Source of the DNA: Actinomycetota bacterium | GTDB lineage: Bacteria; Actinomycetota; Geothermincolia; Fen-727; Anoxymicrobiaceae | NCBI GenBank assembly: GCA_018896525.1 | Contig: JAHIMR010000121.1 | Span: forward strand, 1-61,508 | DNA: 61,508 nt | Direction of reading: 5' to 3' | Part shown: positions 1 through 61,508 of the stretch, one piece after another | How positions within the stretch are numbered: the first letter of the stretch is position 1 | How the letters are laid out: each line of letters starts with the position of its first letter | Translations under genes and position numbers: made by a program | The notes under the pieces: model-generated | Databases searched by the model: none | Seen by the model: only the letters and a program-made list of their open reading frames with translations | What the model was told of the DNA's origin: nothing

Positions 1-195
1 GGTGCTGTAAACTTGAACGGATACTTGCCTGTTTTACGTTGCAAGCATCTTTATGCAACAACCTCATACAGGTCTTTTCAAGGTGCCGAAATCATTATAG
101 CAGACCAAGCAAATCTTGACAAGAGGTATAAACATCAACGAAATACATCAGAAGCCAACAGAATTGGGCACTGTTCAAACCCCCGCCCCGTTGCC

Positions 196-224
196 TTGAC
201 ACCCGGGGTGGCATAACCTATTAT
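196..224 (+). promoter_or_regulatory. Probable sigma70-type promoter of rplM-rpsI
   Basis: A perfect -35 TTGACA (196-201) is followed after 17 bases by TATTAT (219-224). It lies about 50 bases upstream of the L13 start, leaving a short untranslated leader that contains a T-run at 255-260. The rest of the first 195 bases holds no gene I can support. Confidence 0.7.
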
Positions 225-274
225 CAACGTGCGTTGGCGCCTGTGTGGGCGTCATTTTTTAGCAGGGATTGAAC

Positions 275-730
275 ATGGGACATCTGAAGCTGACAAAAAA
301 CACCTATACTGCAAAGCCGGCGGACATAGAGCGCCGGTGGTACGTGGTGGATGCCGAAGGGCAGGTCCTGGGAAGGCTGGCGAGCACCGTCGCCCAGGTT
401 CTTCGCGGTAAGCACAAGCCGATATACACGCAGCATATGGATACCGGTGACCATGTGATTGTGGTTAACGCCGGGAAGGTCGTGGTGACCGGTGGCAAGG
501 AGGACAAGAAGGAGTACCGCCACCACAGCGGTTACCCCGGCGGCCTCAAGGAAACGCCGTACGAAGACCTGATGAAGAAGCGCCCTGAGCAGGTAATAAC
601 CAGGGCCGTCAGGGGCATGTTACCGCACAACCGGCTGGGCCGGGCGATGCTGGGGAAGTTGCATGTCTATGCCGGGCCGGAACACGGGAACGAGGCCCAG
701 AAGCCCGAACCGCTCGAGATAAACGGTTAA
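275..730 (+). CDS. rplM: 50S ribosomal protein L13
   Basis: Encodes ribosomal protein L13 of the large subunit, an early-assembly 23S rRNA-binding protein. The 151-residue product has the usual family length. It shows the typical beginning ([16 protein letters not shown], the GKHKP segment and the [10 protein letters not shown] strand) and the [19 protein letters not shown] stretch near the C-terminus. A TTG six bases upstream (269) is in frame, but the ATG at 275 sits at better distance from the GCAGGGA site at 262-268. It is followed 9 bases later by rpsI, the near-universal bacterial pair, so both are probably translated from one mRNA started at the promoter at 196-224. Confidence 0.97.
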
Positions 731-739
731 GGAGCAACT

Positions 740-1132
740 TTGGCTGAGGATTTCTACAGGGGGACGGGCCGCCGCAAGGAGGCGGTAGCCAGGGTTCGAA
801 TCTATCCCGGATCCGGGGAGTTTGCCGTCAACGGGGTGTCGCTGGACACGTACTTCCCAAACCAGCGCTACAGGATAGAGGTGCTGTCCGCACTGGTGCA
901 ACTCGACCTCAAGGATAGCTTTGACGTAGTGGTCAAGGTGGAGGGCGGGGGGATGTCCGGCCAGGCCGGAGCCCTCAAACTGGGTATAGCCAGGGCGCTG
1001 GTGGAGTCGGACGAGTCATTGCGGGCCGACCTCAAGAAAGGCGGGTACCTTACCAGGGATGCGCGCATCAAGGAGAGGAAGAAGTACGGCCTCAAGGGCG
1101 CCCGTAAGAAGCCACAGTTCTCCAAGCGCTGA
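740..1132 (+). CDS. rpsI: 30S ribosomal protein S9
   Basis: Encodes ribosomal protein S9, whose C-terminal tail reaches the P-site tRNA. The 130-residue product has the GTGRRKEAVARVR start, the GGGMSGQAGALKLGIARAL core and the conserved C-terminal end KKPQFSKR with its final arginine. It starts at a TTG with GGAG five bases upstream (731-734). It is the second gene of the rplM-rpsI operon. A copy of the 163-bp dispersed repeat begins about 20 bases after its stop, where a terminator would be expected. Confidence 0.97.
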   Translation: MAEDFYRGTGRRKEAVARVRIYPGSGEFAVNGVSLDTYFPNQRYRIEVLSALVQLDLKDSFDVVVKVEGGGMSGQAGALKLGIARALVESDESLRADLKKGGYLTRDARIKERKKYGLKGARKKPQFSKR

Positions 1133-1153
1133 CCATTGCTCGCCTGAGCGTCC

Positions 1154-1319
1154 AGTGTCCCGTCTCATAGATACGGTGACGCACCGAGAGCGTTGGTGCG
1201 CCGCGCCGGCAAGGCGCGCGACTGAGGCGTACTCACTGAGTACGTCGCAGGGAGCGGAACGCAGCAGGAGCGGACGGGAGCGGCGTTCGAATGCCATTGT
1301 ATTTGTGAGACGGGGCACC
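1154..1319 (+). repeat. Dispersed ~163-bp palindromic element, copy A (forward, TCTCA subtype)
   Basis: First copy of a family found repeatedly in this window. The terminal inverted repeats start GTGTCCCGTCTCA and end TGAGACGGGGCAC. Inside are a GCACC/GGTGC hairpin, a CGCGCC/GGCGCG hairpin and a central GTACTC-GAGTAC hairpin. It lies between rpsI and glmM, about 20 bases after the rpsI stop. I see no coding capacity in it. Confidence 0.9.
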
Positions 1320-1403
1320 AGGCCCGGGCGCTGTAGCCGAATCCCACGTTATCAGGATTATGATATATTCTGATTACTGTCGTTTCCGGCTTCTGGAGGT
1401 TGG

Positions 1404-2732
1404 TTGAAGAAGTATTTCGGGACGGATGGCATAAGGGGCGAGGCGAACCGGGACCTTACGCCCGAACTGGCGCTCCGGCTGGGTCGGGCCGCGGTCAAGG
1501 CACTCGACGACGACGAATGCCGGATCGTGGTCGGCCGCGACACCCGGGTTTCAGGCCCGATGCTTGAAGACGCGCTGGTGGCGGGCCTGCTGTCGGAGGG
1601 CGCGCAGGTGTCGCTGGCGGGAGTCCTGCCCACGCCTGGCATCGCTTTCCTGACCGAGGACCTAGGTGCTACCGCGGGGGTAGTGATATCGGCGTCTCAT
1701 AACACCTACCAGGACAACGGCATAAAGTTCTTCGGGCCCGAGGGCCTCAAACTGCCGGATGAAACTGAGAAAGCGATAGAGAGTGAGTTCGAGAGCCTGG
1801 ACTCACCGGGGGGGGCAAGAGAGGTCGGGAACGTCACCGTTCTCGAGGACGCTGAGCGACTCTACATCGAACACCTGCTCTCCTGTGCCCGCTTCGACCT
1901 CACCGGATTCAGGGTTGCCCTGGACTGCGCCAACGGCTCCGCCTATCGCGTGTGTCCCATCGCGTTCGAGAAACTGGGGGCGGAGGTGGAGGCGATCGGT
2001 ACGCATCCTGACGGGGTGAATATCAATCGGGATTGTGGGTCCAACGAGACCGACCACCTGGCGCAACTGGCGATCGATTGGAAGGCGGATATCGGGTTCG
2101 CCCTTGATGGTGACGCGGACCGTTGCATTTGTGTGGACGAGACCGGGGAGGTCCGTGACGGGGACTTCATGATGGTGATAGTGGCGGATTACCTCAAGGA
2201 GCGCGATCTCCTGCATCCGCCACTGGTGGTATCTACGGTGATGAGCAACCTGGGGTTCTATGAGGCGCTCGGAGAGATGGATATCCGGTCCATTCAGACG
2301 AAGGTGGGGGACAGGTACGTTTCCGAGGAAATGATCTCCAACGGGGCTCTCATAGGCGGGGAACAGTCCGGCCATATCATATTCAGTGAGCACGCCTCCA
2401 CAGGGGACGGAACGCTTACCGCCCTGCTCATGGCCGGCATGGTGAGGGACCGGCGGAAGACATTCTCCGAGCTCGCGGGCATTATGAAAAAGTATCCCCA
2501 GGTGCTCTTGAACGTAAGGTCGAAGTCCGGCAGGAGGCTCGAGCCGGGGATGGCGGCATGGGACAAGGTAAGCGCCTGCCAGGAGGCACTGGGCCGGTCG
2601 GGCAGGATACTGGTCCGTCCATCGGGGACAGAACCGGTGGAGAGGGTCATGGTCGAAGCGACCAGCAAGGCAAAGGCGGAAGAGATCGCACGGGACATCG
2701 CGGACGCGATATCGCGGGAGCTCGAGCACTAA
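1404..2732 (+). CDS. glmM: Phosphoglucosamine mutase
   Basis: Converts glucosamine-6-phosphate to glucosamine-1-phosphate on the way to UDP-GlcNAc for peptidoglycan. The 442-residue length fits the family. The protein opens with KYFGTDGIRG, carries the phosphoserine active-site loop ISASHN with Ser98, the metal-binding loop DGDADR, the sugar-binding GGEQSGH and the C-terminal phosphate-binding RPSGTEP. The start is TTG with GGAGG a few bases upstream. It is followed 18 bases later by glmS, which makes its substrate, so the two consecutive steps are co-transcribed. Its own promoter is not clear; a TATATT is present at 1364-1369 but I cannot pair it with a -35. Confidence 0.96.
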   Translation: MKKYFGTDGIRGEANRDLTPELALRLGRAAVKALDDDECRIVVGRDTRVSGPMLEDALVAGLLSEGAQVSLAGVLPTPGIAFLTEDLGATAGVVISASHNTYQDNGIKFFGPEGLKLPDETEKAIESEFESLDSPGGAREVGNVTVLEDAERLYIEHLLSCARFDLTGFRVALDCANGSAYRVCPIAFEKLGAEVEAIGTHPDGVNINRDCGSNETDHLAQLAIDWKADIGFALDGDADRCICVDETGEVRDGDFMMVIVADYLKERDLLHPPLVVSTVMSNLGFYEALGEMDIRSIQTKVGDRYVSEEMISNGALIGGEQSGHIIFSEHASTGDGTLTALLMAGMVRDRRKTFSELAGIMKKYPQVLLNVRSKSGRRLEPGMAAWDKVSACQEALGRSGRILVRPSGTEPVERVMVEATSKAKAEEIARDIADAISRELEH

Positions 2733-2750
2733 AGGCGGCTGAGGACAGGA

Positions 2751-4577
2751 ATGTGCGGAATAACCGGGTATCTTGGAAACAGGCAGGCGAAGGAGGTCCT
2801 CTTCAGCGGCCTTCGTCGGCTGGAGTACCGCGGGTACGACTCGGCGGGCATCTGCGTCGTTTCGCCGACCGAAGAGATGGGTTGCGTGCGGGTAGTCGGC
2901 AACCTGGACGTCATGGAAGATGCGCTGGAGAGCGCCGAGCTGCCGGGTACCATCGGCATCGGGCACACCCGCTGGGCGACGCACGGCGCCCCTACCGTGG
3001 AGAACGCGCATCCACACCTTGACTGCGACGGCAAGATAGCGGTGGTCCATAACGGCATCATCGAGAATTTTGTAGAGCTCAAGCACCGCCTTCAGAGCGG
3101 CGGCCACCGGTTCAGGTCACAGACCGACTCGGAGACCATCGCGCATCTTATCGAGGAGCAGTACCGCGGCGACCTGGCCGAAGCCCTTCGCCGGAGCCTG
3201 GACCAGCTGGAGGGTGCTTACGCAATCGTGGCGGTGCACAGAGATGAGCCCGATGTCATAGTCGCCGCCCGGCGTGACAGCCCCCTGGTACTGGGAACAG
3301 GCGATGGGGAGCATTTCCTTGCCTCCGCGATACCGGCGTACCTTGACATGACGAAGCGTTTTGTGTTCCTCGAGGATAATGAGCTACTGGCGATCAACCG
3401 GGACGGCTACACGATTACCGGGCCCGATGGTCCGGTGTCACCTCGGCCGGTGGAGGTGGATTGGGACATAGACGCCGCCGAGAAAGGCGGCTACGAGGAT
3501 TTCATGCTGAAGGAAATCTACGAGCAGCCCAGGGCGGTGGAGGATACTCTGGCCGACAAGTTTGACTCGTCCGGGGAGATCGAGGTGGAGGAGCTTTGCC
3601 TGGATCCGGAGGGCGCGCGGGCATTGAGAAGAATCGTGGTGGTGGCCTGCGGCACGTCGTTCCACGCGGGCTTGCTGGCTAAGTACCTGTTCGAGCGATG
3701 GGCGTCGCTTCCGGTGGAGATAGAGATCGCCTCGGAGTTCCGCTACAGAAACCTCGTGGTTACCGAGGATGACCTGGTGGTGGCGGTAAGCCAGTCGGGA
3801 GAGACGATGGACACGCTGGCGGGGGTAAGGGAGGCCAGGAGGCGGGGCGCGCGCGTCATCGCGGTGGTGAACGTGGTGGGGAGCCAGATGACCCGGGAGG
3901 CCGACGGGGTCATATACACTCACGCGGGGCCGGAGGTCGGGGTCGCCGCGACAAAGACGTTCACCACGCAGATGGCTGCCATGTACGTGCTGGCGATGTA
4001 CCTGGGGCGGTTGCGGGGAGAGGTTACCGATGAGAAGTACCGGATGATAGTGAGTGAACTGCAGGCATTGCCCCGGAAGATGGAAGAGGTACTGGCGGAG
4101 AGGGACGCGGTCATCGCCTGTGCCGAGAAGTACCAGCATTGCCACGATTTCCTTTTCATGGGCAGGAGCGTGGGTTACCCGATCGCCATGGAGGGCGCGC
4201 TCAAGCTCAAGGAGATATCGTATCTGCACGCCGAGGGGTATCCCGCCGGCGAGATGAAGCACGGGCCCATCGCGCTTCTCGACAAGGATGTACCGGTGGT
4301 TGCGATAACGCCGAGGAACTCAGTTTATGACAAGATGATAAGCAACATCCAGGAGACAAAGGCGCGCGGGGCGCCAGTGGTAGCGGTTGCCACCAGGGGA
4401 GATCCCGAGATAGAGGAGATATGTGACGACGTGCTATGGGTGCCGGAAACGACGGAGATGCTATACCCGGTCCTCACGGTGATACCGTTACAGCTTCTCG
4501 CTTACCAGGTGGCCAAGCTCAGGGGTTGCAACGTGGACCAGCCCCGCAACCTGGCAAAGACGGTGACCGTGGAGTGA
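2751..4577 (+). CDS. glmS: Glutamine--fructose-6-phosphate aminotransferase (isomerizing)
   Basis: Makes glucosamine-6-phosphate from fructose-6-phosphate and glutamine in the cytoplasm. The 608 residues cover the whole enzyme: N-terminal class II glutaminase domain beginning MCGITGYLG with nucleophile Cys2, the GHTRWATHG loop, then two SIS sugar-isomerase domains (about 290-600) with CGTSFHAGL, SQSGETMDT and the C-terminal KTVTVE that ends most GlmS proteins. It forms a pair with glmM upstream. I see no glmS ribozyme in the 18-base gap, so control by that route is excluded here. Confidence 0.97.
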   Translation: MCGITGYLGNRQAKEVLFSGLRRLEYRGYDSAGICVVSPTEEMGCVRVVGNLDVMEDALESAELPGTIGIGHTRWATHGAPTVENAHPHLDCDGKIAVVHNGIIENFVELKHRLQSGGHRFRSQTDSETIAHLIEEQYRGDLAEALRRSLDQLEGAYAIVAVHRDEPDVIVAARRDSPLVLGTGDGEHFLASAIPAYLDMTKRFVFLEDNELLAINRDGYTITGPDGPVSPRPVEVDWDIDAAEKGGYEDFMLKEIYEQPRAVEDTLADKFDSSGEIEVEELCLDPEGARALRRIVVVACGTSFHAGLLAKYLFERWASLPVEIEIASEFRYRNLVVTEDDLVVAVSQSGETMDTLAGVREARRRGARVIAVVNVVGSQMTREADGVIYTHAGPEVGVAATKTFTTQMAAMYVLAMYLGRLRGEVTDEKYRMIVSELQALPRKMEEVLAERDAVIACAEKYQHCHDFLFMGRSVGYPIAMEGALKLKEISYLHAEGYPAGEMKHGPIALLDKDVPVVAITPRNSVYDKMISNIQETKARGAPVVAVATRGDPEIEEICDDVLWVPETTEMLYPVLTVIPLQLLAYQVAKLRGCNVDQPRNLAKTVTVE

Positions 4578-4598
4578 CCCGACCAGGCGGATGACAGC

Positions 4599-5354
4599 AT
4601 GGCGTACTGCCCACAGTGTGGCCGCGAGCAGAGGTGCGGATGTGACACATGCCACACCTGTGGTGTGGGGCTTGTCAGCGGTTCGCCGGCAAGCGCCGGG
4701 GACACCGGTCACCAGGCGGCGGTTCCCGATGCCATCGGGGCCGGTGAAGCTACCCCCGGACCGGCGTTCCAGGCGGATGAGGCCGGTCCTGGGGATGAAA
4801 CGGTGCGGGTGGCACGCTCAGCCGTGCTTGCGGTGTTACTCATCCTGGGCTGCGCGGCCCTGGTTAACGCATTCCTGGGAATGATCCTGTCCATCTCCGG
4901 TTTTCACGTTACCGCTTCGGTGGTTTCAATAATGGACGGGCTGAAGCGGCTGGGATACTACATCGGCCATCTCATGTACTCGAGTTCCTACCGCCTGCTG
5001 CTGGGGTTCGCGCTGGTGGCGCTGGGGTTGCTTGGCGAGCCCCCCGGGCCTTTCAAGAAAAGGGGAACGTGGCGACAGGCGGTACGCGTGCTGGCTCTTG
5101 TCGTGTTTGCCACAGGCGCCGGTTGCCTTATCGCCATGATCTTTCTCCTCATGCCGGTGGGGAACCAGAACATGTACGTTACCGGCCTTCTTCCCGAGCT
5201 ATGGATTACCCTGCCGGTGCTGGCGGTGTTGGGACTTTCTCTGTCTGCTACGGGATATGTGCTGGTGGCGCAGTTCAGCCGTGAATCGAAGGAGTCGGAA
5301 CGCATTCGGGAGGACGCGGTGAAACGCCGATATAATGAGCGTCAGGATCTATAA
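4599..5354 (+). CDS. Zinc-ribbon membrane protein of unknown function
   Basis: A 251-residue protein I do not recognise. The N-terminus has a short cysteine-rich segment (CPQCGREQRCGCDTCHTCG) like a zinc ribbon. A low-complexity Ala/Gly/Pro linker to about residue 68 follows, then about four hydrophobic helices: around 72-95, 125-145, 165-190 and 205-225. The C-terminus is charged (SRESKESERIREDAVKRR). It starts 21 bases after glmS and ends 23 bases before the NAD(P)HX repair gene, so it is probably co-transcribed. No transport or enzyme motif is visible. Confidence 0.75.
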   Translation: MAYCPQCGREQRCGCDTCHTCGVGLVSGSPASAGDTGHQAAVPDAIGAGEATPGPAFQADEAGPGDETVRVARSAVLAVLLILGCAALVNAFLGMILSISGFHVTASVVSIMDGLKRLGYYIGHLMYSSSYRLLLGFALVALGLLGEPPGPFKKRGTWRQAVRVLALVVFATGAGCLIAMIFLLMPVGNQNMYVTGLLPELWITLPVLAVLGLSLSATGYVLVAQFSRESKESERIREDAVKRRYNERQDL

Positions 5355-5377
5355 TCCGCGAGACTCGGAGGTCGAGC

Positions 5378-6928
5378 TTGAGGGTAGTTACACCGGGCGA
5401 GATGGCAAGGATCGATAGGGCGGCCATTGAAGGCGAGGGGATTCCGGGTGTAACGCTGATGGAGAACGCCGGCGAGGCGGTGGCGCGGGTGGCGATGGAC
5501 ATCCTGTCCGCTGAGGGCGGCGGAACGGTGGCCGTATGGTGCGGCAAGGGGAACAACGGGGGAGACGGCCTGGTGGTGGCCCGCCTGCTGTGCGGTGCCG
5601 GGGTCGAGGCGAAAGTTTTCCTGCTGGCCGACCCCGATGAACTGAGCGGGGACGCGGCTGTTAACCTGGAGCGGCTGGGCGGGTTCGCGGTGAAGATCGA
5701 GCGGGTTGGCGAGGATGGGGGCCTGGAGAGGTTCACAGGTATGACCCCCGGGCCCGCGCTGGTGATAGACGCGATATTTGGAACTGGTTTTTCCGGGAGC
5801 GCCCGGGGCATCTTCGAGGCCGCGATTAGCTCGATAAACGGTGCCGGATGCCCGGTGCTGGCGGTGGATATCCCAAGTGGCGTGTCGGGTAAGACCGGCG
5901 GGATCTCGGGGGCGGCCGTCAGGGCGGACCGAACGGTGACATTCGCCGCGGCGAAGGTGGGCCTGGTGCAGTACCCGGGAGCGGGGCTGGCCGGCTGCAT
6001 GGAGGTTGCCGACATAGGCATACCTAACCGGCTTGTAGACAGCGTGCCGGAGTCGAGAGTGTACCTCACCACTGGAGAGGACGTCGAGGCGCTCCTGCCC
6101 CGGCGTGCCCCGGACGCGCACAAATGGCAATCCGGTAGCGTGCTGGTGGTTGGGGGGTCCCCGGGGATGACCGGCGCCGTGGCCATGTGTGCCAGGGCCT
6201 GCCTGAGGGCGGGGGCGGGGATAGTTACCGCCGGAGTCCCGGAGGGGCTGAGCGACATACTGGAGGTGAAACTCACCGAGGTGATGACCCTGCCATTGCC
6301 TGAGACACCGCGAGGGGCTCTTTCTCCACGGTCGGTTGAAGCGATCACCGAGCTCAGCGGCAGGTACGACGTGCTGGCGCTGGGCCCGGGGATGTCAGAG
6401 GACCCGCAGGCCGCACGGCTGGTGAGGGAGCTCCTAAAAGCTGTGGAGAAACCGGTGGTCCTGGACGCCGATGGGCTGAACGCGGTGGCCGGGCATTCCC
6501 GCGTACTGGAGGAAAGAGAGTCGCCCCTGGTCTTGACCCCGCATCCCGGGGAGATGGCGCGCCTTACAGGGGGTAGCAGCGCGGAGGTGCAGACCAACAG
6601 GGTAGAGGTGGCGCTCGAGGCCGCGGCCCGGTGGGGCGCGGTCGTGGTCCTGAAGGGGGCCGGGACGGTAGTGGCGGAGCCTGGCGGGAGCGCTAACATC
6701 AACTCCACCGGAAACCCCGGGATGGCCACCGCGGGGATGGGCGACGTGTTAACGGGTTGTATAGCAGCGCTGATGGCCCAGGGCCTGGGGGCGTTCGAGG
6801 CCGCGGTGGCGGGGGCCTACTGCCACGGTTACGCGGCGGACCTGGCCGCCGGCATGGATGCCATGATAGGCCTGGTGGCGGGGGACGTCATAAGGCACCT
6901 GCCGCTGGCCATGCGGCGGACGGAGTAG
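5378..6928 (+). CDS. nnr: Bifunctional NAD(P)HX epimerase / ADP(ATP)-dependent NAD(P)HX dehydratase
   Basis: Repairs the hydrated, damaged forms of NADH and NADPH. The 516-residue fusion contains an N-terminal YjeF-type epimerase domain (about 1-215, with CGKGNNGGDGL and DAIFGTGFSG) and a C-terminal ribokinase-fold dehydratase domain (about 230-510, with LVVGGSPGMTGA, LDADGLNA, LTPHPGEMARL and the catalytic GMGDVLTG loop). The TTG start has GGAGG seven bases upstream. A repeat copy (B) follows a few bases after the stop. In actinobacteria this gene is often close to alr, as here. Confidence 0.94.
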   Translation: MRVVTPGEMARIDRAAIEGEGIPGVTLMENAGEAVARVAMDILSAEGGGTVAVWCGKGNNGGDGLVVARLLCGAGVEAKVFLLADPDELSGDAAVNLERLGGFAVKIERVGEDGGLERFTGMTPGPALVIDAIFGTGFSGSARGIFEAAISSINGAGCPVLAVDIPSGVSGKTGGISGAAVRADRTVTFAAAKVGLVQYPGAGLAGCMEVADIGIPNRLVDSVPESRVYLTTGEDVEALLPRRAPDAHKWQSGSVLVVGGSPGMTGAVAMCARACLRAGAGIVTAGVPEGLSDILEVKLTEVMTLPLPETPRGALSPRSVEAITELSGRYDVLALGPGMSEDPQAARLVRELLKAVEKPVVLDADGLNAVAGHSRVLEERESPLVLTPHPGEMARLTGGSSAEVQTNRVEVALEAAARWGAVVVLKGAGTVVAEPGGSANINSTGNPGMATAGMGDVLTGCIAALMAQGLGAFEAAVAGAYCHGYAADLAAGMDAMIGLVAGDVIRHLPLAMRRTE

Positions 6929-6933
6929 TCAAA

Positions 6934-7095
6934 GTGCCCCGCTCCATAGATACGCTGGCATTCGAACGCCGCCGCATCCACACCGGCTGTGTTCCGCTCC
7001 TCAGGCGTACTACAGGAGTACGCCTCAGTCGCGCGCCTTGCCGGAGCGGCGCTTCGACGCTCTCGGTGCTGAACCGTATCTATGGAACGAGGCAC
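6934..7095 (-). repeat. Dispersed ~163-bp palindromic element, copy B (reverse, TCCA subtype)
   Basis: Full-length copy in the opposite orientation to copy A, beginning five bases after the nnr stop. The outer arms are CTCCATAGATAC and GTATCTATGGAAC, the central hairpin is GTACTACAGGAGTAC, and the GGCATTCGAACGCC segment lies near the left end. Confidence 0.9.
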
Positions 7096-7113
7096 TATGG
7101 AAAGGAGTTCAGG

Positions 7114-7566
7114 TTGGAAAATGGAAATAGACCGGGGATAGGGGTGCGCGTAGCGAAGCTGATATGCATGGGGCTGGCTTTGTTCGATATACTCCTGGGC
7201 GGACTCACCGTGCTCAAGCCTCGGTGGATGATGAGGATACTGACACCAGGCGAGGAGCCTGCCGGCGAGGCGCTCCTACGGAGATCGGGGACGACCTGGC
7301 TGTTTTTCGCGCTGGTACAGGCGTGGGCGGCGATGGACAACGAGAACCCCACGGCGCTGCGAGCGGTCTCCGTTTTGCGCCTTCAGGACGTCCCGACGGA
7401 CCTGGTATGGCTCAGGTCCGGCTCAGGCTTCGGGTGGTTCGGTAAATTCTCGCTTATCCTCGCACCCACGTTCAACTTCGCGGTGGGGTGTTTCCTTGCG
7501 CAAGTGGCGCGGCGCATAGAGAAGAAAGAGGGAGCGGGTGAGCAGTACGGCGGCATGGCGCCTTGA
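7114..7566 (+). CDS. Small hypothetical membrane protein
   Basis: A protein of 150 residues from a TTG start at 7114, preceded by AAAGGAG (7101-7107). The reading frame stays open upstream through repeat copy B, but that part is repeat sequence and I exclude it. Three hydrophobic stretches are likely membrane segments: ICMGLALFDILLGGLTVL, TTWLFFALVQAWAAM and FSLILAPTFNFAVGCFLAQVA. The C-terminus is charged. No family is recognised. The pattern is that of a small integral membrane protein of the DoxX-like size class, but I see no motif that would support that name. Confidence 0.6.
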   Translation: MENGNRPGIGVRVAKLICMGLALFDILLGGLTVLKPRWMMRILTPGEEPAGEALLRRSGTTWLFFALVQAWAAMDNENPTALRAVSVLRLQDVPTDLVWLRSGSGFGWFGKFSLILAPTFNFAVGCFLAQVARRIEKKEGAGEQYGGMAP

Positions 7567-7617
7567 GATAGAATTAGATAGCCAATACAACGACAGGAGA
7601 GATGGAGAGGTGTTGAA

Positions 7618-8103
7618 ATGAAGAGCCTTCAGGTGGAGCAGGCGATGACCGCTGACCCGATTACCGTCTCGGCGGAGACATCGGTCACCGACGTGGCGAG
7701 GATCATGGTGGATAACGGAATCGGCGGCGTGCCGGTAGTTGACGATTCAGGAGAGATCCTGGGCATAGTAACCGAGAGCGATCTTATCGTTCACGACAGC
7801 GACGTGGAGTTCCCGTCGTTCGTCCACTTCCTCACCGGCTACGTGTTCGTCCCTGGAAGCCTGCACCGCTTCGAGGAGAAGTTTCGCAGGGCTGTGGCCA
7901 ATACCGCGGGTCAGGTCATGACCGAGGACCCGATGACCGTCGAGGCGGACGATCCGGTTGAAGACGTGGCCACAATCATGTCGAAGAAGAAAATGAAGAG
8001 GTTTCCGGTGATGCGAGAGGGAAAACTGGTGGGGATTATCACCATGGCCGATATCGTGAGGCTCATCAGCGAGGACATACCGGTCGAAAGCCCCGATTAC
8101 TAG
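7618..8103 (+). CDS. Stand-alone CBS-domain pair protein
   Basis: A 161-residue cytosolic protein made of two CBS motifs (about 8-60 and 97-150), each with the typical pattern MTxDPxTV...DVAxIMxxxxIxxxPVxDxxGxxxGIVTxxDL. Such Bateman modules bind adenine nucleotides and usually regulate a partner enzyme or channel. No effector domain is attached, and the neighbours (an unknown membrane protein and alanine racemase) do not identify the partner. A strong purine-rich ribosome site (GGAGAGATGGAGAGG) precedes the ATG. The segment between the CBS motifs is hydrophobic (SFVHFLTGYVFVPGS). Confidence 0.88.
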   Translation: MKSLQVEQAMTADPITVSAETSVTDVARIMVDNGIGGVPVVDDSGEILGIVTESDLIVHDSDVEFPSFVHFLTGYVFVPGSLHRFEEKFRRAVANTAGQVMTEDPMTVEADDPVEDVATIMSKKKMKRFPVMREGKLVGIITMADIVRLISEDIPVESPDY

Positions 8104-8145
8104 CATGGATGGCCGGGGCCGATAACGTAGAATGGATACTGATTG

Positions 8146-9300
8146 ATGGGTGGGGAGAAAGAAACCATCAGGCCGGTGGTTGCGACGGTCAACCTGGACA
8201 ACATCCGGCATAACGTGGAGTTCCTGAAGGGACTGCTAACGCCGGAGTGCCTTTTCATGGCTGTGGTAAAGGCGAACGGCTACGGGCACGGGGACGCGGA
8301 GGTCTCCCGGGCGGCGCTTGACGGCGGTGCGGACCGCCTTGGGGTCGCGTTGGTGGAGGAGGGTATCCGGTTGCGGCGGGCGGGGTTCGACTGCCCGATT
8401 CATCTCCTGTTCGAGCCGCCTCCCGGAGCGGCGGCGGCGGTACTCGAGAACGACCTCATAGCCACGGTATACACCGACCGGATGGCGAGAGCCCTCTCTG
8501 AGGAGGCGGCCAACCGGGGCGTGAACTCCCGGGTCCATATAAAGGTGGATACCGGGATGCACAGGGTAGGCATCTACCCGGATGAGGTCGCGGAGTTCGC
8601 CGGGCTGCTGGGGGGACTTCCCGGCATCGAGGTGGAAGGGATATATACCCACTTCGCGGTGGCGGACAGGGTTGGCCACCCGTTTACCGAGGTGCAGATG
8701 GACCGGTTTGAGGAGGCCGCCGCGGTGGCGGAAGAGGTCCTCGGCAAGCCGCTCGTGAAACATGCCGCGAACAGCGCGGCGGTCCTGTCATCTCCCCGGA
8801 GTTCCTGCGACATGGTAAGGGTGGGGATAGCCATGCTGGGCATGCTTCCCTCAGAGGAGTTCGCCGGCGATGAGCATCTGCGCCCGGCGCTGTCGCTCAC
8901 CGGTGAGGTCGCGTTTGTAAAGCGCGTACCGGCCGGCGAGGGGATAAGTTATGGCCTGCGGTACGCGCCTGAGCGAGACACATGCATAGCTGTTCTCCCG
9001 CTGGGGTACGCGGATGGGTTCTCACGCCTGCTTTCCGGCAACGCGGAGGTGCTTATCGGCGGAAAGCGCAGGCCGGTGGTGGGCACCGTGTGCATGGACC
9101 TGATAATGGTCGACCTGGGGGAGGAACCGGTGGAGCCGGGTACGCCGTTTACGGTCATTGGGGCTGAAGGGGGCAAGGAGATCACCGCCGACGAGATCGC
9201 GGAAAGGCTGGGAACCATAAACTACGAGGTTACATGCATGATTAGCCCGCGGGTGCCGCGGGTGTACGTCCAGGAAGAAGAAGGGGGAGTCGAAAGATGA
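8146..9300 (+). CDS. alr: Alanine racemase
   Basis: PLP enzyme that interconverts L- and D-alanine for peptidoglycan. The ~384-residue length is typical. The N-terminal barrel carries the PLP lysine in AVVKANGYGHG (near residue 42). HIKVDTGMHRVG is the substrate-binding strand, and the second catalytic tyrosine lies in ISYGLRYAP. The C-terminal domain has VCMDLIMVDLG and ends TCMISPRVPRVY. Start choice is uncertain: TTG 8143, ATG 8146 and GTG 8176 are in frame, and none has a perfect ribosome site. The stop overlaps the next ATG (ATGA at 9297-9300), indicating translational coupling. Confidence 0.95.
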   Translation: MGGEKETIRPVVATVNLDNIRHNVEFLKGLLTPECLFMAVVKANGYGHGDAEVSRAALDGGADRLGVALVEEGIRLRRAGFDCPIHLLFEPPPGAAAAVLENDLIATVYTDRMARALSEEAANRGVNSRVHIKVDTGMHRVGIYPDEVAEFAGLLGGLPGIEVEGIYTHFAVADRVGHPFTEVQMDRFEEAAAVAEEVLGKPLVKHAANSAAVLSSPRSSCDMVRVGIAMLGMLPSEEFAGDEHLRPALSLTGEVAFVKRVPAGEGISYGLRYAPERDTCIAVLPLGYADGFSRLLSGNAEVLIGGKRRPVVGTVCMDLIMVDLGEEPVEPGTPFTVIGAEGGKEITADEIAERLGTINYEVTCMISPRVPRVYVQEEEGGVER

Positions 9301-9719
9301 AAGAGTGCCCTCAATGCGGCGCGATCCACAACGGTCACCGTTGGATACCGGAACCGGACGAGAAGGTATCTTCAAGACTCGCCGGAAAAACGGTGAAGAA
9401 AAGCACCTGCCCCGGGTGCCGGCGAATGGAGAAAGGGCAGGTGGAGGGCGTGGTGACGCTCAAGGGGAATTTCCTCGCCAGGCACCGGGAAGAGATTAAA
9501 AACGTGATAAAGCGGGTGGAGAAGAACAGGCACGGCAGGAACGTTACGTCACAGATCCTCCGCTCGAGCGAGGAGAACGGCGAGATAATCATCGAAACGT
9601 GCGACGAGCACCTGGCCGAGAGGATAGGAAAAGAACTCCATAAGGCGTTCAAAGGCGATCTCGATATGAAATGGCAGGAGAAGGACACGTTCGTGAGGGT
9701 CCTGTGGCAACGGGATTGA
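9297..9719 (+). CDS. Zinc-ribbon protein, NMD3/BCAM0308-like
   Basis: A 140-residue protein coupled to alr by an ATGA overlap. The N-terminus has two Cys pairs, C4-x2-C7 and C38-x2-C41, that would hold one zinc ion and resemble the N-terminal ribbon of NMD3-like and BCAM0308-family bacterial proteins. The rest alternates basic helices (LARHREEIKNVIKRVEKNRHGR) with a strand-rich end (EIIIETCDEHLAERIGKELHKAF). A nucleic-acid or ribosome link is possible from the basic character but is inference. Confidence 0.65.
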   Translation: MKECPQCGAIHNGHRWIPEPDEKVSSRLAGKTVKKSTCPGCRRMEKGQVEGVVTLKGNFLARHREEIKNVIKRVEKNRHGRNVTSQILRSSEENGEIIIETCDEHLAERIGKELHKAFKGDLDMKWQEKDTFVRVLWQRD

Positions 9720-9772
9720 ACCGGACTCTGGAAAGGTTGGCGGCCCAGTCGTTGGCCGCCGACGGGAGGTGA

Positions 9773-10717
9773 ATGATTGTGCTTGGTACGATCAAGGTAG
9801 GGCACTCCTCTGATCCCGAGGCACTCACCGGTTGTACCGTCTTCCTTCCGCCCGAGGGGACGGTCGCTTCCTGCGAGGTCCGGGGCGGGGCGCCGGGAAC
9901 CCGAGAGACCCAACTGCTCAGGCCCATGTTTACCGTGTCCGGCGTCAACGCGATCCTGCTTGCCGGGGGAAGCGCCTTCGGGCTTGGAGCCGCCGCCGGC
10001 GTCGTGAGGTTTCTGGAAGAGAGAAGTGTTGGTTTCCTCACCCCCGGTGGACCGGTGCCCATAGTCAGCGCAGCGGTGATCTTCGATCTGGACATTGGAG
10101 ACAAGACGGTCCGCCCCGACGAGGAGATGGCCTACCGGGCGTGCCTCGAGGCCTCCGTTGACGAGGAGGCGCAGGGAAGCGTTGGTGTGGGGATGGGCGC
10201 CAGCGTGGGGAACGTGGCGGGCCGCCGCATGTCCACCCGCGGGGGCTTCGGCCTGGACCGTTTTCACGGCGAATCCCTCAAGGTGGAGGTGGCGGCGGTG
10301 GTGAACAGCTTTGGAGACGTGGTCGGCGAGGACGGTTCGGTGATTGCCGGATTCCGCGACGCGGACGGGGGGTTCGCGGGGGCCGAAGCGTTTATCGCGG
10401 GTGTCGCCGGGGTTGCCGGGTCCTCACGCGAGAACACGACACTGGTAGTGGTGACCACCAACGCCCAAATCGACGTGGTGGGGTGCGCGCGACTGGCCCT
10501 TCAGGGCCACAATGGCATCGCCAGGGCGATAAGGCCGTCGCACACCAGGTACGACGGCGATACCGTGTTCGTGCTTGCCACCGGCGAGGTGGAAGCCCCC
10601 CAGGACGCGGTGGAGGCGCTTGCCGCGAAAGGCACGGCGGGGGCCATCAGGTCGGCGGTGATGAGCGCCGAGGCCGGGGGAGGACTGCCGGGTGCCTGTG
10701 ATATACTTCGCGCGTAG
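9773..10717 (+). CDS. P1-family N-terminal-nucleophile peptidase (L-aminopeptidase/D-esterase, DmpA-like)
   Basis: A 314-residue member of the DmpA/BapA-like aminopeptidases, which mature by self-cleavage into two chains. Typical pieces are KVGHSSDPEALTGCTVFLP near the N-terminus, the GGSAFGLGAAAGVVRFLEE helix, PIVSAAVIFDL, GASVGNVAGRR, and VAAVVNSFGDVV where the cleavage site and nucleophile of the family lie. The C-terminal VVVTTNAQIDVVGCARLAL and IRPSHTRYDGDTVFVLATG are also typical. Substrate preference cannot be told. The ATG follows a GGGAGGTG site. The next gene (FmdB-like) begins 24 bases later, so co-transcription is likely. Confidence 0.88.
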   Translation: MIVLGTIKVGHSSDPEALTGCTVFLPPEGTVASCEVRGGAPGTRETQLLRPMFTVSGVNAILLAGGSAFGLGAAAGVVRFLEERSVGFLTPGGPVPIVSAAVIFDLDIGDKTVRPDEEMAYRACLEASVDEEAQGSVGVGMGASVGNVAGRRMSTRGGFGLDRFHGESLKVEVAAVVNSFGDVVGEDGSVIAGFRDADGGFAGAEAFIAGVAGVAGSSRENTTLVVVTTNAQIDVVGCARLALQGHNGIARAIRPSHTRYDGDTVFVLATGEVEAPQDAVEALAAKGTAGAIRSAVMSAEAGGGLPGACDILRA

Positions 10718-10741
10718 CGCGGCGTCGGGGAGGTTGTGACG

Positions 10742-10957
10742 ATGCCTATATACGAGTATCGCTGTAAGGGCTGCGGGAAACGATTTGAAAAGTTGGTCCG
10801 CGGAAGCGATGATGTCAGTTGTCCCCACTGCGGCCGCGGTGAGCCTGAAAAGATGTTCAGCACGTTCGGGTTCAAGTCATCCGGTGGCTTCACATCCAGT
10901 ACCGGTGGCTCGTGTGGTACTTGCTCAACGACGACATGCAACGGTTGTAGTAAATGA
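10742..10957 (+). CDS. FmdB-family zinc-ribbon protein
   Basis: A 71-residue small protein beginning MPIYEYRCKGCGKRFEKL, the signature of the FmdB putative regulatory zinc-ribbon family, with C8/C11 and C27/C30 as ligands. The tail is rich in Ser, Gly, Thr and Cys (GGSCGTCSTTTCNGC), also common in the family. The ATG at 10742 lies 8 bases after GGAGG (10729-10733), while an upstream in-frame GTG at 10736 is too close to the site. The function of the family is poorly known. Confidence 0.88.
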   Translation: MPIYEYRCKGCGKRFEKLVRGSDDVSCPHCGRGEPEKMFSTFGFKSSGGFTSSTGGSCGTCSTTTCNGCSK

Positions 10958-10986
10958 TGACAGCCGATTGGCGGTGTGAGTGAGGA

Positions 10987-11592
10987 ATGGCGAAAACGCT
11001 CGAGGAATTGAGGGAAGAGCTTGGTGAGTGCACCCGGTGCTCGCTTTGCCGGGGCCGCAACAACATCGTTTTTGGTGATGGGAATCCTGATGCCCAGCTT
11101 ATGTTTGTCGGAGAGGCGCCGGGGCGCGCCGAGGACGCGCAGGGGTTGCCGTTCGTGGGGCCCGCGGGCAAGCTCCTGGACCGGCTTCTGGAAGATATCG
11201 GGCTGAAACGCGGGGACACTTACATTGCCAACGTGATAAAGTGCCGCCCTCCGGGCAACAGGGATCCGCTACCGGAAGAAACGGAAGCGTGCAGCCCGTT
11301 TCTTCAGGAGCAGACAGAGATCATACGTCCCAGGATACTCTGCGCCCTGGGCCGGGTGGCCGCGGGCTTTATGATGGGAAAGAGCGTACAGATAACCAGG
11401 ATTCACGGTCAGCGGTTCGAAGGCGCCGGGTATTTCCTGGTCCCGGTACTGCATCCAGCCGCGGCGCTCAGGGCGGCTTCCAACATGGATCTCATAAGGC
11501 AGGACTTCAAGAGCCTCGAGGCGTATCTCGCGGAAGATGATTCACCGCCCGAGCCGCCCGCGGAGGAACCGGAGCAGATGGGCCTTTTCTAG
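10987..11592 (+). CDS. udg: Type-4 (4Fe-4S) uracil-DNA glycosylase
   Basis: Removes uracil from DNA in base-excision repair. The 201-residue protein has the family-4 cysteine set: C15-x2-C18 near the N-terminus, and a later pair spaced C-x15-C in IKCRPPGNRDPLPEETEAC. It also has the GEAPG active-site loop followed by GLPFVGPAGKLLDRLL, and the HPAAALR motif. The last five residues, QMGLF, resemble the bacterial sliding-clamp binding pentapeptide, joined by an acidic/proline linker. It sits 29 bases after the FmdB-like gene and 21 bases before tsaE. Confidence 0.94.
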   Translation: MAKTLEELREELGECTRCSLCRGRNNIVFGDGNPDAQLMFVGEAPGRAEDAQGLPFVGPAGKLLDRLLEDIGLKRGDTYIANVIKCRPPGNRDPLPEETEACSPFLQEQTEIIRPRILCALGRVAAGFMMGKSVQITRIHGQRFEGAGYFLVPVLHPAAALRAASNMDLIRQDFKSLEAYLAEDDSPPEPPAEEPEQMGLF

Positions 11593-11613
11593 AGGGCACC
11601 CCAGGGAGATGAC

Positions 11614-12084
11614 TTGGAGGTTCTCAGTAACTCGGGCGAAGACACATTGCGGCTGGGAGACGCGATAGGAAGGGTTCTCACCCCCGGTGACGTGGTATGC
11701 CTGGAGGGGGAACTCGGGACCGGCAAGACGGTCGTGGCGCGCGGTATCGCCAGAGGAAGAGGCCACCGGGGAGTGGTTCCCAGCCCAACGTTTCTGATAA
11801 TACACCTGTACCAGTCGGTAGGCTTTTGTCACGTCGACGCATTCAGGCTCGGAAGCCCGGAGGAGCTCATTGACGCAGGGATTGAGGAGTATCTCGACGG
11901 GGATTGGATATGCGCGGTGGAGTGGGCGGGAAGGGTCCGGGCGGCGTTACCGTCCGGGGCGTTGACGGTGCGGCTGGAGTTCGCCGAGGACGAAAATCGA
12001 CGGCGAATCACCCTGGGGGGCGGCGGTGAGTGGAAGAAAAGGCTGGAGTTCGTCAGAACGGAGTTCGAGCGCGATGCGGGATAG
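11614..12084 (+). CDS. tsaE: tRNA threonylcarbamoyladenosine biosynthesis ATPase TsaE
   Basis: ATPase that works with TsaB and TsaD in making the t6A modification at position 37 of ANN-decoding tRNAs. The 156-residue product has the P-loop GELGTGKT at 32-39, SPTFLIIHLYQ, HVDAFRLGSPEEL and a VEWAGRV strand. TTG start with GGGAG upstream. The 3' end overlaps tsaB by about 11 bases, and the cluster continues with rimI and tsaD, the classic actinobacterial/firmicute order. Confidence 0.94.
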   Translation: MEVLSNSGEDTLRLGDAIGRVLTPGDVVCLEGELGTGKTVVARGIARGRGHRGVVPSPTFLIIHLYQSVGFCHVDAFRLGSPEELIDAGIEEYLDGDWICAVEWAGRVRAALPSGALTVRLEFAEDENRRRITLGGGGEWKKRLEFVRTEFERDAG

Positions 12085-12778
12085 CATCCACGCGGAGTGG
12101 AGAAATCATAGAGCACCGGTGGTAGTGGGGTGGGACACCTGTACGGCGAGGGGGGTCCTGACGGTGGGCTCGGGCGGCGTGGTGTTGTCGGAAACGTACT
12201 TCAAGACGGAAAAAGGGCACACCGGCTGGTTGATGCCGCTGGTAAAGATGACGTTTGACAGGGCGGGCATAGCACCGGGTGACATCGACTACATCGCCGC
12301 CGGTACCGGGCCGGGAACTTTCACGGGGGTCAAGGTGGGACTCGCCACCGCGAAGGCGATGGCGATGGCGTGCGGGGTACCGTTGGTGGGCGTTCCAACG
12401 CTGGATATCCTGGCGGCCGGCGCTACCCCCGGCGTGGACCTGGTCCTGTCAACGGTGGACGCGAGAAGGGGCATGCTGTATGCGGCGGTGTACCGAACCG
12501 GCGAGGGGGTGCCGGAGAGGGTTTCCGAGTACTTGTGTGAAACGCCGGATCGAGTGGTTGAGGTGGCACGGTCGCTGGGGTATCGCACCGTGGAAGTGGT
12601 GGGGGAGGCCCCGGCCTCGCTGGTGAAGCTCCTGGAGGATGGTGGGGAGCTTACGGTTGCCGAGGACCGGTTTCCGAACGGGCACGGGATAATCGCCGTT
12701 TCCGACCGGTTGATATCGCGGGGACGGGTGGGCGACGCGGCCTCGGTTGCTCCTATCTACCTGAAGAAGCCCACGTAA
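12074..12778 (+). CDS. tsaB: tRNA threonylcarbamoyladenosine biosynthesis protein TsaB
   Basis: Non-catalytic ASKHA-fold partner of TsaD in t6A synthesis. From the ATG at 12074 the product has about 234 residues and shows VVGWDTCTARGVLTV, GHTGWLMPLVK, the GTGPGTFTGVKVGLATAKAMA signature and VDARRGMLYAAVYR. The frame is open further upstream inside tsaE (to 12026), but the ATG at 12074 with GGAG at 12060-12063 is the better start. A dispersed-repeat copy begins a few bases after the stop and separates tsaB from rimI, where these genes are usually adjacent. Confidence 0.92.
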   Translation: MRDSIHAEWRNHRAPVVVGWDTCTARGVLTVGSGGVVLSETYFKTEKGHTGWLMPLVKMTFDRAGIAPGDIDYIAAGTGPGTFTGVKVGLATAKAMAMACGVPLVGVPTLDILAAGATPGVDLVLSTVDARRGMLYAAVYRTGEGVPERVSEYLCETPDRVVEVARSLGYRTVEVVGEAPASLVKLLEDGGELTVAEDRFPNGHGIIAVSDRLISRGRVGDAASVAPIYLKKPT

Positions 12779-12782
12779 GTAA

Positions 12783-12944
12783 GTGCCCCGTTCCATAGAT
12801 ACGGTTAAGCACTGAGAGCGTCGAAGCGCCGCTCCGGCAAGGCGCGCGACCGAGTCGTACTCTTGGAGTACGTCGAGGGAGCGGAACGCAGCCGGTGTGG
12901 ATGCAGCGGCGTTCGAATGCCAGCGTATTTATGGTGCGGGGTAC
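12783..12944 (+). repeat. Dispersed ~163-bp palindromic element, copy C (forward, TTCCA subtype)
   Basis: Full copy directly downstream of tsaB (stop at 12778). Left arm GTGCCCCGTTCCATAGATAC, right arm GTATTTATGGTGCGGGGTAC, central hairpin GTACTCTTGGAGTAC. It is inserted inside the tsaB-rimI-tsaD cluster; only 18 bases separate its right end from the rimI start. Confidence 0.9.
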
Positions 12945-12962
12945 TATAGCAGTCTGGAGGCA

Positions 12963-13487
12963 ATGTTGCCGGATGAGCTTGAGATAAGGGAAATGCTAGC
13001 GGGCGATATCGAGGCCGTCATGGGTATCGAGAGAGAGGTGTTCCCGTTTCCGTGGACGCCGGAGTTCTTCGAGTGTGAGTTGAGGCGAGGTGAGATCACC
13101 ATGTACCTGGTGGCGCTCGCAGGGGGGCGGTTGCTGGGCTTCATCGGCGCCCATCTGATTGGTGATGAGATACATGTCACCAACATGGCGGTGGCCCTCG
13201 ACTTCAGGCGACGCGGCCTGGGGTCGGCGCTGCTCATGGAGTGTGTTCAACTGGGCCTGAAGAAAGGCGCGAGGTGGTTGACCCTGGAGGTAAGGGAAAC
13301 CAATCGGGACGCGCGGGAGTTCTACCGGTTCTTCGGTTTCCGGGAGTTAGGGCTGCGCAGGGGTTACTACTCCGACAGCGGAGAGGACGCGGTGATAATG
13401 GCGGCGGGAGACATTCGCGAGGGCCTGTTCCGGGAGTTACCGGCACGCGGGGACAAGCCGCCGGACGGTGGGGAAGGTGATGGCTGA
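12963..13487 (+). CDS. rimI: GNAT N-acetyltransferase, RimI-like
   Basis: GNAT-fold acetyltransferase, named RimI from its position between tsaB and tsaD and its sequence. The 174 residues include IREMLAGDIEAVMGIEREVFPFPWTPEFF at the N-terminus, NMAVALDFRRRGLGSALL with the acetyl-CoA pyrophosphate loop, and TLEVRETNRDAREFYRFFGFRELGLRRGYY. RimI classically acetylates the N-terminus of S18; other substrates are possible. Start choice: ATG 12963 is only two bases from GGAGG, whereas TTG 12966 is five bases away, so initiation one codon later is plausible. The stop overlaps the tsaD ATG (TGATG). Confidence 0.9.
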   Translation: MLPDELEIREMLAGDIEAVMGIEREVFPFPWTPEFFECELRRGEITMYLVALAGGRLLGFIGAHLIGDEIHVTNMAVALDFRRRGLGSALLMECVQLGLKKGARWLTLEVRETNRDAREFYRFFGFRELGLRRGYYSDSGEDAVIMAAGDIREGLFRELPARGDKPPDGGEGDG

Positions 13488-14500
13488 TGCTTGTCCTCGG
13501 GATAGAGACGTCCTGCGACGAGAGCGCGGCGGCCATGGTCGAGGATGGGTGCGAGATGCTCTCCAACGTGGTGGCTTCCCAGGTCGATCTTCACCGGAAG
13601 TACGGCGGGGTGGTTCCGGAGATAGCGGCCCGGGCGCACGTGGACCAGATAATACCCGTTCTGGAAGAGGCAGTGGTGGGCGAAGCCCGCCCCGACCTGG
13701 TGGCGGTGACCGTTGGGCCGGGATTGGTGGGTTCGCTCCTGGTGGGTGTTTCCGCGGCGAAAGGTCTCTCGTGGTCGTGGGGGATACCCATGGTTGCGGT
13801 GAACCACGTGGAGGCGCACGCTTACGCCCCGGTCCTGGAAGGGCGGTTACCACAGTACCCGTTTCTGGCGCTGGTGGTCTCCGGGGGGCATACGTTGCTG
13901 GCGGAGGTCGGTGGCCTTGACGAGATGGAGATACTGGGCCAAACGCTGGACGACGCGCTCGGCGAGGCGTACGACAAGGTGGCCAGGCACCTGGGGCTGG
14001 GATATCCGGGAGGCCCGGTCATTGACGAGATCGCACCTGCGGGGGACCCGGCGGCGTGTGCCTTCCCACGTCCGATGATGGGAAGCGGCGATTACAACTT
14101 CAGCTTGAGTGGTTTAAAGACCGCGGTAATACGGTTCATGGAAGACTCGGAAAGGAGGGACGCTGTTCGGCCGGTGGAGGACATTGCCGCCTCGTTTCAG
14201 GCAGCGGCGCTGGAGGTGGTGGTCCGGAAGACGGTCCGGGCGGCCCGAGACTGTGGCCTGACCGATGTCGTGATGGGTGGTGGTGTGGCCTGCAACCGGG
14301 CACTGCGGCTCATGTTGGGGGAGGCGTGTGAGGAGGAAGGCCTGAGGCTTGTATGCCCGTCGCCGTCACTGTGCACTGACAACGCCGCCATGATAGCCGC
14401 GCTGGGATACCTGCGATATCAGGCGGGGCACCGGGCGGGGCTGGACGTTGACGTCTATCCCAACCTGAAGTTGGGGGGAGTGCCCCGGACTGTTGCATAA
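13487..14500 (+). CDS. tsaD: tRNA N6-adenosine threonylcarbamoyltransferase TsaD
   Basis: Catalytic subunit that transfers the threonylcarbamoyl group to A37 of tRNA. The 337-residue protein starts MLVLGIETSCDESAAA, has GGVVPEIAARAHVDQI, the iron-binding His pair H107 and H111 in NHVEAHAYAP, LVVSGGHTLL, DDALGEAYDKVARHLGLGYPGGP and GGVACNRALR. It overlaps the rimI stop by one base. The stop codon runs directly into a GGTGCC-type palindrome (14501-14531). Confidence 0.97.
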   Translation: MLVLGIETSCDESAAAMVEDGCEMLSNVVASQVDLHRKYGGVVPEIAARAHVDQIIPVLEEAVVGEARPDLVAVTVGPGLVGSLLVGVSAAKGLSWSWGIPMVAVNHVEAHAYAPVLEGRLPQYPFLALVVSGGHTLLAEVGGLDEMEILGQTLDDALGEAYDKVARHLGLGYPGGPVIDEIAPAGDPAACAFPRPMMGSGDYNFSLSGLKTAVIRFMEDSERRDAVRPVEDIAASFQAAALEVVVRKTVRAARDCGLTDVVMGGGVACNRALRLMLGEACEEEGLRLVCPSPSLCTDNAAMIAALGYLRYQAGHRAGLDVDVYPNLKLGGVPRTVA

Positions 14501-14531
14501 TGACGCAATGGTGCCTGGCACCAGTGCGTCA
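14501..14531. repeat. GGTGCC(T)GGCACC palindrome, isolated copy
   Basis: A 31-base near-perfect palindrome: 15-base arms TGACGCAATGGTGCC and GGCACCAGTGCGTCA with one mismatch, around a single central T. It begins immediately after the tsaD stop and is followed by TTCTCGCCCC, a flank also found at other copies. It belongs to the second repeat family of the window (25.7, 30.8-31.1 and 32.4-32.7 kb). As RNA it would form a long hairpin, so a 3'-end role for tsaD is possible. Confidence 0.8.
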
Positions 14532-14612
14532 TTCTCGCCCCGATATCTGGTATAGTAGGCGCGGTGGCAATTCGAGAATGCTGGTGACCGGAAGGGGTTC
14601 TCCGGGGAGCAA

Positions 14613-16142
14613 ATGAAAAAATATATTCTCGCGATTGACCAGGGGACGACAGGTACGACAGCGATGGTGTTCGACCACGCGGGTGTGGTGTTATCCAAGG
14701 TCGGCCAGGAGTTCACCCAGTACTTTCCCGCCGGCGGATGGGTGGAGCACGACCCCGAGGAGATATGGCAGAGCACGGTGTTCACGGTCAGCAAGGCCCT
14801 GAGCGATGCCGGTGTGAACGCCGGCGAGCTGGCCGCACTGGGGATAACAAATCAACGAGAGACCGCGGTGTTCTGGCGCAAGGGGACGGTAGAGCCGGTG
14901 GGCAGGGCGATAGTGTGGCAGTGCAGGCGCTCGGCCCCCATCTGCGAGCGCCTCAAGAAGCGAGGCCTGGAGGGTGAGTTCCGCGAGCGGACGGGTCTGG
15001 TGCTCGACCCGTACTTCAGCGGCACCAAGATAACCTGGGTGATGGAGAACGAGCCGGAGATCGCCCGGCTGGCGGAGGCCGGCGAGATATCGTTCGGGAC
15101 CATCGATTCCTGGCTGCTCGCGAAGCTGACCGGGGGGAGAGTGCACGCGACGGATTACTCCAACGCCTCTCGTACGCTCATGTTCAACATACGGGACCTG
15201 GAGTGGGACGACCGGCTGTTAGACTACCTGGGCGTTCCCGCGGGGATGCTTCCACAGGTCCTGCCCTCGAGCTGCCTGTTTGGCGAGACCGATCCCGACT
15301 GCTTCCTCGGCGCCTCGGTTCCGATCGGGGGAATCGCGGGGGACCAGCAGGCCGCCCTGTTCGGCCAGGCCTGTTACCATCGTGGGATGACCAAGAACAC
15401 GTACGGCACCGGGAGTTTTGTCCTCATGAACACAGGCCCCGAAGCGGTAACCTCGAGTACGGGGATGCTGACCACGGTAGCGTGGGGGTACGGCGGGGAG
15501 GTCACCTATGCGCTGGAGGGCTCGATCTTCATAACCGGCGCCGCGATCCAGTGGCTCCGCGACGGACTGGGGATAATCGGCGACGCCTCGGAAACGGGAC
15601 CGCTGGCCCGGAAGACGCCCGATACCGGTGGGGTATTCATGGTGCCGGCGTTCGTTGGGCTCGGGGCGCCGTATTGGGACCCGTACGCACGTGGTGCTAT
15701 ACTTGGGATTACGCGGGGCACGTCGAGGGAGCAGATAATCCGTGCGGCTGTCGAGGCAATGGCGTACCAGACGCGTGATGTCATGGACGCCATGAGATCG
15801 GACTCGGGGATAGACGTAGCATCGCTGAGGGTCGACGGAGGCGCCTCGGTAATGGATGTACTTCTTCAGTTCCAGGCCGACCTGCTGGGGGTTGAGGTGC
15901 AGAGGCCGGCGGTTTCAGAGACCACGGCGCTCGGCGCCGCGTTTCTGGCCGGGCTCTCGGCGGGGTACTGGAAGGACCTGGACGAGATAGAGAGGATCTG
16001 GCGGGTTGACAGGAAGTTCAGCCCGTCGGCCGACAAGGAACTGATGGATAGCAAGTACGAGCAGTGGAAGAAAGCGGTGCGAAGGGCCTGTTCCTGGGAG
16101 GAGCGGGTTTCAGAGAACGGGGACGTAGTAGTTGAACGATAA
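14613..16142 (+). CDS. glpK: Glycerol kinase
   Basis: Phosphorylates glycerol to sn-glycerol 3-phosphate. The 509 residues give the expected length; motifs are LAIDQGTTGTTAMVFDHAG (phosphate 1), the substrate-binding GWVEHDPEEIW, GITNQRETAVFW, GGIAGDQQAALFGQACY, NTYGTGSFVLMNTG and the FGGY-family C-terminal LRVDGGASVMDVLLQFQADLLG. The ribosome site GGGGAG lies just before the ATG. The 3' end overlaps a geranylgeranyl-reductase-like gene, which suggests a role in lipid supply as well as glycerol use; that link is inference. A TATAGT at 14551-14556 could be a -10 element. Confidence 0.96.
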   Translation: MKKYILAIDQGTTGTTAMVFDHAGVVLSKVGQEFTQYFPAGGWVEHDPEEIWQSTVFTVSKALSDAGVNAGELAALGITNQRETAVFWRKGTVEPVGRAIVWQCRRSAPICERLKKRGLEGEFRERTGLVLDPYFSGTKITWVMENEPEIARLAEAGEISFGTIDSWLLAKLTGGRVHATDYSNASRTLMFNIRDLEWDDRLLDYLGVPAGMLPQVLPSSCLFGETDPDCFLGASVPIGGIAGDQQAALFGQACYHRGMTKNTYGTGSFVLMNTGPEAVTSSTGMLTTVAWGYGGEVTYALEGSIFITGAAIQWLRDGLGIIGDASETGPLARKTPDTGGVFMVPAFVGLGAPYWDPYARGAILGITRGTSREQIIRAAVEAMAYQTRDVMDAMRSDSGIDVASLRVDGGASVMDVLLQFQADLLGVEVQRPAVSETTALGAAFLAGLSAGYWKDLDEIERIWRVDRKFSPSADKELMDSKYEQWKKAVRRACSWEERVSENGDVVVER

Positions 16143-17466
16143 GTATGACGTCGTAGTGGCAGGGGCCGGGTGCGCCGGCACGGTGTTCAGCACCAGGCTG
16201 GCGGCCAGAGGCTTTCGCGTCCTGCTGATAGAAAGGAAGCGTGAGGAGGAACTGGGGCCGGACTCCCTGGACCTCGTGGACAGTGAAGCGTTCGAGTTCT
16301 CGGGTGTCGGACTTCCCATGCCGCCGGAGGCGTGTTCGCAGATTCGCCGGATGGAAGTGGTGAGCCCCGATGCCGCGACACGCTTTAACCTTGACCGGTT
16401 CCCTTATCGAGTGGTCGACAGGCGGCTACTGGCAAGGCGGCTGATGGAAGGCGCCCTGGAGGCGGGGGTGGAGGTCAAGACCCAGTGCATCGTGGGGGGC
16501 GCTGAAATAGATAATGGCTTCGTGGTTTCGGTCCAGACGGACAGGGGGAACTTCCCCTGCCGGCTGGCGGTGGGTGCCAGCGGCCTGGAACGGGTGATCT
16601 GCAGGGACATTCCCGGGGGAATGGGCATCCCTCGGCGGCTGCGCAACAGCGATTACATATCGATATACAGGGAGACACGGGATATCATACCCGGGGCCCT
16701 GGAAAACGGAATGGAGCCGGGACTGTTCAAGTATTACATCGGGAGGTATGGGGGCTATAGCTGGGTTTACCCGGACGAGGACGGTACGGTGGATATCGGC
16801 ACCGGGGTCCAGGACATTCCCGGCGCGCCGGACCCGCGGGAGATCGTGCTCGGCTACATCAGGTCCAACCCATCGGTTGGCGAGAAGGTCCTCCACCGCG
16901 CGGGTGGGCGCATGCCGACAAGGAGGCCACTCAACACGATGGTGACCTCGGGCTTCATAGTGATAGGCGACGCGGCGTGCCAATCTACGCCGTTTATCAG
17001 CAGGGGGGTAGGCGGCGCAATGGAAGGGGCCTACCTGGCGGCTGACGCGGCGGCGTTTGCCCTTGAGGCCGGCGACGTGAGTATCCGCGGGCTCTGGTCG
17101 TACAACTATGAGTACATCCGTGAGCGTGGCGCGCACATGGCGGCGCTTGATTGCCTGAGGATCTTTCTACAGAACATCCCCGAGAAGGAGTTCTCCTGGA
17201 GCATGGCCAAGGGGCTGATAGGCAAGCAGGAGATCTCGAGCGCCCTCATGGGCCGTTTCGAGATGCCCACCGCACAGTCCAGGATGAAGAGCATCATAAA
17301 GGGTTTGAGGAGCGTCCCGATGACGGTCAGGTTCGAGAACGCCCTGAAGCAGACCCAGAAGGTGCTGGAACTATACTGCCAGTATCCCAGGGAATACGAT
17401 CCCCCGGAGTACGACGAGTGGGCGAGAAAGGCCGATTACCTGTTCGAGGACGTGGAGAGGATATAG
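16132..17466 (+). CDS. FAD-dependent oxidoreductase, geranylgeranyl reductase family
   Basis: A 444-residue flavoprotein of the GGR family, whose members reduce prenyl double bonds of chlorophyll, quinone or archaeal-type lipids. Visible features are the N-terminal dinucleotide fold VVVAGAGCAGTVFSTRLAARG, the ERK end of the second strand, the GGYSWVYPDED substrate-cavity motif (YxWxFP type) and the second FAD motif IVIGDAACQSTPFISRGVGGAMEGAYLAADAA. The TTG start overlaps the last codons of glpK by 11 bases, so the two are translated together. The real substrate (menaquinone side chain, polyprenyl phosphate or lipid) cannot be told from sequence. Confidence 0.85.
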   Translation: MNDKYDVVVAGAGCAGTVFSTRLAARGFRVLLIERKREEELGPDSLDLVDSEAFEFSGVGLPMPPEACSQIRRMEVVSPDAATRFNLDRFPYRVVDRRLLARRLMEGALEAGVEVKTQCIVGGAEIDNGFVVSVQTDRGNFPCRLAVGASGLERVICRDIPGGMGIPRRLRNSDYISIYRETRDIIPGALENGMEPGLFKYYIGRYGGYSWVYPDEDGTVDIGTGVQDIPGAPDPREIVLGYIRSNPSVGEKVLHRAGGRMPTRRPLNTMVTSGFIVIGDAACQSTPFISRGVGGAMEGAYLAADAAAFALEAGDVSIRGLWSYNYEYIRERGAHMAALDCLRIFLQNIPEKEFSWSMAKGLIGKQEISSALMGRFEMPTAQSRMKSIIKGLRSVPMTVRFENALKQTQKVLELYCQYPREYDPPEYDEWARKADYLFEDVERI

Positions 17467-17538
17467 GCTGTAACGTACCTCGTGTTCTCCGGGCGGCACG
17501 GCTGGAAACGGCCGGTTATATTTTTATACACACTACTA

Positions 17539-17566
17539 TTGATTTAAAATATCAAACACGTATAAT
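17539..17566 (+). promoter_or_regulatory. Promoter of groESL
   Basis: TTGATT (17539-17544) and a perfect TATAAT (17561-17566) are spaced 16 bases apart in an AT-rich stretch unlike its surroundings. The HrcA operator overlaps the expected transcription start just downstream. Confidence 0.7.
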
Positions 17567-17572
17567 ACCGTC

Positions 17573-17599
17573 TTAGCACTCTCTATACTAGAGTGCTAA
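17573..17599. promoter_or_regulatory. CIRCE operator (HrcA binding site)
   Basis: A perfect CIRCE element: TTAGCACTC, nine bases, GAGTGCTAA. HrcA binds it and represses chaperonin genes until heat shock titrates HrcA. It begins 7 bases after the -10 box and ends 26 bases before the groES ATG. Confidence 0.97.
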
Positions 17600-17624
17600 T
17601 CTACCTTACGAAGGAGGGATGGGT

Positions 17625-17945
17625 ATGGACTTGGAGCCGTTGGGCGACCGGGTGATAGTGGAGCCCGGAGAGGGAGAGGAGAAGACCGCCAGTGGTATCG
17701 TAATTCCTGATACCGCCAAGGAGAAGCCCCAGGAAGGCGAGGTTGTCGCGGTGGGGCCGGGGCGGTACGAGGATGGGGACCTGATACCCCTGGATGTTGA
17801 GCCCGGAGACACCGTTATCTACTCGAAGTACGGTGGCACCGAGGTCAAGGTGGCGGGCAAGGAGTATCTCATACTGAGTGAGAGGGACATACTTGCCAAG
17901 AAAAAGGCCAAGGCCAAGGCCAAGGCCAAGGCCAAGAAGAAGTAG
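17625..17945 (+). CDS. groES: Co-chaperonin GroES with lysine/alanine-rich tail
   Basis: Lid of the GroEL folding chamber. The protein starts [14 protein letters not shown], has the mobile loop [21 protein letters not shown], and the [26 protein letters not shown] end typical of the family. After that it carries an extra ~15-residue tail of alternating Lys and Ala, encoded by five perfect AAGGCC repeats (17904-17933) plus flanking AAG codons. ATG 17625 is 7 bases after AAGGAGGG, while the in-frame ATG at 17619 is too close to the site. It is controlled by CIRCE and followed 20 bases later by groEL. Confidence 0.96.
17904..17933 (+). repeat. Hexanucleotide tandem repeat (AAGGCC x5) inside groES
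   Basis: Five exact copies of AAGGCC read as Lys-Ala repeats at the GroES C-terminus. Because the unit is a multiple of three, copy-number change would alter the tail length without breaking the frame. Confidence 0.9.
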
Positions 17946-17962
17946 CGAAAGGAGAGAAGTAA

Positions 17963-19600
<1,638 letters not shown>

Positions 19601-19627
19601 GCCGGCCGTCTGAAGAGAATGAAATGG

Positions 19628-19660
19628 AAGCGCCCGCTTTCGAGCGGGCGCTTCTTTTTT
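19628..19660 (+). terminator. Rho-independent terminator after groEL
   Basis: An 11-base-pair GC-rich stem (AAGCGCCCGCT / AGCGGGCGCTT) with a TTCG loop is followed by a run of T residues (19652-19661). It lies 28 bases after the groEL stop and is the clearest terminator in the window. Confidence 0.95.
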
Positions 19661-19750
19661 TAGAAATTCCCGGGATTCTGTTCTTTAGGGTGATGCTATG
19701 TGGTTAAATATGTAGCAATATCCGACGGGGATTTACACACGGAGGTTCGC

Positions 19751-20911
19751 TTGGAGGTCGAGGTTGGGATAGGAAAGAGCGGGCGAAGGGGCTACGGCCT
19801 CGATGATATAGCGATAGTGCCGTCCCGGAGGACCAGGGATCCCGAGGACATCGATACCAGCCTGCAGCTTGGCCCTTACGAGACGCGATCCCCTTTCCTT
19901 GCCTCGGCTATGGACAGCGTGGTGGACCCGGACATGGCGGTGGCGATAGGAAAGCAGGGCGGCGTGGGGGTCATTAACCTGGAGGGAATCCAGACCCGTT
20001 ACCAGGACCCCGAGCCGATGCTGGAGAAGATAGCGTCGCTGCCCAAAGAACAGGCGACCAGGGGAATCCAGGAGATATATGCCGAAACCATCAAGCCGGA
20101 ACTGATTGTCAAGCGAGTAAAGCAGATAAAGGAATCCGGGGTTGTGACCGCGGCCTCACTTACACCCCAGAATGTGGAGGAGTACTACGGTTACGCGATT
20201 GAGGCGGGCCTGGACATTATGGTGATACAGGGGACGGTGGTCAGCGCCGAGCACCGGAGCAGTTCACGGGAACCGCTCGATCTCTACAGTTTCATTGAAG
20301 GGCTGGAAGTGCCGGTGGTGGTAGGTGGTTGTGCCTCTTACCATACCGCCCTGCACTTGATGCGGACCGGCGCGGTGGGGGTCCTGATAGGCGTGGGCCC
20401 GGGCCACGCCTGCACAACCAGGGGCGTGCTTGGCATCGGGGTGCCCCAGGCCACCGCCCTGGCCGACGCCGCGGCAGGTCGCTCCCGGATCCTGGAGGAA
20501 ACCGGCAGGTATGTGAATGTGATCGCCGATGGTGGTATCAGGACCGGGGGTGACATCGCGAAGTGCATCGCCTGCGGGGCGGACGCGGTGATGATAGGAG
20601 CCCCCATTGCCAGGTCGATAGGTGCGCCGGGACGGGGATTTCACTGGGGCATGGCCACTTTCCACCCCGAACTTCCCCGGGGCACACGGGTGGAAGTGGG
20701 GCAGGTGGCGACCCTGGAGGAGATCCTTCACGGGCCGGCGCATGAGAACGATGGCACATTGAACCTCTTTGGGGCCCTGAGGATGTCCATGGCAACCTGC
20801 GGGTACGCGACCATTAAGGAGTTTCAGCGCACGGAGATCATGGTCGCGCCGGCGCTCAAGACCGAGGGCAAGGTTATTCAGAGGAGCCAGGACGTCGGGA
20901 TGGGCAAGTGA
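19751..20911 (+). CDS. guaB3: GuaB3-family IMP dehydrogenase-like protein
   Basis: A TIM-barrel protein of the GuaB3 branch of the IMP dehydrogenase family, the actinobacterial-type paralogue; IMP dehydrogenase activity is not proven for the whole branch. The product begins [29 protein letters not shown], and has [31 protein letters not shown], the catalytic-loop-like [21 protein letters not shown] with its cysteine, and [30 protein letters not shown] domains are absent. An in-frame GTG at 19700 adds 17 residues, but TTG 19751 has GGAGG five bases upstream and matches the family N-terminus. guaA follows. Confidence 0.88.
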
Positions 20912-20951
20912 CCGGTGTCATTATGTTGACGACGCAGCGGCGGTGCAGGGG

Positions 20952-22490
20952 ATGACCGCACACGACCACTGTATCCTGGTAGTTGACTACGGGGCGCAGT
21001 ACGCGCAGTTAATAGCCCGGAGGGTCCGCGAGTGCAAGGTCTATAGCCAGATAGTACCTCACACCCTGACGGTTGAACAACTCGAGAAGAAAAACCCCAG
21101 CGGCCTCATTCTTTCCGGGGGCCCCTCCAGCGTCTATGAGGAAGGGGCCCCCGGCTGCGACCCCCGGCTGTTCGAGCTGGGCATTCCCATACTCGGCATC
21201 TGTTACGGGATGCAGCTCATGGCCGATACGCTGGGCGGCCTGGTGGAGAGGACCGGCGGGAAGGAGTATGGGAAGACCGAACTGACGGTTGTCGACGAGG
21301 GGGTCCTGTTGGACGACCTGCCCCTGGAGCAGGTTGTGTGGATGAGCCATGGCGACAAGGTTACGGAGACACCACCCGGATTCAAGATGACATCCCATAC
21401 GCCCGCCTCTCCGGTGGCGTCGATGGAGTCCAAGGAGAGGGGCCTGTACGGGGTCCAGTTCCACCCCGAGGTGGTTCATACACCGTGCGGCATCAGTATC
21501 CTCAAGAACTTCCTGTACCACGCCTGCGACTGTCTGCCCAGCTGGACGATGTCCTCGATCATCGAGGACTCGTTGGAGGAAATCCGCCGGCGGGTGGGTG
21601 GAGAGAGGATAATATGCGGTCTCTCCGGTGGGGTCGATTCGGCCACAGCGGCGGTGCTGGTGCACAAGGCGGTGGGAGATAAGCTTACCTGTGTCTTTGT
21701 CGACCATGGTCTGCTGCGTGCGGGGGAGGCCGAGGAGGTAGTGGAAACGTTCGGCCGTCACTTCGATATGAACCTCGTTCATGAGAACGCCAGGGAGCGC
21801 TTCCTGGCCGGGCTGGAGGGGGTGACCGATCCCGAGGTCAAGCGCAAGGTGATAGGGGAGGAGTTCATTCGGGTCTTCGAGGAGGTCGCCTTAAGGCTTG
21901 AGGACACCAGGTTCCTGGTGCAGGGAACACTGTACCCGGACATAATAGAGAGTGGGACCAGGGACGCGGCGAGGATAAAGTCCCACCATAACGTCGGAGG
22001 CCTCCCGGAAGACATGAAGTTTGAGCTGATAGAGCCGCTCCGATCCCTCTTCAAGGACGAGGTACGGGCGGTCGGCCAGGAGCTCGGACTGCCGGAGGAG
22101 ATCGTCTGGCGCCAGCCGTTCCCGGGGCCGGGTCTGGCGGTGAGGATAATTGGGGAGGTCACCGATGAGCGCCTGGAGATCCTGCGCAACGCGGACAGTA
22201 TTATCACCGAAGAGGTGAAGAGGGCCAACCTGTACCGGGAGATATGGCAGTCGTTCGCGGTGCTCCCATGCGTGAAGTCGGTAGGGGTGATGGGCGACGG
22301 AAGGACCTACGAGTACCCGGTGATCCTGCGGGCGGTTACCAGTGAGGACGCGATGACCGCCGACTGGGCACGGATTCCCTTCGATGTGCTGGAGCGGGTA
22401 TCCAGCCGGATTGTTAACGAGGTTGAGGGAGTCAACCGGGTGGCCTATGACATCTCCAGCAAACCACCCAGCACCATCGAGTGGGAGTAA
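20952..22490 (+). CDS. guaA: GMP synthase (glutamine-hydrolysing)
   Basis: Makes GMP from XMP, ATP and glutamine. The 512-residue enzyme has the class I glutaminase domain ([29 protein letters not shown], nucleophile Cys in [19 protein letters not shown]), the PP-loop pyrophosphatase domain ([20 protein letters not shown]) and the dimerisation domain ending [19 protein letters not shown] 20952 is preferred; GTG 20943 is also in frame. It sits 40 bases after guaB3, so guanine-nucleotide synthesis genes are together. The 3' end nearly abuts or overlaps the helicase gene. Confidence 0.97.
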
Positions 22491-22495
22491 CCGAG

Positions 22496-24673
22496 GTGTT
22501 CCCGCCCGGGCTGAGCGGCAACCCCCCTGGTAGCGCTTACCTGGACGACCTCAACCCTCCCCAGCGGGAGGCGGTTGAGTATCAAGACGGCCCCCTGCTG
22601 ATCATCGCCGGCGCGGGGAGTGGCAAGACCCGTGTACTGACTTACCGCATCGCTCATCTTATTCATGAGCATGACGTGAGCCCGAGGAGCATATTGGCGC
22701 TCACTTTCACCAACAAGGCCGCGCAGGAGATGAAGCAACGGGTGGAGGGGCTCATCGGGACGTCCGCCGCCGGCATGATGCTGGCGACGTTCCACTCCGC
22801 CTGCGCCAGGATACTCCGCTCCGAGATAGCCCCTCTGGGTTACAGTTCCCGGTTTACCATCTACGACCAGGCAGACTCAATCCGCCTGGTCAAACAGTGC
22901 ATGGAGGAGATGGGTTTCGGCCTCAAGAGCCACAACCCCAGGGCGATCAGGTCCGCTATCAGTAAAGCCAAGAACGAGATGATAGACGAGGAATCGTATG
23001 GGGACAAAGCAACAGATCTCCTGGAGGTCGTCACCGGCGACGTCTACAGGCGTTACCAGGAGCGGCTGACGGAGAGCGACGCACTCGATTTCGACGACCT
23101 TCTGCTGATGATGGTTCACCTGTTCGAGCTTTATCCGGATGTCCTTTCCCGGTACCGTGAGCGTTACCGGCATATCCTGGTCGACGAGTACCAGGACACA
23201 AACACCGTGCAGTACCGTATGATCAGACTGCTGGCCGAGAAGCACCGGCAGCTGTGCGTGGTGGGTGACGAAGACCAGGGCATCTACTCCTGGCGCGGCG
23301 CGGACATCCGAAACATCCTCGAGTTCGAAAAGGATTACCCCGACGCCATGGTGATAAAGCTCGAGCAGAACTACCGCAGCACACCCCAGATACTCGAGGC
23401 AGCCGGTGTGGTCGTCAGCAAGAACGCCGGTCGCAGAGAGAAGATACTGTGGACCGAAAACCCCTCGGGCGAGAAGATACTTCACCACAAGGCGAAAGAC
23501 GAGCACGCCGAGGCCGATTTCGTCTGCGGCCAGATAGAGAAGCTGGCGGGTGGAGAGGCGGGGAGGCGCTACGACGCGGCGGTATTCTACAGGACCCACG
23601 CCCAGTCGCGCGTCCTGGAGGAGGCGCTGAGCCGGCGGAGGATTCCCTACCGCATCTTCGGAGGCACCCGTTTCTACGAGCGGCTGGAGATAAAGGACAT
23701 CGTGGCTTATCTGCGTTTGCTGGCGAACCCTAAGGATGAGGTGAGTCTCCGACGCGTAATCAACGTTCCCCCACGGGGTATAGGCAAGGTAACCGTAGGG
23801 CACATCGAGGAGCACCAGCGGCGGAAGGGGATTGGATTTGCGGACGCGCTCCGGGAGGCCGACCAGATAGGCGAGCTAACTGAAAAGGCACGCAAGAGCG
23901 TGGGAGAGTTCCTGTGTGTTATCGATAACCTCATCGCGTTCTCGGAGGAGCACGACGTAAGCGAGCTTCTCCCGGAGGTGTGGCGAGAGACGGGGTACAT
24001 GGCTGAACTGAAGTCTCAGGGTACGATGGAGGCGGAAAGCCGCATCGAGAACCTGAGGGAGCTGCTGGGCGTGACAGGCGAGTTCCGTAAGGAGTACGGG
24101 GCGGTGGACCTTGACGATTTCCTGGAAAGGGTTTCGCTGGTGAGCGACACAGACACCCTGGACACCACGAGCGGGTACGTATCGCTTATGACGCTGCACA
24201 ACGCCAAGGGGCTGGAGTTCCCGGTTGTCTTCATGGTGGGCATGGAGGAGGGCATCTTTCCACATATTCGCTCCATGGACAGTGCCGATAGAATGGAGGA
24301 GGAGCGGCGACTATGTTACGTGGGTATGACCCGGGCCATGGAAACCCTGTACCTGGTCCACGCTGAATCCAGGAGCCTGTGGGGGGGCAGCGGCGCGAAC
24401 CCGATGTCCTGTTTTATCAGCGAGATACCGCGTAAGTTCCTGGAGCCCATTGACAGGCGCGACGAGAAAGAAGTGGAGCGCAAAGACGAGGAAGAGGGCC
24501 GGGAAGAGTTGGAGATAGAGGCAGGGGACACGGTGGTCCACGCTATGTGGGGACAGGGGAAGGTCCTGGAAGTGGAAGACAGGGATAACGGCCGCGAGGC
24601 CACGGTTTCGTTTTCCAGCGTGGGAACCAAGAAGCTGCTTCTCAGGTACGCGCCCCTTTCCAGGGAATCTTGA
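22496..24673 (+). CDS. pcrA: ATP-dependent DNA helicase, UvrD/PcrA family
   Basis: Superfamily 1A 3'-5' helicase used in repair and in clearing replication conflicts. About 725 residues contain LNPPQREAVEY (Q motif), Walker A AGAGSGKTRVLTYR, TFTNKAAQEMKQR, FHSACARILR, Walker B region LVDEYQDTNTVQYRMIRLLA, GDEDQGIYSWRGAD, EQNYRSTPQIL, VSLMTLHNAKGLEFPVVFMVGMEEGIFPH and CYVGMTRAMETLYL. The last ~55 residues are the PcrA-type tail with WGQGKVLEVED, known to contact RNA polymerase in relatives. The GTG at 22496 is 8 bases after GGGAG; GTG 22481 overlapping the guaA end is an alternative. Confidence 0.95.
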   Translation: MFPPGLSGNPPGSAYLDDLNPPQREAVEYQDGPLLIIAGAGSGKTRVLTYRIAHLIHEHDVSPRSILALTFTNKAAQEMKQRVEGLIGTSAAGMMLATFHSACARILRSEIAPLGYSSRFTIYDQADSIRLVKQCMEEMGFGLKSHNPRAIRSAISKAKNEMIDEESYGDKATDLLEVVTGDVYRRYQERLTESDALDFDDLLLMMVHLFELYPDVLSRYRERYRHILVDEYQDTNTVQYRMIRLLAEKHRQLCVVGDEDQGIYSWRGADIRNILEFEKDYPDAMVIKLEQNYRSTPQILEAAGVVVSKNAGRREKILWTENPSGEKILHHKAKDEHAEADFVCGQIEKLAGGEAGRRYDAAVFYRTHAQSRVLEEALSRRRIPYRIFGGTRFYERLEIKDIVAYLRLLANPKDEVSLRRVINVPPRGIGKVTVGHIEEHQRRKGIGFADALREADQIGELTEKARKSVGEFLCVIDNLIAFSEEHDVSELLPEVWRETGYMAELKSQGTMEAESRIENLRELLGVTGEFRKEYGAVDLDDFLERVSLVSDTDTLDTTSGYVSLMTLHNAKGLEFPVVFMVGMEEGIFPHIRSMDSADRMEEERRLCYVGMTRAMETLYLVHAESRSLWGGSGANPMSCFISEIPRKFLEPIDRRDEKEVERKDEEEGREELEIEAGDTVVHAMWGQGKVLEVEDRDNGREATVSFSSVGTKKLLLRYAPLSRES

Positions 24674-24697
24674 GGGGCGACCGCCCCCTGACTAGCC

Positions 24698-25615
24698 TCA
24701 GCAACCGTCTGAGGGCACGGTTGTTCCCGGCACATCAGGCATATCCGGCATCATCCAGTCGAAAGGCGACAGGATATCGGGCTCGTTGATCAGCCACTTT
24801 CCGCCCTCTTCTTTCAGCTTCACAACCGTGTTTCCCGACACACCCATCTCTGACTGCATCTCGCTCATCCTCATCGATTCACTCTGGCCCATGAACGAAA
24901 CCGTAACCACGAAATCGACGATCTCAACCGACATCTCGCCCGCTGATTCGTCGATCGTTTCCAGCTTGAAACCACTGTAGGTCATCATGTCCCCCATGAG
25001 GGACAAGGTAATCAACGCCTCGCTTGATGGTTGCATGTCGGAGGTGTGGAGAGACTTGATCGTTTTAATATCGCCGCTTCCCAGTGCGTTGAAGTACTCG
25101 TCGATAGACTTCTGGGCTACATTGGCGGATTTGCCAGGGCGAAGGACAGTGAAGTAGGCGATCGCACCTCCGCCGATCAGGGCGATGCCAACCGCGATAA
25201 TGATTATCAGGGCTATCGGAGCCTGCTTCCTTTCACCGGCCATGCGCGGAGCAGGGTAACCCCCGGATGGGGGTGGCGGGTTCCACATGTCGGCATACTG
25301 GCCGGGTCGAGGGACCTCGCCCGGTGGAGGTGGCTGGGCGGGAGGAGGTCCCGCTACCGGGTAACCGCCCGCTGGCGGTACGCCTGGTTGGCCTCCCTGC
25401 CGTTGCGCTCCCGGGGGCGGTGGCATTGCCGCTCCCGGAGCAGTCGGAGGTCGGTTCGCCGGCCCACCGGGTTGTGGTTGTTGGGGGCTGGCGGGCGCCT
25501 GTGGTCTGGGCCTGACCGGGCGGGGCGGTTTTGGAGCAGCCTTCAGTTTAAGGCCGCAGTTGGGGCAGGCCGATGTCCCTTCCTCTATCCCGGAGCCACA
25601 CCGAACACAGTTCAA
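24698..25615 (-). CDS. Zinc-ribbon, proline-rich membrane-anchored protein
   Basis: A 305-residue protein of unknown function. The N-terminus is a zinc ribbon (MNCVRCGSGIEEGTSACPNCG), followed by ~105 residues extremely rich in Pro, Gly and Gln, one transmembrane helix (about 135-158, PIALIIIIAVGIALIGGGAIAYFTV) and a C-terminal extracytoplasmic domain of ~145 residues. That domain starts NVAQKSIDEYFNALGSGDIKTIKSL, a pattern seen in DUF4878/NTF2-like secreted domains. It converges on pcrA with a gap of 24 bases. The layout resembles actinobacterial cell-envelope proteins, but no exact family is claimed. Confidence 0.75.
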   Translation of the reverse strand: MNCVRCGSGIEEGTSACPNCGLKLKAAPKPPRPVRPRPQAPASPQQPQPGGPANRPPTAPGAAMPPPPGAQRQGGQPGVPPAGGYPVAGPPPAQPPPPGEVPRPGQYADMWNPPPPSGGYPAPRMAGERKQAPIALIIIIAVGIALIGGGAIAYFTVLRPGKSANVAQKSIDEYFNALGSGDIKTIKSLHTSDMQPSSEALITLSLMGDMMTYSGFKLETIDESAGEMSVEIVDFVVTVSFMGQSESMRMSEMQSEMGVSGNTVVKLKEEGGKWLINEPDILSPFDWMMPDMPDVPGTTVPSDGC

Positions 25616-25672
25616 TAGGGTACATTCCTTTCGGTCAGGTTGTCATATATAGATGTTAACATGTTGCCCATG

Positions 25673-25835
25673 GAAGTTGAATAATGACGCAATGGTGCCT
25701 GGCACCAATGCGTCATTATGTGGCTTTTGTCTATTTGTGAGGGAGGGGTCTCGCCGGGGATGGCGGGTCTTGTCTGACGTTGTCGCGCATAGACGTGGTG
25801 CCAGGCACCGTTTGGGTGGCGATTGCGTGTAAGCG
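25673..25835. repeat. GGTGCC/GGCACC repeat block
   Basis: The 324 bases between the zinc-ribbon protein and the first acyl-CoA dehydrogenase hold no gene. They contain a perfect 31-base palindrome (arms TGACGCAATGGTGCC and GGCACCAATGCGTCA; 25684-25714 region) and, further on, GTGGTGCCAGGCACCGTTTGG. Before the second palindrome stands a segment (GGGATGGCGGGTCTTGTC) that recurs at 30.9 kb and 32.6 kb. It is probably debris of an old mobile element. Confidence 0.7.
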
Positions 25836-25939
25836 TGGCGGCTGATTGATGTTTGTAGCGCTCTGTGATAGATTTTCAGACGGTTTGGCCTGAAACCGGC
25901 CATTTATTGGAAGTCGATCAAATACACAGAGGAGTGCGG

Positions 25940-27085
25940 ATGGATTATGACCTGACTGAAGAACAGGAGTTGTTCAAGCAGATGGTGAGGGAGTTCGCAC
26001 TGGAGGAGATCATCCCCCGGGCGGAGGAGATGGACGAGGAAGGCGAGTTTCCCTACGACATTATTACCAAGATGGCAGACCTCGGCCTCATGGGGCTTCC
26101 GTTCCCCGAGGAGTACGGTGGGTCTGGAGCCGACATGGTATCGTTCGTAATCGCCCTGGAGGAGATATCAAGGGCGGACGCTTCGTTGGGGATAACCATG
26201 GAGGCACACACCACCCTGGGATCACTACCTATCTACTACGAGGGTACCGATGAGCAGAAGCAGAAGTGGCTGGTCCCGCTGGCGAAGGGTGAGATGCTGG
26301 GGGCTTTCGGCCTTACCGAGCCCGAGGCCGGCTCCGACGCGGGAGCCACCAGGACCACCGCCGAACTGGATGGCGATGAGTGGGTCATCAACGGCACCAA
26401 ATGTTTTATCACCAACTCCGGGACCGAGATATCCAAGGTGGTCACCATTACGGCGGTTACCGGCATGACGGGGGACAAGAAGGAGATAAGCAACATCCTG
26501 GTGCCCCACGGGACGCCCGGCTTCACGGTGGCACCCCCGTACAGGAAGATGGGTTGGCATGCGTCCGATACCCATGAGCTCTCGTTCAACGATTGCCGGG
26601 TGCCTCGCGAGAACCTGCTGGGGACGAGGGGCGGGGGCTTCCGGTGCTTCCTCAAGGTGCTCGACGCGGGCCGGGTGGCTATAGCCGCACTTGCGGTCGG
26701 GCTGGCGAGGGCGTGCCTGGAGGAGTCGGTGAAGTACGCCCGGGAGAGGGTCCAGTTCGGAAGGCCCATTGGCAAGTTCCAGGGAGTGAGCTTCAAGTGC
26801 GCGGACATGTTCATGGAGGTTGAACTCGCGAGGGAGGCCACGCTCAAGGCCGCCTGGCTGGCGGACCAGGACCGCCCGTACTCCAGGGAGGCCGCGGTGG
26901 CCAAGCTCTTCGCCTCTGAGACCGCCATGCGCGCCGCGAACGACGCGGTGCAGATTCACGGAGGTTACGGATACATCGAGGATTACCCGGTCTGTCGTTA
27001 CTTCAGGGACGCCAAGATCCTCGAGATCGGGGAGGGAACATCGGAGGTTCAAAGGATCATCCTCTCCAGGTCACTGGGCCTTTGA
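25940..27085 (+). CDS. Acyl-CoA dehydrogenase
   Basis: FAD enzyme that makes an alpha-beta double bond in acyl-CoA and passes electrons to ETF. From the ATG at 25940 (AGAGGAG upstream) the product is 381 residues, the normal length, beginning MDYDLTEEQELFKQMVREFALEEI. Signatures: AFGLTEPEAGSDAGATRTTAE, FITNSGT, YARERVQFGRPIGKFQGVSFKCADM, the QIHGGYGYIEDYPVCRYFRDAKILEIGEGTSEVQRIILSR block with the catalytic Glu just before GTS. The frame is open further upstream into repeat sequence, which I exclude. It is followed 85 bases later by a second, clearly related acyl-CoA dehydrogenase; chain-length preference is unknown. Confidence 0.94.
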   Translation: MDYDLTEEQELFKQMVREFALEEIIPRAEEMDEEGEFPYDIITKMADLGLMGLPFPEEYGGSGADMVSFVIALEEISRADASLGITMEAHTTLGSLPIYYEGTDEQKQKWLVPLAKGEMLGAFGLTEPEAGSDAGATRTTAELDGDEWVINGTKCFITNSGTEISKVVTITAVTGMTGDKKEISNILVPHGTPGFTVAPPYRKMGWHASDTHELSFNDCRVPRENLLGTRGGGFRCFLKVLDAGRVAIAALAVGLARACLEESVKYARERVQFGRPIGKFQGVSFKCADMFMEVELAREATLKAAWLADQDRPYSREAAVAKLFASETAMRAANDAVQIHGGYGYIEDYPVCRYFRDAKILEIGEGTSEVQRIILSRSLGL

Positions 27086-27170
27086 TGAAGGATTATCGGG
27101 AACTCGTTATACTGAAGGTTGATAAGTAGCCGCGTGTGTGGTGGCCATTAAGAGAAGCGGAGGTGCCGGA

Positions 27171-28316
27171 ATGCAGTACGGTTTAACTGAAGAGCAGAAG
27201 ATGCTACAGGAGTCGATCAGGGAGCTTGTCAGGGACAAGGTGGAGCCCCGGTCGATTGAGATCGACGAGGAGGGGGAGTACCCCTGGGACATCCTTGAAC
27301 TGTTCAAGGAGAACGAGATCATGGGTCTGCCGTTCGAGGAGAAGTACGGGGGGCAGGGCGCGGACCTGATGACCCTCTGCATCGTCATCGAGGAGATCGC
27401 CAAGGCCTGCGTCAACTCTTCGTTGATCCTGGGTTGCCAGGAACTGGGGGCGACCCCGATAAAGATCGCCGGCAGTGACGAACAGAAGATGAAGTATCTT
27501 CCACCCCTTGCCAGCGGAGAGAAGCTGTGCGCGTTCGGGCTCACCGAGCCCGAGGCGGGAAGCGACGCCGCCGCCATGAAGACCAGGGCGGTAAAGAAGG
27601 GCGACACCTACATTATGAACGGTAGCAAGTGCTTTATCACCAACGGGGGAATCGCGGAGACCTACTGTGTGTTCGCGATGACCGACCCCGAAAAGGGTGT
27701 CCGGGGAATATCGGCGTTCATCGTGGAAAAAGGCTTCCCGGGGTTTGACTTCGGGAAGCATGAGAACAAGATGGGCATCCGGGGCTCGGTGACCCGGGAG
27801 TTACTGTTCGACGACTGCGAGGTGCCTGCCGAGAACCTGTTGGGGAAGGAAGGTAGAGGGTTCAATCTGGCGATGATGACCCTTGACAGGACGCGCTCGT
27901 CGATAGGCGCGCAAGGACTGGGCGTCGCCGCCGGGGCGTTGGAGTACACCATCAACTACATGAAGGAGAGGGTCCAGTTCGGCCGTCCCATAGCCGCCCT
28001 GCAGGGCTTGCAGTTCATGGTCGCGGACCTGGGGATGCAGGTCGAGGCCGCGCGCCAGTTGGTGTACCGGTCCGCCTGTATGGTGGACAACCAGGAGCCG
28101 GGCTTTTCCGGGGTATCCGCGATGGCAAAGTGCTTCGCAACCGACACCGCCATGAAGGTCACCACCGACTGCGTGCAGTTGATGGGTGGATACGGGTACA
28201 TGAAGGAGTACCCCATGGAGCGGATGATGCGCGACGCCAAGATAACCCAGATTTACGAGGGTACCAACCAGATCCAGAGGGTGGTTATCGCCCGGCAGTT
28301 GTTGGGCAAGAGCTAG
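27171..28316 (+). CDS. Acyl-CoA dehydrogenase
   Basis: A second acyl-CoA dehydrogenase, 381 residues from the ATG at 27171 (GCGGAGGTG upstream). It has CAFGLTEPEAGSDAAAMKTRA, FITNGGIAETYCVFAMT, NKMGIRGSVTRELLFDDCEVP, YMKERVQFGRPIAALQGLQFMVADLGMQVEAARQLVY and QLMGGYGYMKEYPMERMMRDAKITQIYEGTNQIQRVVIARQLL, where the Glu of YEGT is the expected catalytic base. It is closer to the butyryl/short-chain type and to the copy at 52.7 kb than to its upstream neighbour. It ends 12 bases before the convergent rarA, with no obvious terminator between them. Confidence 0.94.
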   Translation: MQYGLTEEQKMLQESIRELVRDKVEPRSIEIDEEGEYPWDILELFKENEIMGLPFEEKYGGQGADLMTLCIVIEEIAKACVNSSLILGCQELGATPIKIAGSDEQKMKYLPPLASGEKLCAFGLTEPEAGSDAAAMKTRAVKKGDTYIMNGSKCFITNGGIAETYCVFAMTDPEKGVRGISAFIVEKGFPGFDFGKHENKMGIRGSVTRELLFDDCEVPAENLLGKEGRGFNLAMMTLDRTRSSIGAQGLGVAAGALEYTINYMKERVQFGRPIAALQGLQFMVADLGMQVEAARQLVYRSACMVDNQEPGFSGVSAMAKCFATDTAMKVTTDCVQLMGGYGYMKEYPMERMMRDAKITQIYEGTNQIQRVVIARQLLGKS

Positions 28317-28328
28317 GTCGTACTCTAC

Positions 28329-29663
28329 CTAGTCGTCCTCGCGGTCGGCCAACTCACGTCGCCGGCGCTCGAGCCGCTCGGATATCCGTCGCTCGAACCC
28401 CCGGTCGGCGGGGCGGTAGTACCGTTTTCCCACGAGCTCATCGGGGAGGTGTTGCTGGGCTACGATGTGGTCTTTGAAGTCGTGGGCGTACCGGTAGCCT
28501 CTACCGTAACCAAGCTCTTTCATCAGGCGGGTGGGAGCGTTGCGGATATGCAGGGGAACAGGGAGCGCCCCGTACTTCCTGACGTCGCGCTTGACCTCAC
28601 CGTAACCCGCCTCCAGGGAGTTGCTCTTGGGGGCCGCCGCCAGGTAGGTTACCGCCTGGGCAAGTGCAAGGTCGCACTCGGGCATACCCACGAAGTGGCA
28701 GGCCTGCATCGCCGCGACGCAGAGCGTGAGCGCCTGCGGGTCCGCGTTCCCCACATCCTCTGAGGCGAAGCGTATCAGTCTCCTTACTATGTACAGCGGG
28801 TCCTCCCCCGACTGGAGCATCCGTCCCAGCCAGTAAAGGCCGCCGTCGGGGTCCGAGTCACGGAGACTCTTGTGAAGCGCGGAGATGAGGTTGAAGTGCT
28901 CCTCCCCGGCCTTGTCGTAGAGCACGGTCTTCTCCTGGGCCACCTTTACTACCAGTTCGGCGGTTATACGGGGCCCATCACCGGCGTTAATGACCATGCG
29001 GCTCGAGAGCTCCAGCAGGTTGAGGGCGATGCGGGCGTCACCGTCGGCGATGGCCGCCATCGCCTCAACCGCGTCGTCATCGACCTCGAGGGCCATCCCG
29101 CCAAGCCCTCGTTCGTTGTCGGCCAGCGCCCTGCGTACGATGTTCTCCAGGTGCTCAGGCTCCAGCCGCTTCAGCACATAGACCCTTACCCTGGAGAGCA
29201 GTGGGGAGATGACCTCGAACGAAGGGTTCTCGGTGGTCGCGCCTATGAGGATTATCGTACCGTCCTCGACGTGGGGGAGGAACGCGTCCTGCTGCGCCTT
29301 GTTGAACCGGTGTATCTCATCCACGAACAGGATGGTCCGCATGCTGTTGAACTTACGTCTGTCCTTCGCCGCGGCGATGATCTTTCGTAGCTCGGGAACC
29401 CCGGCGGTGACCGCGCTGAACCGGGCGAACTCGGCGTCGGTGGACCCGGCGATTATGCCGGCAAGGGTGGTCTTGCCGGACCCGGGAGGGCCCCAGAACA
29501 CCATCGAGGACACCGCGTCCTCCTCGATGGCCACACGCAGCGGCCGGCCCGGCCCCACGATACTGTCCTGGCCCTCGAACTCCGATAGGTAGCGAGGCCT
29601 CATTCGGTCCGCGAGCGGGGTGCCCTCCACCGTTCCACCCGGGTCCTGGTCGAACAGGTCCAT
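28329..29663 (-). CDS. rarA: Replication-associated recombination protein A (RarA/MgsA)
   Basis: Clamp-loader-like AAA+ ATPase acting at stalled forks. The 444 residues begin MDLFDQDPGGTVEGTPLADRMRPRYLSEFEGQDSIVG, have Walker A FWGPPGSGKTTLAGIIA, Walker B FVDEIHRFNKAQQDAFLPHVEDG, sensor 1 GATTENPSFEV, and the C-terminal RarA tetramerisation region (YDKAGEEHFNLISALHKSLRDSDPDGGLYWLGRML through GRGYRYAHDFKDHIVAQQHLPDELVGKRYY). The ATG overlaps the stop of the upstream BtrH-like gene (TAATG), so the two are translationally coupled. Confidence 0.95.
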   Translation of the reverse strand: MDLFDQDPGGTVEGTPLADRMRPRYLSEFEGQDSIVGPGRPLRVAIEEDAVSSMVFWGPPGSGKTTLAGIIAGSTDAEFARFSAVTAGVPELRKIIAAAKDRRKFNSMRTILFVDEIHRFNKAQQDAFLPHVEDGTIILIGATTENPSFEVISPLLSRVRVYVLKRLEPEHLENIVRRALADNERGLGGMALEVDDDAVEAMAAIADGDARIALNLLELSSRMVINAGDGPRITAELVVKVAQEKTVLYDKAGEEHFNLISALHKSLRDSDPDGGLYWLGRMLQSGEDPLYIVRRLIRFASEDVGNADPQALTLCVAAMQACHFVGMPECDLALAQAVTYLAAAPKSNSLEAGYGEVKRDVRKYGALPVPLHIRNAPTRLMKELGYGRGYRYAHDFKDHIVAQQHLPDELVGKRYYRPADRGFERRISERLERRRRELADREDD

Positions 29664-30721
29664 TACGCTTCTTCCTCCAGGCCGGCGTTCGATACGGTCT
29701 CCAGCTCCGTAAACGCGCCCAGTTCGCGGCCCGATATCTCCCTGGCAATCGGCTCGGCCTCCAGGACCGCCCGCCGGCCGTCACCGGAGAGTTCCTTGAA
29801 CGTGAGCGACAGGTCGGTCCAGATATCGCCGATGGAGATGAACTCGTCTCCGGCCAGGTCCAGCCCGGCGGAGGACAGCACTCCGGCGGATTCCTTCAGG
29901 AACCTGCCGTAGAGGCGGCGGAAGTTACCGCCGTATCCGGTGCCGCCCTTCTCGGCGCTCACGTAGATGGACTTACAGAGGAGGCTGAGTGTATCTTTGC
30001 CCATCTCCTCCGGCCACCGGGGCATACTGTCGGCGAACCGCTCGAGGCCTTGCACCCCCCGGACGACCTCGGCACCGTTGTAGGTGAAAGCGGCCCGCTC
30101 GGGGGGGAGGCGCAGGTTGAACCTGATCACCTTGGCAATGGCGGCCGGGATAGCCCGGGAAAGGGAGTTCAGCCGCTGTGGCACGCTGAACCGGTAGAAC
30201 GTGTTGTCTGCCGACTGGGGCGGGAACACGGCGGAGCGGGCCAGTGCCAGGCTGGCGAGCGAGCACTCCTGGATGGAGTCGCGGTCGTTGTCGGCCACAA
30301 ACGCGACCTCTCTCTCCTCGTCGTAACCCACCAGGATTATCCGGTGCCCGCTGAAATGCCTCTTGGCCCTCAGGTAATCCAGGTGGTAGACATCGGCGTG
30401 GACCATGGTGGGAACGCCCTCGTCAAGCATTTCCTTGACCGCGAGCCAGCTTTCACGGTCTCCCAGTCCGGAATTGACCTCCATGCCGATTCCCAGGTTC
30501 CGGCACAGGTGCTCCTCCAGGTTGTGTATCCTGCCACCGATATAGACCGGGGGTTCCATGTCGGGTCGATGGTAGTAGGTGAAGCCGATCCCGGCCCCCA
30601 GCCCGAAAACCATCTCCTCCGTCAGTTCATGCCCGTAGAACCCCAGGAGGTCACGGAGCGCGGTGGTGCCGCAGTGCCCCCCCGGCTGGTGGTCGAACTC
30701 ATCGATAAAGACTCGGGCCAA
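29663..30721 (-). CDS. BtrH-like / DUF4872 protein (papain-like fold)
   Basis: A 352-residue protein with the features of the butirosin BtrH N-terminal family. Near the start GGHCGTTALRDLLGFYGHELTEEMVFGLGAGIGFTYY gives the conserved Cys; later GHRIILVGYDEEREVAFVADND supplies the His/Asp region. The C-terminal half matches the DUF4872 type (RLNSLSRAIPAAIAKVI, GVQGLERFADSMPRWPEE). BtrH transfers an acyl group from a carrier protein to an aminoglycoside; most genomic homologues are uncharacterised, and nothing else here points to antibiotic synthesis. It starts at TTG with AAGGAG six bases upstream and is coupled to rarA by TAATG. Confidence 0.8.
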   Translation of the reverse strand: MARVFIDEFDHQPGGHCGTTALRDLLGFYGHELTEEMVFGLGAGIGFTYYHRPDMEPPVYIGGRIHNLEEHLCRNLGIGMEVNSGLGDRESWLAVKEMLDEGVPTMVHADVYHLDYLRAKRHFSGHRIILVGYDEEREVAFVADNDRDSIQECSLASLALARSAVFPPQSADNTFYRFSVPQRLNSLSRAIPAAIAKVIRFNLRLPPERAAFTYNGAEVVRGVQGLERFADSMPRWPEEMGKDTLSLLCKSIYVSAEKGGTGYGGNFRRLYGRFLKESAGVLSSAGLDLAGDEFISIGDIWTDLSLTFKELSGDGRRAVLEAEPIAREISGRELGAFTELETVSNAGLEEEA

Positions 30722-30766
30722 CGCGTACTCCTTCTATAGACGTTTCCTTAATTCTAATGCACGCCC

Positions 30767-31085
30767 TGGGCTGTTGCATATTGTCTCCCCTGTAGCGCCG
30801 GCAACCTGCCGGCATTGGAACGCGCCTTTCGCGTGGGGAGGGAGGAGTCTCGCCCCTGGGCATATGCATTGTGGGGCGTGGATCTAAGTAAAGACATGAA
30901 CGTCACATGCCCGGGGATGGCGGGTTTTGTCTTGCGTTGTCGTGTATAGACGTGGTGCCAGGCACCTGCGTTGCATTACTGCGAGCGGTTTGTTGACGCA
31001 CTGGTGCCTGTCACCAGTGCGTCATTCTGGGTGGAGGGTTGAACGACAACACCTGTGCCAGGCACCGTTTGGTTGGCGATGGGTC
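30767..31085. repeat. GGTGCC/GGCACC repeat block
   Basis: The 438 bases between the BtrH-like gene and the M28 homologue contain no gene. They hold several pieces of the second repeat family: TGGTGCCAGGCACC at about 30953-30966, a degenerate palindrome with arms TGACGCACTGGTGCC / CACCAGTGCGTCA near 30994-31024, and GTGCCAGGCACCGTTTGG near 31056-31073. There are also GCTGTTGCAT and GGGATGGCGGGTTTTGTC flanks shared with the blocks at 25.7 and 32.5 kb. Confidence 0.7.
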
Positions 31086-31159
31086 AGGACCCCACTGGTT
31101 GGCGGCTGGATAAGAGTTTATGCTATATTCTCGACTTACAGGCTGAAAGAGGTGATGCA

Positions 31160-32212
31160 TTGGACGAAAACGAGGAAAACGGAGCCGAAAGGGAGAAGCC
31201 GCGCCGCGGCAGGACAAAGAGGCTTATTATCCTGTTCTTTATCGTCTTGATAATCGGAGCGGGGGCCGGCGTCGGCTCGAACTTCATATTCGCGAAGCCC
31301 GAGGCCGAGAAGGCGACGGAGGTCGCCAAAGAGGAGAAGGAAGAGGAGAAGGCCGAAGAAAAGGGTGAAGAAGCAGGGGAAGAATCGACCCGGGGAAAGC
31401 CGCTTGTGTCGAGGTTTAACACCTCCCAGGCGATGAGTCACGTGTTTGCCCTGTCCGAGCAGATAGGGGATCGCCCGGCGGGGTCGGTACGGGCGTCCGG
31501 CGCGGCCGATTACATCGTCCGGAAGATGGGAGAGTACGGGTACACTGTGGAGGAACAGCCGTTGACCACCACAGAAGGGTTCGGCTCCCGCAACATAATC
31601 GGGAACAGGCGTGGGACTCGAGATGGCTACACGCTGATAATCGGTGCCCACTTCGACTCACCACCGGGATCAAAGGGGGCGGTGGACGATGCCTCCGGCG
31701 TGGGCGTGGTCCTGGAGCTCGCCAGGTTGTTCGCCGACCAGAGGCTGGAAAGTACCCTCCAGTTTGTTTTCTTCGGTGCGAATATGCCGGGGGACGGGAA
31801 CATCGAGAACCGCCTGGTGGGTTCGCGGCTGTTCGTGGATATGCTGGGCACGATGGACCGGAAAGAGGTAATAGGGATGATTTCGGTCGATTGCGTGGGC
31901 CAGGGGGAGTTGCTTGCCCTGAGGACCCAGGAGACCGGCCTGCAGAGACTCAAGGCGAAGCTGACGACCTTTGCCCGCGAGTCCGGCGTTGAGGCGGTAT
32001 CGCTGAAATCGACCAGTGACAGTGATAATATTCCGTTTGAAGACGTGGGGATCCCAGCGGTATGGATTGAGTGGTGCGACGCCGACGGCTCGCTTGCCAC
32101 CGACAATGAGTACCGGAGCGTTGTGCCTGAGAAGGTGGAAACGGTGGGGGCGCTCATTGAGGATTTCCTGTACGACATTACACCCGACGACCTGGAGGAG
32201 CTAAAGTACTGA
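31160..32212 (+). CDS. Membrane-anchored M28-family peptidase homologue, probably inactive
   Basis: A 350-residue protein from TTG 31160 (AAGAGG seven bases upstream); the open frame before it is repeat sequence. The N-terminus is acidic then basic, followed by one membrane helix (about 22-44, LIILFFIVLIIGAGAGVGSNFIF), a strongly charged Glu/Lys linker and an M28 aminopeptidase-like domain outside the cell. The first metal ligands are present (GAHFDSPPGSKGAVDDASGV). The usual FxGxEExGLxGS, with catalytic Glu and a metal Glu, reads FFGANMPGDGNIENRLVGS. The terminal metal His of the YHxxxDTxE motif is Arg in EYRSVVPEKVE. The next gene begins at its stop codon. Confidence 0.78.
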   Translation: MDENEENGAEREKPRRGRTKRLIILFFIVLIIGAGAGVGSNFIFAKPEAEKATEVAKEEKEEEKAEEKGEEAGEESTRGKPLVSRFNTSQAMSHVFALSEQIGDRPAGSVRASGAADYIVRKMGEYGYTVEEQPLTTTEGFGSRNIIGNRRGTRDGYTLIIGAHFDSPPGSKGAVDDASGVGVVLELARLFADQRLESTLQFVFFGANMPGDGNIENRLVGSRLFVDMLGTMDRKEVIGMISVDCVGQGELLALRTQETGLQRLKAKLTTFARESGVEAVSLKSTSDSDNIPFEDVGIPAVWIEWCDADGSLATDNEYRSVVPEKVETVGALIEDFLYDITPDDLEELKY

Positions 32213-32427
32213 TGGATGGTACCGAGGAGATCACGCGGCCCGGATTCATACAAGGCACCGAGGTTGCTTGCTCGAAGCGGTACGCGCAGCCGGGGTTTGA
32301 CGGTCAGCTCCCCCTGCTGAAGCGCGAGCAGGGACTCAAGAAGAAGCTGATGGTGGCGCTTATCGTGATATCCTCGGTGTTTCTGGGTGGTATGATCGCG
32401 GGGGCGGTCGTGAGGTTGTTTATCTGA
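32212..32427 (+). CDS. Small single-pass membrane protein
   Basis: A 71-residue protein whose ATG overlaps the stop of the M28 homologue (TGATG), so they are translated as a pair. The first ~45 residues are polar (MDGTEEITRPGFIQGTEV...GLKKK), and the C-terminus is one hydrophobic helix (LMVALIVISSVFLGGMIAGAVVRLFI) reaching the last residue. Tail-anchored topology with the N-terminus in the cytoplasm is likely. No family recognised. Confidence 0.6.
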   Translation: MDGTEEITRPGFIQGTEVACSKRYAQPGFDGQLPLLKREQGLKKKLMVALIVISSVFLGGMIAGAVVRLFI

Positions 32428-32460
32428 AGTGCCCAGGGCACGCCCCGGGCATATGTATAA

Positions 32461-32563
32461 TGACAAAATGGTGCCAGGCACCATTTTGTCACCAGGCATC
32501 ATTTTGTCACCAGGCATCATTTTGTCACCAGGCATCATTTTGTCACCAGGCACCATTTTGTCA
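32461..32563. repeat. Perfect palindrome followed by 18-bp tandem array
   Basis: A perfect 31-base palindrome (TGACAAAATGGTGCC-A-GGCACCATTTTGTCA, 32461-32491) runs into four head-to-tail 18-base units, CCAGGCATCATTTTGTCA three times and CCAGGCACCATTTTGTCA once (32492-32563). It lies in the gap between the small membrane protein and the convergent phosphatase gene. Confidence 0.9.
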
Positions 32564-32750
32564 TTCTCGCCCCTGGGCTGTTGCATAACGGACACCGTTT
32601 GGGTGAGTATTCCAACGGCAACAGCCCGGGAATGGCGGGTTTTGTCTCACGTTATCGTGTCTAAGGCAGGGGTCAGGCCCGCTGTTGCATTACGGATATA
32701 GACTTGAGTGAAGAATCGAACGACAACAGCTTGGGCCAGACCCCGTTTGG
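32564..32750. repeat. Remnants of the GGTGCC-type repeat flank
   Basis: Contains the shared segments TTCTCGCCCCTGGGCTGTT, GGGAATGGCGGGTTTTGTC and a diverged palindromic pair, GGGGTCAGGCCC and GGCCAGACCCCGTTTGG. These match flanks at 25.7 and 30.9 kb. No gene is present. Confidence 0.6.
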
Positions 32751-34076
32751 TTAGCGGGTGAGAAAGTCGTTCCTGATATAACCTTCGCGTTCGATGTCTT
32801 CACCTTGTGATCTTACGATTCCCTTGGCCTTCGTCCATGTCTTGCTGTCCGAGCCCATTACCTCGCTAAGCACCGTTACCTCCTGCCCGTCGCGCAGCAG
32901 GCCGACGATGTCACCGCGGGGGTCTGGCGTCGCACGCATCCTGACCCCTTGCCCCTCCACGATGACGGTCTGGGGTGTAGGCGCGGGCGTTTCCTCTTTC
33001 TCCTCACCCTCTTCGCCGGGCTCTTCCTTCTCTTCTTCCTTCCCCGCCGCTTCTTCTTCCTTGTCCGGCTCTTCATCTTCGACGACGGCCTCGTCGGCCC
33101 GGCTCGTCGTTTCCTTCTGTGGCTTCCTGATGGAATCGGTTATCCTCCATCCAAACGCGAACGCCACCGCGAAGATTCCGATGAGCACCAGGACCAGGAG
33201 CGTTACTATTATGGCCTCGGCTGCGCGCTCCTTTCTGGCCCTGCTCCTGAGTTCACGCTGGTCAACATCGGTCGTCTCATCGGGGATCACGTACTGCCAG
33301 GCGTTAATAGAGGCGTTATCAGACGAATCGCGGCTGAACGCGAGCCGGGTAAGCTGGCTTGTGCTCCGCTGGATGTTCATCGCGGAAAGAAGGTTCTCCA
33401 CGATCTCCTCCTCGGAGACGTTATTCCAAAGGCCGTCGGTACAGAGGATCAACGTGTCACCAACTGCTATCTCCACTTCGTTGTAGCCGACGTGGACCTC
33501 GGTGGAGGTGCCAAGGTATTTGGCTTTCTCCCCGGCAGGGGCCTTTTTCGGCTCAGCCGGAGCGTCTTCCCCGGTGGTCACGGGGAACAGCTGGGGTGAC
33601 TCATCGTCGGCTGGAGCCTTGAACGAAAGATCGCCGGTGGGGGTAAGGTCGTAGAGTCGTTCGTCGTGAAAGAGGTAGACACGGGTGTTTCCCGCGTGGC
33701 CGATGTACGCCTTTTGGGCGTCGGCGATGACCACGGTAAGCGATACCTCTTCGCCACCTTCGCCCGCTTCGGCCAGAAGGTTGGCGTTAATGCCGGAGAG
33801 CGCGTCCTTGATAAGGCGCTCCATGTGCGCGCTGTTCAACTCCTCTTCGGCGATGACCGCGGGCTCGATAAGATCGCCTAACAGAGCCAGCGCCTTCTTG
33901 GCCGCGGTTTCGCCGGTTGGGTGCCCCTTTGGGGAGTCCGCCACCGCCATGTAGGAGATAACCGGCATAGGAACGCGCCGGCGCATGTAGTCGTGGACGA
34001 AAGACGCGTCTCGGGGGATCTTGCCTTCGCCGAGGTGCGTGGCGGAACCCACGTTACCGTACTTCGCTTCAGCCAC
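32751..34076 (-). CDS. PP2C-type protein phosphatase with transmembrane helix and extracellular SH3-like domain
   Basis: About 441 residues. The N-terminal PPM domain has AVADSPKGHPTGETAAKKAL (metal Asp kept, although the usual DGMGG is DSPKG), LTVVIADAQKAYIGHAGNTRVYLF, LILCTDGLWNNVSEEEI and SSDNASI with the last metal Asp, so catalysis is still possible. A membrane helix (about 290-312, IIVTLLVLVLIGIFAVAFAFGW) leads to a ~60-residue Glu/Pro-rich linker and a C-terminal SH3-like domain (VIVEGQGVRMRATPDPRGDIVGLLRDGQEVTVL). This is receptor-like topology: phosphatase inside, SH3b outside. GTG 34076 is five bases after AGGAG; GTG 34082 is too close. Confidence 0.82.
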   Translation of the reverse strand: MAEAKYGNVGSATHLGEGKIPRDASFVHDYMRRRVPMPVISYMAVADSPKGHPTGETAAKKALALLGDLIEPAVIAEEELNSAHMERLIKDALSGINANLLAEAGEGGEEVSLTVVIADAQKAYIGHAGNTRVYLFHDERLYDLTPTGDLSFKAPADDESPQLFPVTTGEDAPAEPKKAPAGEKAKYLGTSTEVHVGYNEVEIAVGDTLILCTDGLWNNVSEEEIVENLLSAMNIQRSTSQLTRLAFSRDSSDNASINAWQYVIPDETTDVDQRELRSRARKERAAEAIIVTLLVLVLIGIFAVAFAFGWRITDSIRKPQKETTSRADEAVVEDEEPDKEEEAAGKEEEKEEPGEEGEEKEETPAPTPQTVIVEGQGVRMRATPDPRGDIVGLLRDGQEVTVLSEVMGSDSKTWTKAKGIVRSQGEDIEREGYIRNDFLTR

Positions 34077-34283
34077 GGACACCTCCTGGACGTTTCAGGC
34101 CTGCACCAATCATGAAACCCGGGGCTTGAGAAGCGGTAGCGAACGGATTTCGTGTGCCGCGCGCCCGGGCACCGCCTCACTTAGATACGGCAGTCTATCA
34201 TTCTTCACCCGCTCCTGTAAAACGGCCAACCTGGGTTCGCAAAACAGCACGGGACAGCCGGGAGAGCGACGATTCCAGTTCTA

Positions 34284-34445
34284 GTGCCCCGTTCCATGAA
34301 TACGGTTAAGCACCGAGAGCGTCGAAGCGCCGCTCCGGCAAGGCGCGCGACCCATGCGTACTCCTGTAGTACGCCTGGGGAGCGGAACGCAGCCGGTGTG
34401 GATGCAGCGGCGTTCGAATGCCAGCGTATTTGTGGAGCGGGGTGC
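34284..34445 (+). repeat. Dispersed ~163-bp palindromic element, copy D (forward, TTCCA subtype)
   Basis: Full copy between two minus-strand genes, 13 bases past the stop of the DUF2993 gene. Left arm GTGCCCCGTTCCATGAATAC, right arm GTATTTGTGGAGCGGGGTGC, central hairpin GTACTCCTGTAGTAC. The remaining ~200 bases of this gap, next to the phosphatase start, hold no gene that I can see. Confidence 0.9.
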
Positions 34446-34458
34446 TCATCAGTTGCAC

Positions 34459-35151
34459 TCACAGCTTGAAAACCAGGGCCTCCTCGAGGTTCACCGTTCC
34501 ATCGATGACGAGTTTCCCGTCACGGACGAGTATCTGGGATATGGTAAAGGGGACGTCTTCACGAATAGTGTAGACCGAGCACTGTTCCATTGTCTCATTC
34601 ACCTGTTCGACTGCTTTCTGCGGCGCCTTCACCCCGGATACGTCTATGGTCAGGGGCACGAAGAATACCCGCTGGCCGTCCATTCGAAGCGTTCCAGTAG
34701 CGGTGACGTCGGCGACCACGGACCCGGCCTGCACTCTGCCGGAAAGGTGAAGGGCGTCCCCCTGTATCTCTGCCTTTGGGTTCACCAGGAAGGAGCCGGT
34801 ATCGGAGAAGAAGCGGTCTATCTCCTCCGGACCGATCGTCGCCCGATAGGTGGCGTCCGGCCAGCCGTCGCTGCTGAGCTTGATGGAATCGAAGAGAATT
34901 CCTTCGATGGTAATATGCTCGGCCTCGATCTCCAGGTTGTTATACTGCTTGAACACCAGCTTGATGGCGGGAAACGCCCCGGCCGATACCGAAACCTCAC
35001 CTGCCTGGGGGTATCTCTCGCTGATCTCCCGCTTTATGTACTTTGAGGCGATAGGTGGGATGAGCAGTTCCGTGGCGAGCCATAGCACCAGAAAGCAAAC
35101 GACAATGACTATGATTATCTTGACGGCCCTTTTCGACGCTCGGCTTTTCAC
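34459..35151 (-). CDS. DUF2993 / LmeA-like membrane-anchored protein
   Basis: A 230-residue protein with an N-terminal membrane helix (about 10-32, IIIVIVVCFLVLWLATELLIPPIA) and an extracytoplasmic domain of the DUF2993 family, common in actinobacteria and cyanobacteria. In mycobacteria, LmeA of this family supports lipomannan mannosylation. Typical features are IASKYIKREISERYP, LVFKQYNNLEIEAEHITIEGILFDSIKLSSDG and the final LVIDGTVNLEE. GTG start; no clear ribosome site, but it lies only 19 bases after the acyl-CoA synthetase gene, so coupling is possible. Role in this organism is unknown. Confidence 0.8.
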   Translation of the reverse strand: MKSRASKRAVKIIIVIVVCFLVLWLATELLIPPIASKYIKREISERYPQAGEVSVSAGAFPAIKLVFKQYNNLEIEAEHITIEGILFDSIKLSSDGWPDATYRATIGPEEIDRFFSDTGSFLVNPKAEIQGDALHLSGRVQAGSVVADVTATGTLRMDGQRVFFVPLTIDVSGVKAPQKAVEQVNETMEQCSVYTIREDVPFTISQILVRDGKLVIDGTVNLEEALVFKL

Positions 35152-35170
35152 GGTGTACTAGGCGGGTCGT

Positions 35171-35866
35171 CTAATCGCCCGGCCGGGCCAGGACCACCAG
35201 CGCGTCAACCGCCACCGGTGTTCCATCCGGCTCGATGATAAGCGGGTTTACGTCGACCTCGGCCACGTCCTCCTGCTCCAGCCCCAGCCTGCCGAGCCCC
35301 ACCAGCGCCCGGGCCAGTTTCTCCTTGTCGGCGGGGGCCTTGCCCCGGACCGGGCCCAGTATGTCCCTGGCCCTGATATCATCCATCATCTGTAGCGCGT
35401 CGGCTTCGGTGATGGGAGCGACCCTGAACGAGGTGTCCTTGAGTATCTCGGTAAATATGCCGCCGAGCCCGAACATGACGCAGGGGCCGAACTGGGGGTC
35501 CCTGATGAGGCCGATGACCAGTTCACGCTCGCCTGCCACCAGACTGTATACGATGATACCCTCGTAGGGGTCGTCTCCCAGGTTGACGATTATCCTGTCG
35601 AACTCCTCGCGAAGCTCCTCCTCGTCCCTTATACCCACCGCGACCAGTTCACGCTCGGTCTTATGGCTGATATCGGGGCCGCACGCCTTCAGGACCACCG
35701 GGAAACCCAGCTCGCCCGCCGCCCTGGCGGCGTCCTCGGCGGTCTTGACCAGTGTGTCCCTGGTCACCGGTACATCGTACTCCTCCAGGAGGGCCTTTGA
35801 GTCGTACTCCGACAGGGCGGTCTGACTGTTATCCAGCGCGTGTGCGATAATCGAGTTCGTCGACAT
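35171..35866 (-). CDS. acdB: Acyl-CoA synthetase (ADP/NDP-forming) beta subunit, ATP-grasp
   Basis: ATP-grasp subunit of NDP-forming acetate/acyl-CoA ligases, which conserve energy by making ATP from acyl-CoA. The 231 residues show SEYDSKALLEEYDVPVTRDTLVKTAEDAARAAGELGFPVVLKACGPDISHKTE, GPCVMFGLGGIFTEILKDTSFRVAPI and EVDVNPLIIEPDGTPVAVDALVVL. Length and content correspond to the beta subunit alone. The CoA-binding alpha subunit is not adjacent, so it must be encoded elsewhere. GGGAGG precedes the ATG. It is probably co-transcribed with the DUF2993 gene downstream. Confidence 0.9.
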   Translation of the reverse strand: MSTNSIIAHALDNSQTALSEYDSKALLEEYDVPVTRDTLVKTAEDAARAAGELGFPVVLKACGPDISHKTERELVAVGIRDEEELREEFDRIIVNLGDDPYEGIIVYSLVAGERELVIGLIRDPQFGPCVMFGLGGIFTEILKDTSFRVAPITEADALQMMDDIRARDILGPVRGKAPADKEKLARALVGLGRLGLEQEDVAEVDVNPLIIEPDGTPVAVDALVVLARPGD

Positions 35867-35872
35867 TGGTTG

Positions 35873-35950
35873 CTACCTCCCGATAATGTATCCGTCCGGG
35901 TCTACCTCTTCCCTCAAGACCCGAAGCTCCTCGTCGGTGGGGTGGTCCAT
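35873..35950 (-). CDS. Possible 25-residue leader ORF upstream of acdB
   Basis: Reads MDHPTDEELRVLREEVDPDGYIIGR and stops 6 bases before the acdB ATG; the stop region itself contains the acdB ribosome site. There is no good ribosome site before its own ATG. It may be a leader peptide, a very small protein, or the relic of an upstream gene. Support is composition and position only. Confidence 0.3.
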   Translation of the reverse strand: MDHPTDEELRVLREEVDPDGYIIGR

Positions 35951-36151
35951 AATAACCCGGTGCAAATAAGTATCATATAACACACCGAAAAGCAAAAACA
36001 CGAAGACCTCCCGGTGGGCATGGGCTGGTGACGGGACCCCGCGCGCCGGTCCGGCGGGCGCGACTGAAATCGCCCGGTGACGCTCGTTTCGGCCGGGAAC
36101 AGGCGAAAAAGTCCACGAGATTGGCGTAATCCATTGCGGGAGCGCCAGCGA

Positions 36152-36168
36152 TTACAATACTATTGTTA
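36152..36168. promoter_or_regulatory. Candidate operator upstream of acetoacetyl-CoA synthetase
   Basis: A 17-base inverted repeat TTACAAT-ACT-ATTGTTA with one mismatch, AT-rich in a GC-rich region and 56 bases upstream of the ATG. The shape fits a dimeric repressor site (TetR or similar). It could instead be part of the promoter. The rest of the 273-base divergent gap has no recognised feature. Confidence 0.4.
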
Positions 36169-36223
36169 CAACCGGTCGGCTGTAGTAACGGAGGAGCACA
36201 GGACGACAAAGGAGGAACCCGGG

Positions 36224-38179
36224 ATGGCCAAGCTACTATGGAAACCTTCGGAGGAGCGCGTCAAGGGTAGCAACATGTACAGCTTTATGCAGTACATCAA
36301 CCGGAGATTCGACAGAGATTTCTCCAGTTACGACGAGCTCTACCAGTGGTCGGTGGACAACATCCCCGATTTCTGGGCGGCGATGTGGGAGTTCGCGGAC
36401 ATCAAGGCGTCATCGGATTACGAGGAGGTCATCGATGACGTCGGGAAGATGCCGGGGGCGAAATGGTTCACCGGGGCCCGGCTGAACTTCGCCGAGAACC
36501 TCCTTCGTTACCGTGACGACCGGGTGGCGCTCATATTCAAGGGAGAGGGCCAGGACATAGTGAAGATGACCTACGCCGAGCTTTACGACCAGGTCGCCAG
36601 GGTGGCGGAATCCCTCAGGGAGGCGGGGGTGAAGGTCGGAGACCGGGTGGTAGGATTCATGCCCAACATGCCCCAGGCCGTGGTGGCGATGCTGGCGGCG
36701 ACCAGCATGGGAGCGGTCTGGTCCTCGTGCTCCCCCGACTTCGGTATCAAGGGGGTCCTGGACAGGTTCGGCCAGATAAAGCCCAGGATACTGTTCGTGG
36801 CCGACGGCTACTTCTTCAAGGGCAGGAAGCTGGACTCGCTCGAGCGGGTAGCCGATATCATCGAGAACCTCCCGTCAATCGAGAAGGTGGTGGTCACCCC
36901 GTACATCAACGAGGAGCCGGACATCAGCGGCGTCCGGGACGCGGTGTCCTTTGATGAGTTCAAGTCGGGCCAGGACAACCTGGAGGTCGAGTTCGAGCAG
37001 CTTCCGTTCGATCACCCCCTCTACATTATGTTTACTTCCGGTACCACCGGCCTTCCCAAGTGCATGGTACAGAGCGCGGGGGGTATCCTCATCCACCACC
37101 TGAAGGAACTGGTTCTCCACACCAACCTGACCAGGGACGACAGTATCTTTTACTTCACCACCTGCGGGTGGATGATGTGGAACTGGCTGGTGAGTGCCCT
37201 GGCGGTGGGCGCCGAGCTCGTCCTCTACGACGGAAACCCGTTCTACCCCGATCCCGGTGTCCTGTGGGAGATGGCCCAGGAAGTGGGGCTCACCGTTTTC
37301 GGGACCAGCGCCGGGTACGTGGCGGCCCTCATGAAGGAAGGGTTGAAGCCGGGGGAGGAGTACGATCTGTCTTCCCTCGAGTCAGTCCTCTCCACGGGGT
37401 CGCCGCTCTCCGAGGAGGCGTTTGAGTGGATCTACCAGGAGGTAAAGCCGGATATACAGCTGGCCTCGATATCCGGGGGGTCTGACATCAACGGATGCTT
37501 CGCCTGTGGGGACCCCATGGGGCCGGTGTACTCCGGTGAGCTGCAGTGCAGGGCGCTGGCGATGAAGGTGGAGGCGTTCGATGTGGACGGGAACCCGGTG
37601 GTAGGCGAGCAGGGAGAACTGGTCTGCACCGCTCCGTCTCCTTCCATGCCCATCTACTTCTGGGAAGACCCCGACGGCGCCAAGTACCATCGCGCCTACT
37701 TCGACGTCTACGACAACGTCTGGAAGCACGGCGATTTCATACTCATCAACGAGAGGGGCGGCGTGATCATCTACGGCCGCTCCGATGCCACCTTGAACCC
37801 GGGGGGGGTCCGGATCGGCACAGCCGAGATATACCGGCTGGTGGACCTCATGGACGAGGTGCAGGACTGTATCGTGGTAGGTCAGAACTGGAAGAACGAC
37901 GTCCGGGTGATCCTGTTCGTGCAGATGGCGCCGGGTTACGAGTTGACCGACGAGCTCAAGAACAGTATAAGGAAACGCATCAGGGCCGAGGAGTCCCCCC
38001 GGCACGTCCCGGCCAAGATAATCGCGGTGCCCGATATCCCTTACACCATCAACATGAAGAAGGTGGAGCTATCGGTCAAGAAAGTCATCGAGGGCGAGCC
38101 GGTGAAGAACAAGGACGCCCTGAAGAACCCCGAGGCGCTGGATTACTACGAGAACATCCCCGAACTGCAGGAGGATTAA
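36224..38179 (+). CDS. aacS: Acetoacetyl-CoA synthetase (acetoacetate--CoA ligase)
   Basis: Activates acetoacetate to acetoacetyl-CoA with ATP to AMP. The 651-residue product has the usual length and N-terminal WKPSEERVKGSNMYSFMQYINRRF, the ANL motif YIMFTSGTTGLPKCMVQSAGG, FTTCGWMMWNWLVSALAVGA, GGSDINGCFACGDPMGPVYSGELQCRALAM, GRSDATLNPGGVRIGTAEIYRLV and the C-terminal catalytic-lysine region NMKKVELSVKKVI. The ATG at 36224 follows GGAGGAA; the frame is open ~147 bases further up, but without a ribosome site. It suggests use of ketone bodies or products of keto-acid cleavage, consistent with the BKACE gene at 55.5 kb. Confidence 0.94.
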   Translation: MAKLLWKPSEERVKGSNMYSFMQYINRRFDRDFSSYDELYQWSVDNIPDFWAAMWEFADIKASSDYEEVIDDVGKMPGAKWFTGARLNFAENLLRYRDDRVALIFKGEGQDIVKMTYAELYDQVARVAESLREAGVKVGDRVVGFMPNMPQAVVAMLAATSMGAVWSSCSPDFGIKGVLDRFGQIKPRILFVADGYFFKGRKLDSLERVADIIENLPSIEKVVVTPYINEEPDISGVRDAVSFDEFKSGQDNLEVEFEQLPFDHPLYIMFTSGTTGLPKCMVQSAGGILIHHLKELVLHTNLTRDDSIFYFTTCGWMMWNWLVSALAVGAELVLYDGNPFYPDPGVLWEMAQEVGLTVFGTSAGYVAALMKEGLKPGEEYDLSSLESVLSTGSPLSEEAFEWIYQEVKPDIQLASISGGSDINGCFACGDPMGPVYSGELQCRALAMKVEAFDVDGNPVVGEQGELVCTAPSPSMPIYFWEDPDGAKYHRAYFDVYDNVWKHGDFILINERGGVIIYGRSDATLNPGGVRIGTAEIYRLVDLMDEVQDCIVVGQNWKNDVRVILFVQMAPGYELTDELKNSIRKRIRAEESPRHVPAKIIAVPDIPYTINMKKVELSVKKVIEGEPVKNKDALKNPEALDYYENIPELQED

Positions 38180-38265
38180 GTACCGCTCCATGAATACGCT
38201 GGCATTCGAACGCCGCTCCCGTCCACTCCGGCTGCGTTCCGCTCCCAGGGCGTACTACAGGAGAC
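38180..38265 (-). repeat. Dispersed palindromic element, copy E (reverse, truncated)
   Basis: Starts at the base after the aacS stop with GTACCGCTCCATGAATACG and runs through GGCATTCGAACGCC, GCTGCGTTCCGCTCC and half the central hairpin (GTACTACAGGAG), then stops. The other half is missing, so this copy cannot form the outer stem. Confidence 0.8.
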
Positions 38266-38303
38266 TGAAGGGGGCCCATGTTCGCTGAATATTAGCTATT
38301 CCC

Positions 38304-38331
38304 TTGCATACCTATGGATTTGGTGTATATT
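38304..38331 (+). promoter_or_regulatory. Probable promoter of the formate/methylene-THF operon
   Basis: TTGCAT (38304-38309) and TATATT (38326-38331) are spaced 16 bases apart in an AT-rich stretch 56 bases before the fdhA start. Confidence 0.5.
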
Positions 38332-38387
38332 CTTTTCAACAGGCGGATGTCCAGGGATTCTGATAGCGATAGGGAGCGGACAGGGAA

Positions 38388-41069
38388 ATGGCTGACACGA
38401 TTATCCGCATGAATGGCAAACGGGTATCAGCCTCTCCCGGCCACAGCGTTCTTGACGTTGCCAGGAAGAACAAGATATTCATCCCCACTTTGTGCGACAA
38501 CCCCCAACTAAAACCCGCAGGTTACTGCCGGGTTTGTCTGGTGGAGGACCTCATCAGCGGCAGGCTTATTACCGCGTGTGATACCGTCGCCAGTTCGGGA
38601 ATGGACATATCCACGGAATCGCCCCGGGTGCTGAATGCCCGGTGCCGCATGCTGGAACTTATCCTGATGAATCACCCCGAGACCTGCGTGATATGCGAAA
38701 AAGGAAACACGTGTGAGCTCAGGCAGCTGGCCTCGGGATACGGTCTCGCGTTGACCAGTGAGGACAGAATCGGCTGCCTGGAAGCCATAGTGGACGCCAA
38801 CCCGTTCATTCACCGGGACCTCTCCAAGTGCATCGGCTGCCAGATATGCGTCAGAGCATGCCGGGAAATCCAGGGAGCGGAAGCGATCGAGTTCACCGGA
38901 AAAGGCCTCAGGGGTCGCCCACTTGTGGCGGGGGGCGGTGAGCTCAGTGGGTCCGCTTGCGAACTGTGCGGTCTTTGCGTTTCCCTTTGTCCAGTAGGCG
39001 CCCTCATGGAGCGACCTACTTCTCATAGAGGCATAGAGGACAGATCGGCTGCGGTGATCTGCCCATATTGCGGGGTGGGTTGCTCGCTCTACTTAGAGGT
39101 GAGGGATAACGAGATCATAGGGGTTCGCGCGGGCGTTCCCGGTTCCGTTAACGGCCCCAGCCTTTGCGTGAAGGGGAGGTACGGCCTGGACTATGTCGGC
39201 CACACTGATCGGCTGACTCAGGCCCTGGTCCGAAAAGACGGTGAGCTGACCGAGGTTTCCTGGGAAGAGGCGCTTGATCTGGTGGCCAAGAGACTTGGGG
39301 GCATCATCAAGAAACACGGCCCCGACGGGGTAGGGGTACTCGCCTCTGCCAAGGTCACCAATGAAGAGAACTACCTTATACAGAAATTCGCAAGAGCGGT
39401 CATTGGAACGAACAACGTTGACCACTGCGCCAGGTTGTGACACAGCCCCACCGTCGCCGGTCTGGCGGCAGCGTTCGGAAGCGGGGCGATGACCAATTCG
39501 CTTAAGGATGTAGGGCAAGCTGACGTTATCTTGCTGACGGGGACAAACACTGTAGAGAATCATCCTGTTATTGCCCAGATGATAAAAACCGCGGCTCTCT
39601 CTGGTGATACCAAACTCATAGTTGTTGATCCGCGTGACATATCCATGGCCAGATATGCGGAGATTCGATTGAGGCCCGGACCCGGCACGGATGTGGCCTG
39701 GCTCAACGGGATGGCGCAGGTGATAATATCCGAGGGATTATGGGACAAGGAGTTCGTGGAAAAGCGAACCGAGGGCTTCGAGGAGTTCCGGCGCTCGGCC
39801 AAGGAATACACACCCGACCTTGTGCACGAGATTACCGGCATACGACCGGCCGAACTCAGGAAGGCGGCTCGTCTCTATGCGTCGGCCCCAAGCGCGGCCA
39901 TCTACTACGCAATGGGAATCACCCAGCATGTGACAGGTACCGACAACGTGATGGCAATTGCGAACCTGGCGATGCTGACGGGCAATATCGGAAGACCTGG
40001 CACCGGGGTGAATCCACTGAGGGGACAGAACAACGTCCAGGGCGCGTGTGACCTGGGGGCGCTCCCAAACGTATTCCCGGGGTACCAGAAAGTCGCCGAT
40101 GACACCGTGAGGAAGAAGTTTGAGAAGGCGTGGGGGGTAAAGCTTCCCGCCAGGCCCGGATTGACGGTAGTGGAGATGCTTGATGCCGCCGGACGCGGCG
40201 ACATTCACGCGATGTATGTAATCGGTGAAAACCCGGTGTTAACCGATCCTGACGCGAACCACGTCGAGGCGGCGCTGGAGAAGTTGGATTTTCTCGTGGT
40301 ACAGGATATCTTCCTTACCGAAACCGCCGAGTATGCCGACGTGGTCCTGCCCAGCTCCGCTTCTGTGGAAAAGGAAGGGACCTTTACCAACACCGAGAGA
40401 CTTGTCCAGAGGACACGTGCCGCGGTAGAGCCACCGGGAAATGCGCGAAGCGACATGGAGATAATCACCGATCTCGCCGGCAGGATGGGATACGAGCAAA
40501 AAAGGACCGAACCTGCCGAGGTTATGAAGGAGATAGCTTCCATCACTCCTTCTTATGCCGGCATATCGTACAACCGATTGGCACGACGCGGCTTGAGATG
40601 GCCTTGTACTGACGGGAAACACCGGGGGACGAAGATCCTTCATGGCAAGAAGTTCGCCAGGGGCAAGGGGAGATTCCATCCAGTTGACTATATCGAGCCC
40701 GACGAGATGCCGGACAAGAAATACCCGTTTATATTGACCACTGGGCGGATTCTCTACCACTTCCACAGCGGCTCGATGTCGCGCCGTTCGCGCCCGCTGA
40801 AGGAGTACGTCGACCATGGCTCAGCAGAGATAAATCCAAGCGACGCGAGGTGTCTTGGAATACGCGAGGGATCACCGATAAGGGTGAACTCGAGGAGGGG
40901 CTCAGTGGACACCACGACTCGTATCAGCTCGCGTTCCCCGCAGGGTGTCGTGTTCATGAACTTCCACTTCGCTGAGCAGCCTGTGAACAAGCTAACCAAC
41001 CCCGCGTTGGACAAGGCGGGGAAGATCCCCGAACTCAAGGTTTGCGCGGTCAGCATTGAGTCGCTTTAG
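38388..41069 (+). CDS. fdhA: Selenocysteine-containing formate dehydrogenase, catalytic subunit
   Basis: Oxidises formate (or reduces CO2) at a Mo/W-bis-MGD site. The gene is read through an in-frame TGA at 39438-39440 as selenocysteine (residue 351), giving 893 residues. Domain order: NuoG-like [2Fe-2S] domain (C36, C47, C50, C64), His-Cys segment NHPETCVICEKGNTC, two [4Fe-4S] motifs (CIGCQICVRAC and CELCGLCVSLCP), then the molybdopterin domain with [36 protein letters not shown] matches the active site of FdhF-type enzymes. The C-terminal dinucleotide-binding domain (LTTGRILYHFHSGSMSRR) is complete. It is the first gene of a seven-gene operon. Selenocysteine machinery must be elsewhere in the genome. 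Confidence 0.95.
39438..39480 (+). promoter_or_regulatory. Bacterial SECIS element for UGA recoding
   Basis: Directly after the UGA, a stem GTCGCC/GGCGGC carries the loop GGTCT (39459-39463). In E. coli fdhF the GGUCU loop falls at the same codons after UGA, where GGU is codon +7 and CUG codon +8. SelB binding to this hairpin would deliver Sec-tRNA. Confidence 0.88.
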
Positions 41070-41090
41070 TTCCACTTAGAGGAGGAACCA

Positions 41091-42821
41091 GTGGGTATTG
41101 AGGGGCCTGGCAGTATCCTGCTGGAGCGGCTGCTCCAGGAGAGTGACAAGAAGGGATTCCTGAGTCTCCCGGCAGTGGAGAGAATCTCAAGGTCACTATC
41201 GATTCCCGCCAGCAGGGCCTATGCAGTTGCCGCGCAACTCGAGTGTTTCGCGTTCTCCCGCCATCCCGGACCTACGCTGGATATCTGCTGCGGCCCGGCC
41301 TGTGCACTTGCCGGGTCAGGCGGTCTATACGACGACGCCTCCAGGGAGGTTGCCGCGGACCTTGGTGGACAGGTCGAACGCTCCCTGGGAAGTCCCTACT
41401 GGCATGTTCCAATCATGACCGGATTGGACGGCCCCGGTGGACGTCGCTTTTTTCAGAATCTCAAACCGGGCGGGATCTCCGCATTGCGTTCTTTGGCCAA
41501 AGGAGACGGAGATCACCGAACGAGACCACTGGCCACGGGTATTGAAGCGAGGGAACAAGTGCTCTGTATGAAGGGAGAGCGTGTTGCTACAGCGCACAAA
41601 GGGAAAGCAGTCCGTGGTGTTTCAGAGTTCCTGAGAGGGGAAGGGCGGAAACTGGCCCGTTTCCTCAGTGAGAATGACTCTGACGCGATTCGCCGGATGA
41701 TAAGGGACTCGCGACTGAAGAACTCAATGAGTAGTGGCGAACTGGCTGGAGATATCGCTCAGATTCCCCGGACGGCCTCGGATGCTCGGCTGGTCGTCTG
41801 CGATATCGGCGGCATCGAACCGGAAAACAGCCCAGGCCCTACGCTCGCCGCAATGGACCCGCTGGGAGTCGCGACCGGCGTTATTATCGCCGCAAGGGCG
41901 GTCGAGGCAACCAGGGCCCTGGTTGCCGTTCCCCACGAGGATGTTGAGCTTGTGAAGCTGTTTACCAGGGTCATCATTGGACTCAATAAGCATTGTGAGT
42001 TCAGCGGCGTGGAATTCGAGCTGTTCAGGGTCCCCAACTTCATTCCCTGTGACCGCGAGATCGGAATAGCTTCCCTTTTCCGCGGATTGACGTTCAGCGA
42101 GGGGGTGAGCCGAGCTCGTGATTATAAGTATCTGCCGTGGGGCAGTCACGCTATTGTCTCCGAACCGGAGGTTTTTCTGAAGCTCTCCTGGATGGCTTCT
42201 TCGGGCGCGCGAGCGTACAGGGCCAGGAAGGGCGGAGGAACCGCCATGGTCTCCATCGGAGGCAGTGTAAAGCGACCGGTCCTTGCGGAGGTCCCGCTGG
42301 GAACATCACTGACCGAGTTGTTGGAGGTGTACGCCGGCGGCCTGCTCAAGGGCGCCGATCTCAAGGCAATCCACTTCGGTGGAGTCTTCGGCGGACCTCT
42401 TCGCCGGGGGGCGAGAAGGTCGAGTCTCGGAAACCTTCTCGAAAAGTATCCAGAAGCCGGCAGTGGACAGATACTGGCAATCGAACGTTCCACATGCATG
42501 GTCGAATGGAGCAGGTATCTTGCCCGGCTGGCCGAGAGAATGTGTTGTGGCGCCTGTGCCCCGGGCAGGATCGGTCCCACATATGTATCCAGGCTGCTGG
42601 ATAGAATTAGTACCGGCGATACCGACCCCGCTGATCTGGAGGAGATAGATGCTACCATCTCGTTGATAAGAGAGACATCACTTTGTGTCCAGGGCGAGAA
42701 GATCTTGAACCCGGTACGCATATGTCTGGAGAACTTCTCCAAGGAGTTCCGTGAGCATATCGAAGACAAGAAATGTGACGCAGGGGTGTGCAGGTTTCAG
42801 ACGGAAGGCCCAGGGCCATAG
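41091..42821 (+). CDS. Degenerate NuoE-NuoF-like fusion, probable electron-transfer partner of FdhA
   Basis: A 576-residue protein from GTG with a perfect GGAGGAA site. The N-terminal ~110 residues resemble NuoE (SLPAVERISRSLSIPASRAYAVA, then ICCGPACALAG), but only the first cysteine pair region is present. The rest resembles NuoF: VPLGTSLTELLEVYAGGLLKGADLKAIHFGGVFGGPL, SGQILAIERSTCMVEWSRYLARLAERMCCGACAPGR and the later LC cysteine. The GxGGxGFPTG loop is absent, NADEGEPGTFKDR is replaced by DIGGIEPENSPGP, and the ICGEETAL region is FIPCDREIGIA. FMN/NADH binding is therefore unlikely. One cysteine of SCGKCTPCR is Gly, with a new Cys two bases before the motif. Confidence 0.75.
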   Translation: MGIEGPGSILLERLLQESDKKGFLSLPAVERISRSLSIPASRAYAVAAQLECFAFSRHPGPTLDICCGPACALAGSGGLYDDASREVAADLGGQVERSLGSPYWHVPIMTGLDGPGGRRFFQNLKPGGISALRSLAKGDGDHRTRPLATGIEAREQVLCMKGERVATAHKGKAVRGVSEFLRGEGRKLARFLSENDSDAIRRMIRDSRLKNSMSSGELAGDIAQIPRTASDARLVVCDIGGIEPENSPGPTLAAMDPLGVATGVIIAARAVEATRALVAVPHEDVELVKLFTRVIIGLNKHCEFSGVEFELFRVPNFIPCDREIGIASLFRGLTFSEGVSRARDYKYLPWGSHAIVSEPEVFLKLSWMASSGARAYRARKGGGTAMVSIGGSVKRPVLAEVPLGTSLTELLEVYAGGLLKGADLKAIHFGGVFGGPLRRGARRSSLGNLLEKYPEAGSGQILAIERSTCMVEWSRYLARLAERMCCGACAPGRIGPTYVSRLLDRISTGDTDPADLEEIDATISLIRETSLCVQGEKILNPVRICLENFSKEFREHIEDKKCDAGVCRFQTEGPGP

Positions 42822-42839
42822 GGGGTTAAGGAGTTAGCC

Positions 42840-43490
42840 ATGAAAAGCATAACCGCTCAGAAACCGCTGGATGAGCTACTGGAGAACCTTGGCAAGGCGA
42901 AAATGCTGTTTGTGGTGGGATGCGGTACCTGCCCGACGGTATTGGGCACGGGCGGTGTTGAGCAAGTGTCATCCCTGGCGGAGGAGCTGCGGAAGAAAGG
43001 GAAACAGGTCAAGGGGAGCATGGTCCTTCCCGTGGCTTGTGAGCCCCTACCGCTTGATGCCCGCCGGGAGTTCATCTCCTCGGTCAAGGGAGCGGAGGCG
43101 GTTCTTGTGATGTCCTGTGCTTACGGGGTCAGGGCTGTAGCGGATTATCTCGAAATCCCCGTGCTGCCCGCGCTGAATACACTGTTCGTTGGGAGAGAGG
43201 TAGGGCCGGGTGTTTTTGTAGAAGAGTGCAGCCAGTGCGGGGATTGCGTGCTGGCGCTCACGGGAGGAATATGTCCGATAACGATGTGCGCGAAGAGCCT
43301 GTTTAACGGCCCTTGCGGCGGGTCAGTCGCGGGAAAATGTGAGATTAATACCGAAGTCCCCTGTGGTTGGCAACTGATAATCGATCGATTAGCGACTCTC
43401 GGCCGACTATCCCAACTGGAAGAGATCATTCCCTTCCACAACTGGAGCACCTCCCCGGCAGGTGGGCCGCGGCGCTATTCCATTGAATAA
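42840..43490 (+). CDS. metV: MetV, zinc subunit of methylenetetrahydrofolate reductase (MTHFR C-terminal-type)
   Basis: The 216-residue product matches the MetV family, which pairs with MetF in acetogens and other Wood-Ljungdahl bacteria. It begins with KMLFVVGCGTCPTVLGTGG, continues VMSCAYGVRAVADYLEIPVLPALNTLFVG, and has the Cys-rich part ECSQCGDCVLALTGGICPITMCAKSLFNGPCGGSVAGKCE. Its partner MetF is two genes downstream, separated by a histidine kinase gene. ATG with AAGGAG upstream, 18 bases after the NuoEF-like gene. Confidence 0.88.
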   Translation: MKSITAQKPLDELLENLGKAKMLFVVGCGTCPTVLGTGGVEQVSSLAEELRKKGKQVKGSMVLPVACEPLPLDARREFISSVKGAEAVLVMSCAYGVRAVADYLEIPVLPALNTLFVGREVGPGVFVEECSQCGDCVLALTGGICPITMCAKSLFNGPCGGSVAGKCEINTEVPCGWQLIIDRLATLGRLSQLEEIIPFHNWSTSPAGGPRRYSIE

Positions 43491-43513
43491 AAAGGTACAC
43501 GGGAAGGCAATCG

Positions 43514-44755
43514 ATGCGGTACGAACTGCTCTACGAGATCTCTAAACCCATAATCCAGGCGGTCGGTGTCGATAACGTCCTCCGATCGCTTGTGGAGAGC
43601 ACTGCCAGGGGGACTGAATCCAAGGGCTGCTCAATATTGAAGCTGTCTCCTGATGGAGAAAGGCTGGTTCATCTTGTCTCCTACGGGCTAAGCGATGAGT
43701 ACCTTGGCAAAGGGGACATCCTGGTTGATGACACCGTACGGGAAATGCTGTCCGGCAAACCGATGAACATAATCGACGTGGCCAGTGACCCCCGGATGCA
43801 GTATCGGAAGCTTGCGGAAAAGGAGGGAATCGCATCACTTCTATCCATTCCGATAAGGAGCATGAAAGGCGAAATACTCGGGCTTATGCGCCTGTACACT
43901 TCCACGAGGACGAAGTATGCGCAGGGCGAGATAGATTTCCTGATTTCTATCGCCGACCTTGGAGGAATAGTGCTGGAAAAGGCCGAGGCATATGACGACA
44001 TGGCCAGGGATGTGAAAGATGCCCGGACGGAGATACAGAACCTCGAAGAAGAGCGCAAGAAGTTCCTCCAGTTCCTGTCGATGGTGGCGCACGATCTCAA
44101 GGCGCCGATAGCCGCTGTGGAAAGTTATCTCAATGTCATACTGCGCGGTAATCCCGGACCGCTTACCGATAAGCAGGGACGATGGCTGACGAGGAGCGTA
44201 TCGCGTCTCGACGCGATGCTGGAACTCATAGGCGACCTCCTGGACATCTCCCGCCTGGAGACCGGCCAGATGGCACCGGAGATGGAGCTGATCTCCTTTG
44301 ATAAAGTCCTGGAGGGCTGTTCGGAGACCGCGAGCGGACTGGCGGAGCCGAAGGGGATTAACATCGAGATAGTGAAGGAATCCACCTTTTCTCAAATCTA
44401 TGGATCCGCTTCACGGCTCTCCCAGGTCATCAACAACCTGGTCTCAAACGCGGTGAGATATACCCCTGAAGGAGGGGCGATTACCATAGTTGGGAAGCTG
44501 GAATCGAACAGTATAATAGTATCTGTCGAAGATAATGGATCGGGGATCAGCGAGGGAGTAATGCCCCGGATATTCGAGGATTTCTTCCGGGGGGATACGG
44601 AAACGGAGGGGACCGGTCTGGGACTGTCCATATGCAAACGTGTTGTAGAACTGCACGGGGGAAAGATATGGGCCCAGAGCCCAGTCCCTGAAACCGGGGA
44701 AGGCACCAGGTTCACCTTCTCCCTTCCTTTGGATCATGATCGGAAAATGAGTTAG
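43514..44755 (+). CDS. Cytosolic GAF-domain sensor histidine kinase
   Basis: A 413-residue kinase without membrane helices. It has an N-terminal GAF domain (about 8-155), a coiled-coil linker (about 156-185), the HisKA dimerisation helix with phospho-acceptor His193 in SMVAHDLKAPIAAVESY, and a HATPase domain with INNLVSNAVRYTP (N box), VEDNGSGI (G1) and GTGLGLSICKRVVELHGG (G2). It lies between metV and metF with gaps of 23 and 19 bases, so it is expressed together with the C1 enzymes. The GAF ligand is unknown; a redox or C1-pathway signal is a guess. Confidence 0.93.
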   Translation: MRYELLYEISKPIIQAVGVDNVLRSLVESTARGTESKGCSILKLSPDGERLVHLVSYGLSDEYLGKGDILVDDTVREMLSGKPMNIIDVASDPRMQYRKLAEKEGIASLLSIPIRSMKGEILGLMRLYTSTRTKYAQGEIDFLISIADLGGIVLEKAEAYDDMARDVKDARTEIQNLEEERKKFLQFLSMVAHDLKAPIAAVESYLNVILRGNPGPLTDKQGRWLTRSVSRLDAMLELIGDLLDISRLETGQMAPEMELISFDKVLEGCSETASGLAEPKGINIEIVKESTFSQIYGSASRLSQVINNLVSNAVRYTPEGGAITIVGKLESNSIIVSVEDNGSGISEGVMPRIFEDFFRGDTETEGTGLGLSICKRVVELHGGKIWAQSPVPETGEGTRFTFSLPLDHDRKMS

Positions 44756-44774
44756 ACTTCAGAGGGGGTTTACT

Positions 44775-45692
44775 ATGAAAGCGGGGACTAATCTGGAGAG
44801 AGTTCTTGAGGCGGGCCAGTTCGCGGTCACTGCTGAAATCGGCCCTCCCAAGGGTGGCTCAGCTAAGGTTATCGCATCAAAAGGAGAGATGCTGGCCCAC
44901 GCCGCTGATGCCTTCAATGTGACCGATAACCAGACGGCAGTGGTACGGATGTGCAGTCTTTCCGCCTGCGGGATCCTGAAGCAGTTGGGGCTGGACCCCG
45001 TGATGCAGATGCTCTGCAGGGACAAGAACCGAATCGGTCTCCAGAGCGATGTCCTGGGTGCGGTTGCTCTTGGCATAGGGAACTTGCTGTGCCTGACCGG
45101 TGACCACGTCAAGTTTGGTAATCACCCGTCATCGAAGATCGTGTTCGATATCGACTCGGTCCAGCTTATTGCCGCGGTCAAGATGATGCGCGACGAAGGC
45201 TTGTTCATCAGTGGTGAGGAGATTGCCGGGCCGACTCCGATGTTCATCGGCGCGGTCGAAAACCCGTACGCAGACCCGTTTGAGTTCCGGACAACAAGGC
45301 TTGCCAAGAAAGTGAAGGCGGGAGCGGATTTCATTCAAACACAGGCTATCTTTGATGTCGGGAAGTTCGCCAGGTGGATGAAGGAAATCTGCGATCGAGG
45401 ACTGGACGAGCAAGTTCACATACTTGCGGGTATAATACCGGTGAAGGCAGTGGGCATGGCACGTTACATGAGAGATTACGTCTCGGGAGTCGAGATACCT
45501 GACGAGATGATCCAGAGACTTGAGGGAGCAAAGGATGTACAAGAAGAAGGCATACAGATAATTCTAGAGATAATCGAGGAGGTCAAGCTAATACCCGGAG
45601 TTCATGGAGTACATATACAGGCGGTAGGCTGGGAGAAGATCGTGCCTGAAATAGTCGAGAGGGCGGGTCTACTACCCAGGCCGATGATGTAG
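44775..45692 (+). CDS. metF: Methylenetetrahydrofolate reductase, catalytic subunit
   Basis: FAD-type TIM-barrel enzyme that reduces methylene-THF to methyl-THF. The 305 residues begin LEAGQFAVTAEIGPPKGGSAKVIASKGEMLAHAADAFNVTDNQTAVVRMCSLSACGILKQ and include NLLCLTGDHVKFGNHPSSKIVFDIDSVQLIAAV, GADFIQTQAIFDVGKFARWM and the C-terminal GVHIQAVGWEKIVPEIVERAGL. The MetF subtype with a separate MetV subunit, not NADPH-linked, fits the operon. GGGGG-type ribosome site before the ATG. Confidence 0.94.
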   Translation: MKAGTNLERVLEAGQFAVTAEIGPPKGGSAKVIASKGEMLAHAADAFNVTDNQTAVVRMCSLSACGILKQLGLDPVMQMLCRDKNRIGLQSDVLGAVALGIGNLLCLTGDHVKFGNHPSSKIVFDIDSVQLIAAVKMMRDEGLFISGEEIAGPTPMFIGAVENPYADPFEFRTTRLAKKVKAGADFIQTQAIFDVGKFARWMKEICDRGLDEQVHILAGIIPVKAVGMARYMRDYVSGVEIPDEMIQRLEGAKDVQEEGIQIILEIIEEVKLIPGVHGVHIQAVGWEKIVPEIVERAGLLPRPMM

Positions 45693-45705
45693 GGAGGGAG
45701 ACAAA

Positions 45706-46110
45706 TTGGGTGCCAAGATCCTGGTAGTGGATGATGATCCAGACATAAGGGATGTGCTCGAAGACCTGCTGGAGTCGGAAGGGTATAAAGTGATAACCGC
45801 GAATGACGGGACCAAGGGGCTTGAGGCCATCAAGAGTGAAAGCCCGGATCTTATGATTCTGGATCTGCTCATGCCGGTTATGGACGGGTTCGCGGTATGC
45901 AAACAACTGCAGGACCCCCGTTGGTCCAAGTGGAAGGAAATGCCGATTCTCATACTCACCTCGGTGAGAGAAGAGGTGAGCCAGAGGCGCTACGAGCTGG
46001 AAACAGGTCTTCGCCTGGGCGTAGATGACTACATAGAAAAACCAATTGACCCGGATGTGGTTCTTGATCGTGTGAAGATATTGCTGGAGCGAAGAGGAAT
46101 TGAGGTATAA
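45706..46110 (+). CDS. Stand-alone receiver-domain response regulator
   Basis: A 134-residue CheY-like protein with the acidic pair in LVVDDDPDIRDVL, the phospho-acceptor Asp53 in LMILDLLMPVMDG, the conserved Thr/Ser in LTSVRE and the final KP in YIEKPIDPD. It has no output domain. An insertion QDPRWSKWKEM lengthens the loop before strand 4. TTG start with GGGAGGGAG upstream, 13 bases after metF. Likely partner is the kinase in the same operon. Confidence 0.93.
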   Translation: MGAKILVVDDDPDIRDVLEDLLESEGYKVITANDGTKGLEAIKSESPDLMILDLLMPVMDGFAVCKQLQDPRWSKWKEMPILILTSVREEVSQRRYELETGLRLGVDDYIEKPIDPDVVLDRVKILLERRGIEV

Positions 46111-46156
46111 TCAAGCCGTCTATGTCGTGGGTCCATTCGAATGTTAGGAGGGCGAA

Positions 46157-46534
46157 ATGAAGAAGGTCTTGCTTGTTGATGATGATCGTGATTTCGTTGA
46201 ATCCACCAGGGCGGTTCTCGAAGAGAAATACGAGGTAATTGTAGCCTACGACGGTGATGAGGGAATCGAAAAGGTTAAGTCGGAGAGGCCCGATCTCATA
46301 ATACTCGATGTCATCATGCCCACTGAAGACGGATTTAGTGCTGCCGAGCAGTTGAAGAATGACCCCGAGTTCTCAGATATACCGGTTATAATGCTGACAA
46401 GCTTCGGAACCCGTATGTCGAAGGAAACACAGATCCCACGCAGCAGAGGGTTTGACCTGCAAGCGGAGGACTATATAGAGAAGCCGGTGAAGCCTGATGA
46501 ACTCTTGCGCCACGCGGAAGAGTTGCTCTCATAG
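46157..46534 (+). CDS. Stand-alone receiver-domain response regulator
   Basis: A 125-residue CheY-like protein: LLVDDDRDFVESTRAVLEE, Asp51 in LIILDVIMPTEDG, LTSFGT and EDYIEKPVKPDELLRH. No output domain. It starts 46 bases after the previous regulator (AGGAGGGCG upstream) and is the last gene of the operon. Its TAG stop overlaps the beginning of repeat copy F. Two output-less receivers with one kinase suggest a phosphate sink, a relay or protein-protein control. Confidence 0.93.
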   Translation: MKKVLLVDDDRDFVESTRAVLEEKYEVIVAYDGDEGIEKVKSERPDLIILDVIMPTEDGFSAAEQLKNDPEFSDIPVIMLTSFGTRMSKETQIPRSRGFDLQAEDYIEKPVKPDELLRHAEELLS

Positions 46535-46695
46535 TGCCCCGTCTCACAAATACAATGGCATTCGAACGCCGCTGCATCCGCTCCGGCTGCGTTCCGCTCC
46601 CTCGACGTACTACAGGAGTACGTCTCAGTCACGCGCCTTGCCGGCGCGGCGCATCGACGCTCTCGGTGCGTCACCGTACTTGTGAGACGGGACAC
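46534..46695 (-). repeat. Dispersed ~163-bp palindromic element, copy F (reverse, TCTCA subtype)
   Basis: Full copy that begins inside the stop codon of the second response regulator (TAG-TGCCCCG). Arms CGTCTCACAAATAC and GTACTTGTGAGACGG, central hairpin GTACTACAGGAGTAC. The 80 bases between it and the FeeM-like stop hold nothing recognisable. Confidence 0.9.
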
Positions 46696-46775
46696 TTGAG
46701 CGAAAACCGGCTGGCATATCTCGGCCCCATTTGATCTCCGTTTGCGGGGTGTTCTGGGGTGTAATCCGTAATGGC

Positions 46776-47492
46776 TTAGAGCAATACCTCGTGAGAGACC
46801 AGCCGTAGCGGCTCGTCCAGCAAGGTCTTGTCGATACGAAAGATGTTATGGAAAACGCCGTCAAAGATGGCCTTGGCCTCATCGTGCAGGTAGTAGACGG
46901 GCACCGCGGGGTTATTTTCGTCGTAGAAGAAATCTGACAGGACAGCATCACGCGGGTAGATCAGCTCTGCATTCGGTATTTCATGGAGAGCCGGCAGGTT
47001 CAGTCTTTGAAAAAGCCTCAAGAACCATACTTTGATAGTGCTGATGCCACCGCAGTGATTCTCCTTGAAACCGAAGTCGATCAGTGAAGAGATCATGGTC
47101 GAGGATACGACGTGCTTCGGGAGAGGATTCCTGCCTGGCTCTACGATAGCGGTCAGCCTGCTGACCTCTCGGAGTTGCTCTTTGGAGCAGACTTCAAGGG
47201 GTTTGGGAAGAGGGAATTCATAGTAGACGGAACCGGTCGGCAACTCTTCGGAATCGATGATCCTGGCTGCCGCCAACAGATCGCCGTTTGCGTAAGTTCC
47301 GAAATAGACGCTTGTTTCGTCATATTGGTCTTCAAAGGAAACGATATCTTGAGGTATGTACCCTCTACGCTGGTACTCACTCCTTATCAGGTCTTTTATC
47401 TCCTGAAGGTCAGAGGTGCTCTCGGGAGTTCTCGAAAGAAGCTCGACCCTTTCACCTCTATTCTCCAGTATTACCCTCTTGATATCGGTCAT
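46776..47492 (-). CDS. N-acyl amino acid synthase / acyl-homoserine-lactone-synthase-like acyltransferase (FeeM-like)
   Basis: A 238-residue GNAT-like protein of the group that includes FeeM and exosortase-associated acyltransferases. From the ATG at 47492 it reads DLQEIKDLIRSEYQRRGYIP, VYFGTYANGDLLAAARIIDSEELPTGSVYYEFPLPKPLE, REVSRLTAIVEPGR (typical (E/I)xSRL strand) and ISTIKVWFLRLFQRLNLP. Such enzymes join an acyl chain, often from acyl carrier protein, to an amino acid or homoserine lactone. It is a single gene facing the metF operon and divergent from the thiolase gene. No regulator or exporter stands next to it. The product here cannot be predicted beyond an acyl amide. Confidence 0.7.
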   Translation of the reverse strand: MTDIKRVILENRGERVELLSRTPESTSDLQEIKDLIRSEYQRRGYIPQDIVSFEDQYDETSVYFGTYANGDLLAAARIIDSEELPTGSVYYEFPLPKPLEVCSKEQLREVSRLTAIVEPGRNPLPKHVVSSTMISSLIDFGFKENHCGGISTIKVWFLRLFQRLNLPALHEIPNAELIYPRDAVLSDFFYDENNPAVPVYYLHDEAKAIFDGVFHNIFRIDKTLLDEPLRLVSHEVLL

Positions 47493-47701
47493 TCGACTTC
47501 CCTTCGAACTGCCAGGAGCATAGCTGAGCGTGATTGCTCTGATCTGGCCCTGTCCATATTCTATAGATATATATGCGTTGAGAAAAGCCCTACAACTTGA
47601 TTTTCGAGAGGACGATGGAGGTTGCGCCACCGGCCCCCAGGACATAATATAGTAAATTGGCTGTTGATAGGCTTAACCCTTTACGTCTTAAGGAGGTCAA
47701 G

Positions 47702-48967
47702 ATGCCGGAGAAGAGAAAGCTGGGAAGAGGGGTCGCCATAGTCGGGGCGGGGATGTCGAAGTTTGGCATGTTCGCGGACAAGGACTCGAAAGACCTGTTT
47801 GCCGAAGCGTTCAAGGAGTTGCTGTCCTCGGTGGACAAGGGGTTTGATCCCGAACGCATCGAGGCGATGTGGATAGGCAACTTCTCGAACGATTTCTTTG
47901 TACACCAGTCCCACTGGGGACCGATAATATCCGACCTGCTGGGCATGGCGCCAATAGCGTCGACCAGGACGGAAGGCGCATGCGCGGCAAGCACGCTTGC
48001 CTTCAGAGACGGCGTCATGTCTATAGCCTCCGGGCTCTACGACGTGGTCCTGGTCGGTGGCGTGGAGGAGATGTCCAAGTGCACCACCGTGGAGGTCACC
48101 GAAGGCCTGGCGCTGGCCACCTCCCCTTACGAGGGGGCCGCGGCGTTCACGTTTCCCGGCGTGTTCGGGGCCCTGGCGACAGCGTACTTCGATAAGTACG
48201 GGGCGTCGCGGGAAGCCCTGATGAACGTCACCATCAAGAGCCACAACAACGCGCCCCTTAACCCCAAGGCCCAGTTCAACCAGACGATAGCGGAGATAAT
48301 GCAGGCCAAGATAAAACGTGCCGAGGAGAAGGGGCGGCCCGTTCCAAGTTGGAGCGACGAGAAGGATGCGCTGAGGGATTCCAGGTTCAACCCGCCGGTC
48401 GCATGGCCCATGTGCCTGTATGACTGTTGCCCGATAAGCGATGGAGCAAGCTGCATGTTGCTGGTAGCCGAGGACATGGCGGGGGAGTTCACCGACAAAC
48501 CGGTATACCTGGCGGGGATGGGGCAGGGAAGCGGCAGGGGCCTGCACGCCGCGCCCAGCCTGACCTCATTCGAGGCGAACAAGCAGGCGGCGGCCGAGGC
48601 CTATGGGATGTCCGGACTGGAGCCAAAGGACATCCAGTTCTCAGAGGTCCACGATTGCTTCAGCATCGCGGAGCTTATCCACACCGAGGACCTCGGGTTC
48701 TTCGGTCCGGGGGAAGCGTTCGAAGCGGTGGCCGATGGGGCGACGAAGCTGGACGGACCCATGCCGATCAACACCTCGGGAGGGCTCAAGTGCAAGGGTC
48801 ATCCGGTTGGAGCGACGGGGGTGTCCCAGTTGATCGAGGTATGGAAGCAGTTGAGGGGAGATGCGGGAAAGAGGCAGATCCCCGGAAGGGACCTCCACGT
48901 CGGGGGTGCCCAGAACCTGGGTGGCACCGGCGGTACCTGCACGTTCACCATTCTGGAAAGGAGATAA
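47702..48967 (+). CDS. Thiolase-family acyltransferase (SCP-x / acetyl-CoA acetyltransferase type)
   Basis: A 421-residue thiolase from ATG 47702, preceded by a perfect AAGGAGG. The nucleophilic Cys lies in RTEGACAASTLAFRDGVMSIASG, VVLVGGVEEMSKC follows, and the C-terminal active site is NTSGGLKCKGHPVGATGVSQLIEVWKQLRG. The lengthened form with EVHDCFSIAELIHTEDLGFFGPGEA is typical of SCP-x-like thiolases, which usually need a DUF35 partner. That partner is the next gene, 4 bases later. Role in degradation or condensation of acyl-CoA cannot be separated from sequence. Confidence 0.9.
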   Translation: MPEKRKLGRGVAIVGAGMSKFGMFADKDSKDLFAEAFKELLSSVDKGFDPERIEAMWIGNFSNDFFVHQSHWGPIISDLLGMAPIASTRTEGACAASTLAFRDGVMSIASGLYDVVLVGGVEEMSKCTTVEVTEGLALATSPYEGAAAFTFPGVFGALATAYFDKYGASREALMNVTIKSHNNAPLNPKAQFNQTIAEIMQAKIKRAEEKGRPVPSWSDEKDALRDSRFNPPVAWPMCLYDCCPISDGASCMLLVAEDMAGEFTDKPVYLAGMGQGSGRGLHAAPSLTSFEANKQAAAEAYGMSGLEPKDIQFSEVHDCFSIAELIHTEDLGFFGPGEAFEAVADGATKLDGPMPINTSGGLKCKGHPVGATGVSQLIEVWKQLRGDAGKRQIPGRDLHVGGAQNLGGTGGTCTFTILERR

Positions 48968-48971
48968 GGCG

Positions 48972-49394
48972 ATGGAAGAGCGGCCTTTGAGTGACATCTC
49001 GTATTACAAGTTTATTGATGAAGAGAAGCTGATGGGCTCGGAGTGCAAGAAATGCGAAGAGCTATACGTACCTCCTCGCCATTTCTGCATTAAATGCCAC
49101 GGCAGTGACATGGAGTGGCACCAGATGGAAGGGAATGGAAAGCTGGCCGCCTTCACCTGCATCTTTATCGGTCCGCCTTTCATGGTCCAGCAGGGCTTCG
49201 ACAGAAAGAACCCCTACTGCACCGGTGTGGTGGAGCTGGAGGAGGGACCGAGGGTAGTGGCCCGAATCGAGGGAGTGGATGCCGGCGATCCCGAGTCCAT
49301 CAAGGTGGGAACCCCTCTCGAGGTCGAGTTCCTGCACCGGGGCGAAGGTGATGAAGAGGTGGTATCCCTGGCTTTCAGGCCCACAGCCAGCTGA
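48972..49394 (+). CDS. Zinc-ribbon OB-fold protein (DUF35), thiolase partner
   Basis: A 140-residue protein with a rubredoxin-like zinc ribbon, C-x2-C ... C-x2-C (CKKCEELYVPPRHFCIKC), followed by an OB-fold acyl-CoA-binding region (GKLAAFTCIFIGPPFMVQQGF, NPYCTGVVELEEGPRVVARIEG). DUF35 proteins form complexes with SCP-x thiolases, here the gene immediately upstream. ATG at 48972. Confidence 0.9.
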   Translation: MEERPLSDISYYKFIDEEKLMGSECKKCEELYVPPRHFCIKCHGSDMEWHQMEGNGKLAAFTCIFIGPPFMVQQGFDRKNPYCTGVVELEEGPRVVARIEGVDAGDPESIKVGTPLEVEFLHRGEGDEEVVSLAFRPTAS

Positions 49395-49432
49395 TGGCCG
49401 GCCGCCGAAAGGGGACTTGAACCGGTACGTAG

Positions 49433-49454
49433 CCGTACTCATGGAGCGAGGCAC
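49433..49454 (-). repeat. Remnant end of a dispersed palindromic element
   Basis: CCGTACTCATGGAGCGAGGCAC equals the terminal 22 bases of the element family (compare CCGTATCTATGGAACGAGGCAC at the end of copy B). It lies 3 bases before full copy G, so two elements were once side by side. Confidence 0.65.
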
Positions 49455-49457
49455 TTA

Positions 49458-49619
49458 GTACCCCATTCCATAAATACGCTTGCATTCGAACGTCGATGCA
49501 TCAGCACCTGCCGCGTTCCGCTCCGTCGCGGTACTCACGGAGTACAGCTCGGTCGCGCGCCTTGCATGAGCGGCGCCTCGGCGCTCTCGATACGACACCG
49601 TATTTATGGAACGGGGCAC
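49458..49619 (-). repeat. Dispersed ~163-bp palindromic element, copy G (reverse, TTCCA subtype)
   Basis: Full copy between the convergent DUF35 and MazF genes, ending at the base before the MazF stop codon. Arms TTCCATAAATACG and CGTATTTATGGAA pair perfectly; central hairpin GTACTCACGGAGTAC. Confidence 0.9.
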
Positions 49620-49964
49620 TTAGAAAGGCAACTCAAGTATATTACTAATAATCACCTCGACCCTGCTCATAGTAACTCTACTGACAGTACCCAGTAGTTT
49701 CTTGAGGCGTTCATTGGAAACGCTTTTAACCTGTTCACACATAATGGAACTGTCGTACCTCAACCCGCCTTCGGGTTGCTTGATGGGAACGTGGGAAGTA
49801 AAAGCCCGTACGGCTGTGGTAATGGGAATTACCACCACCAAACCCAAATCGTTGCTGTTGAAGTCGCTGCTGGACAGGACAAGGGCTGGTCTGGTTCCCG
49901 CCTGTTCCCTGCCGACGGTTTTCTCGTCAAAGGAAACGTGCCAAACCTGACCTCTGTTAATCAA
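49620..49964 (-). CDS. mazF: MazF/PemK-family endoribonuclease toxin
   Basis: A 114-residue toxin that cuts mRNA at specific sites. It starts LINRGQVWHVSFDEKTVGREQAGTRPALVLSSSDFN, matching the start of MazF (RGxxWxxxxxPxxGxExxxxRPxLVxS), then VVVIPITTAVRAFTSHVPI and MCEQVKSVSNERLKKLLGTVS. The TTG start shares four bases (TTGA) with the antitoxin stop, so translation is coupled. The open frame further upstream lies inside the antitoxin gene and is not real. Confidence 0.92.
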   Translation of the reverse strand: MINRGQVWHVSFDEKTVGREQAGTRPALVLSSSDFNSNDLGLVVVIPITTAVRAFTSHVPIKQPEGGLRYDSSIMCEQVKSVSNERLKKLLGTVSRVTMSRVEVIISNILELPF

Positions 49965-50212
49965 TATCCCTCCATGCCGTCGGAGAGGGTCACGTCCCAA
50001 GCCTTGAACTCCTCGTCATACTCCTTTGAGGCAACGGGGTCGGCGCGGAGATTCCTGGCGTCTTCCGCGAGTCGCTTGAAGAACTCTTTCCTACGCAGTT
50101 CTCTTAGGGCGATCGATACGACCTTAGACTGTGGGATTCCAAGCTCTTTCGCGGTTTCTTCAAGTTCCTTTTTGGTTGACTTGGGAATTCGCACTGTGGC
50201 TGTTTCGGACAT
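49961..50212 (-). CDS. Ribbon-helix-helix antitoxin
   Basis: An 83-residue protein with MSETATVRIPKSTKKELEETAKELGIPQSKVVSIALREL, a typical MetJ/Arc-type DNA-binding fold, and an acidic C-terminus (EYDEEFKAWDVTLSDGMEGY) suited to block the toxin. AGGAGGTAAAATG ribosome site. It should repress its own promoter in the AT-rich region just upstream. The RHH type differs from the AbrB-like MazE of E. coli. Confidence 0.88.
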   Translation of the reverse strand: MSETATVRIPKSTKKELEETAKELGIPQSKVVSIALRELRRKEFFKRLAEDARNLRADPVASKEYDEEFKAWDVTLSDGMEGY

Positions 50213-50343
50213 TTTACCTCCTTTTGGCGCAATGGTAGCATATGTAGATAATTATAGCAACAATAATGGCGACGTAGAAACGGTCGACAGGCGACAATGA
50301 AATAGGCGCAGATGATCAAGGTTGTCGCGAAGCACATGAACTG

Positions 50344-50742
50344 CTAGCGGTCCACGTTCTCCTCGATGAAACGCACCACGTCGCGGGTGTCGGTGCCGGG
50401 GCTGAACACGGCGTCGGCCCCGTCCGCCTGGAGATCCTCATGGTCGAAGTGGGGGATTGCTCCGCCGATGATCACCAGGAAGTCGTCACGAACGCCCTTG
50501 TCTTTCAGGGTCTGGTTGAGCTGCCTGTTCCACTCGTAATGCGCCCCGGAGTGGACGCTGTAACCGATAACGTCCACGTCTTCCTGCAGCGCCGCCTCAA
50601 CGATGGTATCCACCGTTTCGAACCCCTCGAAGATGACCTCCATTCCCGCCTCGGTCAGGGCGCGGGAGATGGTCAGTATCCCCCGCCAGTGGCCGTCGAT
50701 ACCCGGCTTGAACAGAAGCACCCTTATTCTTCTTTTTTCCAC
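50344..50742 (-). CDS. mcmA2: Methylmalonyl-CoA mutase small subunit (cobalamin-binding domain)
   Basis: A 132-residue B12-binding protein with the DxHxxG motif in KPGIDGHWRGILTISRAL, then DVIGYSVHSGAHYEWN and VIIGGAIPHFDHEDLQADGADAVFSPGTD. Together with the large subunit 52 bases upstream, it forms a two-subunit acyl-CoA mutase, as in archaea and many anaerobes. GTG start. Confidence 0.92.
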   Translation of the reverse strand: MEKRRIRVLLFKPGIDGHWRGILTISRALTEAGMEVIFEGFETVDTIVEAALQEDVDVIGYSVHSGAHYEWNRQLNQTLKDKGVRDDFLVIIGGAIPHFDHEDLQADGADAVFSPGTDTRDVVRFIEENVDR

Positions 50743-50794
50743 CTCGACCCCCCCTGGAACGCGTGTAGCCGGATCTTCGGCGTGGGCGTGGCAC

Positions 50795-52468
50795 TTATCC
50801 CATCATGGGGACGTCCCAGAGCCCCCACATGTCGCGGAACGTGTTGGTTATCTCGCCGATGGTGGCGCCCTCCCGGGTCAGGTCCATCATGACAGGCATC
50901 ACGTTCTCGCGGGTCTCGCAGACCTTCTTGAGCCCGTCCAGCAGCTTGTTGACCCTGGCGCTGTCCCTTTCGGCCCGCAACTTCTCGAGCCGTTCGATCT
51001 CTATCCGGGCCGCCTCCGGGTTGGTCCTGAAGGGAGGATGGGGCTCCTCTTCCTCCATCGTGTAGCAGTTAACCCCGATAACCTTCTCCTCACCCGATTC
51101 GACCGCTTTCCTTCTCCTGTCGAACGCCTTGTTCATCTCCTTGTACAACCAGCCGCTCTTCAGCGCCTCCACAATGCCCCCGGCGTCCTCGATCTTCTCG
51201 AAGTACTCCCATATCCTGTGTTCCAGCTCCCCGGTCATGGCCTCGACGTAGTAGGAGCCCCCCAGGGGATCTATCACGTCGGCCACCCCGGTCTCCTCGC
51301 GCATCAACTGCTGGGTGCGCACGGCGAGCAGCACCGCTTCCTCGGTGGGAAGGCAGACCGCCTCGTCAAAGGAGTTGGTGTGCAGGGACTGGCAACCACC
51401 CAGGACCGCCTCCAGGCCCTGGTACGCGGTACGCATGATGTTCACCATCGGTTGCTGGGCGGACAGGGAGCTTCCCGCCGTCTGGACGTGGAAGCGGAAC
51501 TGCTTGGATACCGGGTCCTCGGCCTTGTACCTCTCGGTCATAAGGCGGTACCACAATCTCCGGGCGGCGCGGTACTTGGCTATCTCCTCGAAGAAGTCCT
51601 TCTGGGCGGCGAGGTGGAAGGCGAGCCTGAACGCGAAGTCGTCTATCTTCCAGCCCCTGGACAGCAGCTCGTCTATATGGGCCACCGCGTTGGCCAGCCC
51701 GAACGCGATCTCCTGCACCGCGTCGATGCCACCCTCCCGGTAGTTGTAGCAGGTGAAGTTTACCGGGTTCCACTTGGGGGCCTCCCCCATGGGGGTGCAG
51801 TACTCGATGAGGTCGCAGGCAAGCTTGAGCAGGTCGTCGGGCCCAAGGGGGTGCCAGGGGACGTATCCTATGGTCATGGTGAGGATGTCGTTCTGGGTTG
51901 TGCCCCGCAGGCGATCCATGGGGATCCCCCGCTCCCTCGCCACGTTGAAGTACATCGAGGTCACCGCCGCGGAGGTCAGCGGCTCCACCACCAGCGCCAC
52001 GCTCATATCGTCGATGGGGAGGCCTTCCACCAGCGACTCCATGCCCCTTATGGAGTACAGCGGCACACCTTCCTTGCCTACCTCCGCCTCCAGCCAGTCG
52101 ATTGGATCGTCCGGGTCCACACCGGCGAACGTAAGGGAGTCCACCGCCGCGCTGAAACCGGTCTCTCCCTCTTCGTGCAGCATCTTCCAGCGCTGGTTGG
52201 TTTCCTCCGGGGTCCCGAAGCCGGAGAACATCCGGATGGTCCACAGCCTTCCCCTGTACATGTTGGGGTAGACGCCCCGGGTGTACGGCGGCTGGCCGGG
52301 GAAGCCGATGTCGCGGAGGTAATCCACGCCCTTTACGTCGTTGGGGGTGTAGAGGCTCTTGAGCCCGATGCCGGCGTCGCTCTCAAACCGGTCCTTGCGC
52401 TCCCTCCCGGTTTCAGTCCCAAGCAGCCACTTTTCCTCTTCTTCCGCTATCTTCTTGCTCTCTTCCAT
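50795..52468 (-). CDS. mcmA1: Methylmalonyl-CoA mutase large subunit (acyl-CoA mutase catalytic chain)
   Basis: Catalytic TIM-barrel chain of a B12-dependent acyl-CoA mutase, 557 residues. It begins with a coiled N-terminus, then GIGLKSLYTPNDVKGVDYLRDIGFPGQPPYTRGVYPNMYRGRLWTIRMFSGFGTPEETNQRWKMLHEEG, and later PVSKQFRFHVQTAGSSLSAQQPMVNIMRTAYQGLEAVLGGCQSLHTNSFDEAVCLPTEEAVLLAVRTQQLMREETGVADVIDPLGGSYYVE. Methylmalonyl-CoA is the usual substrate, but isobutyryl-CoA-type mutases look alike. Downstream of the small subunit I see no MeaB chaperone or epimerase gene in the window. Confidence 0.92.
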   Translation of the reverse strand: MEESKKIAEEEEKWLLGTETGRERKDRFESDAGIGLKSLYTPNDVKGVDYLRDIGFPGQPPYTRGVYPNMYRGRLWTIRMFSGFGTPEETNQRWKMLHEEGETGFSAAVDSLTFAGVDPDDPIDWLEAEVGKEGVPLYSIRGMESLVEGLPIDDMSVALVVEPLTSAAVTSMYFNVARERGIPMDRLRGTTQNDILTMTIGYVPWHPLGPDDLLKLACDLIEYCTPMGEAPKWNPVNFTCYNYREGGIDAVQEIAFGLANAVAHIDELLSRGWKIDDFAFRLAFHLAAQKDFFEEIAKYRAARRLWYRLMTERYKAEDPVSKQFRFHVQTAGSSLSAQQPMVNIMRTAYQGLEAVLGGCQSLHTNSFDEAVCLPTEEAVLLAVRTQQLMREETGVADVIDPLGGSYYVEAMTGELEHRIWEYFEKIEDAGGIVEALKSGWLYKEMNKAFDRRRKAVESGEEKVIGVNCYTMEEEEPHPPFRTNPEAARIEIERLEKLRAERDSARVNKLLDGLKKVCETRENVMPVMMDLTREGATIGEITNTFRDMWGLWDVPMMG

Positions 52469-52495
52469 GGCCTTCTCACCCCTTGAAAGCGCCTA

Positions 52496-52658
52496 GTGTC
52501 CCGTCTCACAAATACAATGGCATTCGAACGCCGCTGCATCCGCTCCTGCTGCGTTCCGCTCCCTGCGCCGTACTCAGTGAGTACGGCTCAGTCGCGCGCC
52601 TTGCCGGCGCGGCGCACCGACGCTCTCGGTGCGTCACCGTACTTATGAGACGGAACAC
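52496..52658 (-). repeat. Dispersed ~163-bp palindromic element, copy H (reverse, TCTCA subtype)
   Basis: Full copy whose right end touches the stop codon of the minus-strand acyl-CoA dehydrogenase. Arms CGTCTCACAAATAC and GTACTTATGAGACGG, central hairpin GTACTCAGTGAGTAC. It stands between that gene and the mutase large subunit, so it is within a probable operon. Confidence 0.9.
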
Positions 52659-53803
52659 TACATCTTGCCCAGCAGTCTTCGGGCTACGACTATCCGCTGG
52701 ACCTGGTTGGTTCCCTCGTATATCTGGGTCACCTTGGCGTCGCGCATCATCCGCTCCAGGGGGTGGTCCTTCATGTAGCCGTAACCCCCCAGGACCTGGA
52801 CCGCGTCGGTGGTGACGCTCATGGCCACATCGCTGGCGAAGAGCTTGGACATGGCCGAGAAGATGGACAGCTCGGGGTCGTTGTTGTCGCACAGGGTGGC
52901 AGAGCGGTAGACGAGCTGCCGTGCGGCCTCCACCCTGGTCTTCATGTCGGCAAGCAGGAACTGGATGCCCTGGAGCTTTCCTATCGGGCTGCCGAACTGC
53001 TCTCTCTCCCTGGCCCATTTTACCGCTTCGTCGAGTGCTCCCTGGGCGATCCCCGTGGCCTGGGCCCCCACCAGGGGCCGGGAGCTGTCCAGGGTCTTCA
53101 TAGCGGTAATGAAGCCGGAACCACGATCGCCCATCATGTTCTCCTTGGGCACCAGGCAGTCCTCGAAGTTTACCTCGGAAACCTGGGCGCCCCTGAGGCC
53201 CATCTTGTCCTCGATGTGCCCGCTTGAAACCCCCGGAAAATCACTCTCAACCACGAATGTGCTGATCCCCCTGACCCCCCTGTCGGGGTCGGTCATGGCG
53301 AAGGTGGAAAAGACCCCGGCGATGCTCCCGTTGGTTATGAAGCACTTCTCGCCGTTCATGAGATAGCCGTTATCGGTCTCGGCGGCGATGGTCTTGGTGG
53401 CGGAGGCGTCGGAACCGGCTCCCCGCTCGGTGAGGCAGAACGCGGCGATCGTGTCACCTTTCGCGATCGGGGGAAGGTACTTCCGCTTGGTCTCATCGGA
53501 GCCGGCGATGATTATCGGGTACGCCGCCAGCTTCTGGACCACGAAGATCAGGGACGTGGTGGCACAGGCCCGCGCCAGTTCCTCGGCCACGATGCAGTTG
53601 GAGAGGAGGGAAGCGCCGGACCCGCCGTACTCCTCGGGGATGGCCAGGCCCAGCAAATCGTTCTCGGCCAGCAGTTTCTGCATATCCCAGGGGTACTCGC
53701 CGGTGCGATCGATCTCGGCGGCGCGGGGGGCCACCTTCTCGGCCGCCATCTCTTGTACTTGCGAGCGAAGGGCCTTCTGCTCCTCTGAAAGATCGTACGT
53801 CAT
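52658..53803 (-). CDS. Acyl-CoA dehydrogenase
   Basis: Third acyl-CoA dehydrogenase of the window, 381 residues. Features: MTYDLSEEQKALRSQVQEMAAEKV, AAFCLTERGAGSDASATKTIA, CFITNGSIAGVFSTFAMTDPDRGVRGISTFVVE, WAREREQFGSPIGKLQGIQFLLADMKTRVEAARQLVYRSA, and QVLGGYGYMKDHPLERMMRDAKVTQIYEGTNQVQRIVVARRLLGKM with the catalytic Glu in YEGT. It resembles the copy at 27.2 kb closely. Neighbours are an SDR and mutase genes, consistent with branched- or short-chain acyl-CoA oxidation. Confidence 0.94.
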   Translation of the reverse strand: MTYDLSEEQKALRSQVQEMAAEKVAPRAAEIDRTGEYPWDMQKLLAENDLLGLAIPEEYGGSGASLLSNCIVAEELARACATTSLIFVVQKLAAYPIIIAGSDETKRKYLPPIAKGDTIAAFCLTERGAGSDASATKTIAAETDNGYLMNGEKCFITNGSIAGVFSTFAMTDPDRGVRGISTFVVESDFPGVSSGHIEDKMGLRGAQVSEVNFEDCLVPKENMMGDRGSGFITAMKTLDSSRPLVGAQATGIAQGALDEAVKWAREREQFGSPIGKLQGIQFLLADMKTRVEAARQLVYRSATLCDNNDPELSIFSAMSKLFASDVAMSVTTDAVQVLGGYGYMKDHPLERMMRDAKVTQIYEGTNQVQRIVVARRLLGKM

Positions 53804-53854
53804 GTAACGTGCCTCCTTGCCTGTTCCTCAAAATTCATCGATTGGCGACTTCCC

Positions 53855-54613
53855 CTAGAACGTGAAAAGGTCGATGCCACCACCGACCACGATGGCGTCC
53901 CCGGTCACGTAGCTGGACTCCTCGGATGCCAGGAAGCCAATCACGTTGCTCAGCTCTTCCGGATCACCGGCCCGACGCATCGCGACCCGCTTGATTATCC
54001 TCTCCCGGAACGGCTCGGCGACCTCGTAGAAGCTTCCCCCGTCAAAGACCCCCAGCACCACCGCGTTGCAGGTTATGTTGTACCTGGAGCCCTCCAGCGC
54101 AATCGTCTTGGTGAGGCCGATGACGCCGGCCTTGGTGGCGGCGTAGGAGCACTGCCCCAACCCCCCCATGGTGCCGGTTACCGAGGAAACGTTGATGATG
54201 CGCCCCCACTTCTTCTCTATCATCGACGGCATCACCGCCTTGATGGTGTTGAACGCTCCGGTCAGGTTGATGGAGAGGTCCTTGTCCCAGTCAGCCTTGT
54301 CCATCTTGACGATGGTGGTCGCGCGTACGATACCGAAGGCCGCGTTGTTCACCAGGATGTCGATCGCCCCCAGCTCGTCGGCAACCGCGGCCACTCCCCG
54401 GTTCACCTCATCGGGGTCGGAGACGTCCATCTTGACCCCCATGGCGTTTCGTCCCAGTTTCCTTATCTCTTCGGCGACCGCCTCCGCCTTGTCCAGGTTA
54501 CGGTTGCCGGTCAGCGCCACGTCGCACCCCAGTTTCGCCAGAACCAGGCCGTGGACCCGGCCCAGCCCTCCCGACCCGCCCGTAACGAGGGCCACTTTCC
54601 CTTCAAGAGACAT
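53855..54613 (-). CDS. Short-chain dehydrogenase/reductase (FabG-like)
   Basis: A 252-residue classical SDR from ATG 54613 (GGGGGTGAGG upstream). Motifs: TGGSGGLGRVHG (cofactor loop), NNAAFG, the catalytic Ser in NVSSVTG, and YAATKAG with catalytic Tyr and Lys. Together with the acyl-CoA dehydrogenase downstream, it is probably a 3-hydroxyacyl-CoA dehydrogenase or a 3-oxoacyl reductase; sequence alone does not decide. Confidence 0.9.
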   Translation of the reverse strand: MSLEGKVALVTGGSGGLGRVHGLVLAKLGCDVALTGNRNLDKAEAVAEEIRKLGRNAMGVKMDVSDPDEVNRGVAAVADELGAIDILVNNAAFGIVRATTIVKMDKADWDKDLSINLTGAFNTIKAVMPSMIEKKWGRIINVSSVTGTMGGLGQCSYAATKAGVIGLTKTIALEGSRYNITCNAVVLGVFDGGSFYEVAEPFRERIIKRVAMRRAGDPEELSNVIGFLASEESSYVTGDAIVVGGGIDLFTF

Positions 54614-54759
54614 GCACCTCACCCCCAGTTCGACTCATACGAATTCGTCCTGCGCACTATATCACGATTGACCGCGGGAGATGAACGGTTTCAACCCTCG
54701 CGACAATCAACTTACCGCCGGCCTCCGGCCGCCACGGGCCTGAAGCGGTGGGACAGGTC

Positions 54760-55176
54760 TCACTCCACTAGCGGCCTGGCGGTATGGTAAGCCCATCCCT
54801 GGCAGACCGCCACCAGCTCGCCGGAGTCGTTGGTTATCTTCATGACGTAATGGCCGCCGCGCCCGGCCCTGGCGTCCTCGCGCACGTCCGCTTCCAGGTG
54901 CTCGGTGCCCCCAGGTGGAGCAAGAAAATCAATGCTGACGTGTATGGCCATGGCCATGGTGCCGTTGGAGTTGGCGGCGGCACCGAACGTCGCGTCGGCG
55001 AGAGCGAATATCGCCCCTCCGTGTACCAGGCCCATGAAGTTGAGGTGTTCGCCGGTCAGCTTCATCCGGGAGACGGCGTGACCGCTCTCGATGAGCACGA
55101 ACTCGATTCCCAGCGACGAGGCGAAAGGATCCGAACGGATAATCGCGGCCGCTTCATCCATATCCATGTCGCTCAA
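54760..55176 (-). CDS. Hotdog-fold thioesterase, PaaI type
   Basis: A 138-residue hotdog protein with MKLTGEHLNFMGLVHGGAIFALADATFGAAANSNG, in which HGG and the Asp of ALAD form the usual active site. VSIDFLAPPGGTEHLEADVREDARAGRGGHYVMKITNDSGELVAVCQGWAYHT completes the fold. It would hydrolyse acyl-CoA esters. TTG 55176 is chosen on ribosome-site distance; ATG at 55167 is also possible. Confidence 0.9.
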   Translation of the reverse strand: MSDMDMDEAAAIIRSDPFASSLGIEFVLIESGHAVSRMKLTGEHLNFMGLVHGGAIFALADATFGAAANSNGTMAMAIHVSIDFLAPPGGTEHLEADVREDARAGRGGHYVMKITNDSGELVAVCQGWAYHTARPLVE

Positions 55177-55264
55177 CCAGTTAATCCTTTCCGGGTGGAA
55201 TATATGCCGTCAATGACACAACCATAAAAACCGCCGCCTGGCGGGGTTGCTCCGAAAGACGGAA

Positions 55265-55290
55265 AACCCCGCGCCGGGCGGGGCTTTCCT
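55265..55290 (-). terminator. Possible bidirectional hairpin terminator
   Basis: Read on the minus strand: AAAGCCCCGC, loop, GCGGGGTTTT, a stem of up to 10 pairs with a short T-run. It lies between BKACE/repeat copy I and the thioesterase gene, so transcription of the two may be separated. Confidence 0.5.
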
Positions 55291-55298
55291 GGTGTCTA

Positions 55299-55462
55299 GT
55301 GCCCCGTCTTATAAATACAATGGCATTCGAACGCCGCTGCATCCACTCCGGCTGCGTTCCGCTCCCTGCGCCGTACTCAGTGAGTACGCCTCAGTCGCGC
55401 GCCTTGCCGGGAGCGGCGCACCGACGCTCTCGGTGCTTCACCGTACTTATGAGACGGGACAC
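55299..55462 (-). repeat. Dispersed ~163-bp palindromic element, copy I (reverse, TCTCA subtype)
   Basis: Full copy 15 bases after the stop of the minus-strand BKACE gene. Arms CGTCTTATAAATAC and GTACTTATGAGACGG, central hairpin GTACTCAGTGAGTAC as in copy H. It stands next to the hairpin at 55265-55290. Confidence 0.9.
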
Positions 55463-55476
55463 TGGAACCCCCCGCT

Positions 55477-56346
55477 CTACGGCTTTGAGAGGTTCAGCAT
55501 CTCGCGGGTCTCGTCCGGGGTGGCAACCTCTCGGTCCGCGAGCCTGGCTAACTCGGCCGCCTTCTTGACCTGCTCCCAGGAGCCCTCGGCGAGCTTGCCC
55601 TTGCTTATCCAGATGTTGTCCTCGAGGCCGACGCGGATATGGCCGCCCTGAGGCGCCGCGTGCATGGCGCCCGCGAACTGCGCCGGGCCTACCCCGCAGG
55701 TGCTCCAGGTCGCGTTATCCGGGATAGTTTCCAGGAAGCCGGCGAAGTTGCGGGTGGAGAACGGCATACCGCCCAGCACGCCCCATACGAACTGGAAGTG
55801 AAGCGGTTCCTCGAAGATACCTTGCGGCTGGACGAAGAGCACGTTGTACAGCCCGCCCATGTCGTAGATCTCCAGCTCGGGCTTGGTCCCCGCCGCCTTC
55901 ATTGCCTCGGCGTAACGCACCAGCATCCCGAAAGTGTTCTTGAACACCAGCTCGAAGAGTATGGTGTGCTCTTTCCAGTCGCCCACCGCGAAGTTCATGG
56001 TGGCGGTGTTGAGGGAAGCCATCTCCGGCTTGAACTCCTCCACCACCGATATTCTCTCGTCATCACCGGCGCCGATGCCGATGGCGGTGCTGAGGTTGAT
56101 GCATATGGGGCACTCTTTCCGGATGCCCTCGACTATCCCACCCAGGATACCAAGGTCGGCGGTGGGGATTCCGTTCTCCGGGTCGCGGGCGTGGATGTGA
56201 ACTATCGACGCGCCGTTCTCGTAGCATTTGACCGCCTCGGTGACGAACTCGTCTCTGGTGTAGGGGACGTTGGGGTTCTGGTTCTTCATCGTCGCCGCGC
56301 CGGTCAGTGCCGCGGTGATGATCACCTTGTCCTGCTTCGCTGCCAT
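55477..56346 (-). CDS. Beta-keto acid cleavage enzyme (BKACE / DUF849)
   Basis: A 289-residue zinc TIM-barrel protein of the BKACE family, founded on the 3-keto-5-aminohexanoate cleavage enzyme of lysine fermentation. It transfers an acetyl unit from a keto acid to an acyl-CoA, giving acetoacetate plus another acyl-CoA. Features: KVIITAALTGAATMKNQNPNVPYTRDEF, the metal motif ASIVHIHARDPENGIPT, CINLSTAIG and GHIRVGLEDNIW. Strong GGAGG before the ATG. The acetoacetate could be activated by the AacS at 36.2 kb. The true keto acid is unknown. Confidence 0.92.
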   Translation of the reverse strand: MAAKQDKVIITAALTGAATMKNQNPNVPYTRDEFVTEAVKCYENGASIVHIHARDPENGIPTADLGILGGIVEGIRKECPICINLSTAIGIGAGDDERISVVEEFKPEMASLNTATMNFAVGDWKEHTILFELVFKNTFGMLVRYAEAMKAAGTKPELEIYDMGGLYNVLFVQPQGIFEEPLHFQFVWGVLGGMPFSTRNFAGFLETIPDNATWSTCGVGPAQFAGAMHAAPQGGHIRVGLEDNIWISKGKLAEGSWEQVKKAAELARLADREVATPDETREMLNLSKP

Positions 56347-56572
56347 CAGAAACCTCCTTTGCTTTGAGTGCCAACCAAAATCAACGTATTTATATCACAA
56401 ACTTCGTCAAATGGACACATCGGCGGCGGGTGCCGAAGAATGGCGGCCGGAGGTACGGTTGGACAGATCGCGCGTTCTTCTTGTCACTATATAAGGTTAT
56501 AATTAAGTTTGAACCCCGGGCTCAGACTGGAATCAACGCCCGGCAGGCGATTCAACAGGAGGAGTGGTACGG

Positions 56573-58774
56573 TTGACCGGTCCCACAGGTCTTTCGGACA
56601 ACGCGATAACGGTGCTCGAGAAGCGTTACCTTGCCCGTGACGCCGAGGGGCGTACGGTTGAGACCCCCCGGCAGATGTTTGAGCGTGTCGCCTCCGCGGT
56701 GGCCGAAGCCGACAGGCCGTTTCGGGGCGAGGAGGGCGTTTCGGGCAGTTCCGAAATCTTCCTGGAGATCATCACCAACCTGGAGTTTCTCCCCAACTCG
56801 CCGACCCTGATGAACGCCGGGCGTGAACTGGGGCAGCTTTCCGCGTGCTTTGTGCTGCCGGTCGAGGACAGCATGGAGGGCATCTTCGAGGCGGTCAAGG
56901 AGATGGCCTTGATCCACAAGTCGGGCGGTGGGACGGGCTTCAGTTTCTCTCGCCTGAGGCCCAGAAACGATATGGTAATGTCCACCAGGGGGGTGGCCAG
57001 CGGGCCGGTTTCGTTCATGACCGTATTCGACGCCGCCACCGAGACGGTCAAGCAAGGGGGTACGAGGCGGGGGGCCAACATGGGTGTCCTGCGGGTCGAA
57101 CATCCCGATATCCTCGACTTTATTCACGCCAAGGAGGAGTATCACCTCCTCAACAACTTCAACATCTCGGTGGCGATGACCGGGAAGTTCATGGAGGCCC
57201 TGTCCGATGGCGGACCTTACGAACTGGTCAACCCCAGCACCGGTGAGGTGACCGGAAGGCTGGACGCCCGGGAGGTGTTCGGGGAGATAGCCGCCACCGC
57301 CTGGCGCACCGGTGAGCCGGGGATCATATTCCTGGACCGCATCAACCAGGCCAACACCATCCCCGGCCTTGGCGAGATAGAGAGCACAAACCCCTGCGGT
57401 GAGCAACCGCTGCTTCCGTTCGAATCGTGCAATCTGGGAAGCATCAACCTGGGCCTTCTGGTCCGGGAAGAGGAAGGTGAGCCGGCTGTCGATATGGAGC
57501 GCCTGGAGTTCCTGGTCCGGGAGGGGGTCCATTTCCTGGACAACGTCATCGATGTCAGCAGGTTTCCCTTGCGGATAATAGAGGAGACCACCAGGGCCAA
57601 CCGCAAGATAGGCCTGGGGGTTATGGGGTTCGCCGACATGCTGATCAAGCTGGGGGTGCCCTACGATTCGGATGAGGGGCTTGCCCGCGCCCGAGAGGTG
57701 ATGTCGTTCGTATCCCGGGTCGCCAGGGAGGCGTCCGAGTCGCTGGCGGCGGAGAGGGGCCCGTTCCCCAACTTCGAGCGGAGCACCTATGCGCGAAGCG
57801 GCAGCCCGCCGGTCCGGAACGCCACCACCACTACTATAGCGCCAACGGGCACCATCAGCCTCATCGCGTCGTGCTCCAGCGGTGTGGAACCGCTGTTCGC
57901 GGTGGCCCACGAGAGGAGGGTGCTGGACGGCGAGAGGTTGCTCTACGTCCACCCCGAGTTCCTCGAGGCGGCCGAGAGGCACGGGTTTGCCAGCGATGGC
58001 TTGCTTGCCAGGGTGGCCGAAAGTGGTTGCCTGGGCGACATCGAGGGTATCCCCGGGGAGGTGGCCCGCGTCTTCGTGAGCGCCCACGAGGTTTCCCCGG
58101 AGTGGCACGTCAGGATGCAGGCCGCGTTCCAGGAGTTCACCGACAACGCGGTGAGCAAGACGGTGAACATGCCGAAGGAAGCCATGGTGGAGGACATCGA
58201 GGGGCTGTACCTGCTGGCCTACGAACTGGGCTGCAAAGGGGTGACGATCTACCGTTACGGCAGCCGTCCCGTACAGGTGCTCTACCGGGGCCTTGACGGG
58301 GCCGCCGGGGGCTTGAGGCCACGGGAGCGGCAAAAGGTCACCTCGGGGACGACCACCAAGGAGAAGATCGGGTGCGGCAACCTCTACATAACGGTGAACT
58401 CCGACGAGGAGGGGATATGCGAGGTCTTCACCGCCCTGGGTCGCGCCGGGGGTTGCCCCTCCCAGTCGGAGGCGACCAGCCGCCTCATATCCCTTGGCCT
58501 GCGCTCGGGGATAGACATAAGCGAGATAGTGGGGCAACTAAAGGGGATACGCTGCCTGTCATCAATAAAGCGTGAGGGAGTAAACGTACTTTCGTGCCCC
58601 GACGCCATCGGCAGGGCAATACAGAAGTACCTCCAGGCAAACGGCATCGATATCATCGAGATGGAGGACACCGAGGGTGACATACGATGCCCGGAGTGCG
58701 GAGCGGGGATGGAACTGGAGGGCGGCTGCACGGTCTGCCGCTCCTGCGGGTTCTCCCGCTGCGGCCCTTCTTGA
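56573..58774 (+). CDS. nrdJ: Adenosylcobalamin-dependent (class II) ribonucleoside-diphosphate reductase
   Basis: Makes deoxyribonucleotides without oxygen by using coenzyme B12. The ~733 residues include the redox cysteine in LSACFVLPVEDSMEGIF, HKSGGGTGFSFSRLRP, NPCGEQPLLPFESCNLGSINLG with the radical cysteine and glutamate (NPCGE) and the second active-site Cys, and APTGTISLIASCSSGVEPLFA. The C-terminal domain carries a zinc finger (CPECGAGMELEGGCTVCRSCGFSRCG). TTG 56573 is 10 bases after AGGAGG; GTG 56564 is in frame but too close. I find no cobalamin riboswitch in the 220 bases upstream. Start region is AT-rich around 56475-56510 with TATAAT at 56498. Confidence 0.95.
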   Translation: MTGPTGLSDNAITVLEKRYLARDAEGRTVETPRQMFERVASAVAEADRPFRGEEGVSGSSEIFLEIITNLEFLPNSPTLMNAGRELGQLSACFVLPVEDSMEGIFEAVKEMALIHKSGGGTGFSFSRLRPRNDMVMSTRGVASGPVSFMTVFDAATETVKQGGTRRGANMGVLRVEHPDILDFIHAKEEYHLLNNFNISVAMTGKFMEALSDGGPYELVNPSTGEVTGRLDAREVFGEIAATAWRTGEPGIIFLDRINQANTIPGLGEIESTNPCGEQPLLPFESCNLGSINLGLLVREEEGEPAVDMERLEFLVREGVHFLDNVIDVSRFPLRIIEETTRANRKIGLGVMGFADMLIKLGVPYDSDEGLARAREVMSFVSRVAREASESLAAERGPFPNFERSTYARSGSPPVRNATTTTIAPTGTISLIASCSSGVEPLFAVAHERRVLDGERLLYVHPEFLEAAERHGFASDGLLARVAESGCLGDIEGIPGEVARVFVSAHEVSPEWHVRMQAAFQEFTDNAVSKTVNMPKEAMVEDIEGLYLLAYELGCKGVTIYRYGSRPVQVLYRGLDGAAGGLRPRERQKVTSGTTTKEKIGCGNLYITVNSDEEGICEVFTALGRAGGCPSQSEATSRLISLGLRSGIDISEIVGQLKGIRCLSSIKREGVNVLSCPDAIGRAIQKYLQANGIDIIEMEDTEGDIRCPECGAGMELEGGCTVCRSCGFSRCGPS

Positions 58775-58845
58775 GTGGTGCCAGTCCCGTTCACCATGGC
58801 GTCGTGACGAGCTTTCGTAGCGCACACCTGGTTGGTTACGATATA

Positions 58846-58875
58846 TTGACTAAAGTTGCCGTACCGGAATATCAT
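58846..58875 (+). promoter_or_regulatory. Probable promoter of the LamG surface protein
   Basis: TTGACT (58846-58851) and TATCAT (58870-58875) with 18 bases between them, 58 bases before the start of the signal-peptide ORF. Confidence 0.45.
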
Positions 58876-58933
58876 GGTTGTTGTAATTGCCCTTATGTTT
58901 GGGGAACACTTTGAAGTGAAGGGGGCGGCAGAA

Positions 58934-59080
58934 ATGGTATACTCCACAAAGCAAATCTATGACCACCCATTACTGAAAACAGTTGCCTTTCTAATCATCG
59001 CGGCTCTCGTAACTACCACTATGCCGTTATCCGTTTTCGCATCAACCCCGGCGGGGGGGGCGCTAGTCAAACAGCCTTGA
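58934..59080 (+). pseudogene. Signal-peptide fragment of a frame-split LamG protein
   Basis: A 48-residue ORF (ATG 58934, AAGGGGG upstream) with a basic N-terminus, hydrophobic core VAFLIIAALVTTTMPLSV and a signal peptidase site (VFA|ST). It stops soon after a run of eight G (59053-59060). Adding one G or removing two within that run would join it in frame to the long ORF that follows, giving ...ASTPAGGGASQTALSEPAS.... It is marked as broken because neither half looks complete alone. Confidence 0.75.
59053..59060 (+). repeat. G8 homopolymer at the frame break
   Basis: A run of eight G within the 5' part of the surface-protein gene. G9 or G6 would restore one continuous frame. Such tracts are classic phase-variation switches, but also a common sequencing-error site. 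Confidence 0.85.
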
Positions 59081-61395
59081 GCGAACCCGCATCCCTGCTT
59101 GCCCTCGCCAAGGGCCAGGACAAGACAGAGGCGAAGATCAAGAAACCCAAAGACGGAAAGCTTACCTGTGGAGAGCTCCAGATAGAAGGAACCGCCGACT
59201 GCCCGGACTTCTCGCATTTCGCGCTCTCCTTTGCTCCTGTGGATGACCCCGGGGACTTCACCCTCATAGGTGAGTACCACCAACCGGTTAAGAACGGCCC
59301 GCTCGGCACCTGGGATACGAGAACCCTCCCCGACGGGCCTTACCTTCTCAAGCTCACCGTCTTCTCCACATCGGGACCCGCGGCCGAGGACCAAGTCCGG
59401 GTTGGTGTGGACAACAGCCCACCCGAAGTCTTGATATCCTCCCCTCCCAGCGGAAGCGTAGTCGGTGAGACCTTCGATGTCGCGGGGACTGTGACCGACG
59501 CCCACCTCCACCACTGGAAGCTTTTCTCGGAGCCCTTATCCCCCCTTCTTCTTTCCCACCTGGACGGAAGCGCGGTAAACGAGAGGGACTCAGAAGAGGG
59601 AGAGATAACCGGGGACCCCGCCTACCGGGAGGCGAAGTTCGCCCAGGGCCTCCACATAGTCCAGGGAGAGGGACTCACCTACCCGGCGAAGAACAACGTG
59701 GACTACTCGAAAGGTACCATCGAGATGTGGGTGGTCCCCGACTGGGAGGAAGGAGACACCTCCACGCACATCCTCCTCCATACCGAGACCGAAGACCCGG
59801 CAAGCCCCACCGACTGCCTGAGGATCGCCGAAGAGGAAGGCTCCATCATCTTCACCGCCTACGACCCCGAGGGAAAGCCCCTCTCACGCTCGATTTCCCT
59901 GGGAGAAGCACAGATAGAGAACGGCGTCCCGTTCCACCTGGGGACCACCTGGAAGGAAGGGACCATCTCCCTCGCGGTGAACGGCTTTTCCTCCCCCGAA
60001 CCCCGGGGAGACGGTACCGGTATCCTCTCCTCGATGGGAAAACACATCCATATAGGCTTCTACCAGGGACTGGGACAGGAGGCAAAGGCCACCGTAGACG
60101 AGCTTGCCGTCTACGGCTACGACCGCCCCCTTGCCTCGATCCGCACCGACTGCCTCTCCGGTGACCCCAAGCGGATGGACCAGGAGAAGACCCTCATATC
60201 CGAGGGCAAGGAACCGCTTGAGGACTCAACCCTTGGAACGGTTGAGACAACCGTCTCCCCCGGTGAGGCCATCAACCTCACCCTCACCGCCAGGGACCGC
60301 GTGAAGAGGGAGTCGCAAGCTACCTCAACGGCGTTCATCGACAACCCCTCGCCGCTCGCCGGGATAACCTACCCGGGGGAGGGCGAGGAAATATGCGGAA
60401 AGGGCCAGGATGTCGCCATAACGGGAACGGCATTCGACATGGACCTCGATTCCTACACCCTGGCGTTCAAGCAGGGGAGCGATCCCAACGCGCCCGGCGA
60501 GTGGACGGGAATATGCGCCTCCAGCGACCCTGTCTGGCGGGACGTGCTGGGAACCTGGAGCCTTGCCGGAATCCCCGAGGGGGAGTACACCCTCCGCCTC
60601 GAGGTCACCGACAGATCGGGCAAGAGCGCAAACGCCTACAGTAGCGTATTGATATACGCGCCCCCCTTCGCGGAAATCACCTCACCGGAAGACGAACAGG
60701 TCGTCACCAGCCCGTTCGAAGTGCGGGGGACGGCGAGAAGCTCGCTGATCGACCGCTGTGACCTCGTCTACCGCGAGAGGACACCCTCGTTGCTCTGTCA
60801 CTTCGATGGGAACACCACTAACGAAAGGGACGGCGAGGAAGGAGAGGTAACCGGCTCCCCCACCTTCACCGAGGGGAAATTCGGCCAGGGACTCCTCATC
60901 GGGGCCGACGACTCCCTCACTTATGCCACCGAGGGGAACATCGCAGTTGAGGCCGGAACGGTGGAGATGTGGGTTACACCCTCGTGGTTACCGTTTGGAG
61001 TGGACACCCGCGTATATTTCTCGACCGAGCCCCCCGAGCCCGGCAGCATGTCGAACGTTCTACTCCTGGGACAGACAAACGAGATGCTTTTCTTTTACCT
61101 GTTCGACGAAAACCAGCAGTGGAAAAGGGCCACTTACCCGATCGACGAGGAGAACTTCCCCCCGGGAGTACCCTCCCACCTGGCCGCCACTCACTCGGAG
61201 GGTGAGGTTCACCTCTATTTGAACGGCTCGGAACACATCGAGGACACCCCGCAGCCCGGAACCGGTATCCTTACCGATATCGGGGAGAAAATCTACGTCG
61301 GCTCCTTCGCCCAGTCCGGGTTCGGCGCCCAAGCGGCCATAGACGAGTTCTCCATCCACGATATCGAAACTCTCTTTCCCCACCCCTACGCATAG
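59077..61395 (+). CDS. LamG/concanavalin-type secreted surface protein (mature part)
   Basis: A 772-residue ORF lacking its own signal peptide. It is built of repeating modules: Ig-like segments with P-x-x-G...V-x-G-T (KLTCGELQIEGTA, ISSPPSGSVVGETFDVAGTV, ITYPGEGEEICGKGQDVAITGTA, ITSPEDEQVVTSPFEVRGTA) and two LamG-type jelly-roll domains (about 155-355 and 565-770). Each LamG begins LL(S/C)H(L/F)DG...NERD(S/G)EEGE(I/V)TG and contains GT(I/V)EMWV(V/T)P. LamG modules bind sugars or proteins at the cell surface. TTG 59077 overlaps the stop of the signal-peptide fragment, but translation from it would give a cytosolic protein. No recognisable gene follows within the last ~110 bases. Confidence 0.8.
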   Translation: MSEPASLLALAKGQDKTEAKIKKPKDGKLTCGELQIEGTADCPDFSHFALSFAPVDDPGDFTLIGEYHQPVKNGPLGTWDTRTLPDGPYLLKLTVFSTSGPAAEDQVRVGVDNSPPEVLISSPPSGSVVGETFDVAGTVTDAHLHHWKLFSEPLSPLLLSHLDGSAVNERDSEEGEITGDPAYREAKFAQGLHIVQGEGLTYPAKNNVDYSKGTIEMWVVPDWEEGDTSTHILLHTETEDPASPTDCLRIAEEEGSIIFTAYDPEGKPLSRSISLGEAQIENGVPFHLGTTWKEGTISLAVNGFSSPEPRGDGTGILSSMGKHIHIGFYQGLGQEAKATVDELAVYGYDRPLASIRTDCLSGDPKRMDQEKTLISEGKEPLEDSTLGTVETTVSPGEAINLTLTARDRVKRESQATSTAFIDNPSPLAGITYPGEGEEICGKGQDVAITGTAFDMDLDSYTLAFKQGSDPNAPGEWTGICASSDPVWRDVLGTWSLAGIPEGEYTLRLEVTDRSGKSANAYSSVLIYAPPFAEITSPEDEQVVTSPFEVRGTARSSLIDRCDLVYRERTPSLLCHFDGNTTNERDGEEGEVTGSPTFTEGKFGQGLLIGADDSLTYATEGNIAVEAGTVEMWVTPSWLPFGVDTRVYFSTEPPEPGSMSNVLLLGQTNEMLFFYLFDENQQWKRATYPIDEENFPPGVPSHLAATHSEGEVHLYLNGSEHIEDTPQPGTGILTDIGEKIYVGSFAQSGFGAQAAIDEFSIHDIETLFPHPYA

Positions 61396-61508
61396 CATCT
61401 AACTGAATTTCCGGCACGGCAAAATCAGATTTCCCTGTTCTCGGACTGGCGGGACCAGGTTCAGGCCTGATCACAAGCCCGAAACCGCTTAAGCGGAACC
61501 CTGTGGCA

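Follow-up and report, generated by a model that had tools for sequence, protein, structure and literature searches.

Probable IS630-type MITEs with a core conserved across Actinomycetota and pairing kept on one strand

Introduction

Why should a bacterial genome carry, behind one gene after another, the same palindromic repeat of about 162 bp? The question is raised by the stretch of DNA analyzed here (61,508 nucleotides; hereafter the window), which is contig C98 of an Actinomycetota genome of 140 contigs and 2.92 Mb (G000). In the window the repeat is present as eight full copies (~162 bp), a half copy, and a remnant of one end; the copies fall into two subtypes whose arms match each other (Table 1). 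A preliminary description had read these repeats as a structured, non-coding family placed after stop codons, which would either be mobilized in trans, perhaps by a Y1/RAYT transposase, or act as 3'-end or chromosome-structure elements. Here we consider what the repeats are, how they come to lie at stop codons, and what their base pairing tells about their spread.

Copies in the window and in the genome

The eight full copies, the half copy, and the end remnant were all found at the places given by the preliminary description. For the motif AGCGGCGTTCGAATGCCA the window has 9 occurrences, where shuffles give 0.04. The two subtypes do change both arms at once, as had been proposed: at one pair, 62 copies have 34 U-A, 22 C-G, 5 U-G, and 0 C-A. 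Copy length shifts by single bases (159-165 bp in most copies), and there is therefore no conserved reading frame, which agrees with the earlier view that the element has no coding capacity and needs a mobilizer in trans. Each of the full copies in the window (8/8) has the 3' end of a gene within about 21 bp. The gene that adjoins copy G encodes a PemK/MazF-like toxin (PF02452), and the window also holds three acyl-CoA dehydrogenase paralogues, at 25865-28316 and 52658-53803.

Table 1. Copies of the repeat in the window. Coordinates of full copies are the exact GTG..YAC limits; a hyphen in a sequence marks the junction with the element.
Copy	Position	Strand	Type	Neighborhood
A	1155..1318	+	full; subtype TCTCA, 164 bp	
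B	6934..7095	-	full; subtype TTCCA/CTCCA	5 nt past TAG stop of 5402-6928
C	12783..12944	+	full; subtype TTCCA	junction TAAGTAA-GTG, past stop of 12074-12778
D	34284..34445	+	full; subtype TTCCA	stop of 34459-35151 (-) 13 nt away
Half	about 38180..38263	-	right half copy; model positions 79-159	adjoins gene ending at 38179
F	46534..46695	-	full; subtype TCTCA	TAG stop of upstream gene = host TA + element's first G
Remnant	49435..49454	-	end remnant of another copy	TTA between remnant and copy G
G	49458..49619	-	full; subtype TTCCA	flanks TAA/TAA along element; adjoins stop of PemK/MazF-like gene 49620-50000
H	52496..52658	-	full; subtype TCTCA	TAG stop of acyl-CoA dehydrogenase 52658-53803 = host TA + element's G
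I	55299..55462	-	full; subtype TCTCA	stop of 55477-56346 (-) 14 nt away

The family extends beyond this contig, with hundreds of copies in G000 and others in further genomes. In the 2.92 Mb of G000 the terminal-repeat pattern has 400 matches and its reversed control 2, and a profile search of 819 kb found 118 stretches that make up 89 loci, about one per 9 kb. The 819-kb sample consists of ten contigs of G000; our statistics rest on this sample and on the pattern and model searches. None of its 89 loci lies inside a called gene. Among 88 loci classed by gap type, 67 are in tandem gaps, 16 (18%) in divergent gaps, and 5 in convergent gaps. In tandem gaps the element is sense to the gene at 39 loci and antisense at 28, and element orientation shows no relation to the replication strand as judged by GC skew. 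The earlier statement that copies lie directly 3' of genes therefore holds in the window but not genome-wide, where the loci in divergent gaps have no adjoining gene 3' end.

Placement at stop codons

In non-divergent gaps, 26 of 54 copies lie 4 bp or less from a stop codon, where random placement within the same gap would predict 15.1 for TA/TNA sites and 9.6 for all positions; these counts are rough, as the gene caller misses some genes (e.g., 49620-50000). Target choice accounts for much of the excess near stop codons, though not all: in these gaps a TA/TNA site frequently coincides with the stop codon. The element junction falls within the stop codon in 15 copies: in 11 of them the codon is a TAG formed from host TA and the element's G, and the other 4 also have the junction inside the codon; in 4 further copies the stop codon stands directly before the element. 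Of the subtype A junction-stop cases, 6 have TAG as their far flank, which fits an insertion into a TAG stop. Alternatively, some junction stops may be new ones, created when the element landed in the final codons of a gene.

A dedicated 3'-end element, one of the two roles first considered, is not borne out by the orientations (39 sense, 28 antisense), by the divergent loci, or by a stop excess that is mostly target choice. A terminator role was also rejected: terminator patterns at 46-56 kb gave 7 matches, not above the shuffle mean of 8.1. Three of these matches fall on a small hairpin inside copies.

Ends, target sites, and mobility

Inverted repeats of 20-25 bp form the ends of the element, which is inserted at TA/CTAG or TNA/CTNAG sites. 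Subtype A (TCTCA) stands mostly in the context CTA-GTG..CAC-TAG, and subtype B (TTCCA) in CTNA-GTG..YAC-TNAG. Among non-nested subtype B copies, the middle base of TNA is the same on both sides in 21 of 32, compared with 12.9 expected (P 0.001), and the same N in CTNA-..-TNAG is seen in nearly all G009 copies (12/13 by eye) and in most G008 copies. In subtype A the left and right TA agree in 12 of 29 copies, no more than the 11.8 expected by chance. Judged from these flanks, duplication of TNA is clear in G008 and G009, and a target duplication in subtype A is not statistically separable from chance.

About ten copies are nested within the center of another copy, all at one site, and the center of the outer copy (4 bases, from GAC to the next motif) thereby gains the GTG..YAC unit plus exactly 3 bp. 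The middle bases of TNA are often unlike in nested copies (TCA versus TTA or TAA), a difference that a simple recent duplication leaves unexplained. Some copies have an empty orthologous site in G008 or in G001, the nearest relative compared, for example the copy at C41:22120, right past a stop codon; for that at C37:7013 the empty orthologous site reads GTTCTAATG and the filled site GTTTTAA[..]TAAG. Some of these empty-site alignments are rough owing to diverged intergenic DNA. The repeats are short and non-coding, and because they have inverted-repeat ends at TA/TNA sites, nest in one another, and are missing from orthologous sites, with duplication and mobility seen from TNA, nesting, and empty sites, they are non-autonomous transposable elements (MITEs).

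Outside the window, C7:37563-37951 of G000 holds an array in which left halves are repeated (L L [L R] R), the product of recurrent nesting, or of recombination, at one and the same central position.

Conservation across genomes

The same element occurs in G002, G005, G008, G009, G010, G018, G023, and G028, where it is mostly 161-165 bp long and can be aligned end to end; five families of the class carry it, that of the window included. Identity is higher within than between genomes (in G009, for instance, 0.88 within and at most 0.74 on average to others), as expected from renewed amplification. A covariance model search gave matches, mostly full length, in 34 of 397 genomes of the phylum, belonging to 28 genera. 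Distant families keep the core (ACCGAGAGCG, GCAAGGCGCG, AACGCAGC, GATGCA, TCGAATGC) and differ in their ends. It is unusual that core and size are conserved over 28 genera while the ends change between lineages. No family model of Rfam 15 matches the element, lax E-values included, viral, phage, and plasmid collections gave no match, and we found no report of the family in the literature that we searched with partial coverage. Two records titled Deltaproteobacteria (L071, L075) contain many matches to the element model and represent either another phylum or a mislabelled record.

Candidates for the mobilizer

IS630 enzymes duplicate TA (PMC2170065), and their target preference is TA in CTAG according to the title of Tenzen and Ohtsubo 1991, as cited in PMC2170065. 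Most full IS630 elements of the phylum end in CTA-GTG..CAC-TAG, and one IS630 of G000 has GTGGACCGTCCCATATATAA directly at its end, with 4/20 mismatches to the element pattern. When element ends and IS630 ends were compared over 20 lineages, the best-match sum was 225 of 320; shuffled ends gave a mean of 187 and a maximum of 213. TA and CTAG-like flanks are found in subtype A and in most other families, while the 3-bp TNA of subtype B, which is unusual for IS630, suggests a variant or different enzyme. In lineages G111, G386, and G294 the ends are not GTG-type. A scan of the sampled DNA found no longer elements with the same ends, no exact IS630 partner for the element ends was found in the same genome, and seemingly single ends in G009 and G002 are mostly full or shortened copies. 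We infer the mobilizer rather than name a gene because no transposase with the element's ends was found among the loci inspected in G000 or relatives (IS630, PF13358; DDE_Tnp_1, PF01609; Y1, PF01797), because copy-rich G009 and G018 have no clear IS630 gene, and because of the unusual TNA. From the sequence features of ends, targets, and lineages, we consider it likely that the element is a new family of IS630-type (Tc1/mariner) MITEs.

Subtype B, or perhaps all copies, may instead be the same element moved by another DDE family that duplicates TNA (e.g., IS5-type), the likeness to IS630 being coincidental or ancestral. Such an enzyme would account for the 3-bp TNA that G008, G009, and subtype B of G000 show within a CTNAG palindrome, since IS630 duplicates TA (PMC2170065). 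We regard it as unlikely, however: the PF01609 transposase loci inspected are without the element's ends, and TA/CTAG with IS630-type ends is the rule in subtype A and in the other families.

Single-strand transposition by a Y1 enzyme, in the manner of REP/RAYT or IS200/IS605, would explain the need for the folded strand whose selection is described below, and Y1 genes are present in 23 of the 31 genomes of the class. Yet the Y1 loci examined are without the element's ends, and G001, G005, and G010 carry copies but no Y1 match. The element itself has symmetric inverted repeats flanked on either side by TA or TNA, shows a target duplication and a symmetric CTAG/CTNAG target, and bears no relation to GC skew, so that the Y1/RAYT explanation raised in the preliminary description is very improbable.

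Repeats of another kind are also present in this genome. A second, REP-like family of GGTGCC-N-GGCACC palindromes occurs in the window at 14510, 25694, 25797, 30954, and 32470 (34 in 819 kb). G000 contains Y1 transposase genes, and the one at C44:20077 is followed by two repeats with GGTACCTGTCACC.

Strand-specific pairing

RNAalifold yields one long, rod-like, interrupted hairpin of 42 pairs, 23 of them with double changes. Covariation measures are above shuffles and above every slid control, also without the terminal arms: the interior alone has 91 doubly changed cells, compared with 35 in shuffles and 7-21 in slid controls, and the value observed for further pair types, again without the arms, was reached in 4 of 500 shuffles. 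The preservation of pairing through sequence change, first read from a few copies, is thus real covariation in the family.

Relatedness inflates covariation counts, and changes were therefore counted on a tree. In the arms, Watson-Crick pairs became G-U 59 times and A-C 5 times (21 versus 0 on internal branches). In the core the numbers were 48 and 16, with pairs picked by a program that favors G-U, so that a fair test is offered by the arms alone, which form an unbroken stem. In raw counts the arms of G000 have 221 G-U, 15 A-C, and 40 other differences; those common to many copies are all G-U, and the rare ones are balanced, about 15 G-U to 15 A-C. The arms of other families have 50 G-U against 5 A-C.

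Where one strand has a G-U pair, the complementary strand has a C-A mismatch, and the G-U excess therefore means that pairing is kept on one defined strand. Strand-biased mutation is unlikely, because in unpaired columns C>T and A>G are not in excess (69 versus 71); mutation bias was rejected on this ground as the source of the G-U excess. Cruciform or simple end symmetry cannot yield a one-strand bias, and no replication-strand bias is seen by GC skew. One-strand pairing is predicted neither by the recognition of double-stranded ends nor by a cruciform, and double-stranded cut-and-paste alone does not explain it. A single-stranded folded form, either RNA or single-stranded DNA, is thus under selection. 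The pattern fits both, because G-T is the milder mismatch in DNA too.

From the balance among rare mismatches, copies do not seem to be maintained individually, and selection would therefore act at the stage of spreading and not on a benefit to the host. Conversely, the family could be a structured RNA or a 3'-end or chromosome-structure element that serves the host and was dispersed long ago, a reading to which the phylum-wide core with covariation and strand-specific wobble and the placement of copies after many genes lend themselves. Species-specific amplification, nesting, and empty sites show later transposition, though, and the patchy presence (34/397 genomes), the use of both orientations (39:28) and of divergent gaps, and the 15:15 ratio of rare mismatches also speak against service to the host, which we consider quite improbable.

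Discussion

Based on these findings, we propose a scheme for the spread of the probable IS630-type MITEs. An IS630-type enzyme would bind both ends, excise the element, and reinsert it at TA-type sites, which in GC-rich intergenic gaps would often mean the stop codon. Insertion there would be harmless because the codon is rebuilt: TA and the element's first G give TAG, and the duplicated TNA gives TAA or TGA. Insertions within genes would be purged by selection. As the one-strand foldability suggests, spreading copies may go through a stage as a folded single strand, most likely a transcript. More tentatively, the family could be a bacterial counterpart of SINEs: a phylum-wide parasite whose core is a one-strand folded RNA needed for spreading, for example by capturing the nascent transposase at its mRNA, and whose ends are re-matched to different IS630 transposases as lineages diverge. 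We see this as a possibility of rather low probability.

By most features the element is an IS630-type MITE, and the closest known kinds are RUP and Correia elements. The RUP of pneumococcus, as described in two sources (PMC2229807, PMC3049150), is present in roughly 100 copies between genes, inserts at TA, has ends that match those of IS630-Spn1, and gives a stable hairpin transcript, but it is AT-rich and 107 bp long, and these sources, as far as consulted, report neither a phylum-wide conserved core nor strand-specific wobble. Correia/NEMIS elements of Neisseria share a length of about 155 bp, TA ends, inverted repeats, a long form that is almost only intergenic, and a conserved core, according to PMC2229807 and the abstract of PMC2649163; there, an RNA hairpin acted on by RNase III is given as a feature of the Neisseria elements, whose host is a different one and which, as far as these sources go, are described only from that genus. 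IS630 and ISY100, of the IS630/Tc1-mariner group, share the TA duplication and the preference for TA in CTAG (title of Tenzen and Ohtsubo 1991, cited in PMC2170065), and members in this phylum mostly end in CTA-GTG..CAC-TAG, but they carry a transposase, which the present element does not, and its subtype B has the 3-bp TNA. REP/BIME repeats with RAYT are likewise numerous, intergenic, and hairpin-forming; in contrast, our element has symmetric ends of 20-25 bp and a target duplication, and no Y1 partner with the same ends was found among the loci examined.

The usual view of MITEs is that they are short-lived leftovers whose interiors are dispensable. In the present family a single core of constant size can be traced over 28 genera of one phylum, with inverted repeats that evolve like a one-strand helix. 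This wobble pattern is measurable and testable evidence that the life of a DNA transposon family involves a folded single strand, and the family also offers a simple account of how repeats can sit harmlessly on stop codons.

Follow-up and report, generated by a model that had tools for sequence, protein, structure and literature searches.

REP-like palindromes, probably spread by Y1 transposases of the TIRYT type, and half-palindrome arrays in a Geothermincolia genome

Analysis of a 61,508-nucleotide stretch of DNA from an Actinomycetota bacterium (contig JAHIMR010000121.1 of assembly GCA_018896525.1, hereafter the window) identified a perfect palindrome with an adjoining tandem array of its own half, both of which belong to a dispersed intergenic family. 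The palindrome is best described as a REP-like, non-autonomous hairpin element that probably owes its spread to the Y1 (HUH) transposases of its own genome, acting in trans.

A perfect palindrome and its tandem array

The original prediction, made from the letters of the window, described a perfect 31-bp palindrome followed by four head-to-tail copies of its right arm with small changes, and three further palindromes whose arms also match. The first palindrome was confirmed as 15 + 1 + 15 nucleotides (TGACAAAATGGTGCC-A-GGCACCATTTTGTCA), and the four copies were found to be 18-nt units (CCAGGCAYCATTTTGTCA, ending at 32563) that include the centre as well as the arm. The features of this region and the sister sites are as follows.

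32212–32427, plus strand: small gene with its 3' end toward the repeats, conserved in the relative G003 (home-made gene caller)
32461–32491, no strand: perfect palindrome of 31 nt, REP-like unit, arm variant GACAAAA/TTTTGTC
32492–32563, plus strand: four 18-nt head-to-tail units, centre CCAGG plus right arm CAYCATTTTGTCA
32565–32750, no strand: repeat mosaic adjoining the array, a 59-nt inverted repeat CCTGGGCTGTTGC...GCAACAGCCCGGG and then GGGGTCAGGCCC...GGGCCAGACCCC
32751–34082, minus strand: convergent gene on the far side of the repeats (limits of the open reading frame)
14499–14533, no strand: sister palindrome, arms GACGCAA/GTGCGTC, one mismatched pair
25681–25719, no strand: sister palindrome, arms GACGCAA/ATGCGTC, one mismatched pair
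30994–31024, no strand: sister palindrome of the commonest subfamily, TGACGCACTGGTG-CCTGT-CACCAGTGCGTCA, 13-nt arms and 5-nt centre (GGTGCC-T-GTCACC)
25797–25809, no strand: asymmetric GGTGCCAGGCACC core within a longer repeat at 25754–25809
30954–30966, no strand: asymmetric GGTGCCAGGCACC core within a longer repeat at 30911–30966

Single-stranded DNA folding of the 32461–32491 palindrome gave −14.6 kcal/mol (z −7.5), a value that none of 200 shuffles equalled. Tandem Repeats Finder reported 5.0 copies in the array, a count that includes the palindrome's own right half, with 97% matches and a score of 166; copies 1 and 5 carry CACC and copies 2–4 carry CATC. At the junction between 18-nt units the foot GTCA is joined to CCAGG, and as the left half has GGTG before the same CCAGG, the limits of the array unit are defined and the junction is without microhomology. 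The palindrome and the adjoining array are therefore confirmed as real and as exceeding chance. The three sister palindromes are present and match less fully than described, with one mismatch each at 14499 and 25681 and the shorter arms and longer centre at 30994. A CRISPR-like reading of the array was ruled out, as its 18-nt units have no unique spacers between them, and scans of the window yielded no Rfam match at gathering score and no tRNA.

Other repeats were observed around these sites. Mosaics of the type at 32565–32750 occurred at 12 places in a 460-kb sample of the genome with no midpoint inside a called gene, and within the window's own mosaic 32672–32743 resembles a miniature inverted-repeat element, having inverted ends (GGGGTCAGGCCCGCTGTTG and CAACAGCTTGGGCCAGACCCC) with the TIRYT motif GGGGTCAG. 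The longer asymmetric repeat (CCGGGGATGGCGGGTTTTGTCT..., ending in GGTGCCAGGCACC or GGGGTCAGGCC) is present in the window at 25754–25809, 30911–30966 and 32626–32681. A second, larger family of about 165–180 nt with GTACT...AGTAC hairpins was found at 42 places in the 460-kb sample, none of whose midpoints lay inside called genes; its copies in the window are at 1154–1318, 6933–7114, 12782–12945, 34283–34446, 38183–38263, 46531–46714, 49457–49638, 52493–52662 and 55296–55466.

A dispersed intergenic family

The core GGTGCCNGGCACC occurred at 129 sites across the window's genome (G000; 2.92 Mb in 140 contigs, 92% complete) while its reversed control occurred at none. A looser core, GGTGNCNGNCACC, gave 119 distinct sites in the examined part of the genome, and pairing of the arms at positions 7–15 was two-peaked among them, with 57 sites pairing at nine of nine positions, 20 at eight, two at seven and 40 at one to six. 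Hence 79 of the 119 sites pair at seven or more of nine arm positions, 22 of these 79 carrying one or two arm mismatches, and the other 40 are not arm-paired. The set contained 13 distinct perfect arm types, the window form among them, and variants such as GACGCAC, GACACGC, GCGCCAA and GACAAAA were seen. The commonest perfect form, TGACGCACTGGTG-ACAGG-CACCAGTGCGTCA, was present 24 times, followed by TGACACGCT.. (10 times) and TGACGCACTGGTGCC.. (8 times); close relatives of the window form, 94–97% identical over 31 nt, lie on C70, C7 and C16. Tandems of whole palindromes with a 34-nt unit also occur in this genome. A covariance model built from 30 palindromes gave at least 147 matches with strands counted apart, a lower bound because 150 of 2,249 candidates were scored.

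Position counts in the 460-kb sample, which rest on a home-made gene caller, placed none of 15 palindromes inside called genes, although genes cover 82% of the sequence. Five of the 15 were in convergent settings, six in tandem and three in divergent ones, and one was at an edge; among 17 other core sites, three were inside called genes.

Paired variation of the arms

The original prediction held that the arms change in pairs, and this was borne out in core sites collected with no selection on the arms. Of the 21 strict cores in the fully read 460-kb sample, 10 paired at seven or more of nine positions, as did 7 of 15 other core-pattern loci (a set sharing one site with the first) and 12 of 24 cores from relatives, against a chance expectation of 0.02–0.03 per set. 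Shuffling of right arms among the 21 strict cores gave a mean of 3.0 and a maximum of 9 in 2000 rounds, compared with the 10 observed. Alignment of 30 palindromes showed 64 cells changed on both sides, in comparison to 26.6 when shuffled and 8–17 when slid, though the rows of this alignment were selected on pairing. In relatives, too, copies with other arms that pair fully were found around the same core (TGCAAAAAT and TTCCAAAAT in G011, GACACATT in G006 and TGCACCACC in G005). Preserved palindromes with complementary mutations are known in canonical REPs (PMC2817692, PMC3116915), so that paired arms as such are not new here.

Such pairing may also come about with no selection, because template switching (quasipalindrome correction), for which a mechanism has been published (PMC8794818), perfects imperfect inverted repeats. 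We consider this somewhat short of an even prospect, and it is compatible with a transposase-spread element. When perfect arm types were compared with the main arm, the differences present on both sides comprised 19 transversions and 11 transitions, which favours template switching; the predominance of transversions indicates that most arm differences did not arise as single steps through G-T wobble. Against it, one or two arm mismatches persist in the 22 imperfect palindromes noted above, and the process accounts for the arms but not for the copy number or the association with Y1 genes. These data fit template switching and selection alike.

Y1 transposase genes and their flanks

Four intact, open Y1_Tnp genes above the Pfam cut-off are present in the window's genome. 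Their proteins are 240–244 aa long with the motifs NHYH and YTALNP or YIALNP, and those of L001, L002 and L003 are 63–70% identical to that of L004. Matches to a C-terminal helix-turn-helix were weak in all four and exceeded the Pfam cut-off in L004 only, the NCBIfam model REP_Tyr_transpos scored 67–70 bits, under its cut-off of 80, and the sole solved relative found was the TnpA-REP structure 4ER8 (E 0.006). The genes and their flanking units are listed below.

L001, on C117: GGTGCCTGTCACC, in 13-nt half arrays
L002, on C97: GGGGCCAGGCCCC, in 34-nt tandems
L003, on C16: TGTACCAGGTACA and TGTACCCGGTACT
L004, on C44: GGTACCTGTCACCAGTGCGTCATTTTGAGCCACT, in 34-nt tandems

A related core lies within 120 nt on both sides of every one of these genes (8 of 8 flanks, with the nearest copies at 17–61 nt), in comparison to a background of 0.039 per 150 nt, the loose core pattern behind this count having been drawn up after the flanks were seen. 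The palindromic core at the ends differs from gene to gene, which gives the impression that the ends diverge along with the protein. Outside the core, the flanking units are less palindromic than the dispersed copies: four of the 14, all of them at C44, pair at seven of nine arm positions and the remaining 10 at zero to six, a finding that counts against spread by these transposases. The four C44 units have CACCAGTGCGTCATT in common with the commonest dispersed form, which suggests the C44 gene as the likeliest partner of the window's palindrome family.

The search for Y1 genes bounded by palindromes, proposed in the original prediction, thus succeeded for related cores and failed for the exact window variant, whose GACAAAA arms flank none of the four genes. 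Neither of the outcomes named as fatal to that prediction, a genome with no Y1 transposase or arms of random sequence, was obtained, given the four Y1_Tnp genes and the paired variation.

Relatives and orthologous sites

Y1 genes with adjoining cores were also found in relatives. That of G011 lies between strict cores whose arms pair at nine and eight of nine positions and differ from the window's, and strict cores adjoin the Y1 genes of G004 and G006 with arms pairing at three to five of nine. Across 15 Y1 loci of relatives, four had a perfect odd palindrome (arms of at least 6, within 200 nt), five had GGGGTCARG ends and six had neither. The number of Y1 genes does not track the number of palindromes across relatives: G002, with 13 Y1_Tnp matches, has 19 strict cores but no match to the palindrome model, and strict cores number 24 in G005 (85% complete), where no Y1 gene was found. 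G001, of the same genus as the window's genome and 82% complete, yielded no complete Y1 gene and 15 strict cores, none of the eight distinct ones examined being perfect; three model matches there are long palindromes with altered cores, e.g. ACGCAAGATGGTACC-A-GGTACCATCTTGCGT.

At the orthologous intergenic site of G003, which belongs to another genus, 54 nt without the core stand in place of the 345 nt of the window between conserved flanking genes. The whole mosaic was therefore gained in the window or lost in G003, a statement on the mosaic as a whole and not on the palindrome alone. For the 14499 site the comparison concerns spacer lengths only, which were 53 nt in G006 versus 145 nt, and 83 nt in G003 versus 158 nt.

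Among 80 wider relatives 73 were examinable, of which 33 had an exact repeat of at least 12 nt common to both gene flanks, in comparison to 26 of 1,095 control placements. All 33 repeat pairs were inverted, and most were GGGGTCAGGTCTTG-like. Hairpins of at least 8 pairs were found upstream of the Y1 gene in 4 of the 73, no excess over the 6.8% of controls. A quick tree with 95 rows placed the four proteins of the window's genome together with one protein of G011 and one of G006 (support 85). This group fell outside a branch of 81 rows, 64 of them with GGGGTCARG-like ends, and the G004 protein stood apart. Automatic flank labelling of the tree rows gave 5 palindromic (PAL), 65 TIR and 25 without label, where TIR denotes that one flank or both show a GGGGTCARG-like motif; it missed L001 and L004, owing to core mismatches near the centre, and these two were identified by visual inspection and with a pattern.

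An alternative is that the host maintains the palindromes as signals in its RNA or DNA, where they would serve as bidirectional terminators, stabilisers of mRNA ends or sites of protein binding, and that their link to Y1 genes is secondary. Their absence from called genes would suit such a role, as would the 5 of 15 in convergent gaps when 33 of 200 gaps are convergent, the strong hairpins, the paired change of the arms and the retention of palindromes in genomes such as G005, where no Y1 gene was found. However, a terminator scan of 32200–32800 gave two sites, both at 32391–32413 and none at the palindrome, and related cores flank all four Y1 genes on both sides while near-alike units are reiterated in tandem. 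Maintenance as a host signal was consequently judged unlikely in comparison to spread by the transposases.

Half-palindrome arrays

Tandems of half palindromes were found at eight places in the examined part of the window's genome, two of them beside one Y1 gene.

Window: 18 nt, 5 copies
C129: 18 nt, 2 copies, arm ATTGGCGCA, limits defined, foot joined to CCAGG
C127: 18 nt, 2 copies, arm GTTGTTGCG, limits open by one base, arms pairing at 3 of 9
C56: 17 nt, 2 copies, tandem phase arbitrary
C16: 20 nt, 2 copies, tandem phase arbitrary
C2: 14 nt, 2 copies, tandem phase arbitrary
C117, both sides of the Y1 gene: 13 nt, 3.2 and 2.2 copies, tandem phase arbitrary

The poor pairing of the C127 array means that a paired stem is not required for every array. 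A similar run adjoins the Y1 gene of G004. Searching 31 genomes of the class for the pattern CCAGGCACC-N9-CCAGGCACC returned two places, C127 and C129, both in the window's genome, and the exact 18-nt form was thus not found in relatives by this pattern; the window array, with CATC in its inner copies, escapes it. One paper on REPINs and RAYTs describes tandems in which the entire REP or REPIN is repeated. In the window and C129 arrays the foot ends in CA, and CA and CT are the cut sites given for studied TnpA-REP enzymes (PMC8266576).

The regular 18-nt spacing might suggest a conventional array of the operator or iteron kind, made up of promoters or of binding sites for a protein, as might four minus-strand matches that resemble promoters (0.5 in shuffles). 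This is very improbable, as the four matches are a single weak motif multiplied by the array, for which reason the promoter reading was ruled out, and as arrays of the same period elsewhere differ in their arms (ATTGGCGCA, GTTGTTGCG), so that what stays constant among arrays is not the sequence of the arm. An assembly artefact, conceivable in a genome of this fragmentation and completeness, is hardly credible given the short unit, the differences between array members (CACC, CATC) and the occurrence of the same design at other loci and in other genomes.

Proposed origin of palindromes and arrays

Under the preferred explanation, spread by the genome's own transposases, the palindromes would move in trans through single-stranded hairpin intermediates, most likely by the action of the C44 enzyme; that this enzyme cuts and moves them is what we infer. 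Recognition would rest on the conserved parts, namely the centre TGGTGNCNGGCACCA and the foot AAT../..ATT, and the approximately six pairs between them would count as a stem that is free to change if both strands change. Paired change could then result from selection on the hairpin or from the use of one arm as template for the other during replication.

The 18-nt array is a tandem duplication of the centre and 3' arm. As the junction of foot and centre is without microhomology, the first duplication probably arose by breakage and joining or by strand transfer at the element, and later slippage would have raised it to five copies. The foot ending in CA matches a cut site of a studied RAYT. The transposase may make the arrays, with hairpin breakage in replication being an equally possible source. 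Recurrent half-palindrome arrays may in either case be a footprint of hairpin events.

A more speculative proposal, which we consider rather unlikely, is that in this Y1 clade of Ca. Geothermincolia (Actinomycetota) the dispersed elements turned from simple inverted repeats into palindromes that are nearly perfect. Only centre and foot would be fixed in them, and the stem could take almost any paired sequence. The enzyme would read structure plus two short anchors, and by cutting at the foot and the centre it would create the half-palindrome arrays. If this doubtful scheme were true, one enzyme could serve many arm variants. The poor arm pairing of most units beside the Y1 genes speaks against it. 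The family suggests a route from plain inverted ends to REPs, and its 20 distinct perfect forms in four genomes provide a natural set on whether a stem is read by sequence or by structure.

Comparison with known systems

REP/BIME/REPIN elements and their RAYT (TnpA-REP) partners of groups 2 and 3 resemble the family in several respects, namely high-copy short extragenic palindromes, Y1 genes flanked by related palindromes, paired stem changes, clusters and tandems. REPs are hairpin-capable palindromes of 20–40 nt, a range that includes the 31 nt of 32461–32491, and both the 129 core sites and the absence of the sampled palindromes from genes agree with their high copy number and extragenic position. 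A further trait of REPs is the REPtron, in which they flank a Y1 gene in their own genome; the related cores do so here and the GACAAAA variant does not. In contrast to REPs, the family is without the GTAG/GTGG tag (no GTRG within 8 nt of a foot in any of the 79), its palindromes are nearly perfect, and its transposases differ in their length of 240–244 aa, C-terminal helix-turn-helix signal and Y..LNP motif. The sites in the window are single palindromes, unlike REPINs, in which two inverted REPs and a spacer form one unit.

CGTC-tagged REPs, presented in one survey with an unpaired tag and no linked transposase (PMC3733652), recall the GTGCGTC of the commonest arm. In the window's genome, however, CGTC lies inside the paired stem and is often replaced (TGTC, GCGC), and YGTC outside the foot, where an unpaired tag at one end would be expected, was found in 4 of 79 palindromes.

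The transposases themselves fit the TIRYT/TIRtron type (TnpAY1 subclass 2.1, Bertels group 1), judging by length and motifs. Proteins of this type have about 238 aa, NH[YF]H, Y..LNP and a C-terminal helix-turn-helix, and the four proteins match in length, NHYH, Y[TI]ALNP and the helix-turn-helix signal. Subclass 2.1, which in the classification of Quentin 2018 comes without REP-like sequences, is probably the TIRYT type of Di Nocera 2013 (PMC6006769), whose ends are often GGGGWSAS and sometimes self-complementary, e.g. in S. maltophilia (PMC3733652). The ends found here, GGTGACAG, GGGGCCAG or TGTACCAG/TGTACCCG, do not contain GGGGWSAS, the first two being one base off it, and dispersed copies of the ends are a further likeness. 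Wider relatives have Y1 ends that are GGGGTCAG-like and mostly non-palindromic, of the GGGGTCAGGTCTTG kind, whereas the dispersed copies in the window's genome are palindromes with variable paired arms. The original reading of REP elements moved by Y1 transposases is thus supported overall, with mobilisation presumed and with enzymes of TIRYT or subclass 2.1 character in place of the canonical GTAG-REP type. In summary, the family is REP-like, tied to a TIRYT-type transposase clade and a variant of known REP elements, and through it a transposase class reported to be without REP-like palindromes becomes connected with them.
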